From Cymodocea nodosa (lineage: Eukaryota; Streptophyta; Magnoliopsida; Alismatales; Cymodoceaceae), in the NCBI GenBank assembly GCA_036874045.1, contig CM072336.1, positions 14,069,001-14,133,000 on the forward strand: 64,000 bases of DNA. The letters are read 5' to 3'. The position numbers and the translations under genes were made by a program. This document shows, one piece after another, positions 1 to 64,000 of this stretch. The notes below the pieces were generated by a model that made no database searches, was not told where the DNA came from, and saw nothing but the letters and a program-made list of their open reading frames with translations. The first letter of the stretch is position 1; each line of letters opens with the position of its first letter.

Positions 1-447
1 CTAAGCAATATAAAATCAATGTGATTTTGACTTAACCTCATAAGAATTGGTGTAGCCTCATAGGAATCACTAAATGATATCCAAAGTACTGAATATTTTA
101 AAAAAAAATTTCTGATTTATCCCCAAAAATCTACATGAAGCAAAAGCAAGACAAAAGAATGTGCAGCAGTTTATGTACGCTAATTATTTTTGTAGTTTTA
201 ATTCTGGTGTCGCTTGAGGTATTCACTCTCTTACTTTTCCTAATTTATTATCACTCAGTAGTTGAGATTGATGTTCGATTTGATGTAAGAAGTGGTGCCC
301 GTGAACCATTTGCCCAGACATGTTTCATGGAAAAAAGAGAATTTACAAAATTGACAAGACAAATAAAAGTATTATAAATAAAATGGATTAAACATTCCAG
401 GAACATAAAGCAGACGAATTAATTTATTGTGTGGACATAAAAAGTAC
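1..447 (-). other. Part of intron 7 of the HSP90 gene (left edge)
   Basis: Exon 7 ends in an SKLK segment followed by a GT donor at 446-447. No continuation of the chaperone (the conserved segment ELVKRYSEF expected next) is seen on the minus strand down to base 1. The intron is therefore at least 447 bases, longer than the six before it (80-145). The sequence is AT-rich; short open frames here look like chance. Confidence 0.7.
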
Positions 448-1982
448 CTTAAGCTTTGATTCTTCCAAATACTCACTGGCTTCATCTCTGAGATACAATC
501 TGATCTCTGTTCCACGTCCCAGTGGTTCATTCTCTGTATCTTCCGTGATTGTAAAGGAACCATCAGCATTTGATTCCCAAACATACCTAGAAGCCAGAAA
601 GAAGTGAAGTTCAAAAAGTCATTTGACGAAGGAGAGAAGTGTAAAATGATATAAGTCATATGAGTTGAACAACAAAATTCTCTCGTTGGAAAAGAAACAA
701 AATTCACAACAAAGTATGCTCATCTCTTACTGTGCATCGGCATGATGCTTGCTAATGACTTGAACATAATCTGCAACAAGGTAAACAGAGTAGAATCCAA
801 CTCCAAATTGTCCAATAAGATTGAGGTCACCACCCGTCTGCATTTTCTCCACAAAAGCTGCAAAGTAGAAAAGCAAGCATAAAAACATATTCTCTTGAAT
901 CTGAATTTCTCTTGTCAAAATCTAAACAAAACTTTACCTGAGGTCCCAGATTTGGCGATGGTACCCAAGTTCTTGATCAGTTCATCCTTAGTCATACCGA
1001 TACCTCTGTCCCGAATGGAGATCATCTTTTTCTCTTTGTCTAATTTTATCTAAATTCAACATCAAGACGACAAAAGTTTTGAAACAAAATCGAAACCACA
1101 AATTTCAAACAAGCGGAAAGCTTACAGAGAAAAACAACCACTCTAAGCTGGTCCATTCTACACATTCTACCCCCTATGAAAATGTCTAACCTGAATCTCA
1201 AGTTTGGTGTTGTCACCTTCCCCAAGGACTTCCTTATCTGTGAGCGCAAGGAACCTGATCTTGTCCAGTGCCTGCATTGCATTTAAAAAGAATCAAACCA
1301 CAAACGAAGAAGAAAATACAAAGAGAGAGAAAAACAACGACGATTAACATCTCACTCACATCGGAGGCGTTGGAAATGAGCTCCCTCAAGAAGATGTCTT
1401 TGTTACTGTAGAGGGAGTTGATAATGATGTCCATGAGACGAGAGACCTCCGCCTGGAACTCGAACCTCTGCGCATTACTTCGCAGAGTCCTCCTCGACAT
1501 AGACTCTGACTCCCTACATAATTGATGATGATGATGTTATAGTCGTTGTTGTTATTGATAAGATCGGGAATAACATCGAGAAAAATTAAGATCAGATCTA
1601 GGAGAGGGACGAAGAAGCACGAAAAATTAACAATGGCTGCGTAAATTAGGTTGAGCACCTTTTGACAACATCAGAGTCGGTGGACAAACCACTGGGAACG
1701 GCGCCGATCTTCTCCTCGACCTTGGGAGGATGCACAAGGTTATCGGTTTTGCTAGTGTCCTCCGCAGTTGCGTGCAACCTACGACCTGAACGCAACAGAT
1801 CAACACATTTTCAAATGTTCGGGATCCAGAAAAAGCTGAAGCCTAAGCGAACGAAATCAAACCGAACCGAGATGTACAAGAACGGTACGAAGGTGTGACC
1901 TACCTTGATCCGGAAGAGTCACCAGCAGTAGGAAAAACAGAAGAAGAGAGGAAGGGACCGCACACTTCCTAATCGACGTCAT
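448..1982 (-). CDS. HSP90.7: ER-type HSP90 chaperone (endoplasmin/GRP94 class), 5' part of the gene
   Basis: ATP-dependent chaperone of the ER lumen that folds secreted and membrane receptor proteins. Seven exons are visible on the minus strand, all with GT-AG junctions: 1904-1982, 1659-1785, 1360-1513, 1191-1271, 938-1049, 731-857 and 448-586. They total 819 bases (273 codons) in one open frame. The ATG at 1982 opens a hydrophobic signal peptide (residues 1 to about 27, ending LPDQG). The GHKL ATPase domain follows: [10 protein letters not shown] (catalytic Glu113, Asn117), nucleotide-binding Asp161 in DRGIGMT, and GQFGVGFYS at 200-208. The signal peptide and an acidic pre-N segment separate it from cytosolic HSP90s; chloroplast and mitochondrial paralogues have different leaders. 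Plant members run to about 800 residues, so the middle and C-terminal domains, and a C-terminal ER-retention signal if present, must lie beyond the left edge. No damage is seen in the visible exons. Confidence 0.95.
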
Positions 1983-2050
1983 CGTGCGTTCTCTTCCTAG
2001 CTCTCGCTGCGCTTCCCTCCTTCAGCCCCCATTTGTGTGCCCGTAACTAC

Positions 2051-2058
2051 TTATATAG
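2051..2058 (-). promoter_or_regulatory. Probable TATA box of the HSP90 gene
   Basis: Read on the minus strand the site is CTATATAA, 69 bases upstream of the ATG. It is the only clear TATA in a GC-rich block (about 1980-2340) that contrasts with the AT-rich DNA beyond. A start site about 30 bases downstream would give a short leader of around 40 bases. Confidence 0.7.
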
Positions 2059-2161
2059 GGAGGAGCGAAGCTGAGTCGGGCAGGGGCCTTCAGGGCCGTC
2101 GATGAAGGGCGACTGAGCTCCGACGGACAGGCATGGCGCAGTGGCGTCCGCTGTCCGTCCG

Positions 2162-2241
2162 ACGTGGACGATCGGACGGCTGATGAGCTTAGCTGCAACG
2201 TGGAGACGGGTCATTGGATGGTCGCTTCGGTCTTGACGTGG
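2162..2241 (-). promoter_or_regulatory. Additional CCACGT bZIP-type sites around the ERSE
   Basis: Two more CCACGT cores, in the same orientation as the one in the ERSE, lie at 2162-2167 and 2236-2241 (minus strand). Three ACGT-core sites within 80 bases of a proximal promoter suggest clustered bZIP binding. They could serve the ER stress response or other ACGT-binding bZIPs; sequence alone does not decide. Confidence 0.55.
2199..2217 (-). promoter_or_regulatory. ER stress response element (ERSE) of the HSP90 promoter
   Basis: On the minus strand the bases read CCAAT, nine spacer bases, CCACG, in the same direction as the gene and about 220-235 bases upstream of its ATG. This equals the ERSE consensus (CCAAT-N9/10-CCACG) known from BiP and GRP94 promoters, bound by NF-Y plus ATF6-type bZIPs (bZIP28/bZIP60 in plants). 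Induction by unfolded protein in the ER is inferred from the site and the gene product. Confidence 0.85.
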
Positions 2242-2350
2242 TGAGGGGTATAGCGGCTGTGGCCCATCAGATCAGGCCTTCGCGAAAGTTCTGTTGGACG
2301 GTGTGTGCGTGACTCCGACTCCGTTGCGGACGTGCGGTCACACATTAATT

Positions 2351-3776
2351 ATCTTCGCAAACCGTAGTTTGAATTTTCATTTTTCTGTCGATTGTATGAT
2401 ACGGTACTATGTGTATATGTTTGATTAATTGATGATTTTGTTAGTATATGTAGGTACCTTCCTGTAGGACCTATTTCATTGAATTTCGATTTTGTAAAAA
2501 ATTATGATGATACTTTGGACGTAATATGCATACGTTCAATCATTTTGTGTCTCTCTATACGATCGTATGTTTAACTAGTTTATTAATGATTATATCATTA
2601 TATGTGTAACTATTTGATGATGAATAATTATTGCATGATTATAATAATGTCCAAATATATAAAATTATTACATGTGTAACAGTTATTATATGTTGAATGA
2701 CGGTATTGAGATTCATAATTGACGTATTTTTTCCCTTGGGTTTTGGGCTATAACAATTAAAAACGACGATTTTGGAACTTTAAAGGGCATTATGAGTACT
2801 GCTATTCTTTACTGATTGAACTACTGCAATTGATCATCTTGCATTTTGCTTGATTGAACGGTAAAGTTGCTCTGTGACAGTGAGCGCGGGTAAAGAAGTA
2901 GATCATGAAGGTGTCTTGGAGGACTCCTTCAAAGGTGAAGCTTGTTTCTGACACTCATTTATCGTCTCTTGTGAGGGTTTTCTTCTCTTTGTTGGCAATC
3001 TTCGGAAGGTTCTCTTGAGAAATCTCCTCTCTTTTGTTCTTTTAAAAATAAACTCCCTCGTAACTATATATATCCCTCACCTCCGGTCTCTCCTCCCTTG
3101 GAAACGCATTAAGATTCAACAATCTTTTCTTGGCTGGAGATCCAGCAAATAAACCAATCTCCATGTTTTCTCATCAGAAACCTTTGAGTCTACTTCTAAA
3201 ACCAATGAAACAAATGAACTTAATATTACGTATGATAATAAAACTCCCTCCACCAAATCCCCACCAAACTCTACAGTTAAGCAAGGTACTTCTTGTAAAT
3301 CACCCTGCTTCCTCTCCTCTCTTTGTGGAGGATGATTTTAACTCTATACCTCGTTATCCCTAAAATGGCTATATTAGTTTAGATATTTTCACTCTTGATT
3401 TATGTCATGCCTAAACAAAGATATGACAGTTGTCGTAATATCAAAAAGAAGAAAAACATATATAAATAAAATTTTGTCACGTGAAAAATTTCTTTTTTTA
3501 ATATTACAAGGTTAGTACTTGTTAAAGAGGTATAATAATAGAAATTCACAATAAATATAAATAAACTTTTATAAAAAATAACAAAAGTTATTTACAATCT
3601 AATCTTAAACAAAGAAAATACAAAATAAGATACAAACCACAAAGTCTATTATTTACAATATTTTGTATAGTTAGTCAAAAAGTGACTAACTTCTTCTATC
3701 TTGCTCACATTCCCTTAGAATATTTACTAGGTATCCTAAAATGAACAATATCAACATGTGAGCTAAAGCCTAATAA
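2351..3776. other. AT-rich flank without a recognised gene
   Basis: No gene could be supported. About 2870-3360 is less AT-rich, has a pyrimidine-rich stretch with TATATATA and an open frame of 77 codons at 3130-3363 that resembles nothing I know; a decayed repeat (for example the start of a LINE) is possible but unproven. The end of this stretch (from roughly 3420) is probably continuous with 19506-20490 before the LTR at 3782 inserted, because the 5-bp duplication GTCAT lies at 3777-3781 and 19501-19505. Confidence 0.4.
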
Positions 3777-4543
3777 GTCATTGTTTATAATGAAAAAGTG
3801 CATAATATTAATGGTTAATTGCATAATATTTAGCTTATCATATGAGAATTAAATTATTATGTTATAATTGAACTATTATATGCTTTAATAAAAGAATCTA
3901 CATAATTTCAATGAATAGTATTAATTAAGTACATTTCTACACTACTGATGAGTTATAGGCTTTGTAATTCTTTAGTATCCGAATTGTCTATTATTTCGAA
4001 GATTTACATTACATGTACCAAACAGTTATGTTTTAAACATTTAAAGAATACTTTATTATTTCTTGAAGGATTCATGTTGTAACATTAATACATGACTTAA
4101 GTGAATTTTTAGTAAGTTATATGCTAACTATCCGAAATGTGTTTAAGCATTGGATAGTTAGGTTTGCAAGTATCCAAAATATCTTTTTATCATAAAACTT
4201 ACTAAGGACACGTGTTGTGATCTGAAAACTTAACTTAAGTTATCTTTTGAAAGGTTAGGTGCTAACTATCCGAAATGCATGTAAGTTTTGGATACTTATA
4301 GTTTGTAACTATCCGAAACATTTGAACCCATTAAGTTAGAATTATGCACATGTTGAAATTAAATGTTTTATTATGTCACGTGAGCTGCACATGTATAACT
4401 CGTTAAGTTAGCATAACTATACGCGTTGAGTTACTTGAATATACACTAAGGTAACATATTGTATTAGTGTTATAAGCTTAATAAGTTATTTCTTTATTAC
4501 ACGTATTTTATAGTTAAGTCAACGAAGTAAGTCTATTGAGTTA

Positions 4544-6498
4544 TGTTTGATTACCTAGTACGACACCAGGAAACCTGATTGGATCTCCAACAACACACTA
4601 GAAAAACTTGGATTTGTTAACTTCTGTTTTTACTTAGTTAATTTATCTTTATGCCTATTCTTTTTTTAGAAGTAAACAAACAACATTTAACACAATTTAG
4701 ATATTAATTCCAATTTATATTTTAACTACAAGTGCACAGTGTCTATTGTATTAGTGTGCAAGTACAGGTCGATCCCATAGAGAATTGTTTAAGAATTGAG
4801 AACTGTTCTGTTTGTTAAGAGTCAAATTTATATCTTCAATAAGCCCTCCGTTGAGTTACAGTTAACTCAACGGACACAATTCGTTGAGTTATGGTTAACT
4901 CAACAGACTAACCTCGTGGATTTAAGTTAACTCCACAAGTCTGCCTTTTCTTTTTAATACTGCTATTTACAAAGGAATTCGGCCAACCATTGGGCCGTTC
5001 CACAGATTGTAAATAACATCAATTAAGCTATTTAATGTTAGTAAAAACTAGATTTATCATTAAGCATACTAACATTCAGATAATTCAAACGATAATTATT
5101 AAAATCTTTAAGTCTTTTGAACGAACTAATTTCAATAAACTGTAATACTAAAACAAACATAAAACAATCACAACACTGACAAAGTTAACATTAATCACGA
5201 TACAACACAAACAATACAACACTCAAATACAAAATACAAACACAGATAGATTATGTTTGGTATTTTTGTTTTAATATGAACATGAAAATGGGTGAAAGGT
5301 GAAATGTAAAGTAATCTAAATCGATAGTAAATACTTCTATCACTACATGCGACGCGATTACACCATTGAAAATTAAACCACTTACAATTCTATCTCCTCT
5401 CCCTATAGAATCGCGAGTCTAGAATTGCAAGATGATCTCCTCTTCAGCATACAGGCATCAACCCGAAGCCAAGGCTAGAAGCTCTACGATCTCCTGAAAT
5501 ATGAGTCAGCGCTTGGTGAAAATGGCTTCCCTTCCCGTGGCGCGATCACTCCTTACAATAGTTGTTAGGCACTATGTTTGGCTCGGAATCGACCCGACAT
5601 CAGGAAAGTATCCTCACAAACCTTCGATGGTTGGTGATTATGGTGGTGGTAATGATGGTTGGTGTAGTACTTCAAAGAATTGCTGACACTGTCTGTAGAA
5701 AGCTCGGTGCTCCTCTGTACACATTGACCATACCCATCAATCACACACACTTACTTCTTTTTTTTCTTTTCTTTTATATTTCTTTAGTGGTAACTACTTC
5801 TGCTTGAATGGTCGGTTGGATTTCCTTCATTCATATCAACAATGATGCTTTCTTCTCCCTACGCGATACGTGCAATCGTGGTTTTTCCTTCCAACTATCC
5901 TGTTTCTGCAACTGCTATAGTGGCATATTAGAAAATAAATAGTCCGTGGAGTTACAAATAACTCAACGGACTTGCTTCGATGATTTAACTATAAAACACA
6001 TGCATAAATTTAACTATCCGATGCTCAGGTATATTTCAGATACTTACAACTTAACTATCTGATGCCTAGATACATTTTGGATAGTTACAAACTTAACTAT
6101 CCGATGCCCAGATGCATTTTGGATAGTTACAAACTTAACTACCCGATGCATAGATGCATTTCGGATAGTTACAGATAACTCACCGATATATAACTTAAGT
6201 AAATCTACCAGATCTCGACATGTGTCAACAGCAGTTTAATAATAAAAGAAACATTTTGGAGAGTTACAAGTCTAACTATCTGATGCTTAGATGCATTTTA
6301 GATAGTTAGAGATAACTCACCGAAAATCCACTTAAGTCACTTTCCCAGAACATGACACGTGTACACAACTATTTTATAAATAAAAGGAGATTTCGGAGGG
6401 TTACACATATAACTATCTGATGCTCAAATGCAATTTTAGATAGTTATAGATAACTCACCGAAAGTTCACTTAAGTCATGCATTATGGTTTCGACACTT
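4544..6498 (-). mobile_element. Athila-like LTR in inverse orientation, rearranged
   Basis: It begins with the reverse complement of the family's LTR end (TGTTTGATTACC...) inside a plus-sense copy of the same LTR. Its far end does not reach the expected terminus and abuts plus-sense LTR sequence around 6499, with no matching duplication. An insertion followed by recombination between inverse copies is the likely history. An open frame of 61 codons at 5501-5686 recurs in other copies (see findings). Confidence 0.75.
6012..6178 (-). repeat. 42-bp tandem repeat in the LTR, four units
   Basis: Units start at about 6012, 6053, 6095 and 6137 (spacing 41-42). Each holds AACTATCYG near its start and GGATAGTT (or a variant) near its end, so each unit is itself an imperfect hairpin with arms of about 8-9 bases. 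The plus-sense copy of the LTR at about 15200-15335 has the same array. Confidence 0.8.
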
Positions 6499-7713
6499 AA
6501 GATCATAAAACTTCTAGCCTTGGTTTGAAGTTGATGCTAGTATATTAAAGAGCAGATCAACTTACAAGTCTTGGTTCACGATTCTATAGGGAGAGGAGGC
6601 AAGATTATAAGTGATTAAATTTTCAGTAGTATAATCATGTTGCATGTAGTGACAAAAGTTTTTACTATCAATAGAGATTTTTACATTTCACCTTTCGCTC
6701 ATCTTCAAGAACATATCAAAACAAAAATACCAAAAATAACTAATTTTTTATGTTTACATTTAGTATTAAAGTGTTGTATTGTTTGTTTTGTATCATGATT
6801 AATGTTATCATTGTCAATTTTGTGAATGTTTTATGTTTGTTTGATTCAGAAAATAGAAAATAATTTTATTGTTTACTAAAATTGATTTATCTTGAATATT
6901 TAAAAATCATAATAGTTACTATTCGAAATATCTGAATGTTAGTATTGCTTAATGACAAATCTCATATTAACTAACATTAAAAAGCTTAATTGATGTTATT
7001 TACATTCTGTGGAACTACTTAATGGATGGTCGAATTCCCCTGTGAATAGTAGTATTTAACTATAAAGGTAGGCTCGAGGAGTTAACTTAAGTCCACAAGG
7101 TTAGTCCGTTGAGTTAGCTGTAACTCCACAAACTAGTCTGTTGAGTTAATAGTAACTCAACAAAGTGCTTAACTAAACACATATAAACTCCAATATAAAA
7201 ATTAAAATAGTACATAGTTCTTACTCAATCTTTATGAGATTGACTTGTACTTGCATACAAATACAATATACACTGTGTACTTGTAGTTAAAAATACAAAT
7301 TGGACTTAATATCTAATTTGTGTGAAAATTGTTTGTTTACTTCAAAAGAAATTATAAACATATAATTAAAGCAAACGAAATTCACCTAAACATGTTAGGG
7401 TAAGTAGTACAGGTGTGGAGTATGCCATAAGAAATCTATGTTAAATCGAAGGCTTGTTAACAGTAAATATCTGATAGATTTATTTTTTGGTAGGTTGTCA
7501 GACCTAAGTATTTGAAAAATATAGTTTCAGTTGGAAGCTTTGAGCTAACTATTCGAAAGTTAGAAGATTTTGGAGGGTTACTAGTTGTAACCATCCGGAA
7601 TGACTTAAAGGACACTTAAGTGGATGTTCAAATAGTTAAGAAGTCAAGTATCCGAAAAGCAAAGACTTAAGTAGATCTTCAGATAGTTAGTAGTAACTAT
7701 CCAAAAATCATAA

Positions 7714-8012
7714 GTTTTCGGAAGGTTAACAGCAGAACCTTCCGAAATGACTGAAGAGACACTTAAGTGAGTTTTCAGATAGTTAAGACAGTAACTATCT
7801 GAAAGACTTGCAGTTTTCAAAGAGTTAACGACAGAACCTTCCGAAATGTCTAAAGAGACACTTAAGTGAGTTTTCGGATAGTTAAGACAGTAACTATCTG
7901 AAAGACATGTAGTTTTTAGAGAGTTAACGGCAGAACCTTTCGAAAGGATAGAGAGAGAGAAGTAAGTGGCTTTTTAGACAGTTAAGTCAGTAACTATCCA
8001 AAATACTGAATC
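7714..8012 (+). repeat. 100-bp tandem repeat in the Copia A LTR, about three units
   Basis: Units start near 7714, 7814 and 7913. Each contains two hairpins (GGAAGGTTA...AACCTTCC type and GGATAGTTA...TAACTATC type) separated by ACACTTAAGTG. The 3' LTR has the same array at about 18776-19070. Known Tork elements (Tnt1, Tto1) also carry their enhancers as short LTR repeats. Confidence 0.75.
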
Positions 8013-8339
8013 TCTCTGAACAGTTAGCTTGCTACAGTACTGCCCATTAGAAAGAAGAATTTCTTCGGATAGTTAAGTTTGTAACTATCCGAAATGTTGT
8101 AGATTTCGGTAAGTTAGGAAGATAAGGCTTTGAAATTGAGAGTCCCTTCTTCGAAGCATTATTTCTCTACTGTAATGGCTTGAATGTAATTAAAGGTTTA
8201 TTAACCCTAAGTTGGGTAGTATATAAACTTTTATGATATTGTAAAACATTGCGATTGATTGTGTCGAAGCTCATAGAAGAACCCTCAACTCTACGTGGAC
8301 GTAGGTTGTTACTGAACCACGTAAATCTTGTGTCTTCAT

Positions 8340-11300
8340 TGTAGGATCGTATGGCTACACAAGAGGGGGGTGAATTGTGTTTTTCAATATTTTCAAATAT
8401 AATTGAAACTTTAAAACTCAAAACCAAGTCGAGACATTGTTTTCATAAAATCATTTTTATTCAAGGTTTCAATTACAATATACAATTCAATTCTCCTCAG
8501 AAATTGTAGATGTAATTATATCTCGATACCATGTATCATCTAAACAATTTCATAACTACAAACAGAGATAAATAATTTACGAAATTTAAAACATTTATCC
8601 TTGTTTAAGATCTTTCTTTTTCTTCTTCTTCTTCTCTTTCTTCTTCAGCAATTCTTCAGTGACGAATATCTTGTCTTTTTATGCTTCACTGAATTTGTTT
8701 TCTTCTGATACTTTAAATCTTCAGTGACGTAAATCTTACATTTTTATGCTTCACTGAATTTTCTTCCACCTGATACTTCAAATCTTCAGTGACATATATC
8801 TTACCTTTTTATGCTTCACTGAATTTTCTTCCACTTGAGAGATTTTCCCCGAAGAGGTGTTTTTGATCCCTGAAAGATTTTTCGTTTGATGTGTGTTCGT
8901 GTTTTCCCAGCACTACACTAGAAAAACTTGGATTTGTTACTTCTATTTTTACTTAGTTAATTTATCTTAATGCCTATTCTTTCTTTTAGAAGTAAACAAA
9001 TAACCTTTAATACAATTTAGATATTAATTCCAATTTGTACTTTAACTGCAAGTGCATAGTGTCTATTGTATCAGTGTGCAAGTACAGGTTGATCCCACAA
9101 GGAATTGCTGACGAATTTAAGAAATGTTTGATTGTGAACAATTCAAATTTATATTCAATAAGCACTCCGTTGAGTTACAGTTAACTCAACGGACTAAGTT
9201 CGTTGAATTATGGATAACTCAACGGACTATCCTCGTGGACTTAAGTTAACTCCACGAGCCTGTCTCTTCTTTATAATACTGCTAATTACAGAGGAATTCG
9301 GCCAACCATTGGGCGATTCCACAGATTGTAAATAACATCAATTAAGCTTTTTAATGTTAGTTAACATTGGATTTATCATTATGCAATACTAACATTCAGA
9401 TAATTCAAACAATAACCATTAAAATCTTTAAGTTGTTTTGTATGAACCAATTTCAGTAAACTGTAAAATTAAAACTAACATAAAACAATCATAAAATTGA
9501 TACAGATAACATTAATCACGATACAACACCAACAATACAACACTCAAATACAACATACAAACAAAGATAAATTGTTTTTGGTATTTTTATTTTGATGTGA
9601 TGGGCGAAAGGTGAAATCTAAAGTAATTTCACTTGATAGTAAATACTTCCGACACTACTTGCAACACGATTACACCACTAAAAATTGAACCACTTACAAT
9701 TCTGTCTCCTCTCCCTATAGAATCGCGAGTCCAGAATTGCAAGATGATCTCCTCTTCAGTATACAGGCATCAACCCGAAGCCAAGGCTAAAAGCTTTATG
9801 ATCTCCTGAAATATGAGTCAGCGCTTGGTGAAAATGTCTTCCCTTCCCACGACGTGATCACTCCTCACAATGGTTGTTAGACACTGTGTTTGGCTCGGAA
9901 TCGACCCGACATCAGGCAAGTATCCTCACATACTTCCGATGATTGGTGATTATGGTGGTGATACGATGGTTGGTGTGATACTTTGGAGAATTGTCGATAC
10001 TATTTGCAGAAAGCTCGGTGCTCCTCCTCTGTATACACTGGCCGTCCATCGATCACACCCTTTCTTTTTTTTCTTCTTTTCTTTTATATTTCTTCAGTGG
10101 TAACTGCTTCTGCTTGAATGGTCGGTTGGATTTCCTTCCTTCAGATCAACGGCAATGATTTCTTTCTCCCTACGCAATTGAATTCCTGCATGATACGTGT
10201 AAACGTGGTTTTTCCTTCCAACTATCTGTTCCTGCAACCGCTATAGTGGCATATTAGAAAATATATAGTCCGTGGAGTTACAGATAACTCAATGGACTTC
10301 CTTCGTTGATTTAACTATAAAACACGTGCAAAACTAACAACTTAAGTTTATAATGCTAACCTAACGCGTTGCCTTAGTGTATTTTCATGTAACTCAATGC
10401 GTGTAGTTATACTAACTTAACGAGTTATAACGTAAGTAAATCTACTAGCTCTTAACACGTGTCAGCAGTAGTTTAAACATAAAATAACATTCCGGAGAGT
10501 TACAAGTATAACTATCCGATGCTTAGATGCATTTTTGGATACTTAAGAATTTCACAGCCTGCAATTTACCGACAGTTCATAAATGTACTAAATTAACATT
10601 AATTCCCCAAAATTAAGCAGATTCTTCAATTAAAGCATATAACAGTGCAATTATAATATAATGGCTTAATTCTCATATGATAAGCTAAATATTATGCAAT
10701 TAACCATCATTTAACCGTTAATAATATGCACTTTTTCATTCTAAACAATGTGTAAGGATAATTTGATCAACGAGAATTCTATGCCTTTTATACTGTATCT
10801 TCATTTCATGCATATCCTCCATGTTTAATCACTACCAGTTTTCCACTTCTTCACGTCTTTTCTTTTTCCTTCATCGAAATACACACATTCTGACCCACGT
10901 TTACATTTCGAATTTTCTTTAATCATCAATCCTGGATCTCTGAAAAATTTCCTACAAAATAAACTTTCTCGTCCAAAATTTTTCATCAAGTATAATAAGA
11001 AGTCGTTACTTTAATGTTAACTAAACGAGTAACACAAGTATATATATAACTTAACGTTTTCAACTTAACGAGTTTCTCATGTGTCAATTCACTTGACAAG
11101 TATTATAGCTAACTCAACGAACTAACTCCATTGTGTTATGGATAACTCAACGAACTATCTCCGTTGTGTTACAATAACTTAACGAACCAGTAATATACAA
11201 ATGTTTTTATAATAAGAATTTTACCACGTGCAAAAAATAACAACTTAAGTTTGTAACACTAACCTAATGCGTTGCATTAGTGTTCAATATAGCAACTTAA

Positions 11301-11773
11301 CACGTTTAGTTATGTTAACTTAACGAGTTAAACATGTGCACCTCACGTGATACAATATAACATTCGTAACTTATAATTTCACCATGTGTATAACACTAAC
11401 TTAACGAGTTATCTAAACTTTTACTCATTAACTTAACGAGTTCTCACGTGACATATTTTAACCTTTAACCCTCTAACTTAATGAGTTTTCCAAACGTGCA
11501 TTGTACATGATACAGAAAATATAACTTTAAAACATATCATGCTTTTCAATAAAAACACACGTTAACTTAATGTTTAGTTAAATGATAAATTAATGCAATG
11601 AAACGACTAGTTATTAACTTAGTATAATTTCAAATCCAATACAGACAAGTATTTATATCAATAAGCTTTTTTTGTATTAATTAATGATTTTAATTTCCTT
11701 TCACAAGCAATAGTAATTGAGCAAATATGATTAATTTCATTTAGCACACATCATCAAAACAAAATACTCAACA
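8340..11773 (-). mobile_element. SIRE-type Copia solo LTR, itself split by another LTR
   Basis: Read on the minus strand it starts TGTTGAGTATTTTG with the TTTTGATGAT signature common to SIRE LTR starts and ends GATCCTACA. The flanking duplication is TTCAT (8335-8339 and 11774-11778). Own sequence is 8340-8893 and 10748-11773. Its minus-sense U3 (10950-11470) is full of AACTTAACGAGTT-like palindromes. No coding part remains. Confidence 0.8.
8894..10747 (-). mobile_element. Athila-like solo LTR nested in the SIRE-type LTR
   Basis: Minus-sense LTR from TGTTTAGAATG (at 10747) to the end at 8894, 1854 bp, flanked by ATGTG at 8889-8893 and 10748-10752. It is the innermost level of a five-deep nest: flank, Athila LTR, Copia A, SIRE LTR, this LTR. 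Confidence 0.85.
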
Positions 11774-11890
11774 TTCATTGTGTTATTTCTTCTTTTACTC
11801 TTCACTTCCAGTTTCGATGAGTTTAGAGGTGAGTGTTTCAATATCGTGCCATAGAAAGTTGACTGAATGATCCATTCCAATAGTAACAAC

Positions 11891-11902
11891 TGGTATCAAA
11901 GC
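11891..11902 (+). other. Primer binding site of Copia A
   Basis: TGGTATCAAAGC two bases after the 5' LTR; one mismatch to the complement of the initiator tRNA-Met 3' end (TGGTATCAGAGC), as in most plant Copia elements. Confidence 0.85.
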
Positions 11903-11924
11903 CGAATGTTCTTTAGTTTAACAG

Positions 11925-12655
11925 AATGGCAGACGATAGAAAGTTCAGGATCGAGAAGTTTGATGGTAAAGATTTTAGATACTAGAGGTCTCAGATTGAA
12001 GACTGTTTGTATTAGAAGGATCTTCATCAACCTTTGTTCGGAAGAAAACCAGAGAAGATGGATCAGGAAGAGTGGGAGTTACTAGACAAAAAAGCTCTAG
12101 GTCTCGTCATGTTGTCATTGGCAAGGAACATTCATTCTAACATTGCCAAGGAGAAAACAACAGCTGACTTGATGAAAGCTTTGTCCAACATGTATGAGAA
12201 GCCATCAACCGCCAACAAGGTATTTCTCATGCATAGATTATTTAATCTGAAAATGCATGAAAGTAGAAATGTAACAGACCACGTTAATGAGCTAAATACT
12301 ATTTTGAATCAACTGCATTTAGTAGATATAGTATTTGATGATGAAGTCAGGGCATTGATTTTATTATCCTCATTACTAGAAAGTTGGTCTCCTGTCGTGA
12401 CTAGTGTAAGTAGTTCACTAGGTCATGAGAAGCTCAAGATGAGTGACATCCGAGATTTAATTTTGAGTGAGGACATTCGCAGGAAAAGTGAATTATCAGC
12501 TTCAACTTCTACCTTTAATGTTGAAATTAGAGGGAGAAGTAAATCAAAACAATTTAAATCCAAAGGAAGGTCAAAGTACAAAGGTACCAGTAAAGTGAGA
12601 TCAGATATCAAATGTTGGAACTACAATCAATGGAGGCACTTCAAGTCATAGTGTA
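11925..12655 (+). pseudogene. Gag remnant of Copia A
   Basis: Opens with MADDRKFRIEKFDGKDF, the usual start of a Tork gag, continues through the retrotransposon gag core around 12034-12480 (the stretch with LFNLKMHESRNVTDHVNELN) and ends in a basic segment with a zinc-knuckle relic near 12615. In the living family this makes the RNA-packaging coat. Fossil. Confidence 0.8.
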
Positions 12656-12699
12656 AGGCTCTCAAGAAAGACAACAGAGGGAAGGAATCAAAAGGAGCA

Positions 12700-14157
12700 G
12701 TTGCAAATGTTGTCTTCTATGATTCAGATGATGCCCTAGTATGCTGTGTAGACAATTCAATTGACTCATGGGTATTGGACTAATGAGCTTCATTCCACAC
12801 TACTTACAAGAAGGATTTGTTGCACAATTATCGTGCAACTCCTGTGAAAAAGGTGTACCTAGCTAACAACACAAGTTTGGATGTGTTGGGAATAGGAGAG
12901 GTATGCATTAAAACAAAACAAGGATATGAAAATTGCAAGAAGTTAGATATGTTCCTAATCTTGCAAAGCAATTAATTTCTATAAGTTCCCTAGACAATGA
13001 TGGTTATCAGATTGCCTTTGGTGCAAGCAAATGGAAGGTAACCAAAGGTGTAAGAATTATTGCCTCAAGATAGAGGACTGACACCTTATATTTAACATCG
13101 GATCAAGATGACTCTATTGCAGCAGTTAGTGATACTAAAGACACTAACTTATGGCATAAAAGACTAGGACACCTTAGTGAGAATGAACTGAAAGTTTTAG
13201 TGGCAAAAGGGAAAATCCCTAAGTTGAAGAATATCAATTTAGGGATATGTAAGGATTTCATTGAGGGAAAGTAGAAGAAAGTCAACTTTGTCAGGACTCC
13301 TCATGATCCTAAGTCACAAAAATTGGAGCTGGTTCACATAGATGTGTGGGGGCCTGCTCCTATCAGTTCTTTAGGAGGTGATCTCTATTATGTCACCTTC
13401 ATTAATGATAATACAAGGAAGGTATGAGTTTATTTTCTGAAACATAAATCTAAAGTTTTCCAAGTCTTTAAGAAATGGAAGGCAGAAGTGGAAAATCAGA
13501 GTGGAAGAAAAATCAAATCCATCAGGTCAGATAATGGAGGAGAATATGATAGCCATGAATTTAAAGTTTACTATGAGGAGCAAAGGATTAGAAGGCAAAT
13601 GACTGTAGCTGGAACTCCACAACAAAATAGAGTTGTTGAAAGGATGAACATGACCTTGAATGAACGGGCAAGATGCATGAGACTACATGTAGATTTTCCC
13701 AAGTCATTCTAGGTAGAAGCTGTCAATACAGCCGCCTATCTGATAAATAGAGGACCATCTGTCCCAATGGGGCTCAAAAACCCTGAAGAATTGTAGATAG
13801 GGAAAGAGGTCAACTATGTTCACTTAAAAGTCTTTGGATCCAAGTCATTTATCCATTTGAATAGTGACAAAAGAGACAATCTAGATTTAAAATCACAGAA
13901 ATGTTATTTCATTGGCTATGGTAAGGATTATTTTGGTTACAGAGTCTAGGTAGAAGAAACCAAGAAAATAATCTGTGCAAAAGATGTCATGTTTATTGAA
14001 TCTAAGATGTACAAGCATAGAGAAAGTGCAAATGAACAGTAGTCAGAGCTTCAATATAAAAGTACTGCTATGATCAGTCTAGATAATGATGTTGAACAAC
14101 CTTAGAAGGAACTTGTAGAAGAAATTCAACTTCCAAAGGCTGAACATTAAGAACATT
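12700..14157 (+). pseudogene. Protease and integrase remnant of Copia A
   Basis: Recognised parts in order: region corresponding to protease near 12765, GAG-pre-integrase segment with LWHKRLGHLSENELKVL near 13150, and the integrase core with RSDNGGEYDS near 13530 and TPQQNRVVERMN near 13615. It ends where the Athila-like solo LTR inserted. Fossil. Confidence 0.8.
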
Positions 14158-16808
14158 GTTTAGAATGAAAAAGTGCATATTATTAACGATTAAATGATGG
14201 TTAATTGCATAATATTTAGCTTATCATATGAGAATTAAGCCATTATGTTATAATTGCACTATTATATGCTTTAATTAAAGAATCTGCTTAATTTTGGGGA
14301 ATTAATGTTAATTTAGTACATTTCTGAATTATCGATAAGTTGCAGGCTGTGAAATTCTTAAGTATCCGAATTTTTTGATATTTCAGACAGTTATGTTTAA
14401 CATACCGAACATATTTTGGATAGTTATATTTAACAGACCGAACATGTATCGGATAGTTATGTTTAAATTGTCGAACAATTATGTTTTGAAAGAATATTTT
14501 ATTATTTTCTAAAGTACACGTGTCGAAACCATAATGCATGACTTAAGTGAACTTTCGATGAGTTATCTATAATTATCCGAAATTGCAGCTGGGCATCGGA
14601 TAGTTATATATGTAACTCTCTGAAATATCTTTTTATTTATAAAATAGCCGTGGACACGTGTCATGTTCTGGGAAAGTGACATAAGTGGATTTTTGGTGAG
14701 TTATCTCTAACTATCTGAAATTGCAGCTGAACATTAGATAGTTAGACCTGTAACTCTCCGAAATGTTTCTTTTATTATTAAACTACTGCTAACACCAAAC
14801 ATGTATCGAATAGTTATGTTTAAATTACCGAACAGTTATGTTTTGAAAGAATATTTTATTATTTTCTAAAGTACATGTGTCGAAACCATAATGCATGACT
14901 TAAGTGAACTTTTAGTGAGTTATCTATAACTATTTGAAATTACAACTAGGCATCGGATAGTTATATGTGTAACTCTCCGAAATATCTTTTATTTATAAAA
15001 TAGTTGTGGACACGTGTCATGTTCTGTGAAAGTGACTTAAGTGGATTTTCGATGAGTTATCTCTAACTATTCGAAATTGCAGCTGAGCATCGGATAGTTA
15101 GACCTGTAACTCTTCGAAATGTTTCTTTTATTATTAAACTACTGTTGGCACGTGTCGAGATCTGGTAGATTTACTTAAGTTATATATTAGTGAGTTATTT
15201 GTAACTATCTGAAATACATCTGGGCATCGGATAATTAAGTTTATAAGTATCCGAAATTGCATCTAGGCATCGGATAGTTAAGTTGTAAGTATCCGAAATG
15301 CACCTAAGCATCGAATAGTTAAATTTATGCAAGTGTTTTATAGTTAAATTAACGAAGAAAATCCGTTGAGTTATTTGTAACTCCATAGACTATTTATTTT
15401 CTAATATGCCACTATAGCGGTTGTAGGAACAAATAGTTGGAAGAAAAACCACGATTGCACGTATCACGTAGGAATTCACTCATCGAAGGGAGAAGAAATC
15501 ATCGTCGTTGATATGAATGAAGGAAATCCAACCGACCATTCAAGCAGAAGTAGTTACCATTGAAGAAATATAAAAGAAAAGAAGAAAAAGAAGTAAAGTG
15601 TGTGTGATTGATGGGTATGGCTAGTGTGTATAGAGGAGGAGCACCGAGCTTTCTATAGATAGTGTCAACAATTCTTTGAAGTACCACACCAACCATCATT
15701 ACCACCACCATAATCACCAACCATCGAAGGTTTGTGAGGATACTTTCTTGATGTCAGGTCGATTTCGAGCAAAACACAGTGCGTGACAACCATTGTGAGG
15801 AGTGAGCGCGTTGCAGGAAAGGAAGCCATTTTCACCAAGCACTGACTCATATCTCGGGAGATCGTAAAGCTTCTAGCTTTGGCTTTGGGTTGATGCCTGT
15901 ATGCTGAAGAGGAGATCATCTTGCAATTCTAGACTTGCGATTCTATAGGGAGAGGAGACATAATTGTAAGTGGTTTAATTTTCAGTGGTGTAATCGCGTC
16001 GTATGTAGTGACAGAAGTATTTACTGTCAATTGAGATTACTTTATATTTCACCTTTCGCCCATTTTCATGTTCATATTAAAACAAAAATACCAAAAACAA
16101 TTTATCTGTGTTTGTATTTTGTATTTGAGTGTTGTATTGTTTGTGTTGTATCGTGATTAATGTTATCTTTGTCAGTATTGTGATTGTTTTATGTTTGTTT
16201 TAGTTTTACAGTACTGAAATTGGTTCGTTCAAAAGACTTAAAGATTTTAATGGTTACTATTTGAATTATCTGAATGTTAGTATGCTTAATGATAAATCCA
16301 ATGTTTACTAACATTAAAGAGCTTAATTGATGTTATTTACAATTTGTGGAACCGCCCAATGGTTGGCCGAATTCCTCTGTAAATAGCAGTATTAAAAAGA
16401 AAAGGCAGGCTCGTGGAGTTAACTTAAGTCCATGATGTTAGTTTGTTGAGTTAGCCATAACTCAATGAACTTTGTCTATTGAGTTAACTGTAACTCAATG
16501 GAGAGCTTATTGAATATATAAATTTGATTGTTAACAAACAGACAATTTTAAATTCTTAAGCAATTCCCTGTGAGATCGACATGTACTTGCACACTGATAT
16601 AATAGACACTGTACACTTGTAATTAAAGTACAAATTGAAATTAATATCTAATTTGTATTAAAGGTTGTTTGTTTACTTCTAAAAGAAAAAGAATAGGCAT
16701 AAAGATAAATTAACTAAGTAAAAACAGAAGTTAGCAAATCCAAGTTTTTCTGGTGTATTGTTAGAGATCCAATTAGGTTTTCTAGTGTCGTGCTAGGTAA
16801 ACCAAACA
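14158..16808 (+). mobile_element. Athila-like solo LTR inside Copia A
   Basis: 2651 bp from TGTTTAGAATG to AACCAAACA, flanked by AACAT at 14153-14157 and 16809-16813. A TATA-like ATATAAAAG lies near 15570. It is longer than other copies (about 1.9-2.0 kb), partly because of an internal tandem duplication. The termini of this copy define the family: 5' TGTTT and 3' AAACA. Confidence 0.88.
14441..15154 (+). repeat. 357-bp tandem duplication in the Athila-like LTR
   Basis: AACATGTATCG starts at 14441 and again at 14798, and the following sequence runs parallel to the end of each unit (both end CTTTTATTATTAAACTACTG). Each unit has two ACTTAAGT-type hairpin modules and an ACGTGTC box. Confidence 0.8.
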
Positions 16809-18360
16809 AACATCTAGATGATCAAGAAGATGAAGTTGTCACTAGACAACTTAGAAGATTTGGAAGAGTTTCCAGACAACCTGAAAGGTATGTACTATCA
16901 TTTAATTATCTACTACTGACAGATGATGGTGAACCTGAAACATATCAGGAAGCAATTTGTGCAAGTGATGCACACAAATGGGAGTTAGTAATGAAAGAAG
17001 AAATGAGGTCCCTAGAGAAGAATAATACTTGGGAGCTAACTTCATTGCCAGAAGGAAAGAAAATCCTAGGAAACAAGTGGGTGTTCAGGATGAAAGAACA
17101 ACTAGATGGCAACAAGAAATATAAAGACAGACTTGTTGTCAAGGGTTTTCAGCAAATTCAAAACATAGACTACATAGAAGTATTCTCTCCTATTGTGAAG
17201 ATGAATACTATAAGAATAGTCTTAAACATTGTTGTTATAGAAAATTTGCTCTTGGAGCAAATGGATGTAAAGATAGCATTCCTACATGGTGACTTGCAGG
17301 AAGAACTTTACATGATGCAGCTAGAAGGATTTGTAGTAATTGGCAAGAAAATAAAGATAGTATGTAGATTGCTGAAAAGTTTGTATGGTTTGAAGCAAAC
17401 ACTACGACAATGGTATAAGAGATTTGATACATTTATCTGTACCCTAGGCTTCAAAAGATGTGATATAGACTATTGCTGCTACATAAAACTGTTTAATGAT
17501 TGCTTCATTATTCTACTGATTTATGTAGATGATATGTTAATTGCTTGTTCTAGTATGGAACAAATTAAGTAATTAAAGAGACAATTGTCAAAAGAATTTG
17601 ACATGAAGGATATGGGAGAAGCCAAGTAAATCTTGGGTATGAGAATTATCCGAGATAGAGTGGCAAACACTTTGAGATTAAATCAAAAGAAGTACTTAGA
17701 AAATGTACTAAGGAGATTTAATATCTCAAATAAGAGGAAGACTGAACTACCTCTCAAAACCCACTTCAAGTTGTCTAAAGATCAGTTAGCTAAGACTGAA
17801 GAAGAAAGGATAAAAATGTCTAGAATACCATATGCTTCAGTAGTGGGAAGTTTAATTTATGCCATGATATGTACAAGACTTGACATATCTCATGTAGTGG
17901 GAGTGGTCAGTAGACATATGGCAAATCTAGGAGTTGAGCATTGGTCTGCAGTACTGTGGATACTCAGATATCTCAGATATTCCTTAGATGTAGATCTGAA
18001 TTTCAAGAAAGGACCAGTTGAATTGATTGGCTATTGTGATGCTGATTTAGGAAGAGAGTTGGATAAAAGCAGAAGTACTTCAGGCTATGTTTTCTGCATA
18101 GTAAGTACTACAACTAGCTGGAGATCCAAGCTACAAAGTATTGTTGCACTCTCGACCACAGAATCTGAATATGTTGCAGTAGCAGAGGTAGTTAAAGAAA
18201 GAATCTGGCTAGAGAATGTACTAGCTGAATTAGGGCACAAATAGAATAAAAGCATTCTATTCTATGACAATCAAAGTGCCATTTATTTAGCTGAAAATCC
18301 GAAGTTTCATTCAAGGTCCAAACATATGAGAATGAGATTTCATTTCATAAGGGAAGAGAT
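16809..18360 (+). pseudogene. Reverse transcriptase and RNase H remnant of Copia A
   Basis: Copia RT signatures: NKWVFRMKEQLDGNKKYK near 17065, EQMDVKIAFLHGDLQEELYM near 17260, LYGLKQ near 17380 and the YVDDM active-site motif near 17522; then RNase H with CDADLG near 18035 and ALSTTESEYVAV near 18150. The lineage call (Tork) rests on these segments. Fossil. Confidence 0.88.
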
Positions 18361-18452
18361 AGAGTAGAACAGGTTAGATCTGCAGAATCTGTAAGCCAAG
18401 TGTAGAGATTGATTTTTCTTTTGATCATTGTGTCAAACTCCAAGTGGGAGAT

Positions 18453-19495
18453 TGTTAGGGCAAGCAGTATAGGTGTGGAGTATGCCACAAGAAATCCAAG
18501 TTAAATCGGAGGCTTGTTAACAGTAAATATCTAGCAGATTTATTTTTCGGTAGGTTATCAGACCTAAGTATCTGAAAAATATAGTTTCAGTCGGAGGCTT
18601 TAAGCTAACTATCCAAAAGTCAAAAGATTTCGGAGGGTTACTTGCTGTAACCATCTGGAATGACTTAAAGGACACTTAAGTGGATGTTCGGATAGTTAAG
18701 AAGCCAAGTATCCGAAAAGCAGAGACTTAAGTGGATCTTCGGATAGTTAGGCAGTAACTATCTGAAAATCATAAGTTTTCGGAAGGTTAACGATAGAACC
18801 TTTCGAAATGACTGAAGAGACACTTAAGTGAGTTTTCAGATAGTTAAGATAGTAACTATCTAAAAGATATGCAGTTTTCAAAGAGTTAATGGTAGAACCT
18901 TCCGAAATGACTGAAGAGACACTTAAGTGAGTTTTCGGATAGTTAAGACAGTAATTATCTGAAAGACATGCAGTTTTCGGAGAGTTAACGGTAGAACCTT
19001 CCGAAAGGATAGAGAGAGAGAAGTAAGTGGCTTTTCAGACAGTTAAGTTAGTAGAATCTCTCCAAATAGTTAACCTGCTATAGTACCGCCCATTAGAAAG
19101 AAGAATTTCTTTGGATAGTTAAGTCTGTAACTATTCGAAATGTTGTAGATTTCGGTAAGTTAAGAAGATAAGGCTCCAAAATTGAGAGTACCTTCTCCCA
19201 AAAATTATTTCTCTACTATAATGGCTTGAATGTAATTAAAGGTCTATTAACCCTAAGTTGGGTAGTATATAAACCTTTATGATGTTCTAAAACATTGCAG
19301 TTGATTGTGCTGAAGCTCATAGAAGAACCCTCAACTCTCTATGGACGTATGTTGTTGCTGAACCACATAAATTTTGTGTCTTCATTGTGTTATTTCTTCT
19401 TTTACTCTTCACTTCCAGTTTCAGTGAGTTTAGAGGTGAGTGTTTTAGTATCGTGCCATAGAAAGTTGATTGAATGATCTGTTCCAATAGTGACA
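18453..19495 (+). repeat. 3' LTR of Copia A
   Basis: 1043 bp, TGTTAGGG to TGACA, preceded by the purine-rich tract CCAAGTGGGAGAT. Parallels the interrupted 5' LTR over its whole length. Confidence 0.88.
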
Positions 19496-19505
19496 AAATA
19501 GTCAT

Positions 19506-20490
19506 TCTACCATCAGTCCAAAATATAATAATATCTTATGCATGTGAAAAGAAACGTTATATTATCAACTCAATGCAATAATAAAAAATATGAATTCCTA
19601 TCACAAATAAAAATGCATCCTACAAATTACAATAATACATTGAACCCCAATATCAAGACTATTCATACATTTTCATAGTTAGTTTAGCTATAATTGTATA
19701 TTTACTCCCTATAGCAAGGATCAACTATCATATATTCCCTTGTGACTAGGGTTGGATACTTTGAGTGTCCGAGATAAGGTCAAACATATCCTCTATCTCT
19801 ATTGTATACAATACCATAGTACCATACCTTTGTGGTCGGGTTCATAGCTAAACATTCATTCATTTTAATATATATCAAATTTCACTTTAGGCCTAATATT
19901 GATATGCACTAATATTAAGAAGTTATGCAAAATCTCATTATTTACATAAACACATAATTATGTTATAATCATTATAAATTTACAATAACACTAATATGTT
20001 TATGCTTATGGATTTGAAATGTAAACCAATACCATTATAACTATATCCATACATTATTCTATAATGCATAACACTAATGACAAGTAATTATGAATATAAT
20101 TACATAACTCACTATAATTACCAAAATCATGCATAAATCTCAAATAAGACTATTTTTGGACAAAGAAGAAAAACTTACCTAAAGGAAAAAATTACAAAAA
20201 CACAACAATATTCCCTATTTTCCTCTCCTTCTTCTCTTCTTTTTCTTCTTCTTCTTCCCCTTCTCTCTCTCTTTCACATTCAGCAATGAAAATAATTCAC
20301 CACTATATTTATATAATAATTAAATATATAAGTGAGGTGATAGATGTTTCATCACCTTATGTGTTTTTATTTTTTTTGATGACGTCACCTATGACATCGC
20401 AGTTCCCCTCTTCATTTGGTTAGGTTCTACCAATTCCATCTCGTAATAAATGACTTTAAACCCTCCCCTCTTTTGATCCCTAGTTCTTCT
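19506..20490 (-). other. Probable antisense LTR remnant, family unassigned
   Basis: No coding part. On the minus strand there is a TATAAATATAGTGG promoter-like stretch near 20295 followed by a pyrimidine-poor leader, and a TGACGTCA palindrome upstream, an arrangement typical of a Gypsy LTR. It probably continues into 3420-3776, from which it was separated by the LTR at 3782. The family could not be named from the sequence. Confidence 0.4.
20380..20387. promoter_or_regulatory. TGACGTCA palindrome
   Basis: Perfect 8-bp CRE/as-1-type bZIP site, a binding site of TGA-class factors in plants, about 85 bases upstream (minus sense) of the TATA-like element. Likely part of an LTR promoter; function is inferred from the motif alone. 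Confidence 0.4.
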
Positions 20491-20641
20491 TGTTAGGACC
20501 AAATAGCTCACCAGAGGAGGGTGAATGGTGATCTATGTGTAAATTAAAATATTTCTAGCTTGTTTGATGGAATAATTTAACTTGCAATCATATAGATGTA
20601 ATCAAATCATGCACAAGTATTAAACTCATAAATAAAACATT
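20491..20641 (-). mobile_element. Fragment of a SIRE-type LTR
   Basis: Begins TGTTAGGACCAAATAGCTC and matches the solo LTR at 43070 over its 150 bases, then is cut by the Athila-like LTR that starts at 20642. Its remainder is not in the window. Confidence 0.75.
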
Positions 20642-21966
20642 TGTTTAGAATGAAAAAGTGCATAATATTAAGGGTTAAATGATGGTTAATTACATAATAT
20701 TTAGCTTATCATATAAGAATTAAGCCATTATGTCATAATTGCACTATTACATGCTTTAATGAAAGAATCTACATAATTTCAGGATATTAACGATTAATTA
20801 AGTACATTTTTGAACTGTCAGCAAGTTGAAGGTTTTTAATTCTTAAGTATCTGAATTTTCTGTTATTTCAGAGAGTTATATTGCATGTACTAGACAGTTA
20901 TGTTTTAAATGCTTAAAGAATATTTTATTATTTCCTAGAGTACACGTGTTGAAACATCAATGCATGACTTAAGTGGATTTTTAGTAAGTTATCTATTAAC
21001 TATCCGAAATGCATCTAGGCATTGGATAGTTAGACTCATAAATATCCGAAATATCTGAACTCGTTAAGTTAGAATTATGCATGTGTTGAATTTAAATGCT
21101 TTAGTATATCACGTGAGTTGCACATGTATAACTCGTTAAGTTAGCATAACTGTACACGTTGAGTTACATGAACACGTACTAAGGTAACACGATATGTTAG
21201 TAGCTTATTTCTTTATTGCATGTGTTTTATAGTTAAATCAACGAAGTAAGTCTATTGAGTTATCTATAACTCCACGGACCATATATTTTCTAATATGCTA
21301 CTGTAGTAGTTATAGAAACAGGACATTCAAAGGAAAACCACGATTGCACGTATCACATAGGAATTCACTTGTGGATGAAAAAGAAATCACCATTGTTGAT
21401 AGGAACGAAGGAAATCCAACCAATCATTTAAGTAGAAGCAGTTACTACTGAAAGAAATATAAAAGAAGAGAAAAAAAGATGAAGAAAGTGTGTGTGCAGA
21501 GGTGGAGAATCGCGCTAATTGCAAAAAGCGTCGGAAGTTCCCTGAAGCTCCACACTACCACCAAAATCACCAACCATCAGAGGTTTATGAGGATACTTTC
21601 CTGATGTTAGGTCGATTTCGAGCCAAACACGGTTCTTGACAACCATTGTGAGGAATGATCGTGTTGCGGGAAGGGAAGCCATTTTTACCAAGTACCGACT
21701 CATATCTCAAGAGATCATAAAGCTTCTAGCCTCCGTTTCGAGTTGATGCCAATATGTTGAAGAGATCATCTTGCAATTTTGGACTCACGATTCTATAGGG
21801 AGAGGAGGCAAGATTGTAAGTGATTAAGTTTTCAATGGTGTAATTGCGTCACATGTAATGACAAAAGTTTTTATTGTCGATAGAGATTTTTACATTTCAC
21901 CTTTCATTCATCTTCAGGAACATATCAACACAAAAATACCAAAAACAACAAATTATCTGTGTTTAC

Positions 21967-23351
21967 TATTAGGATTGGTAGGCTCACTAGAGAGGGGGTG
22001 AATGGTGAAGGTGTGAAAGTTTTACTTCTTTTAATTTAGAATCGATTGATTCTAATTGTCAGTGAGTTGAAATTGATTAAAATGATGCAAAAGTAGTAAA
22101 TAGAAAGGAGCACAAGACAATTTTAGGTGGTTCACCAACTCGGCTAGTCCACCCCCAAGATTCACTTGGGCTACACTAAGTATACGAGTACTTAAAACAC
22201 TTGCTTTCAGGTTGAAGTAAGAACCAACACTTAGAGCTTTCAGGTATAAGCTCAACAACCAACCTTTCTTTGAGCTTTCAAGTTGAAGCTCTCAACCAAT
22301 AGAGAGTTTTCAGGTTGAAACTCACAAACCAACACTTTGAACTTTTAACACAGAGTTTGAGCATAGTGAGCTTTTGTGCTATAGAAGACTTAAGATTGTT
22401 TCTAAATGATGCAGACTTGAGTGTATCTCTGAAAGTGTTTGTAGCTCATAGTATATGATAATCATTTTTCGTTGTATTGATCTTCTCTTCACTTGTCATA
22501 TTTATACCAAGAGGTATAACAATCATATTCCCTTCCAACAGATGTATTCTGCTGTACTTGCTAAGAAATCAGACCTAAATATGGTAAGTTACCGTTTAGG
22601 GAGGTATTTTAAGATACCCTTTCGATTTCTTGGGTTTTTCGGAGGCTTAACCATGTAACTCTCCGAAAATCAATAGTAACCTACCGAAAAGTCACTTAAG
22701 TCTTTCTATCATGTAGGATTTCAAATCGTACATATGAGCTGTCATTCGATCGGATACTTGCAATTATAACTTACCGAACTGTCCTTTGATTATCGGATGG
22801 TTAGCTATAGTAACCCTCCGAAATCCTTCTTTAAGTTTCTGATTGCTTTCTTATTTCAGCACGTGCATAATAGAATAACTTAAGTTTTGGATGGTTATAA
22901 CTATAACTCACTGAAACTCTTCAAATTTCAGATAGTTAGCTTTCTACCTTTCCGTAAAGCCTTTTTAAACTTTTGTTCTAGATTTCTGCACGTGGGAAAT
23001 TCAATGACTTAAGTTTCGGATAGTTAACTACAATAACTTTCCGATTCTTCATACAACCATCTTTCTAACTCTCTCAAGGCCTTCTACTTTCAAATAGTTA
23101 TCCTTCTAACTATCCAATAAAGTTTCTACTGCTTAATACTGACTCTTTAGATACTTAAGCCTGATAACTCACCAAAAATTTCTCTTCCAAATGGTTAAGC
23201 CTAGTAACCTTCTGAAATCCTATTTATCTCTTGCAGCACATACTAAACTATTTGTAATGACTTTATCTACCTTCTGAGCTATCAAATCTGTGAAATACAA
23301 AATGTTTCCTCACACAGGTTTTTGCATTATCAAAATACTAGGGTCCTAACA
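21967..23351 (-). repeat. 3' LTR of S1 (left end)
   Basis: Ends GGGTCCTAACA at 23351, followed by an antisense polypurine tract (ATCTCCCCCTTTTTGAT). Carries several ACTTAAGT plus hairpin modules between 22670 and 23220 and two CACGTG boxes near 22860 and 22990. Confidence 0.88.
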
Positions 23352-23781
23352 ATCTCCCCCTTTTTGATAATGACAAAATCATTTACATTTATTTACATGT
23401 ATTTTACTCCCTAGATTGTTTTTATACATTTAGTCATACAGAGCAAAGATTTACCGTGAATACAATAAAGTGGAGTTAATTCCTCCCCCTAACTGTGTGC
23501 TGGAAATAGTGTAATTTCCATATTCTTCTCTCCCTGTCTATGTGTTGGAAATAGTGTAATTTCCATATTCTTCTCCCCCTATCTATGTGCTGGGATTTTC
23601 CTTCCCCTTTTATACTTCTCCCTCTATCTATGCTGGAAATACTGTAATTTCCATATTCTTCTCCCCCTTTTTGTCATTATATAAAAAGGTGACTTGTAAA
23701 ACTGATATGTCCTGCAGAAGTACATTTTAGCAGAAAGTAAGCTCCCATATGATGAGCTTGAGGAATAATAGATGAAAGCAT

Positions 23782-25193
23782 TTAAAGATCATGTAATGCA
23801 CATATGCCTAGATTTCTTCTAATATGATTAAAGGTTGATTCATTTAAGGGTTTTGTGAAAATATCTACAAGTTGATTTTCTGTTGGAACAAACTCGAGTG
23901 AGATGTTCCCTTTTTCCACATGATCTCTCAAAAAATGATGTCTGATCTCGATATGCTTGGCTCTAAAATGAAGTACTATATTCTTAGATAAACTTATTTC
24001 ACTACTGTATTTTGAATTTTCAATCTGTAGTCTGCTAAAGTTTGTTGCATCCAAAGAATTTGCGCACAACACAGACCTGCTGCAATATATTCGACTTCAG
24101 TAATAGATAATGCAATACAGTTTTGTTTCCTACTGAACCATGAAATTAATGAATTTCCAAGTAGTTCGCATGTGCCACTAGTACTTTTTCTGTCAGATCT
24201 GCTGCCTGCATAATCTGCATCATTATAGCCTGTTAACATTAGACTGTTGTCAGTTGAGTAGTATAATCCGAAATCTTTAGTGCTTTGTAGATATTTGAAA
24301 ATTCTTTTGACTGATTTCAGATGAGATTCCTTTGGTGATGCTTGAAATCTAGCACACAAACATACACTGAACTTGATATCTAGCCTACTTGCTGAAAGAT
24401 ACAATAGAGATCCTATCATGCCTTTATATTTCTTTTGATCTACTACAACACTTGAGTCATCAATTTCAAGTTTAGTGCTTGAACTCATTAGTGTGTTTGC
24501 AGATTTGATGTTTTCAAAGCCAAATTTCTTTAACATCTCTTTGTAGTATTTTTCTTGGTTGACAAAGATGCCATTTTGCACCTGGTGGATCTGTAAACAT
24601 AAGAAAAACTTCAATTCTCCCATCATGCTCATTTCAAATTTATTTTTCATCAAATTTTGAAATCCATGACATAGTTTTTCTAATGTAGCTCCAAAAACTA
24701 TATCATCAACATATATTTGAACTATCAAAATGTGCAAATCGAAAGTTTTGATAAACAAAGTGTTGTCCACTTTGTCTATAAAGAAATTATTTTCAGTTAA
24801 GAACTTTTTCAATTTCTCATACCATGCCCTAGGTGCCTATTTCAGACCATATAAAGCTTTGTTTAGTTTATAGACATGATATGACTTGACTTCATTTCCA
24901 AATCTGGGAGGTTGTTTAACAAAAACTTCTTGAATTTCTCCATTCAAAAATGCACTTTTCACATCCATCTGAAACAATTTTATTCTCATACTACTTGCAA
25001 AAGTAAGTAACATTCTGATAGCTTTTATTCTAGCTACAGGTGCAAAACTTTCTTCATAGTCAATACCTTCTTGTTGATTATAACCTTGTGCAACCAATCG
25101 AGCTTTATTTCTGAGTATGTTTCCTTCTTCATCTAATTTGTTTTTGAAAATCCATTTAGTTCCAATGATGGATTTTTCTACAGGTTTTTCCAC
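23782..25193 (-). pseudogene. Reverse transcriptase and RNase H remnant of S1
   Basis: Copia RT segments: GTKWIFKNKLDEEGN near 25160, FQMDVKSAFLNGEIQEVFV near 24960, YVDDIVFGA near 24695; RNase H with DADYAGSRSDRKSTSGT near 24200 and ALSITEVEYIAA near 24095. Wording is typical of the SIRE/Maximus lineage. Fossil. Confidence 0.88.
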
Positions 25194-25250
25194 TAATTTT
25201 TAGACATTGTTTTTCTGGAATTGATTTAATTCTTCTTGCATGGTCATTGT

Positions 25251-26360
25251 TCAATAAATATCCTTACAACCTTCATCTACTGATTTTGGCTCTATTTTTG
25301 ACACAAATGCATAGTAATTGCAAATATCTTGTGCTTTGCTTCTAGTTTGTACCCCTTTGGTTATATTTCCAATTATTTGTTCCATGGGGTAATTAGATTT
25401 GAACTTCCAACTGTTTTGATTCTGATCTGAAGCTTGAGATTTGAGTTTCTGCTTGCAGTTACCTTTTTCCAGATATTCATTTTCACTGTCACTATCAATC
25501 TTCAAATTTTTAAAATTCTGTATTAGATCTTCATCAAATTGAACATTTATACTTTCCTCTACTCTTCTATCTTTAGCAAAGTATATTCTATAAGCTTTGC
25601 TTCTAGATGAGTATCCAACAAGTATGACAAGTTCAGATTTTGCATCAAACTTGTCTTTAGCATTTCTAGTGTTTAAGACAAAGCATTTGCATCCGAATGT
25701 CTTAAAATAACCAACATTTGGAGTCTTATCAAACCAAAGTTCAAAAGGTGTCTTATTCATCATAGATCTGATGTGAGTTTTGTTGGAGATGTGACAAGTT
25801 GTTCTTATAGCTTCAACCCAAAGAAATTATGGTAGATCAATGGCATTCAACATAGTTCTAGCCATTTCTTGCAATGTCCTATTCTTTCTTTCCACTACTC
25901 CATTTTGAGCTGGAGTTCTAGGACAAGAGAATTCATGCAAGATTCCAAATGAATTGCAAAGATTTTCAAAATCATAGTTTTCAAATTCTCCTCCATGATC
26001 ACTTCTGATTTTCTTCACTGTTAGTTCTTTCTGGTTTTGAATTCTAATGCAAAAATTTTGAAATTCACTACATGTCTCATTTTTGTGTGTCAAAAATATT
26101 ACCCAAGTTAATCTAGAAAAATCATCTACAATAATAAGAGTATATTTTCGACCTCCAAGGCTTGAAATTTGAGTTGGACCAAACAGATCCAGATGTAAAA
26201 GTTCCAATGGCCTTTTGGTGGTAATTTCATGTTTGCTATGAAGAGAAGTTCTCTTCTGCTTCCCTAGCATATAATCACTACACACCCTATCTTTCTTGAA
26301 TGTAAGTTTAGGCAGTCCCTTGACAAGATCACCCTTAGATAACTTTCTGAGAGTCTTCAT
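25251..26360 (-). pseudogene. Integrase remnant of S1
   Basis: Integrase core with ELLHLDLFGPTQ near 26200, RSDHGGEFENY near 26000 and TPAQNGVVERKNRT near 25915, then the C-terminal part with FGCKCFVLN near 25695. Fossil. Confidence 0.87.
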
Positions 26361-26384
26361 ACTAACGTGACCAAGTCTTTTATG

Positions 26385-26771
26385 TCACAACCAATCATCT
26401 TCACTAGATGCTACCAAACAGGAATTGCTTGCAGAATTTTCACATGAAAAGTTTAGTGTATAAATTGAGCAATTTCTAGCACTAGTAAATTTTATTTCAT
26501 TTGTAGTTGGATCAATAATGTGACAATTTTCAGCAGTAAAAGAGACTGTATAACCTTTATCACATAATTGTCCTACACTTAATAAATTTTGTTTTAGTCC
26601 ATTGACATGCAAGACATTCTCAATTCTACCATTTTCAGATGTAATATTTCCTATTGTAGTTATTTTACACTTTTCATTATTCCCAAATTTAATAGATCTT
26701 GAACTTAAGCTTTTAACTAAATCAAGAAATCTTTTCTTACTTGTCATGTGCTTTGAGCATCCACTGTCCAC
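26385..26771 (-). pseudogene. Protease and GAG-pre-integrase remnant of S1
   Basis: Starts with MDSGCSKHMTSKK, the aspartic protease signature (DSG) of Copia polyproteins, followed by HVNGLKQNLLSVGQLCDKGY, the usual segment ahead of integrase. Fossil. Confidence 0.87.
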
Positions 26772-27370
26772 AATCCATTTTGTTGTACATGCTTGGAACT
26801 CCTTGTCATCCTACAATTTATATTAAAATTAAGGCTTTTGGTATCCAAATCTTCTTGGGTCCAGTAGAGTTAGTCCTTAAAACATTAAATTTATTGTCTC
26901 TTGGCAATCACATATGACCTGATCTTCTTCTGATAGCAAAAACAGTGGTGTCATCTCTATATGATCGAATCATGCCACCACAATAAGGTACTTCTTGTGG
27001 TGTAGCATACCCTAGGCCAAATTTACTTCCATTAGGTCGTTAAGATCCTATCATTTTATTTAGTCCTTTTTGACCTTGTGTAAATTTACATATGATATTT
27101 TTTAGATCAAAGATTGTAGTTAATAAGTTTTTATTTTCTTCTTTTAGCTCACAATTATCACAACTATATTTATCCAAGTTAGTTTTCATATTTTTATTTT
27201 CAACTACAGCTATTTCTAATTCAACAAAGGAATCTTCTAAACAATTATTCAATCTTTTAATCTCTTTCTTATATTCTCTACATTTAACATATAGATTATT
27301 TACAGTACAAAGAAGACTATTAACATCTAATTCATCATGCTCGTTTTCTGAATAAGAGGAAGTGGAGCAT

Positions 27371-29151
27371 TGTATAGATGATATTTGTACAAATTTTTAT
27401 ATGATAATTCATGCATTCTATGTCTTGAAACTCAAGTTATATGCACTTATACAAGAAAATACATGTTAATCACATTTTTATGACATTGCATGAATATATG
27501 CACAAATGCACCCCTTTAATGCAATTTTCACGAAACATCCTATATGTTCATATGCTTGAATGTATGATTTAATAATTCTTAGGCCAAGAAAGAGATTTTA
27601 AAGGTCATCAAGGTATTGAAATAATTTGATATGGCCACATATATTTTATACACTATGGTTATGAACTTGTGGACATTAAATGCAATAATGTGACATTGGT
27701 TATGAATAATTTTAAATACATGTTACTAATTGATTCATTCATGGATGAACTTACATTTCACATTTGTAAACATGTTAAAATGAATGTTACATACCTTAGA
27801 AATAAATATATTTCAAGTTCATAACTAGAGTTATTTTTGGCATGTATTACTAACATTACATGCATGACTTAATGGATTTGATTATAGGTATATGAGGGCC
27901 CTTAGATCAAGCCTTGGGATCATCAATCCTTGATGATCAAAAATCTCTATAAATAGGCATTGTATCCCACAAGTTTTCTCCTCTCTCTAACTCCAAAATT
28001 CGGAATCCCCCTTGGTGCTCCAAGCAAGGAGGTGAAGGAGCTCCACTCATGGTGATTTCTCTTCCAAACAACTCTTGGAGGTAGGTCTCTCCCTTCCCTT
28101 GTTCTCTCCACTTCCTTCTCCGACGTTCTTCACCATTAGGGAGGTTGAATTGCTGCTGCAATTACTCCTTGAGGAGTTGAATCCATGGAGGAGAGAAGCC
28201 TTGGAGAAGACAAGTTGAGGTGTAGTGAAGTATCTTCAAGAGTGCACTTCCTTGTTCTACACGTTGCTGCATTCCTTTCGGTGTTGGACCTCCAATCCGT
28301 GGAAGGAACAAGCTGCATTAGGCGTGGAGAATTGGTGGAGAAGGTAGACATCTTTGGTGGCTGAAGCAAGGAGGTGACGTCCCTTGTGGAAAGATCATTG
28401 GAGATGTGAGCTTAAGGTGAGGAGATGAACTATGAGTTGAGATGGAGTTGTTTGTATTTCCTATTTTTATGTTGTATGTTTGTTAATTGTTGTTGTTTGT
28501 GTTGTCCACGTATTTCCCCTTATTGTAATGTTGAATTCTTGTGTTAGTTTCAATGAATTTCAATTCTAAGTTTAGTTTGAGTTTTTGCATCTTATGTGTT
28601 TGATTTTATGTGTCCTTGTGTGAATTCTTCTCAAATGTTTGTTCCTCTAACTCTAACATAGTTTAGACATCTTTTACTTAACTCTAACCTCCTGATTTAC
28701 TTGATTTGGATTTTATATAGCTTACATTTAGTAGATTAGAGCGTACATGGATTTAGATGTATGGTTATAAGTCCATGTATGCTAGTTTTATAGTAGAATT
28801 GGTAGTTTGATGTAGTGTAATTTTATTTTCTATGTTTGTAGTTTAATAATTATTGTGTGATGTTTTCTCTTAAGTGATGGATAGAGAGGGACATGTATGA
28901 GGTTTCTCATTACTGATTCAACTCTATATGAAGTCATTTCTAACATTCACATGATTGTTAAGGCAAACATGTGATGAGAATGCATGTACACAAGGCATAT
29001 CTATAAACTCTAGTGAATTTTGTATTTAATTGTTGATCCCTGTGGACTTGACCCGTTCTTGCATGCTTTCTATAATTGACTCTGTGCGCTTGCGGTTATA
29101 AATATTAAAACTCGGTTGTGTGTTAATTTCATAACATATAAACCCCGAACA
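27371..29151 (+). mobile_element. Gypsy-type solo LTR in S1
   Basis: 1781 bp from TGTATAGATG to CCCCGAACA, flanked by AGCAT at 27366-27370 and 29152-29156. A strong promoter-like TATAAATAGG is at 27948-27957, followed by a leader with pyrimidine-rich tracts. A related but separate copy starts at 50761. The Gypsy call rests on LTR layout only; no coding part is present. Confidence 0.8.
27948..27957 (+). promoter_or_regulatory. TATA box of the solo LTR
   Basis: TATAAATAGG, a near-ideal plant TATA box, 578 bases into the LTR; the related LTR at 50761 has TATAAATAACC at the corresponding place (about 51184). Marks the U3/R boundary region. Confidence 0.65.
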
Positions 29152-30205
29152 AGCATACCTCTTATGCTGCAAAGAACACATTGGCTGCAGCTTCATCTTC
29201 AGAATCTGAAGAACTGTTTGAGGAGCTACTAACATCCCAAGTAGTTTTGAGAGCCATTTTCTTTTTGTTCTTCCATCTCTTCTTCTTATCTAATTGATCC
29301 TCTTCTGTCTGAAATGGACAGAAAGTCTGTATGTGTCATTGCCTTTTGCATTTAAAGTATGTAGGGACAGTTCTTTTGGAGGAGTTAGTCTTATGATTTT
29401 TCTTCATGAACTTTTTGAAGTTCCTTGCCAGCAGCATAATCTCATCATCATTTGAACTCAGAGCTTCTTCAGTTGAAGGAAATGCAATTTCCTTTTTCTT
29501 ATCAGCTTTCTTTTCAATAGTTCCCTCCTATTCCTTCTAGTCTTTCATTTGAACTTCGTGGGCTAGAAGATTGCCCAACAGTTCTTCAACCGTGTAGTTA
29601 TTTAGATCCTTGGAATCTTGAATAGAGGTGGATTTCTATTTCCACTCGACGGTTAAACTTCTTAGGATCTTCTGTACCTATTCATGAGAAGAGAATTCCT
29701 TTCCAAAACCTTTTAGACTATTAATGATTTCAGTAAATCTTGAAAACATTTTAGTTATGTTTTCATTATCATCCATTTTAAATAGTTCTAATTTTCTCAA
29801 CAAAATACTAATTTTAGTGTCCTTTACTTGGCTTGTACATTTATGAGTAACTTGAAGGATTTTCTAGGCCTCATGTGCAGACTTGCATGTAGAAACTTTG
29901 TTATATTGTTCAGCAGTTAGTGCACAGTATATAGCATTCAGCCCTCTAACATCCAACTAGATGATTCTCTCATCCTCCTCAGACCAGTCCATAACATTAC
30001 TGGTTAGAAGTGTAGTTCCAAGAACAACAATCTTCTAGAGTTTTACATCAAAACTCCTAAGGAAACACTCCATTCTATTCTTCCAATAATTATAATTGGA
30101 ACCATCGAATAGAGGAGGTTTGTGGATGTTTTGTCCCTAAACAAATTGGGTCATAAATCTAGATGGTTAAATCTTATAACAGATTAACCAAGCTCTTATA
30201 CCAAT

Positions 30206-30569
30206 TGTTAGGATCGGTAGGCTCACTAGAGGGGGGGTGAATGGTGAAGGTATGAAAGTTTTACTTCTTTTAATTTAGAATCGATTGATTCTAATTATCA
30301 GTGAGTTGAAATTGGTTAAAATGATGCAAAAGCAGTAAATAGAAAGGAACACAAGACAATTTTAGGTGGTTCACCAACTCGGCTAGTCCACCCCCAAGAT
30401 TCACTTGAGCTACACTAAGTATACGAGTACTTACAACACTTGCTTTCAGGTTGAAGCAAGAACCAACACTTAGAGCTTTTAGGTATAAGCTCAACAACCA
30501 ACCTTTCTTTGAGCTTTCAGGTTGAAGCTCTCAACCAACAAAGAGTTTTCAGGTTGAAACTCACAAACC
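30206..30569 (-). repeat. Partial LTR of S1 family
   Basis: TGTTAGGATCGG start, parallel to 32206-32570, then replaced by another family's LTR at 30570. The preceding leader (30080-30205, with primer site TGGTATAAGAGC in minus sense near 30192-30203) also occurs at 32074-32205. Confidence 0.85.
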
Positions 30570-32073
30570 TGTTAAGACCTTAAGGCTTACTAGAGGGAGG
30601 GTGAATGGTAATAATTCGTTTCTTAACCTTTTAGAAGTAGTTTAATGTAAAGAGATAACAAACACACAATAAAAGAATTCACACGGAGATTTTAGGTGGT
30701 TCACCACTAACGGCTAGTCCACCCCCAAGGGATACTTGAGCTTCACTAAACTCTTACAAACTTACAATCACTTGCTTTAAGGTTTAAGCAAGAATTAACC
30801 AACCATTCACTTGAGCTTCCTTGTCGAAGCTTCAATCAATCCTTTCTCTGAAGTTTTGATCCGTGTACTTCAGTAAACACTAGCTTGTGAGCAACAGAGT
30901 TGAGTGCATGATGAGCTTCTAAAATTCAGTCTGTAACTGTTGAAGATGATTTGATCTCTAAAGCTTTTCTTCTATTGAGCTTGGTGTAAGTGTGTATATG
31001 AGCAAAAAGCTATCTAAATCCGTTGTCTGTATCTTAAATATATACCTAACATGTGTAACAATTATATTTTCTTCCAACGGATGTATTCTACTGTACTTGA
31101 TTAGACTTCAGTCCCAAATACGATAAGTTACTGTTTAGAAAGTTATTTCAAGATGTCCTTCTGATTTTCTTAACCTTTCAAATAGTTAGCTGTGTAACTC
31201 TCCGAAGAATATCTGTAACTCATCGAAAGATCACTTAAACCTTTCTGCCATGTAGGATTCCAGAATATATACTGCAAGCTGTCATTCAATCGGATACTTA
31301 TAACTGTAACTTATCGAACAGTTATGTAACTATCGGATAGTTGGCTACAGTAACCCTCCGTTAACTTTTCGATTGCTTTAATTCAGCACGTGCATAAAAG
31401 ACTGACTTAAGTTTCAGATGGTTATCCTTGTAACTCACCGAAACGCTTCAGGATTTCGGATAGTTATCTTTCTAACTCTTCGAAAACTTATTTGAGCTTC
31501 TTTCTGGAATTCTGCACGTGGGAAATTCAGTGACTTAAGATTTGGATAGTTAAACTGTAACTCACCGAAACTCTCTTTGAGATTTCAGATAGTTATTTAA
31601 CTCTCTGATTTTTCCTTTAAACTTTTGACTACTAACTTCTCCATTCTGCACGTGCGTAATAGGATAACTTAAGTTCTGGAAAGTTATACCTGTAACTCAC
31701 CAAAAAACTCGAATAGTTATCTAACTCTCTGAAAAGAAAACTCAGATAGTTATCTAACTCTTCGACAAGTCCTTTAAGCTTCCGTTCTGTATTTCTACAC
31801 GTGATTAATTGAATGACTTAACTTTCGGATAGTTATACTTGTAACTCTCCGAAACGTCATTTAAGCTTTCGGATAGTTAACTCCTTAACTATCCAATCAT
31901 TCAATCCTTCTTAACTGTCCGATTATCTGTGGCAACACATTCTGAGATTTACTGCAACCTGTTTGCTACTTCGATTTGTCTGTCTTCTGATCCTTTTGCT
32001 GTACAGACTAATCTTGATAAATACAATTCAAAACCTTACAATGATTTTTGCATTATCAAAATCTAGAGGTCCT
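30570..32073 (-). mobile_element. SIRE-type LTR of a second family at the S1 junction
   Basis: Begins TGTTAAGACCTTAAGG and runs to a typical SIRE LTR margin (CATTATCAAAATCTAGAGG) near 32070. The sequence to its right is S1 leader rather than the rest of the interrupted S1 LTR, so its borders are not those of a simple insertion. Rich in ACTTAAGT, CACGTG and CGGATAGTTA-type motifs between 31150 and 31920. Confidence 0.75.
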
Positions 32074-32205
32074 TTCAATTCTTCCAATAATTATAATTAG
32101 AACCATCGAGTAGAGGAGGTTTGCGATGTTTTGTCCCTAAACAAATTGAGCCATAAATCCATATGGTTAAATCTTATAACGGATTAACCAAGCTCTTATA
32201 CCAAT
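32074..32205 (-). repeat. Second copy of the S1 leader with primer site
   Basis: Parallels 30080-30205 almost base for base. The primer site TGGTATAAGAGC (minus sense, 32192-32203) has one mismatch to the initiator tRNA-Met complement. Followed by the outer 5' LTR. Confidence 0.85.
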
Positions 32206-33591
32206 TGTTAGGATCGGTAGGCTCACTAGAGGGGGGGTGAATGGTGAAGGTATGAAAGTTTTACTTCTTTTAATTTAGAATCGATTGATTCTAATTATTA
32301 ATGAGTTGAAATTGATTAAAATGATGCAAAAGCAATAAATAGAAAGGAACACAAGACAATTTTAGGTGGTTCACCAACTCGGCTAGTCCACCCCCAAGAT
32401 TCACTTGGGCTACACTAAGTATACGAGTACTTACAACACTTGCTTTCAGGTTGAAGTAAGAATCAACACTTAGAGCTTTTAGGTATAAGCTCAACAACCA
32501 GCCTTTCTTTGAGCTTTCAGGTTGAAGCTCTCAACCAATAAAGAGTTTTCAGGTTGAAAATCACAAACCAACACTTTAAACTTTTAACACAGAGTTTGAG
32601 CGTAGGGAGCTTTTGTGCTGTAGAAGACTTGAGATTGTTTCTGAATGATGCAGACTTGAGTGTATCTCTGAAAGTGTTTGTAGCTCACAGTATATGATAA
32701 TCGTTTTTCGTTGTATTGATCTTCTCTTCACTTTTCATATTTATACCAAGAGGTATAACAATCATATTCTCTTCCAACAGATGTATTCTATTGTACTTGC
32801 TAAGAAATTAGACCTAAATATGGTAAGTTACCATTCAGGGAGGTATTTTAAGACACCCTTCCGATTTCTTGGGTTTTTTGGAGGCTTAGCCATGTAACTC
32901 TTCGGAAATCAATAGTAACTTATTGAAAAGTCACTTAAGTCTTTCTGTCATGTAGGATTTCAGATCGTACATATAAGCTATCATTCGATCAGATACTTGC
33001 AACTGTAACTTACTGAACTGTCCTTTGACTATTAGATAGTTAGCTACAATAACCCTCCGAAATCCTTCTTGAAGTTTTCGACTACTTTCTTATTTCAACA
33101 CGTGCATAATAGAATAACTTAAGTTTTTGATGGTTATAATTGTAACTCACCGAAACTCTTCAAATTTCGGATAGTTAGCTTTCTACCTTTCCGAAAACAT
33201 TTTTAAACTTCTGTTCTGGATTTCTACACGTGGGAAATTCAATAACTTAAGTTTCGAATAGTTAGCTATAGTAACTTTCTGATTCTTCATACAACCATCT
33301 TTCTAACTCTCTAAAGGCCTTCTACTTTCGGATAGTTATCCTTCTAACTGTTCGATAAAGTTTCTACTACTTAATACTGACCCTTTGGATACTTAAGCCT
33401 GATAACTCACCGAAAATTTATCTCTTTCGGATGGTTAAGCCTAGTAACCTTCCGAAATCCTGTTTATCTCTTGTAGCACATACTAAACTATCTGTAATGA
33501 CTTTATCTGCCTTCTGAACTATCAAATCTGTGAAATACAAAATATTTCCTCACACAGGTTTTTGCATTATCAAAATACTAGGGTCCTAACA
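32206..33591 (-). repeat. 5' LTR of S1 (right end)
   Basis: 1386 bp, TGTTAGG to CCTAACA, inverted termini, matching the left LTR in length to within one base. Confidence 0.9.
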
Positions 33592-34234
33592 TTTACGTTT
33601 AGTATTAAAATGTTGTATTGTTTGTTTTGTATCATGATTAATGTCATCATTGTCAGTATTGTGAATGTGTTATGTTTGTTTGATTTAGAAAATAGAAAAT
33701 GGTTTTACAGTTTACTGAAATTGATTCATTCCAGATACTTAAAGATTTTAATGGTTATTGTTTGAAATATTTGAATGTTAGTATTGCTTAATGATAAATC
33801 TAATATTAACTAACATCAAAAGAGCTTAATTGATGTTATTTACAATCTGTGGAACTGCCCAATGGTTGGTCAAATTCCTTTGTAATTAACAATATTCAAC
33901 TGGAAAAATAAGCTTGTGGAGTTAACTTAAGTCTACGAGGTTAGTCTGTTGAGTTAGCCATAACTCCACAAACTAGGTCCGTTGTGTTAACTGTAACTCA
34001 ATGGAGTGCTTATTGAACTCATTTATACTTCAATATAAAAATCAAAATAGTACACAATTCTTACTCTATCTCTCTGTGGCATCGACCTATACTTGCACAG
34101 AAATACAATATACATTGTGCACTTGTAGTTAAAATACAAATTGGAATTAATGTCTAATTTGTGTGAAAGGTTGTTTGTTTGCTTCTAAAAGTAATTATTT
34201 TCTGATTTAACCTTTCACATCAAAACAAGTTTTC

Positions 34235-34252
34235 TGGCACCGTTGCTGGGGA
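34235..34252 (+). other. Primer binding site of E1
   Basis: TGGCACCGTTGCTGGGGA matches the tRNA-Asp-type primer site of Athila elements (TGGCGCCGTTGCCGGGGA) with two changes. It lies 15 bases after the LTR end. Confidence 0.85.
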
Positions 34253-34335
34253 GATTGAGAAGCTAAGCAACTGTGAGTGTTGTTTTGTTTTAATAGCAGG
34301 AGGAGTGTTGTGTGTTTTATTCTATAATTGAGAAT

Positions 34336-36040
34336 ATGACATATGCTTATGCTCAAAGATTTCTGAAACCTGTAGTTAGCATATGTGAATTCTGTAATTT
34401 GGAAGGTCACGGCATCTCTGATTGTTTGAAACTAAGACAATTGTAGATGGTTAGATCACATGAACAACAAATGAATTATATTCAATATAATAGAGTTGAG
34501 CACGTGAATCCTATAGTTTACCCAACTAATGGTCAATTTAGAATGTGTAATATGTTGAGGGACAAGAAAGTTTGGGATAAGTATGATAGACTAGAGCATA
34601 GCTTAGAGCCAAACATAAATAAACTGGAATAGTATATGTGTCAGCAACAAGAAGTCAACCAATTAAATTATAAGGAATCATATACAAAACCTAAAATTGA
34701 TATCATTTATGAAACTGAAAAAATCATAATGAAAATTGATCAAAAATTGAATGCAATGAGATTAGATGATCTGGAAAGAAAATTAAAAGTATTGAATAAA
34801 TTTACAATGAAATTACAAGTTATGCAACAGGAAAACACAAATGAAAACTTTAATGTTATAGAAGTACATAATTTGCAAGATATACAGAAAAAAGAAAATA
34901 CTAATGCAAAAGAATTTAAAGAATGCAATTTAAAACTAAAAATAGTTAAAGATCATAATCATGAAAATGAAATACAAGAACATCACGAAAGTAATGAAAA
35001 TTTGGAAGATGTATTTATAACATTAAGATCTGGAACTAATATACCACCAATAATTCAAAAAGAAAGTAACATGAAGGTGGATAAGAATAAAATTCCAAAT
35101 GATAATGAAAATGTAATGTCTGAAAATTTAGAAATCAATGAAGAAAAATCTGAATCTGAAATTGAGACTAAAAATGATCAAACAAATGAAATAAAAGACA
35201 AAGAATCTTTTAAATCACGATCATTAACACCCTATCCTAAAAGATTACAACAAACATTTCTTGAAAAATACGAAAAAAATTAGAGAAATTTTAAAAAAAG
35301 TACAAGTTAGCATTCCTTTGTTAGACTTATTGCAGAAAATGCCACCTTGCGCTAAAAAGTTATTTAATCTTAGAATCTCTGTTATATCATGCACCATAGG
35401 AAATACTATTCTAGAAAGAACCTTAATAGACCTAGGTGTAGGTATAAATGTTATGCCGAGTGATATATTTGCATCCTTAGGATTAGAAAGCTTAATCCCT
35501 ATTAGAACTGTTATTTAATTAGTTGATAGAAGTATAAGATACCCTAGAGGAAAAATAGAGGATGTCCTAATTAAAATAAAAAATTTCATATATCCTATAG
35601 ATATTGTAATTTTGGATTCCCAACAAATTAAGCATCAAAATCACGATACATCTTTAATATTGGGAAAACCATTCTTAGCAACATCAAGGGTTGTTATAAA
35701 TTGTAAAACTAGAGTAATGAAATTAGCATATGGTAATGAGGATACTCAATTAAACATTTTCAAACTAGAAAAGTTTGAGGAGTTAGAAATGTCCATACAT
35801 ACTATAAACTTTTTAGAGGATGAAGGAGATATGCTAGATGATGTGATTCAAGAACTAAATAGGCAACTAAATTCTGAAAATTTAGGAGAAAGTGAAAGCA
35901 TAAATATAGAAGGAGATCAGGAAGAGATTAATATAGAAAATGATGATGTTCAATTAGGAGCTCTAGCTTCTGATGGGCAACATTTAGATTTAAAATCATT
36001 ACCTCCTGAATTAACCTATATATTTCTGGAAGAAAAATGA
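34336..36040 (+). pseudogene. Zinc knuckle, linker and protease remnant of E1
   Basis: A CX2CX4HX4C knuckle near 34385-34425 is followed by a strongly charged linker and a retropepsin-like region with ISCTIGNTILERTLIDLG near 35385 and RYPRGKIEDVLIKIK near 35540. The same parts, in the same order, are in E2. Fossil. Confidence 0.8.
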
Positions 36041-36129
36041 ACATGTCCAATCATTATTGCTTTAGATTTAAAAGAGGATCAAATTGCTAAATTAAAAGAT
36101 GTAGTAAAAACTTATAAAGAGGCAATAAG

Positions 36130-37520
36130 ATGGACTATGACTAATATAAAAGGGTTAAGTGCAACTTTATGTTGTCACCACATATATTTAGAAGAGAATG
36201 CTAAACCTGTTAGAATTCCTAAGAGGAGATTAAATCCAAACTTCAATGAAGTAGTCAGGAAGGAAATAATGAAATGGTTAGATAATGACATAATTTATCT
36301 GATTTCTGATAACTCATGGGTTAGTCCAATCCATGTAGTTCCTAAGAAATCAAGATTAACAGTTATTAGGAATGAAAGTCAGGACTTGATCTTACTAGAA
36401 TTCAATCAGGCTGGAGAGTATGTATAGATTATAGAAAGCTGAATGTTGTGACTAGGAAAGATCATTTTTCCTTACCTTTTATAGATCAAATGTTATAGAA
36501 ATTAGTAGGGCAAGAATATTTTTGTTTCCTAGACGGATATTTAGGATATAACCAAGTTCTAGTAGCATTAGAGGATCAAGAGAAAACAACTTTCACCTAT
36601 CCTAATGGAACTTATGCTTTTAAGAGAATGCCATTCAGATTATACAATGCACCAGCCACCTTTTAGATGTGTATGTAAGGCATTTCACTAGAATGACTGA
36701 AGATTTCTTAGAAATATTTATAGATGATTTTATTGTTTATGGAACTTCGTATGAAGTGTGTTTAAACAATTTAGACCAAGTATTAAAACGCTACGTGGAA
36801 AAAAGTTTGGTGCAAAATTGGGAAAAATGTCACTTCATGGTTAAACAAGGAATAGTCTTGGGACATGTTATTTCAAAGAAATGGTTGGAAGTAGATAAAG
36901 CTAAAATAGAAGTAATTTCTAATCTATTAGAACCTAAATCAGTAAAAGATATTAGATCATTTCTAGGACATGCTTGATTTTATAGAAGATTCATTAAAGA
37001 TTTTAGCAAAATAGCTAGACCTTTAACTAATCTATTAAAAGATGTCCTATTCAACTTTGATAAAAATTACAAAGAATCATTTTTCAAACTTAAAACTAGC
37101 TTAATTTCAACTCCTATAATTCAAGCACCTGATTGGAGCCATCCATTTGAATTAATGTGTGATGCATCTGATTTTGCTGTAGGAGCAGTGCTGGGACAGA
37201 AGATAGAAAAATCTTTTAGAGTGATTCATTATGCAAGTAAAACTTTAAATAATGCTTAAGTTAATTATATAATTATTGAAAAAGAACTATTAGCTATTGT
37301 GTTTGCCTTAGAAAAGTTTAGATCATATCTAATTGGAGCTAAAGTGATAGTATACACGGATCATTCAGCTTTAAAACATCTAATAGTAAAGAAAGAGACT
37401 AAACTTAGATTGATCCGATGGATATTATTATTACAAGAATTTGATCTAGAAATTAAAGATAGAAAAGGTTGTGAGAATGTAGTAGTAGATCATTTATCAA
37501 GATTACAAATAAAAAAGTCA
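36130..37520 (+). pseudogene. Reverse transcriptase and RNase H remnant of E1
   Basis: Gypsy RT segments: RRLNPNFNEVVRKEIMKWL near 36225, SWVSPIHVVPKK near 36315, FPF-type region near 36630, FIDDFIVYG (active site) near 36720; RNase H with MCDASDFAVGAVLGQ near 37157 and [10 protein letters not shown] near 37355. Athila/Tat-like. Fossil. Confidence 0.87.
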
Positions 37521-37719
37521 AATATTGAAATTAAGGATAATTTTCCTAATGAACAATTAATGACCATCAACATAATGCCTTGGTATGCAGACATAGTTAA
37601 TTATTTAGTTACTGGTTTAACACCTAAGGATTGGAATAGACAAGATAAGAAATTGTTCTTTTCAAGAGTAAAATATTACTATTGGGAAGACCGATACTTA
37701 TTTAAGAAATGTCCTAGTC

Positions 37720-38482
37720 TGGTTTTAAGGAGGTGTGTTCCAGAAATTGAATATCAGAGCATATTGTCTTTCTGTTATGACCAAGCATGTGTAGGGCATT
37801 TTGGTTTAGGGAAAACTGTTGCCAAAATTTTGCAATATGGATTTTATTGGCTAACACTATTCAAAGATGCTTATAAATATTACTTAAGTTGTTTAAGATG
37901 TCAACAAATAGGAAGAATATCAAGGAGGAATATAATGTCTCTTAATCCTATTGTTGAGGTTGAAATCTTTGATGTGTAGGGAATAGATTTTATGGGTCAA
38001 TTTTCTATGTCTAATCAATTTAATTATATATTGTTGAAGGTGGATTATGTATCTAAATGGATAGAAGCTATTCCTACAAAAACTAATGACAACAAAATGA
38101 TAATACATTTTATAAAAACTAATATAATTGCTAGATTTGAAATACCTAAAGTTATTATCAGTGATAGAGGAACTCATTTTTGTAATAGAAGTTTTGAAGC
38201 CTTAATGAAGAAATATAGAATAAATCACAAAATTGCAACATCATATCATTCGTAAACAAGTGGACAAGTAGAAAGTGCAAACAAACAAATTAAGTTAATC
38301 TTAGAAAAAGTAGTAAATCCTACTAGAACAGATTGGGCTAATAGATTAATAGATGCGCTTTAGGCTTATAGAACTGCTTATAAGACAAGCTTAGATATGT
38401 CACATTTTAGGCTAGTATATGGAAAAAGTTGTCATTTACCAACTGAAATTGAACATAAAGCTTATTGGGCATTGAAAACCCT
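37720..38482 (+). pseudogene. Integrase remnant of E1
   Basis: Zinc-binding N-terminal part with [19 protein letters not shown] near 37795 and [13 protein letters not shown] near 37895, catalytic core with VDYVSKWIEAIPTKTND near 38042 and ISDRGTHFCN near 38158. Ends abruptly at the join with antisense Copia. Fossil. Confidence 0.85.
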
Positions 38483-41400
38483 TAACAACAAGTTTAGCTT
38501 TATATTTCTTACTGCCATCTAGTTGTTCTTTCAATCTAAACACCCACTTGTTTCCTAGGATTTTCTTCCCTTCTAGCAATGAAGTTAGCTCTCAAGTTTT
38601 ATTCTTTTTAAGGGACTTCAATTCTTCTTTCATTGCTAACTCCCATTTATGTGCATCACTTGCACAGATTGCTTCCTGATATGTTTAAGGTTCACTATCA
38701 TTCGTTAGTAACAGATAATTAAATGATGGTACATATCTTTCAAGTGGTCTAAAAACCCTTCTAGATCTTCTAAGTTGTCACTACAAGCATAATTAAATGT
38801 GACAACTTCATCCTTTTGATCGTCTAGATGTTCTTGTAGTTCAACCTCTAGAAGCTGAATTTCTTCTACAAGTTCCTTCTGAAGTTGTTTAGCATCATTA
38901 TCTAGACTGATTTTAGTAGTACTTTTAGACTGAAGCTCTAACTACTGTTCATCTACACTTTCTCTATATTTGTACATCTTGGATTCAATAAAGGTGACAT
39001 CTTTTGCATGGATAATTTTCTTGGTTTCTTCCACCCAAAATCTTTAATCAAAATAATCCTTACTATAGCCAATGAAATAACACTTTTGTGATTTTGAATC
39101 CAACTTGTCCCTTTTGTCACTATTCAAGTGAATAAATGACTTAGATCCAAAGACCTTCAAGTGAGCATAGCTGATCTCTTTCTCAGTCCACAATTCTTAA
39201 GGGTTTTTAAGCTCCATTGGAATAGATGGTCTTCTATTTATTAGATAGGCAACTGTATTGACAACTTCTGCCCAAAATGTTTTGGGAAAACCTGCATGTA
39301 GTCTTATGCATCTTGCCCGTTCATTCAAGGTCCTATTCATTCTTTTAGCAACTCCATTTTGTTGTGGAGTTTTAGTTACAATCCTTTGCCTTCTAATTCC
39401 TTGCTCTTCATAGTAGACTTTAAATTCTTAGCTATCATATTCTCCTCCATTGTCTAGCCTGATGGATTTGATTTTCCTTTCACTTTGATTTTCTACTTTT
39501 GCCTTCCATTTTTTGAAGACTTGGAAAACTTCAGACTTTTGTTTTAGAAAATAAATCCACACTTTCCTAGTAATATCATCAATGAAGGTGACATAGTAAA
39601 GAGCACCTCCTAAAGAACTAATAAGGGCAGACCCCCACATATCCGTGTGAACCAGCTCCAATTTCTATGGCTTTGGATCATAAGGAGTCTTGGGAAAGTT
39701 GGCTCTCTTCTACTTTTCCTCAATGCAATCCTCACATATCCCTAAATTAACATTCTTCAACTTAGGCATTTTCCCTTCTACCACTAAAACCTTTAGTCCT
39801 TTCTCACTAAAGTGTCCCAATCTTTTATGTCATAAGTCAGTGTCTTTAGTATCACCGACTGCTACAATAGTGTCATCTTGGTCTGATGTTAAATACAAGG
39901 TGCCAGTCCTCTATCCTAAGGCAACAATTCGTGCACCTTTGGTTACCTTCCACTTGCCTGCATCAAAGCTAATCTGGTAACCATCATTATCTAGGGAACT
40001 TATGAAAATTAATTGCTTTGCAAGATCAGGAACATATCTGACTTCCTGCAATTTTTATATCCCTTGTTTTATTTTTATATGTACCTCTCCTCTTCCCAAC
40101 ACATCCAAACTAGCGTTGTTGGCAAGGTACACTTTCTTTACAGGAGTTGCACGATAATTGTGTAACAAATCCTTCCTATAGGTAGTGTAGAATAAAGTTC
40201 CTAAGTCTAATACCCATGAGTCAATGGAATTATCTACACAACATACTAGGGCATCATCTGAATCGTAGGAGACAACATTTGCTCCTACTCCTTTTGATTC
40301 TTTTCCTTTGCTGTCTTTCTTGAGAGCCTTACATTGTGATTTGAAGTGCCCCCATTAATTACAATTCCAACATTTAATATCTAACCTCACCTTACTAGTA
40401 CCTTTAGAGTTTGACCTTCCTCTAGATTTAAATTGTTTTGATTTACTTCTCCCTCTAGTTTCAACACTAAGGGCAGAAGTTAAAGCTTATAATTCACTTT
40501 TTCTATGAATGTCCTCACTCAAAATTAAATCTCAGATGTCACTCATTTTGAGCTTTTCATGACCTAGTGAACTACTTATACCAGTCACGACAGAAGTCCA
40601 ACTTTCTAGTAATGAGAATAGTAAAATCAAAGCCTTGACTTCATCATCAAATACTATGTCTACTAAATGCAGTTGATTCAATATAGTATTTAACTTATTA
40701 ACATAGTCTGTAACATTTCCACTTTCATGTATTTTCAGATTAAATCATCTACACATGAGAAATACCTTGTTGGCAGTTGATAGCTTTTCCTACATGTTAG
40801 ATAATACTTTCATTAAGCCAGTTGTTTTCTCCTTGGCAACATTTGAATGAATGTTCTTTGTTAGTGACAACCTGATGATACCTAGTGCTTTCCTGTCTAG
40901 CAACTCCCACTCTTCCTAATTTATATTCTCTAGTTTTCTTCTGAATAGAGGTTGATGAAGATCCTTTTGATACAAATAGTCTTCTATCTGAGACCTCTAG
41001 TATCTGAAATCCTTTCCATCAAATTTCTCAATGTTGAGCTTTCTATCATCTGTCATTCTATCAATCTGAAAACCTTCGGCTTTGATACTAGTTGTTTGAA
41101 ATAAAACCTGATCGTTTAGTAATGACACTATGGTGCGATTTTGAAAACTCACCTCTAAAACTCACCATATCTAGAAAGTAAAGAGAATAGAAGAAAGAAC
41201 ACATTGAAGACACATGATTTACGTGGTTCGGTAACTACCTATGTCCATGGAGAGTTGAAGGTTCTTCTATGAGCTTCGGCACAATCAACCGTATGTTTTT
41301 ACAACATCATAAATGTTTATATACTACCCAAACTAGGGTTAACAAACCTTTAATTATAATAGAGACATTACAGTAGTGAAATAGACACTTCGGAGAAGGA

Positions 41401-42075
41401 AGACTCATTTCTGGAGCCTTTCATCCCAACTCTTTGAAAGTTGCAGCATTTCAGATAGTTACAGAAGTTAACTATCCAAAGAAATTCTTCTCTCTACATT
41501 TGTTATAATGGGCAGATACTGTAGCAAGCTAACTATTTGGAGAGATTCTTGCCTTTTGGATAGTTACTGTCTTAACTATCCAAAAAATCACTTAAGTATC
41601 TCTTGAGTCCTTTCAGAAGGTTCTACCCGTAGCTTTTCAAAAAATTCTTGCCTTACAAATAGTTACTGTCTTAACTATCTGAAAAAACCACTTAAGTATC
41701 TCTTGAGTCTTTTCAGAAGGTTGTAGCTGTAACCTTCCAAAAACTCATGACTTTTAGATAGTTGTTGTCCTAACTATCTAAAGATTCACTTAAGTCCTTG
41801 ACTTTCGAATACTTAGCTTCTTAACTATCCGAAGATCTACTTAAGTCCCTAACTTTCGAATACTTAGCTTCTTAACTATCCGAAGATCCACTTAAGTGTC
41901 CTATAAGTCATTTCCGATGGTTCTACCTATAACCTTCTGAAATCTCCTAACTTTCGAATAGTTAGCATAAAGCCTTCCGAAAACATTAATCTGCCGGAGA
42001 CTTATAGTTAACAAGCTTTCAACTAAACTTGGACATCTTGTGGCAGACTTCATACCTGTACTACTTACCCTAACA
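38483..42075 (-). mobile_element. Copia B: Tork-like element in antisense, incomplete
   Basis: Minus-sense order from the right: 5' LTR 42075-41093 (983 bp), primer site (TAGTATCAAAGC) near 41079-41090, gag about 41065-40320, protease and integrase about 40280-39120, start of reverse transcriptase to 38483. The 3' half of the element is absent. It is a near relative of Copia A, part by part. The left border has neither LTR end nor duplication and abuts E1. Fossil with many breaks. Confidence 0.83.
41093..42075 (-). repeat. 5' LTR of Copia B
   Basis: Begins (minus sense) TGTTAGGGTAAGTAGTACAG and ends CAAACA next to the primer site. Its U3 has the same hairpin modules as Copia A (41440-41990), but its last part differs from the Copia A LTR. 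Confidence 0.82.
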
Positions 42076-43069
42076 AAAATATCAAATGCTTTTAGATATA
42101 AACTTATATTTAAAATATCATATGCTTTTAGATATGAACTTAAACTATCTAAAATATTATATGCTTCTAGATATAAATTTAAACTATCTAATTTTTACTT
42201 GAATGCAAAAAGTATATATTCAAGAAATAAAAATACAAATATGCTATTAGATATAAGCTTAAACTATTTGAAATATAAAAAATATCAAGTGCTCTAGACA
42301 TGAGCTTAAACTATCTAAAATATAAAAATATTATATTACTCTTAGTATGAGCTACAACTATTTAATTTTCACTTGAATATGGGACATACATATTCAAGTG
42401 ATTGAAAAGTATCACACTCCTGAATATAAGTATAAACTATCTAATTTTTACTTATTCAAGTTATTCAAAAATATTTTATTACTCTTAGATATGAGCTTAA
42501 ACTATCTAATTTTTACTTAGATATAAAAAATAAATGTTGTAGTGAAAAAAACATTTATTGTTCCTAATACGAGCCTAATTACTTAAAAATATATTTTGAC
42601 ATGAGATATATATGTCAAATATTAGGGTGTATATACTCAAGTATTTCCAAAATACACTTTTAAATGAAGAAATTTTTCTAAAATATTGTTACGTACACTT
42701 AAGTTTCTAAAATACCCTACTAGTGTAAGATTACCAAAATGCCCTTTTACATGAAATCTCCAAAATACCATTTCACATAGAAAAATCTTTGAAATACCCT
42801 TCACATGTGGAAATTACCAAAATACCCTTTTTATACGTGGAAAATCACCAAAATTACCAAAGTACCCTTATTTGCTACAAAATTACCATAATACCCTTAC
42901 ATACACCTAAACTATTGAAATACCTTATTGCATACATAAAATGTCAAAATATGAACCAAAACACACTTTAGGAAGAGTTTAAATTACTTAAATCAATTAT
43001 TACCCCTAATTATCAATCTAAACTATCTAAAATATCAAACACTTATAAATATGAGCTTAAACTATTTAA
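42076..43069. repeat. AT-rich degenerate short repeats
   Basis: No gene. About 42076-42520 repeats a unit like ATGAGCTTAAACTATCTAAA with TCAAATGCTTCTAGAT (spacing roughly 40-50); about 42650-42950 repeats AATTACCAAAATACCCTTT with a spacing near 25-35. Reading frames here are repeat artefacts. The array resumes at 44759 after the solo LTR. Confidence 0.65.
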
Positions 43070-44758
43070 TTTTAGGACCAAATGGCTCACTAGAGGGGGG
43101 TGAATGGTGATCTATGTGTAAATTAAAAGATTTCTTACTTGTTTGATAGAATAATTTAACTTGCAAACATATAGATGTAATTAAATCATGCACAAGTATT
43201 AAATTGATAAATAAACATGCACAATAGAAAATAAAGATAAGAACACAAAGTTTTTAGGTGGTTCACCAACTTGGCTAGTTCACCCTTAAGGATCACTTGA
43301 GCTTCACTAAGTGATTTAACACTTATATACACTTGCTTTTAAGTCGAAACAAGAATCAACCATTCACTTGAGCTTTCTAGTTGTAGCTCTAACCAACACC
43401 TCTCAAAAGTTTTCAAGTCAAAACTTCAACAAACCAACTTAAAGCTTTTAAGTTGAAGCTCAACAACCAACAACTTATGTGTAGCTTTTTGGTTGAAGCC
43501 ACGAACCAATGATCCTTCTTAGATTAGACTTTTAGCACATGAAGAGTTTTGAGAATCTTCTTCTCAATTTAGTTTTCTCAATCTATTCTTTGCTGTATAT
43601 GATCTGAAGTATACTTTCTTCTATAATGGAAGAGGATCTACAATGTATATTCATATATCTCTCACTTAATTTTCATTGAATGATTTAGTTGTATTTATAT
43701 CTATAAATCCAACAATCATATTTGTCTTCAATGGTATTAATTCTGCTATGTTGTAATTCTTGATAGTCTTATAAATAGAAAGTTACCATTCAGTATAGTA
43801 TCTTTATAAAATCTTTCGATTCTATTTGATTTTCAGATAGTTTCATTTGAAACCTTTCAAAAACTCTCAAAAATTGTCTGAAGGCTTGAGCGATATTGTA
43901 CCATGTGAATGTTTAAGTTCTCATGTGATATAATTTTGATTCAGATTATTTAATTTAAAACCTTTCGAAATCATTCTTAAAATTATTTGAAGACTTGAGA
44001 AGTATTTTTATACCTGCCATGTGAATATTTAAGTTCATCATGTAAGGTCTCTTCAAATTCAGATTGTTTGGATCTAAAATCTTTTGAAATGACTTATCTT
44101 TCAAATAGTTTCATTTGAAACCTTCTAAAAGTATCCAACATCTTGAACAATTATTTTTCTACTTGTCACATGAAACTTTAAGTTTTGCACATGAGATTTT
44201 CTTAGTTTTAGTTAACTGTTTGAAACCTTTTGAAAATACTTATCTTTCAGACAGTTTCACTTGAAACCTCTCGAAACCTTCCAAAAATAATTGTGAAACC
44301 TTTCAAAGAGTGAAACCTTCCAAACATATTTAAAACCATCCAATAGAGTGTGAAACCTTCCGATTTGTGTTGAAACTATCCAAATTAATTCTGAAACATT
44401 TCGATATGTTTTGAAACTATCTAAACAACTATGAAATTTTTCGATTTGCTTTGACCACCTGTGAAACCTTCTGATTGACTTCGAAACTATCTGATTAGCT
44501 ATGAAACCTTTCGATCAAATGGGAAACCTTTCGATTAACTTTGTTTTCTATCTTGTAGCTAACTAAACTATATTTTTCAATTGACTTGTGAAATACAACT
44601 TGATTTCTTTTAGAGTTTCTTGTGTAGTATTGTCTAGTCTGTTTGACTACTATTTTGACTTTGACTCTTCATTTGTATTAGCTTATATTTTAACCTGTGA
44701 AATACATATTACTACCTTGCATGGATTTTTGCATTATCAAAATACAAGGGTTCTAACA
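43070..44758 (-). mobile_element. SIRE-type solo LTR
   Basis: 1689 bp, minus-sense start TGTTAGAACCC, flanked by TTTAA at 43065-43069 and 44759-44763. Its right half (43840-44530) is an array of hairpin units such as GATAGTTTCATTTGAAACC. The fragment at 20491 is the same family. Confidence 0.85.
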
Positions 44759-45150
44759 TTTAAAATATCAAACACTTATAGATATATTCTTGAACTATCT
44801 AAAATATCAAACGTTCCTAGATATGAGTTTAAATTATTTAAAATATTAAATGCTTCTAGATATGAGTCTAAACTATTTAACATATCAAATACTCCTAGAA
44901 ATGAGTATAAACTTTCCACTACATCATGTTGCCTTATTATCATTTTGAATTATTTAATATTAGTTTGTACTTTTTGCTCATAATGAATAAAATTACATTT
45001 TTGATATAATATGTGTATTTAATATAATTGACACGATGCAAATGAGGGGCATCCTTCTTTTAAATTTGTAAAGTGTAGAATTACTGGTTAATTCTTGAGA
45101 GGTCCTAGATATTACAAGTAAATAAATTCATATTTTTTTAATAACCAAGC
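44759..45150. other. End of the short-repeat array and AT-rich sequence
   Basis: 44759-44930 continues the 42076-43069 array (TATCAAACGTTCCTAGATATGAG type units); the rest shows no recognisable gene or repeat. Confidence 0.5.
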
Positions 45151-45169
45151 AATATTTGTAATATGTAGA

Positions 45170-46950
45170 AAAAACCTACTTTAATAGTATCAAGTCTTGT
45201 AAACCACATTCTTGGTACTTGCTTTAAGCCATAAAGTGTTTTCCTTTCTTCTCCAAGAAATATGTGCTCACTTTTCTTTCTTCCAATCTTTATTTCTTGG
45301 GTGAATACCTTGCAAGCTCAACCACTTGAGCTCACAACCTTTGAGTGGCAAAATGGGTGTTTCATCACTCAAGTACCTACTTATTTCTTTCTTTCTTCCA
45401 ATCTCATATGTTGTTTTAATCAAAAATGTCTCTTCAAACAAGTTTTTTATTTTCAAGATTATATAGATGATAATCCTTTGTCTTTTTATTGTAACCCACA
45501 AAGATGCATTTTTCATTTTTTTTTCATCAACATCAATTAATGCATAAGTAATACAACCAAAAATTTTCAAGACACTTACATTTGACTCTCTTTTTTTAGG
45601 CTTGATAGGGTGTCATATTTTTTACTACTTTTGTTAGTTAGATGTTAAGAAGATACACTAAAGTTGTCATGGCTTTAGCCCAAAATTCATATGGGAGTTC
45701 CTTTTCGAAAATGCATGGAGCCATTTCTACAATAGTTTTGTTATTCCTTTCAGTTATCTCATTTTATTTCAATGTTTTTTTGATAGTGAATTTTCTCCTT
45801 ATGCCATGTTTACAAAAAATATCATATTCATTAGATAAAAATTCTCCACCTCTATTAGTCCAAAGAATTTTATTTGATTTTCCACATTCCTATTCAACAA
45901 AAACCTTGAACTCCTTAAACTTTTCAAATTCCTTTGCCTTCTAAGCAAGAAAAGATACCCAATTCATCTAAGTGAAATCATCGGTAAACAACAAAAAATA
46001 TCTTCTCTTGTTCAAAGAAAGTGTTTTCATTAGGCCATACATATCTACATGTACTAACTACAATGGAGCTTTTGCCTTTCATGACTCACCCACTGGAAAT
46101 GAGAACCCATGTTACTTTCCAAAATCACACACTTTTACAAATACTTTAAATGCAAGTAATGGACGGCAAACCAAATACCATCTATTTCTAACTTAATAAT
46201 TTCAATCTTTTAAAATTTAAATGTCTGTAACATAGTGCTAAGAGTTTGAAATTTCTTTAATATTGGTAATAAGTGCAAACTCATGAAGACAAGAAATATC
46301 AAGTGGAATGGTTTTATTTTCAGCCAAGTGAATTTTAACTACATCACACCTTTGATTTTTTTTATTTCACATATCTAATCATGGAAGTACATAGCATACC
46401 CCCTTTGAATAAGTTGGCCCATATTGAACAAATGTGCCAAGCTTAGGGTGTAATACACATCATGAATTAATCTTTTAATGCTTAACTTGGTCTTTACTGC
46501 AATAGAGTACTTTTACCTTTAATCTGAACACATAGGTTGATAGAGTTATCAAAATATATTTGGAAAAATACATCTTTCTCCCATAATGTGATTACTACAA
46601 CCATTATTAATGAACCAAATATTAACTTTACAGTTGTTATTTTATCATCTCCATGAAACTCTTGTCGTAGAATCACCTAAGCCTCTGATTTTGTGATATT
46701 TGCGATCAGTGGGAAGATGAACTTCGTTACTGCTTCTAGCACCGACAAGAATTTTACTTCTTTTTTCATAGATTCTCTTGCATCACTTGACTTCTCAGCA
46801 TACCCATTTTTTACAAGATCCCATAAATCTTGTGAAATGAAAAAATTCTTTGTTTTGATGCTCTAAAATCCATAGTTTTCTCCATTAAAGATGGGAGCCA
46901 AGGATTGTGCAAGATTGAGCATACTAGTATCATTCGACATGACAACAACA
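45170..46950 (-). mobile_element. Copia C: old antisense Copia fragment
   Basis: Minus-sense order: gag start (MSNDTSMLNLAQSLAPIFNG) near 46939-46880, protease relic near 46570, integrase about 46190-45600 with a GGEF-type motif near 45860, integrase C-terminal part with MKIFGCITYAL near 45570, and a short RT relic about 45255-45170. No LTR, primer site or duplication was recognised. Lineage within Copia not settled. More decayed than Copia A and S1; many breaks. Confidence 0.75.
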
Positions 46951-47375
46951 ATGATTTTTTTTCACAATTTATCTTTAGTAGATATCCTTACACAGTACCG
47001 CCCATTACAACCAGAACTTAACTCCGATACTAGATTTATTGGAAACAATCAAAGACAACACACAGAAAACCCTCAACACACTCACAATAACAAAAGATGC
47101 ACTAAGAGAAAATGCACAAACAATGGCAACTTTTCTTTTTTATCTCGTTGTTTCACACAGTTGCAACATTTATATACACCTTTAATAGAAATACATGCAC
47201 CCCATGCAACCACACACATGCATCCATTAAGAATAGACACATCCCATGTGAATAGGCACGTCTCTTTATTAACAATAACTTAAGAAAAAACACCTAAACA
47301 ATTGAATAACTGATTTTGCATCATAGATCATCAACCCTGCATTTATATATGGAGCTAGGTGGAAGGAATGGAATC
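46951..47375. other. Sequence between Copia C and the methylesterase stop
   Basis: Holds the 3' flank of the methylesterase (minus sense) and perhaps a worn LTR of Copia C (a TTTATATACA stretch near 47169). A possible AATAAA signal in minus sense is near 47266, about 110 bases past the stop. No other gene seen. Confidence 0.4.
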
Positions 47376-49603
47376 CTAGACGTTGAGAAGGACATTGCAT
47401 AGTTCTGTGGGAGTGGAGAAGAAGGGGCTGTGATCACTGTCCAAGGAATGCACTTGAGCGGGAGGCCAGAGATGGATCATGGTATCTTGCTGCGCTGGTG
47501 TGACGATCTGATCCTGCATCGCCTTCACGTAGATCCGCCTAACCTTGTTGGCCACCTCGTCATTGTAGAATCGCGCTTCTTGGAACACTACGATCCCTGG
47601 GGTGGGGCGCAGCAACATTGAAGCCATAATTTGATCCTGATGAAGCAATGAAACCCATGCATCCACATCTTATCCTTTCTTCGTTGTAAATACACACACA
47701 TATATATACATACAAAGCACGAGAGAGAGAAAGAGAAACCAAGAAAGGCAAACCAAATTGATGTCGGACATAACAATGATTGTATTATATCTATCATACC
47801 TCTTCAGGGCTCATGTTGTATAAAAATTTGCGTTGGTATTCCTCTTTCATGATCCCTCTTGGTGTCTTCATCTTGTTGATGTCCTCTCTTTTAAATAATT
47901 GCGGAGATACCTGCATAATGTATTGTATTAAATCAATTGGAAATTGATAGAATCATGTCGTGGCGTATATCTAACTTAATTCACGGCTTCTCCTCACCGA
48001 TCCAAACAAATGATGTATGGTAAGTGTCTCATAATCCAATCATTATTTCTATGCACAATTTTACCTAAAAATTCGATTTTTCCATATCTAAAATCAGTAC
48101 GTCGATCCTTGTATAATATTCCACGTTAACATTTGTGTTTAATTAAAAATCAAAATGTAATTTGAAATGAGACGTTAATTTTAATGCTAGAAAAAAAGTG
48201 TTTAGAGTGTCTCTAAATTAAAGAGTTATCCAATGAGAATATATAAAAGACAAGAAAATGAAGAAAAAAAATAAGAGAAAAATGGATCGGCTAGACTGGT
48301 CAAGTGTTCGGTCAACCCAATTGAGGACCAATAGATGAGTGCGCTTAGGTCGGTTGTTGCCTGTTGACTGGTCCATCGAAGGTGAATAAATTATTGATGA
48401 GGACTGTTAATGATAATAATATAAACAACTACCTCAAAATTAAATGAAAAAAGTTCATTTTTGTATTAATGTATATTTTATTTCAAACTAGTCTATGTAA
48501 AGTTATTGTTCTAATTAATACTTTTTTATTTGTAGCATTCTTTAGACGGTACAAGCTTCTTCTTTTTTCCTTTTCTGGTAGATGTGTAAAATTATCAAGA
48601 TTTTTTGATACTAATTAATTAATTATTAACGATTTGTATCTTTTTTACAAGAAAAATAAAGTAGATGATAATTAGATAAGACAGAATATCCACTGCAGAG
48701 CATGTGCACCTTGTACGTCGTGGAGTTTTCCTTCTCACCTCACAACCTTTTTTACTGCAACAGGACTATTATAATAAGGTAATAAGGTAGCGTAGTCCAT
48801 CCTGTAACCCTTTTTTGGTAAAAGAGTTAAATAAAATTAAAGAAAAAACACTACTATGAAATGACCAAAAATTTGGCAAGAGAATAAGTGACGGTAAAAT
48901 CGAAAAAACAACAAAAAAGCCTAGAAGTCAAGTAGAGCAGCCACAAAGCAAGAAGTAGAGGTGGATGCAGAAAGGTCAGTGAGAAACTAGACTTGTGATT
49001 TACAGAGTAAGAAAGCTTGATTGCAAGAGAAAGGGAACCTTTAAACACATCTAGTTTGAAATGGTTGGAGGGTTTGGGAGGGGGAGGAGGAGGAGGAGGA
49101 GGAGGAGGAAGAGATAATAAGCTTACGGCTTTGGCATCTTCTTCCGTGCAAAAGCCGTTGCGAAGCATGTTCGCTGTGACGTAGACCGCGGCGTCGATCT
49201 TCGGGCCGAACTCGTGGATGGCGTACGTGACGCTGAGCCCTCCGGCGCTATGACCGACGAGAACCACCTGGGCAGAGCATGGTAGAATGGATCGACGTCA
49301 GATCGAATCGGAAGGAAGAAGCAGTCGTTGTTGATTGTCAATTGGTTGGCGTACCTTGTCACCGTCCTCCGGTAGCCCCGCGAGCAGGTCGGTGAGTGGT
49401 TTGCTGTACTGCTCGAAGGTGCGGACGGAGCTGGGGTCCGTAGCATCCACACCAGCGCCCACGAGGTCAAGGCACGTCACCTTATGCCCCGCCTTCTCCA
49501 GCACGCATCGCACTTTGTACCAACACCACGCGCCGTGACCCGCGCCGTGCACCAGCACAAAGCGTTTCGGCTTCCTTCTTTCATTCAACCCTTTGCTCTC
49601 CAT
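47376..49603 (-). CDS. Methylesterase, MES17-like (SABP2/hydroxynitrile lyase family)
   Basis: Alpha/beta-hydrolase that removes methyl groups from small carboxylic hormone esters; Arabidopsis MES17, the nearest relative I recognise, acts on methyl-IAA. Four exons, all phase 0 with GT-AG junctions: 49355-49603, 49127-49267, 47800-47910, 47376-47636, together 253 residues (family about 255-280). The oxyanion motif VLVHGAGHGAWCWY starts near residue 16; the catalytic triad is Ser90 (GHSAGG), Asp209 (MQDQIV) and His236 (SDHSPFF). There is no signal peptide, so a cytosolic enzyme is expected. Intron 2 (1216 bp) carries a TCC microsatellite near its donor. The stretch just before exon 3 is about 8 residues shorter than in MES17. 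The substrate is inferred from family only. It is the only host gene in the right half of the window. Confidence 0.9.
49080..49112 (-). repeat. (TCC)n microsatellite in methylesterase intron 2
   Basis: Nine or so GGA units on the plus strand (TCC in the sense of the gene), only about 15-45 bases after the intron 2 donor at 49126. A likely polymorphic marker; a splicing effect is possible but not shown. Confidence 0.85.
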
Positions 49604-49860
49604 CCCAACCGTTGAAACACGAAGCAGCCTGTGCGCGTTTCCGTGCTTGGAACAGACGCAGGCGTGAAGAATAACACAGGCTCCGTGGTCTGCACGAAAG
49701 GAAGAGAGAAGAGAAAGACGAAGAAGGGAAGAAAAAGTCGCCCTTCACGGGCTGCTGTGGCGTGCAAGTTTTTTGTGGACAGCGAGCATTATCCTCTTAC
49801 TTCATCAACCGACTATAACTGGATATATCCCTTATTTTATCGTTAGGATGGGGTAGTACT
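49604..49860 (-). promoter_or_regulatory. 5' flank and presumed promoter of the methylesterase
   Basis: Less AT-rich than the DNA beyond 49860. A weak TATA candidate (GATATATCC, minus sense) lies near 49821-49829, about 220 bases upstream of the ATG. No other clear element recognised. Confidence 0.45.
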
Positions 49861-50106
49861 GTTGTGTGTGTTTTTATTAGATATTTGTTATCAAATATAA
49901 GCTAATTTTTATTATCTACATGAGAGATATTTGCAAGATTTTATATTAAGTAGGAAAATCATGTAAAATATAAAAATTGACTGAAATAGAAGAGATTAAA
50001 TGAAAGGTGTACCGTGTGAAAAATGAAAAAGTGTATAGCGTCTTTAAAGTCAACAAAATAAGTTCATAATATTTATCTAAATACTACGAAGATTTGTAGT
50101 GCTTAC

Positions 50107-50480
50107 ATAAACATAATGGAATAGGTTTGTAACTCTATTGTGTTAAGGTATTTTGAGAATGGTACAAACTCATAGTGTCTGTGTAAATACAATAGAGTTA
50201 GTCTATTATGTTTACTCTTTATATAAATATAGAATCTATATTATTTGTAGAAACATGACAAAGTTAGTTCATTATATTTATCATTTTATATCTTTACAGA
50301 GTTTGTATTGTTTGCGTGAACATGATAGAGTTAGTTTATTATGTTTACTCTTTTTTGTTTACCATAATGTTTGTGTAAATACAATAGATGTTGTGTTTAC
50401 TATTTACATATATATATATATATATATAAGCTTCGTACTCTTTGTAAACACAATAGAATTAGTCCGTTGTGTTTGCCAAT
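50107..50480. repeat. Degenerate tandem repeat, unit about 65 bp, with a (TA)n core
   Basis: Copies of TGTAAATACAATAGAGTTAG or close variants start near 50107, 50181, 50245, 50313, 50373 and 50441 (spacing 60-74). A (TA)n run lies at about 50408-50428. The open frame of 116 codons across it is a translation of the repeat, not a gene. The rest of 49861-50760 shows nothing I can name. Confidence 0.7.
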
Positions 50481-50760
50481 TTATAAGCACAATTGGAAAT
50501 TAATGACTAGAGTTAAAGTACTAGTAATGAGTAAATACAATGAACCTAATTGTTTATTGAAATCAACTATAAATCTTTTATGCTGCATTCATAACTACTT
50601 CCATATTTATTCTATTAATTCAATTTTGTTATTCTAACATTTGTAATTGAGAAATACTATAGTTACGATCAGTTGGAAGTGTATTGCCAATTTAGAAACA
50701 ACGTGATGGATGTGGATTAAATCTCAGCCGCAAGATTTGAAATTATAGTTAGAGAATTGG

Positions 50761-51690
50761 TGTAAAAGGGCTAAATGTGCACTTTTACATATATTTATTC
50801 ATGCATATTATGGTCTTGATTGATATATTTTATATGTTCTTATGTGAAATTACATGTTAATCCTGTGTATAGAACATGCATGTAATTTGAGCTTTATTAG
50901 CGTAAATTGCACAAAATTAAGAGAACCCCATTTACTTATATTGCAAAATTAAATGAATCAATAGGAAATCTTAGTTATAATTATTTACGTTTTGTTTCTA
51001 TTATTTGAATTTCGTCTTGTCACAAATGTGCTTATTTTAATGTTGCAATGCATTACTGTAAATTATTTATACAACCATGTCATATGTGACACGATTTTGT
51101 ATAAGTTTTGTTGGTGGAAAAATAGGTGAATGATGCAGATTAGCTACAGAACATTGGATGCAAGATCACGATGATCAAACTCTCCTATAAATAACCCATC
51201 TAGGGCTTTGTGCAAAGGATCTCTTCCTTCTCTCTTGCATGAGCTATAGCCATCGCACTCCTCCTCCATCGTTGAGCTAGGCAACTGGCCTCTCTTCCTT
51301 TGTTTGGTGCTTGGTTGGACTGTACAACTTGAAGGCTCACACCCTCACAAGGTCCTTCAGTTGTAGGACGTTGGGTGCGTAGACAGAAGGCAAAATGGAG
51401 GTGGGTGCACCCTCATGAAGGGTGGTGTGGGAGCTTCAACCAGTGTTTTGTTCTCTATAAATCTAGGTGCCAGAAAAGTGGAGAACTACAAACAAAGGAG
51501 GAAAGAAACTTTATCAGAATTGTGGCCATACATGTTTCTAGAATTGCAGCCTAGGTGAATCCTATCATTGGTGACTCGTTGGGGGGTGACATCCTTGGTG
51601 GGAGCAGAGTGTGTGGTTTACATCAGCCTGGGAGCAACTGTAAGGAGTGTGTAGTGCATCAAGGTATAAAGAAGTTGGATTAAGTCCTTA
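50761..51690 (+). mobile_element. Partial Gypsy-type LTR
   Basis: Begins TGTAAAAGGG and follows the layout of the solo LTR at 27371: similar early region, then TATAAATAACC at about 51184 and a CT-rich leader. It is cut at 51691 by the S2 LTR; its end is not in the window. Confidence 0.65.
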
Positions 51691-54600
51691 TGTTAGTTCA
51701 TTATTTATAGGTTTAATTTTGATGATGAAAAACTAGGTACTTAGTATTAAATAAAATATTTTTAGCACTTACAATATTTACTTTGAAAATACTTAACTAT
51801 TTTATATTTAGTAACCTTTGAAAAAAAATTTCGGAAAGTTTAAATTCTACTTAAGTGTATTATTGGAGAGTTACACTCCAAATCACTGAAAATTCAAGTA
51901 AATTGGATAGTTTGTTTTTCATTGTGTATGATCAAAAAGTTTGCTCTGAAACTATCTAAAAATACTTAACTATCAGTGAGTTCAATTCTTTCTTCATTCA
52001 GATTGTTTTATTGCTAAGTATCTTAAATGTTTTTGTTTTCGAAGAGTTCAGTTTTATATTTCGAACAGTTTGGTTTTCAATGTTTTAAATGCATTTCGTT
52101 TACTATTTCCTAAAGGACATGTATCATGATCTTAACACATGACTTAAGTTATCTTTCAAAAGGTTATAAATGTAACTATTCGAAATGCTTTAAGTATCGA
52201 AGAGTTACATTCTACATGTATTTGAAACACTCTTTTACTATTGGATAGTTTGTTTTTAAAGTTTTAAACTATTGTTTATAGAAGGACATGTGTTTTAATT
52301 TAAATGCATGACTTAAGTAGTCCTTCGAAAGGTTTGCTCTAAACTATCTGAAATGCTTTTGAATATCGAAAGGTTTTTATCCTAAGTCTCTAATTTTTTG
52401 AAAGCTTCTGATCTTTTTGTTTTTAAAGAATCTACTATTGTTATTTGTTAACTTACTATTTTAGCAAGATATCTTTTTGATTACAAATCTAATTTAATGA
52501 TGATTGAGCATTATTGGAAATGGATTGACACACAAGGAATCTAACTATTTCAGAGTCCTTTCTAGAAATAGAAATCTTGGAGAAAATAGAAAAATAGTAT
52601 TACAAACAATAGAAGAATATACAGAACACATAGAAGGAGATAAGTTTTAGCAATTCTGCAAACTTTTGGAAGATTCGTCTACAACAACCATTGAAGATTA
52701 AATCCTATAGATTAATCTAGAATTCTCCTAGAGCTTCAGCAATCGACTTCTTCATAGGAGTTTTTCATTTCTGTTATGTGTTTTGAATTATTTTGAGTCA
52801 TAGACTCTTGAGCTTAAACCTGTTTCTTAAAATTCTAAAAAACCCTAGCTTACAAGGGTGTTGTGAGTATACCTTCACAATGTTGGGGCCTTGGTGAAGA
52901 GAGTGAAGTGTAATACTTCACTTGCTTAAGATGGGAGTCTTGAGTGCACAAAGTTGGTGCTTTGTGCAAGGTTGTTATTTAGCTTATAAAAACAACAATT
53001 GTAGGGTTGTTGTTTAGCCCGTGAAAAACAGCAATTGTAAGGTTGTTGCTTAGCCTTCAAAAGCAACTTGATTTAGGTTTGTGCTAAGCCTTGAAAGTAC
53101 TTAGTGAATTCTCAAGATTGTAGCCTTGAGGAGTGGACTACCTAGTTTGGGGAACCACTATAAATTTCCTATGTCCCTTTATTTCTTCATTTACTATTTT
53201 AAAATCACTTTAATTAAGGTTCATTAGTGTCTCTTGCTTTCGAGAATAATTTAAAAGTAATTAAAATTTTACTAGGACACTATTCACCCTCCCTTTAGTG
53301 TGCCATTTAATCCCATCAAGTGGTATCAAAGTAAGGTTATCTCTATGATAGATTTAAGTAATCTGAAATTAATGGCAGAGGGTCAACATGTTCACATACT
53401 TTCATTATTTGATGGTAACAACTATGGATTTTGGAAAAATAAGATGACTAACTTTTTAAAATCCATGGATGTGAAAGTATGGAGAGTAGTTATTCATGAA
53501 ATACAACTTCCAACTATTCTAAAGGACATGTGGACTAATGAAGATGAGAAAAAGATTCAAATAGATGCTAAAGGAATGAATGCACTAACTTGTGCACTCA
53601 CTATTGACATTTATAACAAGATATCTGCTTGTTCTACTGCATATGAAGCCTAGCAAGCCATGGAAATTACTTATGAAAGCACAAATGAAGTTAAGGATAC
53701 TAAAATCAGCATTTTGCTGAGAAAATATGAAATGTTCAAGATGAAAGAGAATGAGAGTATTAATGATCTCATATCTCATTTCATAGAGATCATAAATGGA
53801 CTGAAAAACATTGGGAAAGAATTTCCCATGAAGGAACTAGTTATCAAAGTCTTGAGAACCTAAATAAAGATTGAAAAGCTAAGGCTACATCTCTTCAAGA
53901 CTCCAAGGACATGAGGACTTTCACTCTAGAAGATCTTACTAGCAATCTATTAGGCTATGAGACATAGTTAAATGATTGGTGTAGGATCATTGTATCACAA
54001 GAGGGGGAGTGAATTGTGTCTTTAATAATTAAAATTATTAGCAGATAAAACAAGAGCACAAAACACTCGTAAATAAAATTCTATTCTCTATAAACTTTTA
54101 AAGAAAGAATTTACAATATCTTTTCAGCTCAATTCCCTTTCTATCAGTTTGATACAGTAATGTCCGATATACAATTCAAATAGAAAATGAAGTCCTTATT
54201 CAAAGCTAAATTCGAATTGTATAAAACCTGATTTTTATGTACGTAGCTCCTTTTCCTTTTTTTTACTTAGCTTTTGTATCTCTTCTCTAGTTGTCAAATT
54301 TCCAGACTTTTTGCGTTTGCAGCTTTTTTTTTGAAATTGCTTGGAATTCCAAACTTCTTCTAATGTTGGAGAATTTTTCTAGATTTGATATGTAGTTGAA
54401 TATTCAGATTTGATATTTGAGATTGTGATTGAATATTAAGACTTGATCTTTCAGTTTATGATTGGGGATTGGGATGATCGTAATGTAGCTCGTACTCTCT
54501 ATTTTTAGTAGTCAAACTCTAACTTCACGTTCAGCATGTTCATCCACTTAATTCATAATCTATAATCCACGTACTAATTTCAAATTCAAATTATCTACGA

Positions 54601-56424
54601 TTTCCACTATCTTTTTGAATTTCCACTATGTCCACTATCATTTTGAAATTTCCACTTTCTCCACTATAATTTTAAATTTCCACGATTTCCACTCGTAGAT
54701 TCATTGAAACTTTATATTCTTGGAGATTTGTAGAATGTCTTCTAAATCATTGCTTTAATCAAACACTTATCCTTTAAGTTTTGTAAAAACTCGAACACTT
54801 ATCTATAACTTTTCTAGTTTTTGCACCTGTAAAACACGTGATTGAACAAAGAAAACTTATCTATTCGTTAGTCATTTTATAAAGCTCGAACAGTTATCTA
54901 TCAATGCATATAAAAACTTGAACAGTTATCTAAGTCTTTGATTTTCATTACCGAACACACATGAAAAACATGACAATTTAAAACATTAAAAATACATGTA
55001 CAGATAACTTAACTATACGAGTTTTTAACAAACTCTTCAATTAAATCGAAACGTTAAATATCCAAAATTTTAACTATCCGAAATTTTAAATGAAACTTTT
55101 CGATAACTTATCAACATTTAATTACGTGACTATTATAACTAGAAAATATTATTTAGACTTATTTAAAAACATTAATAAAGCATTTATCATCAAAAAAAAA
55201 TTCCTAACAATTGGAAAGAAGAGGAAGGAGAAACCTCAAAGAAAACAAAAAGAAAAAGTAGCTTGCTTTGAAAGCTTAACAACAAATTGAAGAATTTGCC
55301 AATGAATTTCCAAAAGAACTGGCTTGTATCATATGAAAATATAGAAAATTCTAGAAGAAAGGAAAAGGCCATGATAAGGGGAAGCAATCTACTTCTAAGT
55401 GTTTCAACTGTAATAAGTATGGACATTTTTAGAGTCAATGCACTTAGAAGAAAGATGAGAAAATGAATTTTGATAAAAAGAAATTCCATGAAAAGAAGAA
55501 GTTTAATTAGAGAACATATGGCCCAAGAAAGAAGAAAACTTTCCAAGTTACTTGGGATGATTCTACAGGATTTGAAGTTTCTAATGATTCAAGTACTGAA
55601 GGATCACAAACTAAATCTGAAACTAAGGAATTAGCCAATGTCTACTTTATGGCTAAAACTGATGAGGTACTTTTTGATTCCAAAATAGTTGATTCAATTA
55701 TTTTTGATAATGATTTTGATGTGTCTGATATAAATCAAGATGATTATAATGAATTACTTGATGAATTGAAAAATGTTAGTTTAGAAAATTCTACTTTGAA
55801 AAGGAAATCATCTAATAGTAAAAAAATAGTTATTAAGTTAGAAAAGGAAATTGCTACACTAAAAGTTGAAAATTTTGCACTAAAGAAAAATAAATCTGTT
55901 GCCATTAGTTTTGATATGCATGATAGAATTTCTGAACTTAAAAAAGATAATTCAGAACTTGTTAAAGAACTGAAAAATAAATTCTTAGAAAATAAAAAGT
56001 TATAAGGTGAAACTTTTGAACTAAATGATAAACTTAAAAATTACTATGAAGAAAAATCAAGCTCAAAATCTGAAATAGACCAATTAGAAAGAGAAATTGT
56101 AGATTAAAATTTAAATTAGGAACTTTTACTAAAGAAGATAAGAAATTAACAAATATCATAAATAGTTATAAAGTATTTGGTGATAGAACAGGTATAGGTT
56201 TTAACTATGAACACCAAAAACCTATGCTTCTGTTAATTTCTTAAATAGCTATAAAATGGACTATGAAAATGGCTATTTGAAAAAAATTAATAAAGAAAAA
56301 ATTATCTATGTGTTAAAAAGAAATTTTGTTAATCAAAATAACACATGAATTTCCAAATAAAATAGATTTCAAATATTTTCTACTAACAGAAATGGACCCA
56401 AGAAAATATGGGTACCAAAGAATG
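51691..56424 (+). mobile_element. S2: SIRE-like Copia element, 5' LTR and gag only
   Basis: LTR 51691-53315 (1625 bp, starts TGTTAG, has TTTTGATGATG near its start), primer site 53321-53332 (TGGTATCAAAGT), gag remnant 53345-53974 and 55215-56424 with the gag core (LFDGNNYGFWKNKMTNFL near 53405), a zinc-knuckle relic near 55400 and a C-terminal coiled-coil segment 55640-56010. A solo LTR interrupts the gag at 53980. No pol part or 3' LTR is present. Fossil with several breaks. Confidence 0.8.
53980..55209 (-). mobile_element. SIRE-type solo LTR (third family), antisense
   Basis: 1230 bp flanked by ATTGG at 53975-53979 and 55210-55214. Minus-sense start TGTTAGG, end GATCCTACA. Same family as 56560-57766 but in opposite orientation. 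Confidence 0.88.
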
Positions 56425-58313
56425 TGTAAGAAAGGTTTTTACTTAAGAGGAGCGGTGAATTAAGTATATTGCAGATTTTCTAGTATTTTTCAATCCCTTT
56501 TTAAATATAGTAAATGTAGAAATTAAATAGAGTTTAAATCATATAAACAATTTATAGTGTGTTAGGTATTTAATTTTGATGATATATGTTTTATTAACGT
56601 ATTTAAATAAGTCTACATAATCTTTTCTAAGTATATTTCTCTAAGTATAATAGTTAACAAATTATCGAAAAGTTTCATTTTTATGTCGGATAAATTAAAA
56701 GATTTCCGAAGAGTTAGATTTGCAATAGTTAAACTTTCGGATAATTAACGTTTCATTTTTGTCGAATACTTTATGTTAAAAACTCGTATAGTTAAGTTAT
56801 CTGCACGTGTGTTTTTAATGTTTTAAGTTGTCATGTGTTTTCCATGTGGGTTCGGTAATGAAAAATCGAATAGTTAGATAACTGTTCGAGTTTTTATACG
56901 CATGGATAGATAACTGTTTGAGTTTTATAAAAGGACTAACGAACAGAAAAGTTTCTTTGTTTAGTCACGTGTTTTGCAGGTACAAAAACTCGAAGAGTTA
57001 AAGGATAAATGTTTGAGTTTTGATAGGACTTAAAGGATAACTGTTCGACTAAATCGAAGAATTAGAAGATATTCTACAAGACTCCAGGAAGATAAAGTTT
57101 CGATGTATCTACGAGTGGAGATCGTGGAAACTCAAAATGTTAGTGAAGAAAGTGGAAATTTAAATAATTTGGATTAAAGAGAAAATTAGTACGTGGATTA
57201 TGGATTATAGATCAAGTGGATGAACATGCTGAACGTGAAAGACAAGAAAGTTCGACTACTAATAGAGAGTACGAGCTACATTACAATAGAGGATCCCAAT
57301 CTCAAAAACCAAGTCTGAATATTCAATCTGAATCCCTAACTGAAATGTTAAGTTTGAATATTCATATTCTGAAAAGTTCTCCAACATTAGAAGAAGTTCA
57401 AAATTCCAAGCAATTTTAGAAAATGAGCTGCAAACGTAAGAAGTTTGGAAATTCGAAAACTGGAGAAGAAGAGATACAAAAGCTGAGCAAAGAGAAAGAA
57501 AAGAGTTGTGTGCATAAAGATCAGGTTTTATATAATTCAAAATTAGTTTTGAAAAAGAGCTTTGTTTTCCTATTTGAATTGTATATCAAAAATTACTGTA
57601 TCAAAACCGTTAAGAAGGGAATTGAGCTGAAAAGATATTGTAAATTCTATCTTGAAATAAAAGAATAGAATTTCATTTACGAGTGTTTTGTGCTATTGTT
57701 TTATCTGCTAGTTTAATTACTAAAGACACAATTCACCCCCCCTATTGTGATACAGATGATCCTACATAGTGGTTCCCCTCAACTAGGGTACGTCCACTCC
57801 TTGAGACCCTACTCAAGAATTTACTATCCTTAAGAGCTTTTAGTTCACTCAAAACCCGGTGTACTACAACTTTACACAAAAGCAAAATCAACTTGACTAG
57901 ACACCGATCCTTCGTCAAGTTCTCCCTCTAACTATACGAGGGTTTGTATCGTTACCGTGCTAACTATACGAACCCTTGTATAGCTCCTCTCTACATAACT
58001 TTACAGACTCTTGTAAAGTTACACGAAACTCTTTTGAAAGAACACTTTTTAGAGTTTCTTCCACAACACCCCTTGTGGATATGTTCTCTTTTTCAATTTA
58101 TGACACAATGAAAAGAGGAATTAATCATGAAAGCATAAACATAATAAAAGTTTTTCCTCTTGTAGATACAGCAATCCTTTAATCTTCAGGATATAGATTT
58201 GTTGCCGTAGAGTTCTTTTGAATGACTTTTAGTTCTCATTCTCCATTTATCTTCAAAACTTCTAAGAGTTTTCTCTTTGGAGTTATTACTAAATGGGAAC
58301 TGTAATGCTTTTA
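56425..58313 (-). mobile_element. SIRE-type LTR in antisense, split and incomplete
   Basis: Minus-sense sequence resembles the S2 LTR (for example GGAGTGGAC...GGGGAACCACTA around 57767-57800 and a CAAGGGGTGTTGTGG segment near 58065). The nested solo LTR 56560-57766 divides it. The right border is set by the divergent Gypsy LTR near 58314 and is approximate, as is the left border. Confidence 0.6.
56560..57766 (+). mobile_element. SIRE-type solo LTR (third family), sense
   Basis: 1207 bp, TGTTAGG to GATCCTACA, flanked by TAGTG at 56555-56559 and 57767-57771. Together with 53980-55209 it forms a 1.2 kb inverted repeat with about 1.35 kb between the arms. Confidence 0.88.
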
Positions 58314-59537
58314 TGTGTTGTTAAATTAAATAACTAAAGTGCAAATTTTACATTTACACCACAAGCGCATAATGCCTATTATAGTAATCATGCAAATATA
58401 GGTCGAATCTATAAGGAGTTTGTTTTAAATGAATTTAGTGAAATAATTATTCTGCAAAATATGTACATCATTAAATCCATAATGAAAATTATAATTACAT
58501 AATATTAAACAAAAATGACATAAATACATTGAAGAATTTACATTTAGCCCAAAATCCATTAAATTCCTAAAGTCAAGCCCTAGAAAACTCAAGAAAATCA
58601 ATGAGTTTCTACCTTGAAATCACAAAAATAAGGTCCAATTTCTAACTCTCCTTTCTTCCAACTTGGACATTCAAAAATCTAGATAAAATATTGGTTAGAA
58701 AGATCCTCATTATCTTTGAAATGATAGTGATTTCATGGACTAACTTATTTTAGAACTTTAACAATGTCAAATTTACTAACAAGATGTAGAATAGTTTTGT
58801 AAACTTTTCAGAAATGCACCTTCAGTGCAAAAATCATATCTCAGTCAATACTCCATTAAATACTACAAAATTATAGTGTTTTGAATCAAGACTCAAAGTA
58901 CTAACAAGAAAAATTCACAAAACAACTTTCCAAAAAGTATGTAGTGTAGGCACCATGTAGGCGTCGAGCACAGAATTTGGCTCTCGACCAGAAATTCAAA
59001 ACCACTACAACTTTTGGAAGAAAAAATAAAAAACTAAAGAAATACATTTTGAAAAATTACAAAATATACATGACTGTAATCTACACAAAATTTCCTACAA
59101 AATCGAAACAAAAAAAATTCTATGGAAAACTTAGTCTTTGAAAGGAATAAAGTCGAACAAGGATTTTGTTTGTATAGAATCTGAAACTACAAAATCCATT
59201 CATTAACCTATCTTCTTCTTTACACAAATCTCAACTCAAAACAATGTAAAATCACAACCAAAGTATACTGAAATAATAAGGAAACATATGCACACATATC
59301 CACACGTATTTATAAACATACACACTTTGAAACTATATTGAAAATGAAATATATATGCAAACATTCACACATGTACAACAAGTGACCAAGATTTGAAGTC
59401 ATAAGCATTAAAATGAAATGTAAAGATTACACTAATGTTAGTAAACTCAAGACACACAAACAAAAAACACAAACAAAACTCTAACAAACACACGAAAATA
59501 TAGAGAAACATATTGTAGACACCCAAATCTTGACTCC
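58314..59537 (-). mobile_element. Divergent Athila/Tat-like LTR in antisense
   Basis: The segment 58360-58425 (CACAAGCGCATAATGCCTAT and on through an AGGTCGAATC stretch) parallels the U5-side block of the main Athila-like LTR (minus sense at 4725-4790), but the rest is different, so this is a separate, older or distant family. Borders approximate; the right end is cut by E2. Confidence 0.55.
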
Positions 59538-61584
59538 TATTAAGAATGAAAAAGTGCATAATATTAAGGGTTAAATGATGGTTAATTGCATAATATTTAG
59601 CTTATCATATAAGAATTAAGCCATTATGTTATAATTACGCTGTTATATGCTTTAATGAAAAAAATCTACATAATTTCAAGGAATTAATGTTAATTTAGTA
59701 CATTTCTGAATTGTTGATGAATTGTAGGCTATGAAATTCTTAAGTATCCAAATTTTCTATTATTTCGGAGAGTTATATTGCATGTATCGGACAATTATGT
59801 TTTAAATGCTTAAAGAATACTTTATTATTTCCTGGAGTACACATGTTGAAACCTTAATGCATGACTTAAGTGAATTTTCGATAAGTTATTTGTTAACTAT
59901 CCAAAATGCATCTAAGCATCGGATAGTTAGGTTCGTAAGTATCCGAAATACCTGAACTCGTTAAGTTAGAATTATGCACGTGTTGAATTTAAATAGTTTA
60001 GTATATCACATGAGATGCACATGTTTAACTCATTAAGTTAGCATAATTGTACGTGTTGAGTTACATGAATACACACTAAGGTAACACGTTATGTTAGTAG
60101 CTTATTTCTTTACTACACGTGTTTTATAGTTAAATCAACAAAGTAAGTCCGTTGAGTTATCTGTAACTCCATGGACCATTTATTTTCTAATATGCCACTA
60201 TAGCAGTTATAGAAATAGGACATTCGAAGGAAAACCATGATTGCATGTATCACGCAAGAATTCACTCATGGAAGGAAGAAGAAATCACCTGATATGAATG
60301 AAGGAAATCCAACCGATCATCTAAGCAGAAGTAGTTACTATTGAAAGAAATATAAAAGAAGAGGAGAAAAATGAAGAAGGGGTGGTGGGCAGTGTGTGTA
60401 GAGGTGGAGGACCACGCTAACTATAGGCAGCGTCGGAAGTTCACTGAAGCTTCACACCATCACCAACATCTAACATCACCAACATCACCAACCATCAAAG
60501 GTATATGAGAATACTTTCTTGATGTCGGGTCGATTCCTAGCCAAACATAGTGCTTGACAACCATTGTGAGGAGTGATCGCGTCGTGGGAAGGGAAGCCAT
60601 TTTCACCAAGCATCGACTCATATCTCAGGAGATCGTAAAACTTCAAGCCTTGGTTTCAGGTTGATGCCAGTATGCTGAAGAGGAGATCATCTTGCAATTC
60701 TGAACTCGCGATTCTATAGGGAGAGGAGGCAGGATTGTAAGTGATTAAGTTTTCAATGGTGTAATCGCATCGCATGTAGTGACGGAAGTATTTACTATCA
60801 ATAGAGATTTTTACATTTCACCTTTCATTCATCTTCATGAACATATCAAAACAAAAATACCAAAAACAACAACTTATTTGTGTTTATATTTAGTACTTAA
60901 GTGTTGTAATGTTTGTTTTGTTTCATGAGTAATGTTATCATTGTCAGTATTGTGAATGTTTTATGTTTGTTTGATTCAGAAAATAGAAAATAGTTTTATA
61001 GTTTACTGAAATTGATTCGTTCCAAATACTTAAAGAATTTAATGGTTATTGTTTGAAATATCTGAATGTTAGTGTTGCTTAATGATAAATCTAATATTAA
61101 CTAGCATTAAAGAGCTTAATTGATGTTATTTACAATCTGTGGAATCGCCTAATGGTTGGTCAAATTCCTCTATAAATAGCAGTATTTAACTAGAAAGATA
61201 GGCTCATGGAGTTAACTTAAGTCCACGAGGTTAGTTCGTTGAGTTAGCCATAACTCCACGAACTTAGTCCGTTGTGTTAACTGTAACTCAATGGAGTGCT
61301 TACTGAACACATAAACTCCAATATAAAAATCAGAACAGTACACAATTCTTACTCAATCTCTATGGGATCGACCTATACTTGCACACAAATACAATATACA
61401 CTGTGCACTTGCAGTTAAAATACAAATTAGAATTAATATCTAATTTGTGTGAAAGGTTGTTTGTTTACTTCTAAAAGTAATTATTGATATAAGCATAAAG
61501 ACAAATTAAACAAGTTTAAAAATAGAAGTTAACAAACCCCAAACCAGTTTTCTAATCTAACCTTTCACATCAATACAAGTTTTT

Positions 61585-61602
61585 TGGTGCCGTTGCTGGG
61601 GA
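61585..61602 (+). other. Primer binding site of E2
   Basis: TGGTGCCGTTGCTGGGGA, tRNA-Asp-type as in Athila elements, 15 bases after the LTR end, the same spacing as in E1. Confidence 0.85.
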
Positions 61603-61683
61603 TTGAGTAGCTAAGCAACTGTGAGTGCTATTTTGTTTTAATAGCAAGAGGAGTGTTGTGTGTTCTATTCTATAATTGAGAAT

Positions 61684-64000
61684 ATGACATATGTTTATGC
61701 TCAAAGATTTCTAAAACCTGTAGTTAGCATATGTGAATTCTGTAATTTGGAAGGTCACGACATCTCTGATTGTTTGAAACTAAGACAATTGCAGATGGTT
61801 AGATCACATGAACAACAAATGAATTATCTTCACTATAATAGATCTGAGTATGAGAATCCTATGGTTTACCCAATTGATGGTCAACTTAGAATGTGTAATA
61901 TGTTGAGAGACAAGGAAGTTTGAGATAGGTATGATAGACTAGAGCGTAGCTTAGAGTAAAACATGGATAAACTGGAACAATATATGTGTCAGCAATAAGA
62001 AGTCAACCAATTAAACTATAAGGAAGAATATTCAGAACCTAAAATTGATATCATTTACGAAACTAAAAAATCCATAATGAAAATTGATCAAAAATTGAAT
62101 GCAATAAGATTAGATGATCTGGAAAGAAAACTAAAAACATTGGACAAATTTACAATGAAATTACAAGTTATGCAACAGGAAAACACAAATGAAAACTTTA
62201 ATGTTACAAATCTACATAATTTGCATGACATATAGACAAAATAAGATACCAATGCAATAGAATTTAAAGAATGCAATTTAAAACTAAAAACAGTTGAAGA
62301 TCATAATTATGAAAATGAAATACAAGAACATCATGAAAGTAATGAAAATTTGGAAGATGTATGTATAACATTAAGATCTAGAACTGATATACCACTAAGA
62401 ATTCAAAAAGAAAGTAACATGAAGGTGGATAAGAATAAAATTCCAAATGATAATGAAAATGTAATGTCTGAAAATTTAGAAATCAATGAAGAAAAATCTG
62501 AATTTGAAATTGAGACTAAAAATGATCAAACAAATGAAATGAAAGATAAAGAATCTTTTAAATCACAATCATTAGCACCCTATCCTAAAATATTACAACA
62601 AACATTTCTTGAAAAATATGAAAAAAATTAGAGAAATTCTAAAAAAAGTACAAGTTAACATTCCTTTGTTAGACTTATTGTAGAAAATGCCACATTGTGC
62701 TAAATTTCTTAAGGATTGGTGTACTAAGAAAAGAGAGCGAAAAGTTTTAAGGAAAGTTCTTTTAGCTGATTAAAGTAGTTCCCTATTTCTGTCACAAATT
62801 CCTAAAAAATTATCTGATCTTGGAATCCCTATTATATCATGCACCATAGGAAATACCATTCTAGAAAGTACCTTAATAGACCTAGGTGCAAGTAGAAATG
62901 TTATGTCAAGTGATATATTTGCATCCTTAGGATTAGAAGGCTTAATCCCTACTAGGACTGTTATTCAATTAGCTGATAGAATTATAAGATACCCTAGAGA
63001 AAAAATAGAGGATGTCTTAATTAAAATCAAAAAGTGCATATATCTTATTGATATTGTAATTTTGGATTCCCAACAAATTAAGCATAAAAATAGTGATACA
63101 TCTTTAATCTTGGGAAGTCCATTCTTAGCAACATCAGGGGCTATTATAAATTGTAAAACTGGAATAATGAAGTTAGCATATGGTAATGAGGATACTCAGT
63201 TAAACAATTTCAAACTAGAAAAGTTTAAGGAGTTAGAAATGTCCTTACATACTATAGACTTTTTAGAGGATGAAGGAGATATGCTAGATGATGTGATTCA
63301 AGAAGAATTAAATAGGTAACTCAATTCTGAAAATTTAGAAGAAAGTGAAAGCATAAATATAGAAGGAGATCAGGAAGAGATTAATATAGAAAACGATGAT
63401 GTTCAATTAGAAGCTCTAGCTTCTGATGGGTAACATTTAGAATTAAAACCTTTACCTCCTGAATTAACCTATATATTTCTGGAAGAAAAACGAACATGTC
63501 CAATCATTATTGCTTTAGATTTAAAAGAGGATCAAATTGCTAAATTAAAAGATGTAGTAAAAACTTATAAAGAAGCAATAGGATGGACTGTGACTAATAT
63601 AAAAGGGTTAAGTGCAACTTTATGTTGTCATCACATATATTTAGAAGAGAATGCAAAATCAATTAGAATTCCTGAGAGGAGATTAAATCCAAACTTTAAA
63701 GAAGTAGTTAGGAAAGAAATAGTGAAATGGTTAGATAATGACATAATTTATCCGATTTCTGATAGCTCATGGGTTAGTCCAATCCATGTAGTTCCCAAGA
63801 AATCAGAATTAACAGTTATTAGGAATGAAATTCAAGACTTGATATCTACTATAATTCAATTAGGTTGGAGAGTGTGAATAGACTATAGAAAGTTAAATGT
63901 TGTGACTAGGAAAGATTATTTTCCCTTACCTTTTATAGATCAAATGCTAGAAAAATTAGCAAGGCAAGAATATTTTTGTTTCCTAGATAGGTATTCAAGA
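61684..64000 (+). pseudogene. Zinc knuckle to reverse transcriptase remnant of E2
   Basis: CEFCNLEGHDISDC knuckle near 61735, protease-like region with NTILESTLIDLGASRN near 62850 and SLILGSPFLATSG near 63100, RT start with SWVSPIHVVPKKSE near 63770. The order and composition match E1. Fossil. Confidence 0.83.

Follow-up and report, generated by a model that had tools for sequence, protein, structure and literature searches.

The long terminal repeats (LTRs) of three retrotransposon lineages that are not closely related carry the same paired motif of about 44 bp, which suggests, as far as the letters of the DNA go, that one factor reads it and that the module has moved between families. We give an even chance to the explanation that the motif is a directional composite cis-regulatory module of U3, read by a candidate host protein and spread partly by exchange of U3 segments. 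The sample is a single window, the whole 64-kb stretch analysed, from one plant. Since the SIRE-type LTRs are related, the independent lineages number three: Copia A, Athila-like Gypsy and SIRE-type. The window consists of nested plant LTR retrotransposons.

Motif enrichment in the LTRs

A sequence-only reading of this DNA had cited five sites of the motif and had named enrichment over shuffled controls as a test of it. All five sites are present, and so is the enrichment. With up to two mismatches, the half-site TAACTATCCGAAA has 129 matches in the whole window, against a mean of 2.53 and a maximum of 6 in 100 shuffles, while ACTTAAGT has 45 matches against a shuffle mean of 2.82. A matrix seeded with the consensus of the earlier reading, but trained without the group under test, found 3-26 sites per LTR at a threshold of 10 bits in 13/13 LTR intervals, and in all 13 the count was reached by 0/200 shuffles. 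The six internal regions (20,051 bases) held none at 10 bits, and 2 sites when the threshold was lowered to 8 bits. When 11-mers were counted without a seed, the same motif ranked top in 5 of 8 LTRs. The arrays exceed the five cited examples, and every array found lies within LTRs, in the 13 intervals and a weaker fourteenth at 43080-44757; the LTRs hold a short motif repeated above chance, as is the case for U3 enhancer repeats.

A plasmid search gave no match to 7533-8160, and in viral contigs neither the exact hairpin and composite pattern nor a relative of one Copia A polymerase frame was found. The composite pattern has one exact match among prokaryote genomes, in a Flavicella contig, about two being expected for 19 fixed letters. 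No description of the composite was found in the titles and abstracts that topic searches of the open-licence literature brought up, and where the motif letters occur in open-licence papers, those listed deal by title with primers or other organisms (porcine circovirus, for example), with no LTR among them.

Geometry and direction of the composite

The composite consists of ACTTAAGT, 4 bases, a 13-base left arm TTTCGGATAGTTA, 4-6 bases and the right arm TAACTATCCGAAA. There are 28 places in the window where ACTTAAGT and a left arm (up to 3 mismatches) stand at this offset of 4, whereas 200 shuffles averaged 0.005; 26 of the 28 also have the right arm (up to 4 mismatches), and all 28 point in the element sense. 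The 26 full composites are located in Copia A, Athila-like Gypsy and the SIRE-type LTR S2, and the other two are half-composites in S1. Four bases to TTTCGGATAGTTA equal seven to CGGATAGTTA, a spacing found in 12 Copia A, 11 Athila, 3 S2 and 2 S1 copies; one Copia A copy has a spacing longer by one base. The range of 5-10 bases proposed earlier for this interval therefore holds for most copies, in which it is a nearly constant 7, but not for six S1 copies, including the cited sites at 22878 and 31405, which are antisense and have only 2 bases from ACTTAAGT to CGGATAGTTA. Overall, 6 of 8 S1 composites have an offset of -1 and the opposite direction. This other arrangement in S1 was counted against a single-module explanation.

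The proposed half-site gap of 3-8 bases likewise describes most of the 69 pairs whose starts are 15-20 apart: the gap is 6 in 44 of them, 7 in 10, 4 in 7 and 5 in 5, but three pairs fall outside it at gap 2. The pattern GTTA-gap-TAAC has two maxima, with 27 occurrences for gap 4 and 31 for gap 6, compared with about 2 in each case. A distance of 40-44 bp between hairpin centres recurs in Copia A, Athila and S1 but is missing from S2, and 14 of 98 half-sites (at most one mismatch) have no partner. The motif CACGTG, said to lie often nearby, is present in every one of the six Athila and three S1-type intervals, but Copia A (three intervals), S2 and S3 lack it. A left/right asymmetry of arm types shared between lineages seemed real in some Athila and S1 units; the profiles were mixed, and it was rejected.

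Distribution of the arrays

In Copia A, the array of the 5' LTR (7393-8342) extends over 7546-8116 on the + strand, with 99-bp repeats and offset-4 composites at 7614, 7665, 7761 and 7860, and the 3' LTR (18453 to about 19461) has the same array at 18565-19162 (+; composites 18674, 18725, 18822 and 18921). The third Copia A LTR in the window is divergent (about 42076-41092) and carries its array at 41449-41964 (-).

The longest array, at 14359-15298 (+), is that of the Athila-like LTR d (14157-16808), with 137-138-bp repeats and composites at 14541, 14898, 15035 and 15173; this LTR is nested in Copia A internal sequence. Arrays are also found in the Athila-like LTRs b (6496-4545; array 6011-6475, -; composites 6193, 6330 and 6468) and a (3779-4544, continued at 6500-7370; array 4095-4318, +; composites 4095 and 4233). 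Short arrays are present at 20866-21051 (+; composite 20967) in LTR e (20644-21966, continued from 33591 to about 34229) and at 59741-59948 (+; composite 59864) in LTR f (59545-61580), and LTR c (10749-8905) retains a remnant at 10490-10545 (-). LTR e serves as 5' LTR to an element whose primer-like site, of the Athila type, lies at 34235.

Among the SIRE-type LTRs, the S1 3' LTR (23349-21967) has an array at 22656-23119 (-), with antisense offset -1 composites at 22878 and 23007 and a sense half-composite at 22694, and the S1 5' LTR (33590-32208) has one at 32933-33457 (-), with antisense composites at 33117 and 33245 and a sense half-composite at 32933. The divergent extra LTR S1c, whose limits of about 32075-30208 were set by eye and whose scanned intervals ended at 31950 or 31990, carries an array at 31176-31879 (-; antisense composites 31405 and 31667). 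That of S2 (about 51690-53316, primer site 53321) lies at 51829-52353 (+; composites 51849, 52142 and 52311). The motif is weak and decayed in S3 (43080-44757, -), with 6 sites at 8 bits and 3 at 10 bits; the boundaries of S3 rest on similarity to S1 only.

Each Copia A interval (three in all), like S1a and S1b, has a single TATA-like match, and there the arrays lie wholly upstream of it. Such matches are frequent: the Athila, S1c and S2 intervals have several, some within the arrays, though LTR a lacks them in its 766-bp piece. In LTR f more than 1 kb separates the array from the TATA-like match downstream of it at +1626, which is far for a promoter-proximal enhancer and was counted against one.

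Relationships among the LTR lineages

The earlier reading had the motif shared by unrelated families. Sharing does extend across lineages, but these are three rather than five families. The "second SIRE family" at 31.4 kb, S1c, matches S1 at 96-97% in the final 362 bp of its LTR and at about 75% in U3, and by this similarity the two are related but divergent; S2 can be aligned with S1 at the LTR end and in the gag region. The supposition that the LTRs are not alike by simple common descent stands, since with the motifs masked the lineages fail to align: between LTRs of Copia A, Athila and SIRE-type the E-value is at best 0.085, against 4.5e-4 or better for pairs within a lineage, under a generous mask that covered 20-49% of the 8 sequences and hid some spacer. 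Descent of whole LTRs from a common ancestor between lineages is thus not supported by these alignments.

One extended stretch is shared. Without the mask, alignments of 148-203 bp in the same order join S2 to the Athila-like LTRs, with 52015-52207 in S2 matching Athila-like U3 and 59741-59929 in LTR f matching S2, and the score exceeded 100/100 spacer-shuffled controls for both Athila copies tested; the similarity is no longer picked up under the generous motif mask. Because about 190 bp lie in the same order and the spacers are more alike than shuffled ones, an exchange of LTR segments between S2 and Athila-like elements is likely. No such exchange is supported for Copia A, since spacer similarity is unexceptional in 18 of 22 cross-lineage rows (a row counting as exceptional when 0 of 100 shuffles reached its score); only 1 of 10 rows of the Copia A LTR CA2 reached 0 of 100. 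Common descent of the Copia A array is accordingly not supported at the level of the spacers, though offset and direction are common to it and the other lineages. Of the two possibilities posed earlier, exchange or convergence, exchange has support for S2 and Athila, but not for Copia A, where most spacers show no excess similarity.

It could be that each lineage built the composite itself, without any exchange, because one host complex demands this geometry. Such pure convergence would fit the failure of the masked LTRs to align, the unexceptional spacers, the different offset and direction in S1, and the observation that for 38 of 51 gap-6 units the closest relative belongs to the same lineage. 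We nevertheless consider it unlikely, as S2 and the Athila-like LTRs have up to 203 bp in common including spacers, offset and direction recur across lineages, and the best cross-lineage units are identical at 30/32 positions (Athila-Copia A) and 29/32 (Athila-S1c), with some loops identical.

Possible function of the module

Among the explanations weighed, an enhancer in U3 that is read by a putative host factor appears the likeliest. A host DNA-binding protein, or two, would dock as a dimer on the paired half-sites, with a second contact at the adjoining ACTTAAGT, and the bound protein would drive transcription from the LTR. Tandem copies, with hairpins often about 42 bp apart, could raise occupancy. 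Part of the spread of the module would have come from U3 segments exchanged between families, followed by separate duplication inside each family, and we infer the direction of any transfer as tentatively as the binding itself. We take TAACT and GGATA to resemble MYB-type sites. A more far-reaching version, in which the module of about 44 bp is itself mobile and U3 exchange across superfamilies has placed Copia, Gypsy and SIRE-type elements under one regulator, either a host activator or a stolen anti-silencing protein, and would have unrelated families switched on together, seems to us doubtful.

If the paired arms acted as RNA, hairpins would form where the element RNA carries U3, at its 3' end, and would serve packaging, processing or small-RNA production. 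All six units folded were more stable than the shuffle mean (z -2.2 to -7.8), although the S2 unit was matched by 6/200 shuffles and one Athila unit by 1, and the two arms agree with each other slightly more than permuted arms do (p 0.006), which may reflect some pairing constraint or gene conversion. However, summed over the 13 positions of 85 pairs, 275 arm changes are one-sided and 45 are the same double change, against about 30 expected from independent columns, the excess being mainly at positions 5 and 8; the 85 pairs show little of the compensatory change of a structured RNA stem. Because a change usually hits only one of the two arms, protein sites paired on the DNA are favoured, and an RNA stem as the main function was ranked lower in spite of the good folding of single units. 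Hairpins in RNA would also leave ACTTAAGT, the fixed offset and the partnerless half-sites unexplained, and we regard this as the least probable of the readings weighed here.

Neutral growth of a minisatellite, or an insertion-target palindrome without regulatory role, is highly improbable in our estimation. Array length does vary among copies, the 99- and 137-138-bp repeats are tandem duplications, and motif and spacer diverge at similar rates; but neutral growth would not give several lineages one and the same motif, offset and direction. Of 10 comparisons among related LTRs, 7 show the motif better conserved than the spacer (2 of these by 0.2 points) and 3 show it less so, so that stronger constraint on the motif was set aside, and its lack of clearly better conservation was counted against a U3 module. 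Some plant integrases prefer palindromes, that of Tos17 recognising ANGTT-5-bp-AACNT according to PMC6911290; this core was rejected here, GTT and AAC being 6 or 8 apart, not 5.

The array might instead be an anti-silencing target of the VANC kind, in which an element- or host-encoded protein binds the tandem motif and removes methylation, other families being free riders. Substitutions in the CCG of the half-site are mostly to T and A, the pattern to be expected where cytosine is methylated (position 9 is C in.71 and T in.27 of 196 sites, position 10 G in.79 and A in.21), and a short motif lies in tandem in non-coding parts of mobile elements, as in VANC targets. Yet no candidate protein emerged from the 30 of 61 open frames (at least 85 aa) scanned with Pfam, 14 of which had no match while the others gave gag/pol, pieces of alpha/beta hydrolase and below-cutoff matches such as RIMB1_N and BFN_dom; moreover, VANC is known from VANDAL DNA transposons, and the likeness is one of description. 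We judge this explanation quite improbable.

Comparison with known systems

MYB binding is known at the 13-bp element of the retrotransposon Tto1. The elements of Tnt1 and Tto1 are features of single Copia families and are not known to be shared with Gypsy. The BII boxes of Tnt1, a tobacco Copia element, bind defence-induced factors (PMC3316501); like the Tto1 element they are LTR sites, as here, and are likened by description rather than by letters. A further precedent is offered by the heat-responsive elements in the LTRs of the Brassicaceae COPIA families ONSEN, COPIA37, TERESTRA and ROMANIAT5, which PMC5059998 describes as gained repeatedly, in ONSEN via duplication of a proto-site. These too are short repeated host-factor sites in LTRs of several families, but they are heat-shock sites of the form nGAAn and are described there in COPIA families, whereas the present composite is long, occurs in both Copia and Gypsy and mostly has a fixed offset and direction. 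VANC targets in VANDAL elements are short tandem motifs in non-coding parts (PMC5735166, PMC12844716). VANDALs are DNA transposons with a binder of their own; here the carriers are LTR retrotransposons, and no binder was found in the 30 frames scanned.

If the proposed U3 module is real, a composite of fixed geometry in Copia and Gypsy would mean that one switch is shared by unrelated retrotransposons and that switches themselves can be exchanged. The letter string and its spacing can be scanned for in any plant genome and used as bait for the protein, and so precise a pattern makes co-activation across families directly testable. LTR segments are known to move between kinds of retrotransposon by LTR swapping, as between autonomous and non-autonomous partners in a soybean case. 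The partners there are autonomous and non-autonomous elements, whereas here the stretch of U3 is common to a SIRE-type Copia and an Athila-like Gypsy element.

Nested LTR retrotransposons of the window

Self-comparison, primer-site patterns and separate Pfam scans of 30 open frames, out of 61 with at least 85 amino acids, show that the window contains nested plant-type LTR retrotransposons; ARAGORN found no tRNA genes in it. Copia A has a copia-type gag (12016-12651) and an RVT_2 domain (16718-17572), both identified by Pfam, and its LTRs lie at 7393-8342, resumed at about 11774-11889, and at 18453 to about 19461, with a third on the minus strand near 41092-42076. Pieces of an Athila-like Gypsy reverse transcriptase, RNase H and integrase lie at 36.6-38.3 kb; this family has six LTR copies, a to f, and primer-like sites at 34235 and 61585, and is called Athila-like on the strength of its primer site. 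The SIRE-type element S1 (33590-21967, minus strand) sits inside Athila-like LTR e, is flanked at both ends by TTTAC (by eye) and contains an additional divergent LTR, S1c. A second element, S2, with its LTR at about 51690-53316 and a primer site at 53321, aligns with S1 at the LTR end and in the gag region. The names SIRE and Tork are assumed from the labels of an earlier sequence-only reading. Between Copia A and the SIRE-type element, pieces of reverse transcriptase share 40% identity over 124 positions, which places the two far apart within Copia.

Several other features were seen. Two successive LTR-plus-primer-site stretches occupy 30192-33590 on the 5' side of S1, and S1c, the inner LTR, matches at 96-97% near its end and at about 75% in U3, a pattern that suggests recombination between subfamilies. 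Athila-like copies d (14157-16808) and c (8905-10749) each carry, just a few bases short of the apparent 3' end, a degenerate stretch resembling a primer site (by eye), which is unusual for a plain solo LTR. Two adjacent minus-strand frames at 48854-49744 match alpha/beta hydrolases in Pfam, one under the curated cutoff, and the first also resembles plant hydroxynitrile lyases, polyneuridine-aldehyde esterase and salicylic acid-binding protein 2; they are probably a host gene or the remnant of one. Tandem repeats of period 39 (and 47), containing TTTTAGATA and AACTATCT words, flank the SIRE-type S3 LTR at 42076-42365 and 44758-44913, and are possibly a single array split by its insertion.

A composite hairpin motif in the LTRs

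The motif is real and far above chance, with a geometry that is shared and largely fixed. The window holds 129 matches to the 13-base half-site, or arm, against 2.53 expected, and 45 to ACTTAAGT against 2.82; GTTA-gap-TAAC occurs 31 times at gap 6 and 27 times at gap 4, with about 2 each in 20 shuffles. The proposal that LTRs of several lineages have this motif in common was borne out by a weight matrix seeded with the consensus of the sequence-only reading, trained on three of four groups and scanned against the fourth (the two SIRE-type elements S1 and S2 being counted separately). Each of the 13 LTR intervals exceeded 200 of 200 shuffles at 10 bits, S2 having 5 sites against 0.17 with the held-out matrix; at 8 bits 12 of 13 exceeded all shuffles, and Athila-like LTR c was equalled by 1 of 200. 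Unseeded, with 5 shuffles each, the commonest 11-mer was the motif in five of eight LTRs (two of Copia A, Athila-like d, one of S1, and S1c), a second palindrome in Athila-like f and a different word in S3, while no word in S2 rose above the shuffles.

With the cutoff at 10 bits, internal regions totalling 20,051 bases (11890-14156, 16809-18452, 23350-30207, 34230-38472, 38473-41091 and 61581-64000) gave no matrix sites, and neither did the S2 internal piece; with the cutoff at 8 bits they gave 2 and 1 respectively. All bases outside the LTR list, when pooled, are enriched at 8 bits (26 sites against 8.5; maximum of 20 shuffles, 17); 12 of these sites lie at 42.1-44.8 kb, home of another SIRE-type LTR and the tandem repeats, and 5 lie within the region 53980-57766. 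This region is an inverted repeat (53980-55209 and 56560-57766, about 1.2 kb, 77% identity by self-comparison), whose arms hold 2 and 3 half-sites at 10 bits; of 100 shuffles, one reached the former number and none the latter.

A left arm lies exactly 4 bases from ACTTAAGT at 28 of the 45 sites (12 Copia A, 11 Athila, 3 S2, 2 S1), always in element sense, and in 26 of these the right arm follows at a gap of 4-6, both exceptions being in S1. Within any one lineage the copies do not count as independent, and the weight of this geometry lies in the agreement of three lineages. The other ACTTAAGT sites comprise one in Copia A at offset 5, six in S1 that overlap an arm by one base in antisense, four in Athila at offset 11, where a second palindrome stands close to the LTR end, and six that fit none of these arrangements. 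Extra Copia A matches at offsets 13 (nine) and 7 (four) are adjacent hairpins on the other side. In 200 shuffles composites averaged 0.08 when every offset from -2 to 20 was allowed, and 0.005 when offset 4 was required. A distance of 40-44 bp between adjacent hairpin centres recurs in three groups (Athila, Copia A and S1), though not in S2; one of 57-58 bp recurs in Copia A and has a single instance in S1.

Paired DNA sites or RNA stems

All six units (arm pair plus gap) supplied for folding were more stable than the shuffle mean (z -2.2 to -7.8), as an RNA stem would be. Among 85 distinct arm pairs, however, one-sided differences (275, summed) far outnumber same double changes (45), and we therefore read the arms as probable half-sites kept to one consensus, like a protein dimer site on DNA. 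The double changes exceed the roughly 30 expected under independence, mostly at positions 5 and 8, and paired arms agree better than arms permuted within families, by 0.27 of 13 (p 0.006), which may reflect mild gene conversion or a mild pairing constraint.

Of the 27 gap-4 palindromes, 17 belong to the second palindrome, with half-site TAACTCAACGGA, and 16 of these are in Athila LTRs. These palindromes stand about 33 bp apart close to the LTR end, in sets at 7065-7175, 4840-4955, 9155-9260, 16402-16510, 33905-34015 and 61195-61305; in LTR f the set lies immediately downstream of a TATAAATA-like sequence. The first stem contains ACTTAAGT, with one base changed in copy b, and the consensus fold of the six copies has three hairpins, with both-side changes in 3 of 36 pairs. 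In contrast to the upstream array, this set may act in the RNA leader.

Differences between paired LTRs are nearly all transitions, in the motif (24 of 24 in Copia A, 25 of 27 in S1) and in spacers (30 of 33 and 31 of 33). In the motif profile CCG is substituted mostly by T and A, as expected of methylated-cytosine decay, and the Copia A and S1 copies are probably old and silenced.

Convergence or exchange

The sequence-only reading had left two origins for the shared motif, convergence of independent families or exchange of LTR segments. With half-sites (up to 4 mismatches), ACTTAAGT and CACGTG masked, a mask that also covers some spacer, no pair among Copia A, Athila and SIRE-type LTRs fell below E = 0.085 across lineages, S2-Athila included, which gives no support to simple common descent of whole LTRs between lineages; eight within-lineage pairs still stood at E 4.5e-4 or better. 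Unmasked, S2 and the Athila-like LTRs align over 148-203 bp at 67-69%. When spacers alone were shuffled (100 controls for each of 22 cross rows, of which 18 compare different lineages), four rows had scores that no shuffle reached, uncorrected for many tests, three of them between lineages: S2 with Athila-like f (z 3.8) and d (z 2.8), f with one Copia A LTR (z 3.8) and, within the SIRE type, S1c with S2 (z 2.8). The remaining 18 were not exceptional at this level, d against the same Copia A LTR being matched by 34 of 100 shuffles; within-lineage controls gave z of about 12, in the matching direction. Of 64 spacers separating adjacent hairpins, those 10 bases long (18, of which 17 are distinct) were compared; agreement was weak for Athila-S2 (p 0.028) and for S1-S2 (p 0.014, with a single spacer from either element) and absent for four other pairs. 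The nearest relative of a gap-6 unit was of its own lineage in 38 of 51 cases, and of another lineage or tied in 13. Together, the alignments, spacer tests and unit counts indicate that every lineage amplified its own array, on the basis of either an ancestral module or a constraint common to them, and they support a probable U3 exchange between S2 and Athila; for the other lineage pairs either origin may apply.

Comparison with known systems

Judged from this one 64-kb window, the motif is likeliest a U3 enhancer module, the putative target of a host factor, exchanged between superfamilies at least once. Among the titles and abstracts returned by searches of open-licence literature, none describes this composite. 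Related arrangements appear in several papers, which describe heat elements gained by several COPIA families (PMC5059998), tandem target sites of VANC proteins (PMC5735166; PMC12844716), palindromes at insertion sites (PMC6911290) and the BII boxes of the Tnt1 LTR (PMC3316501).
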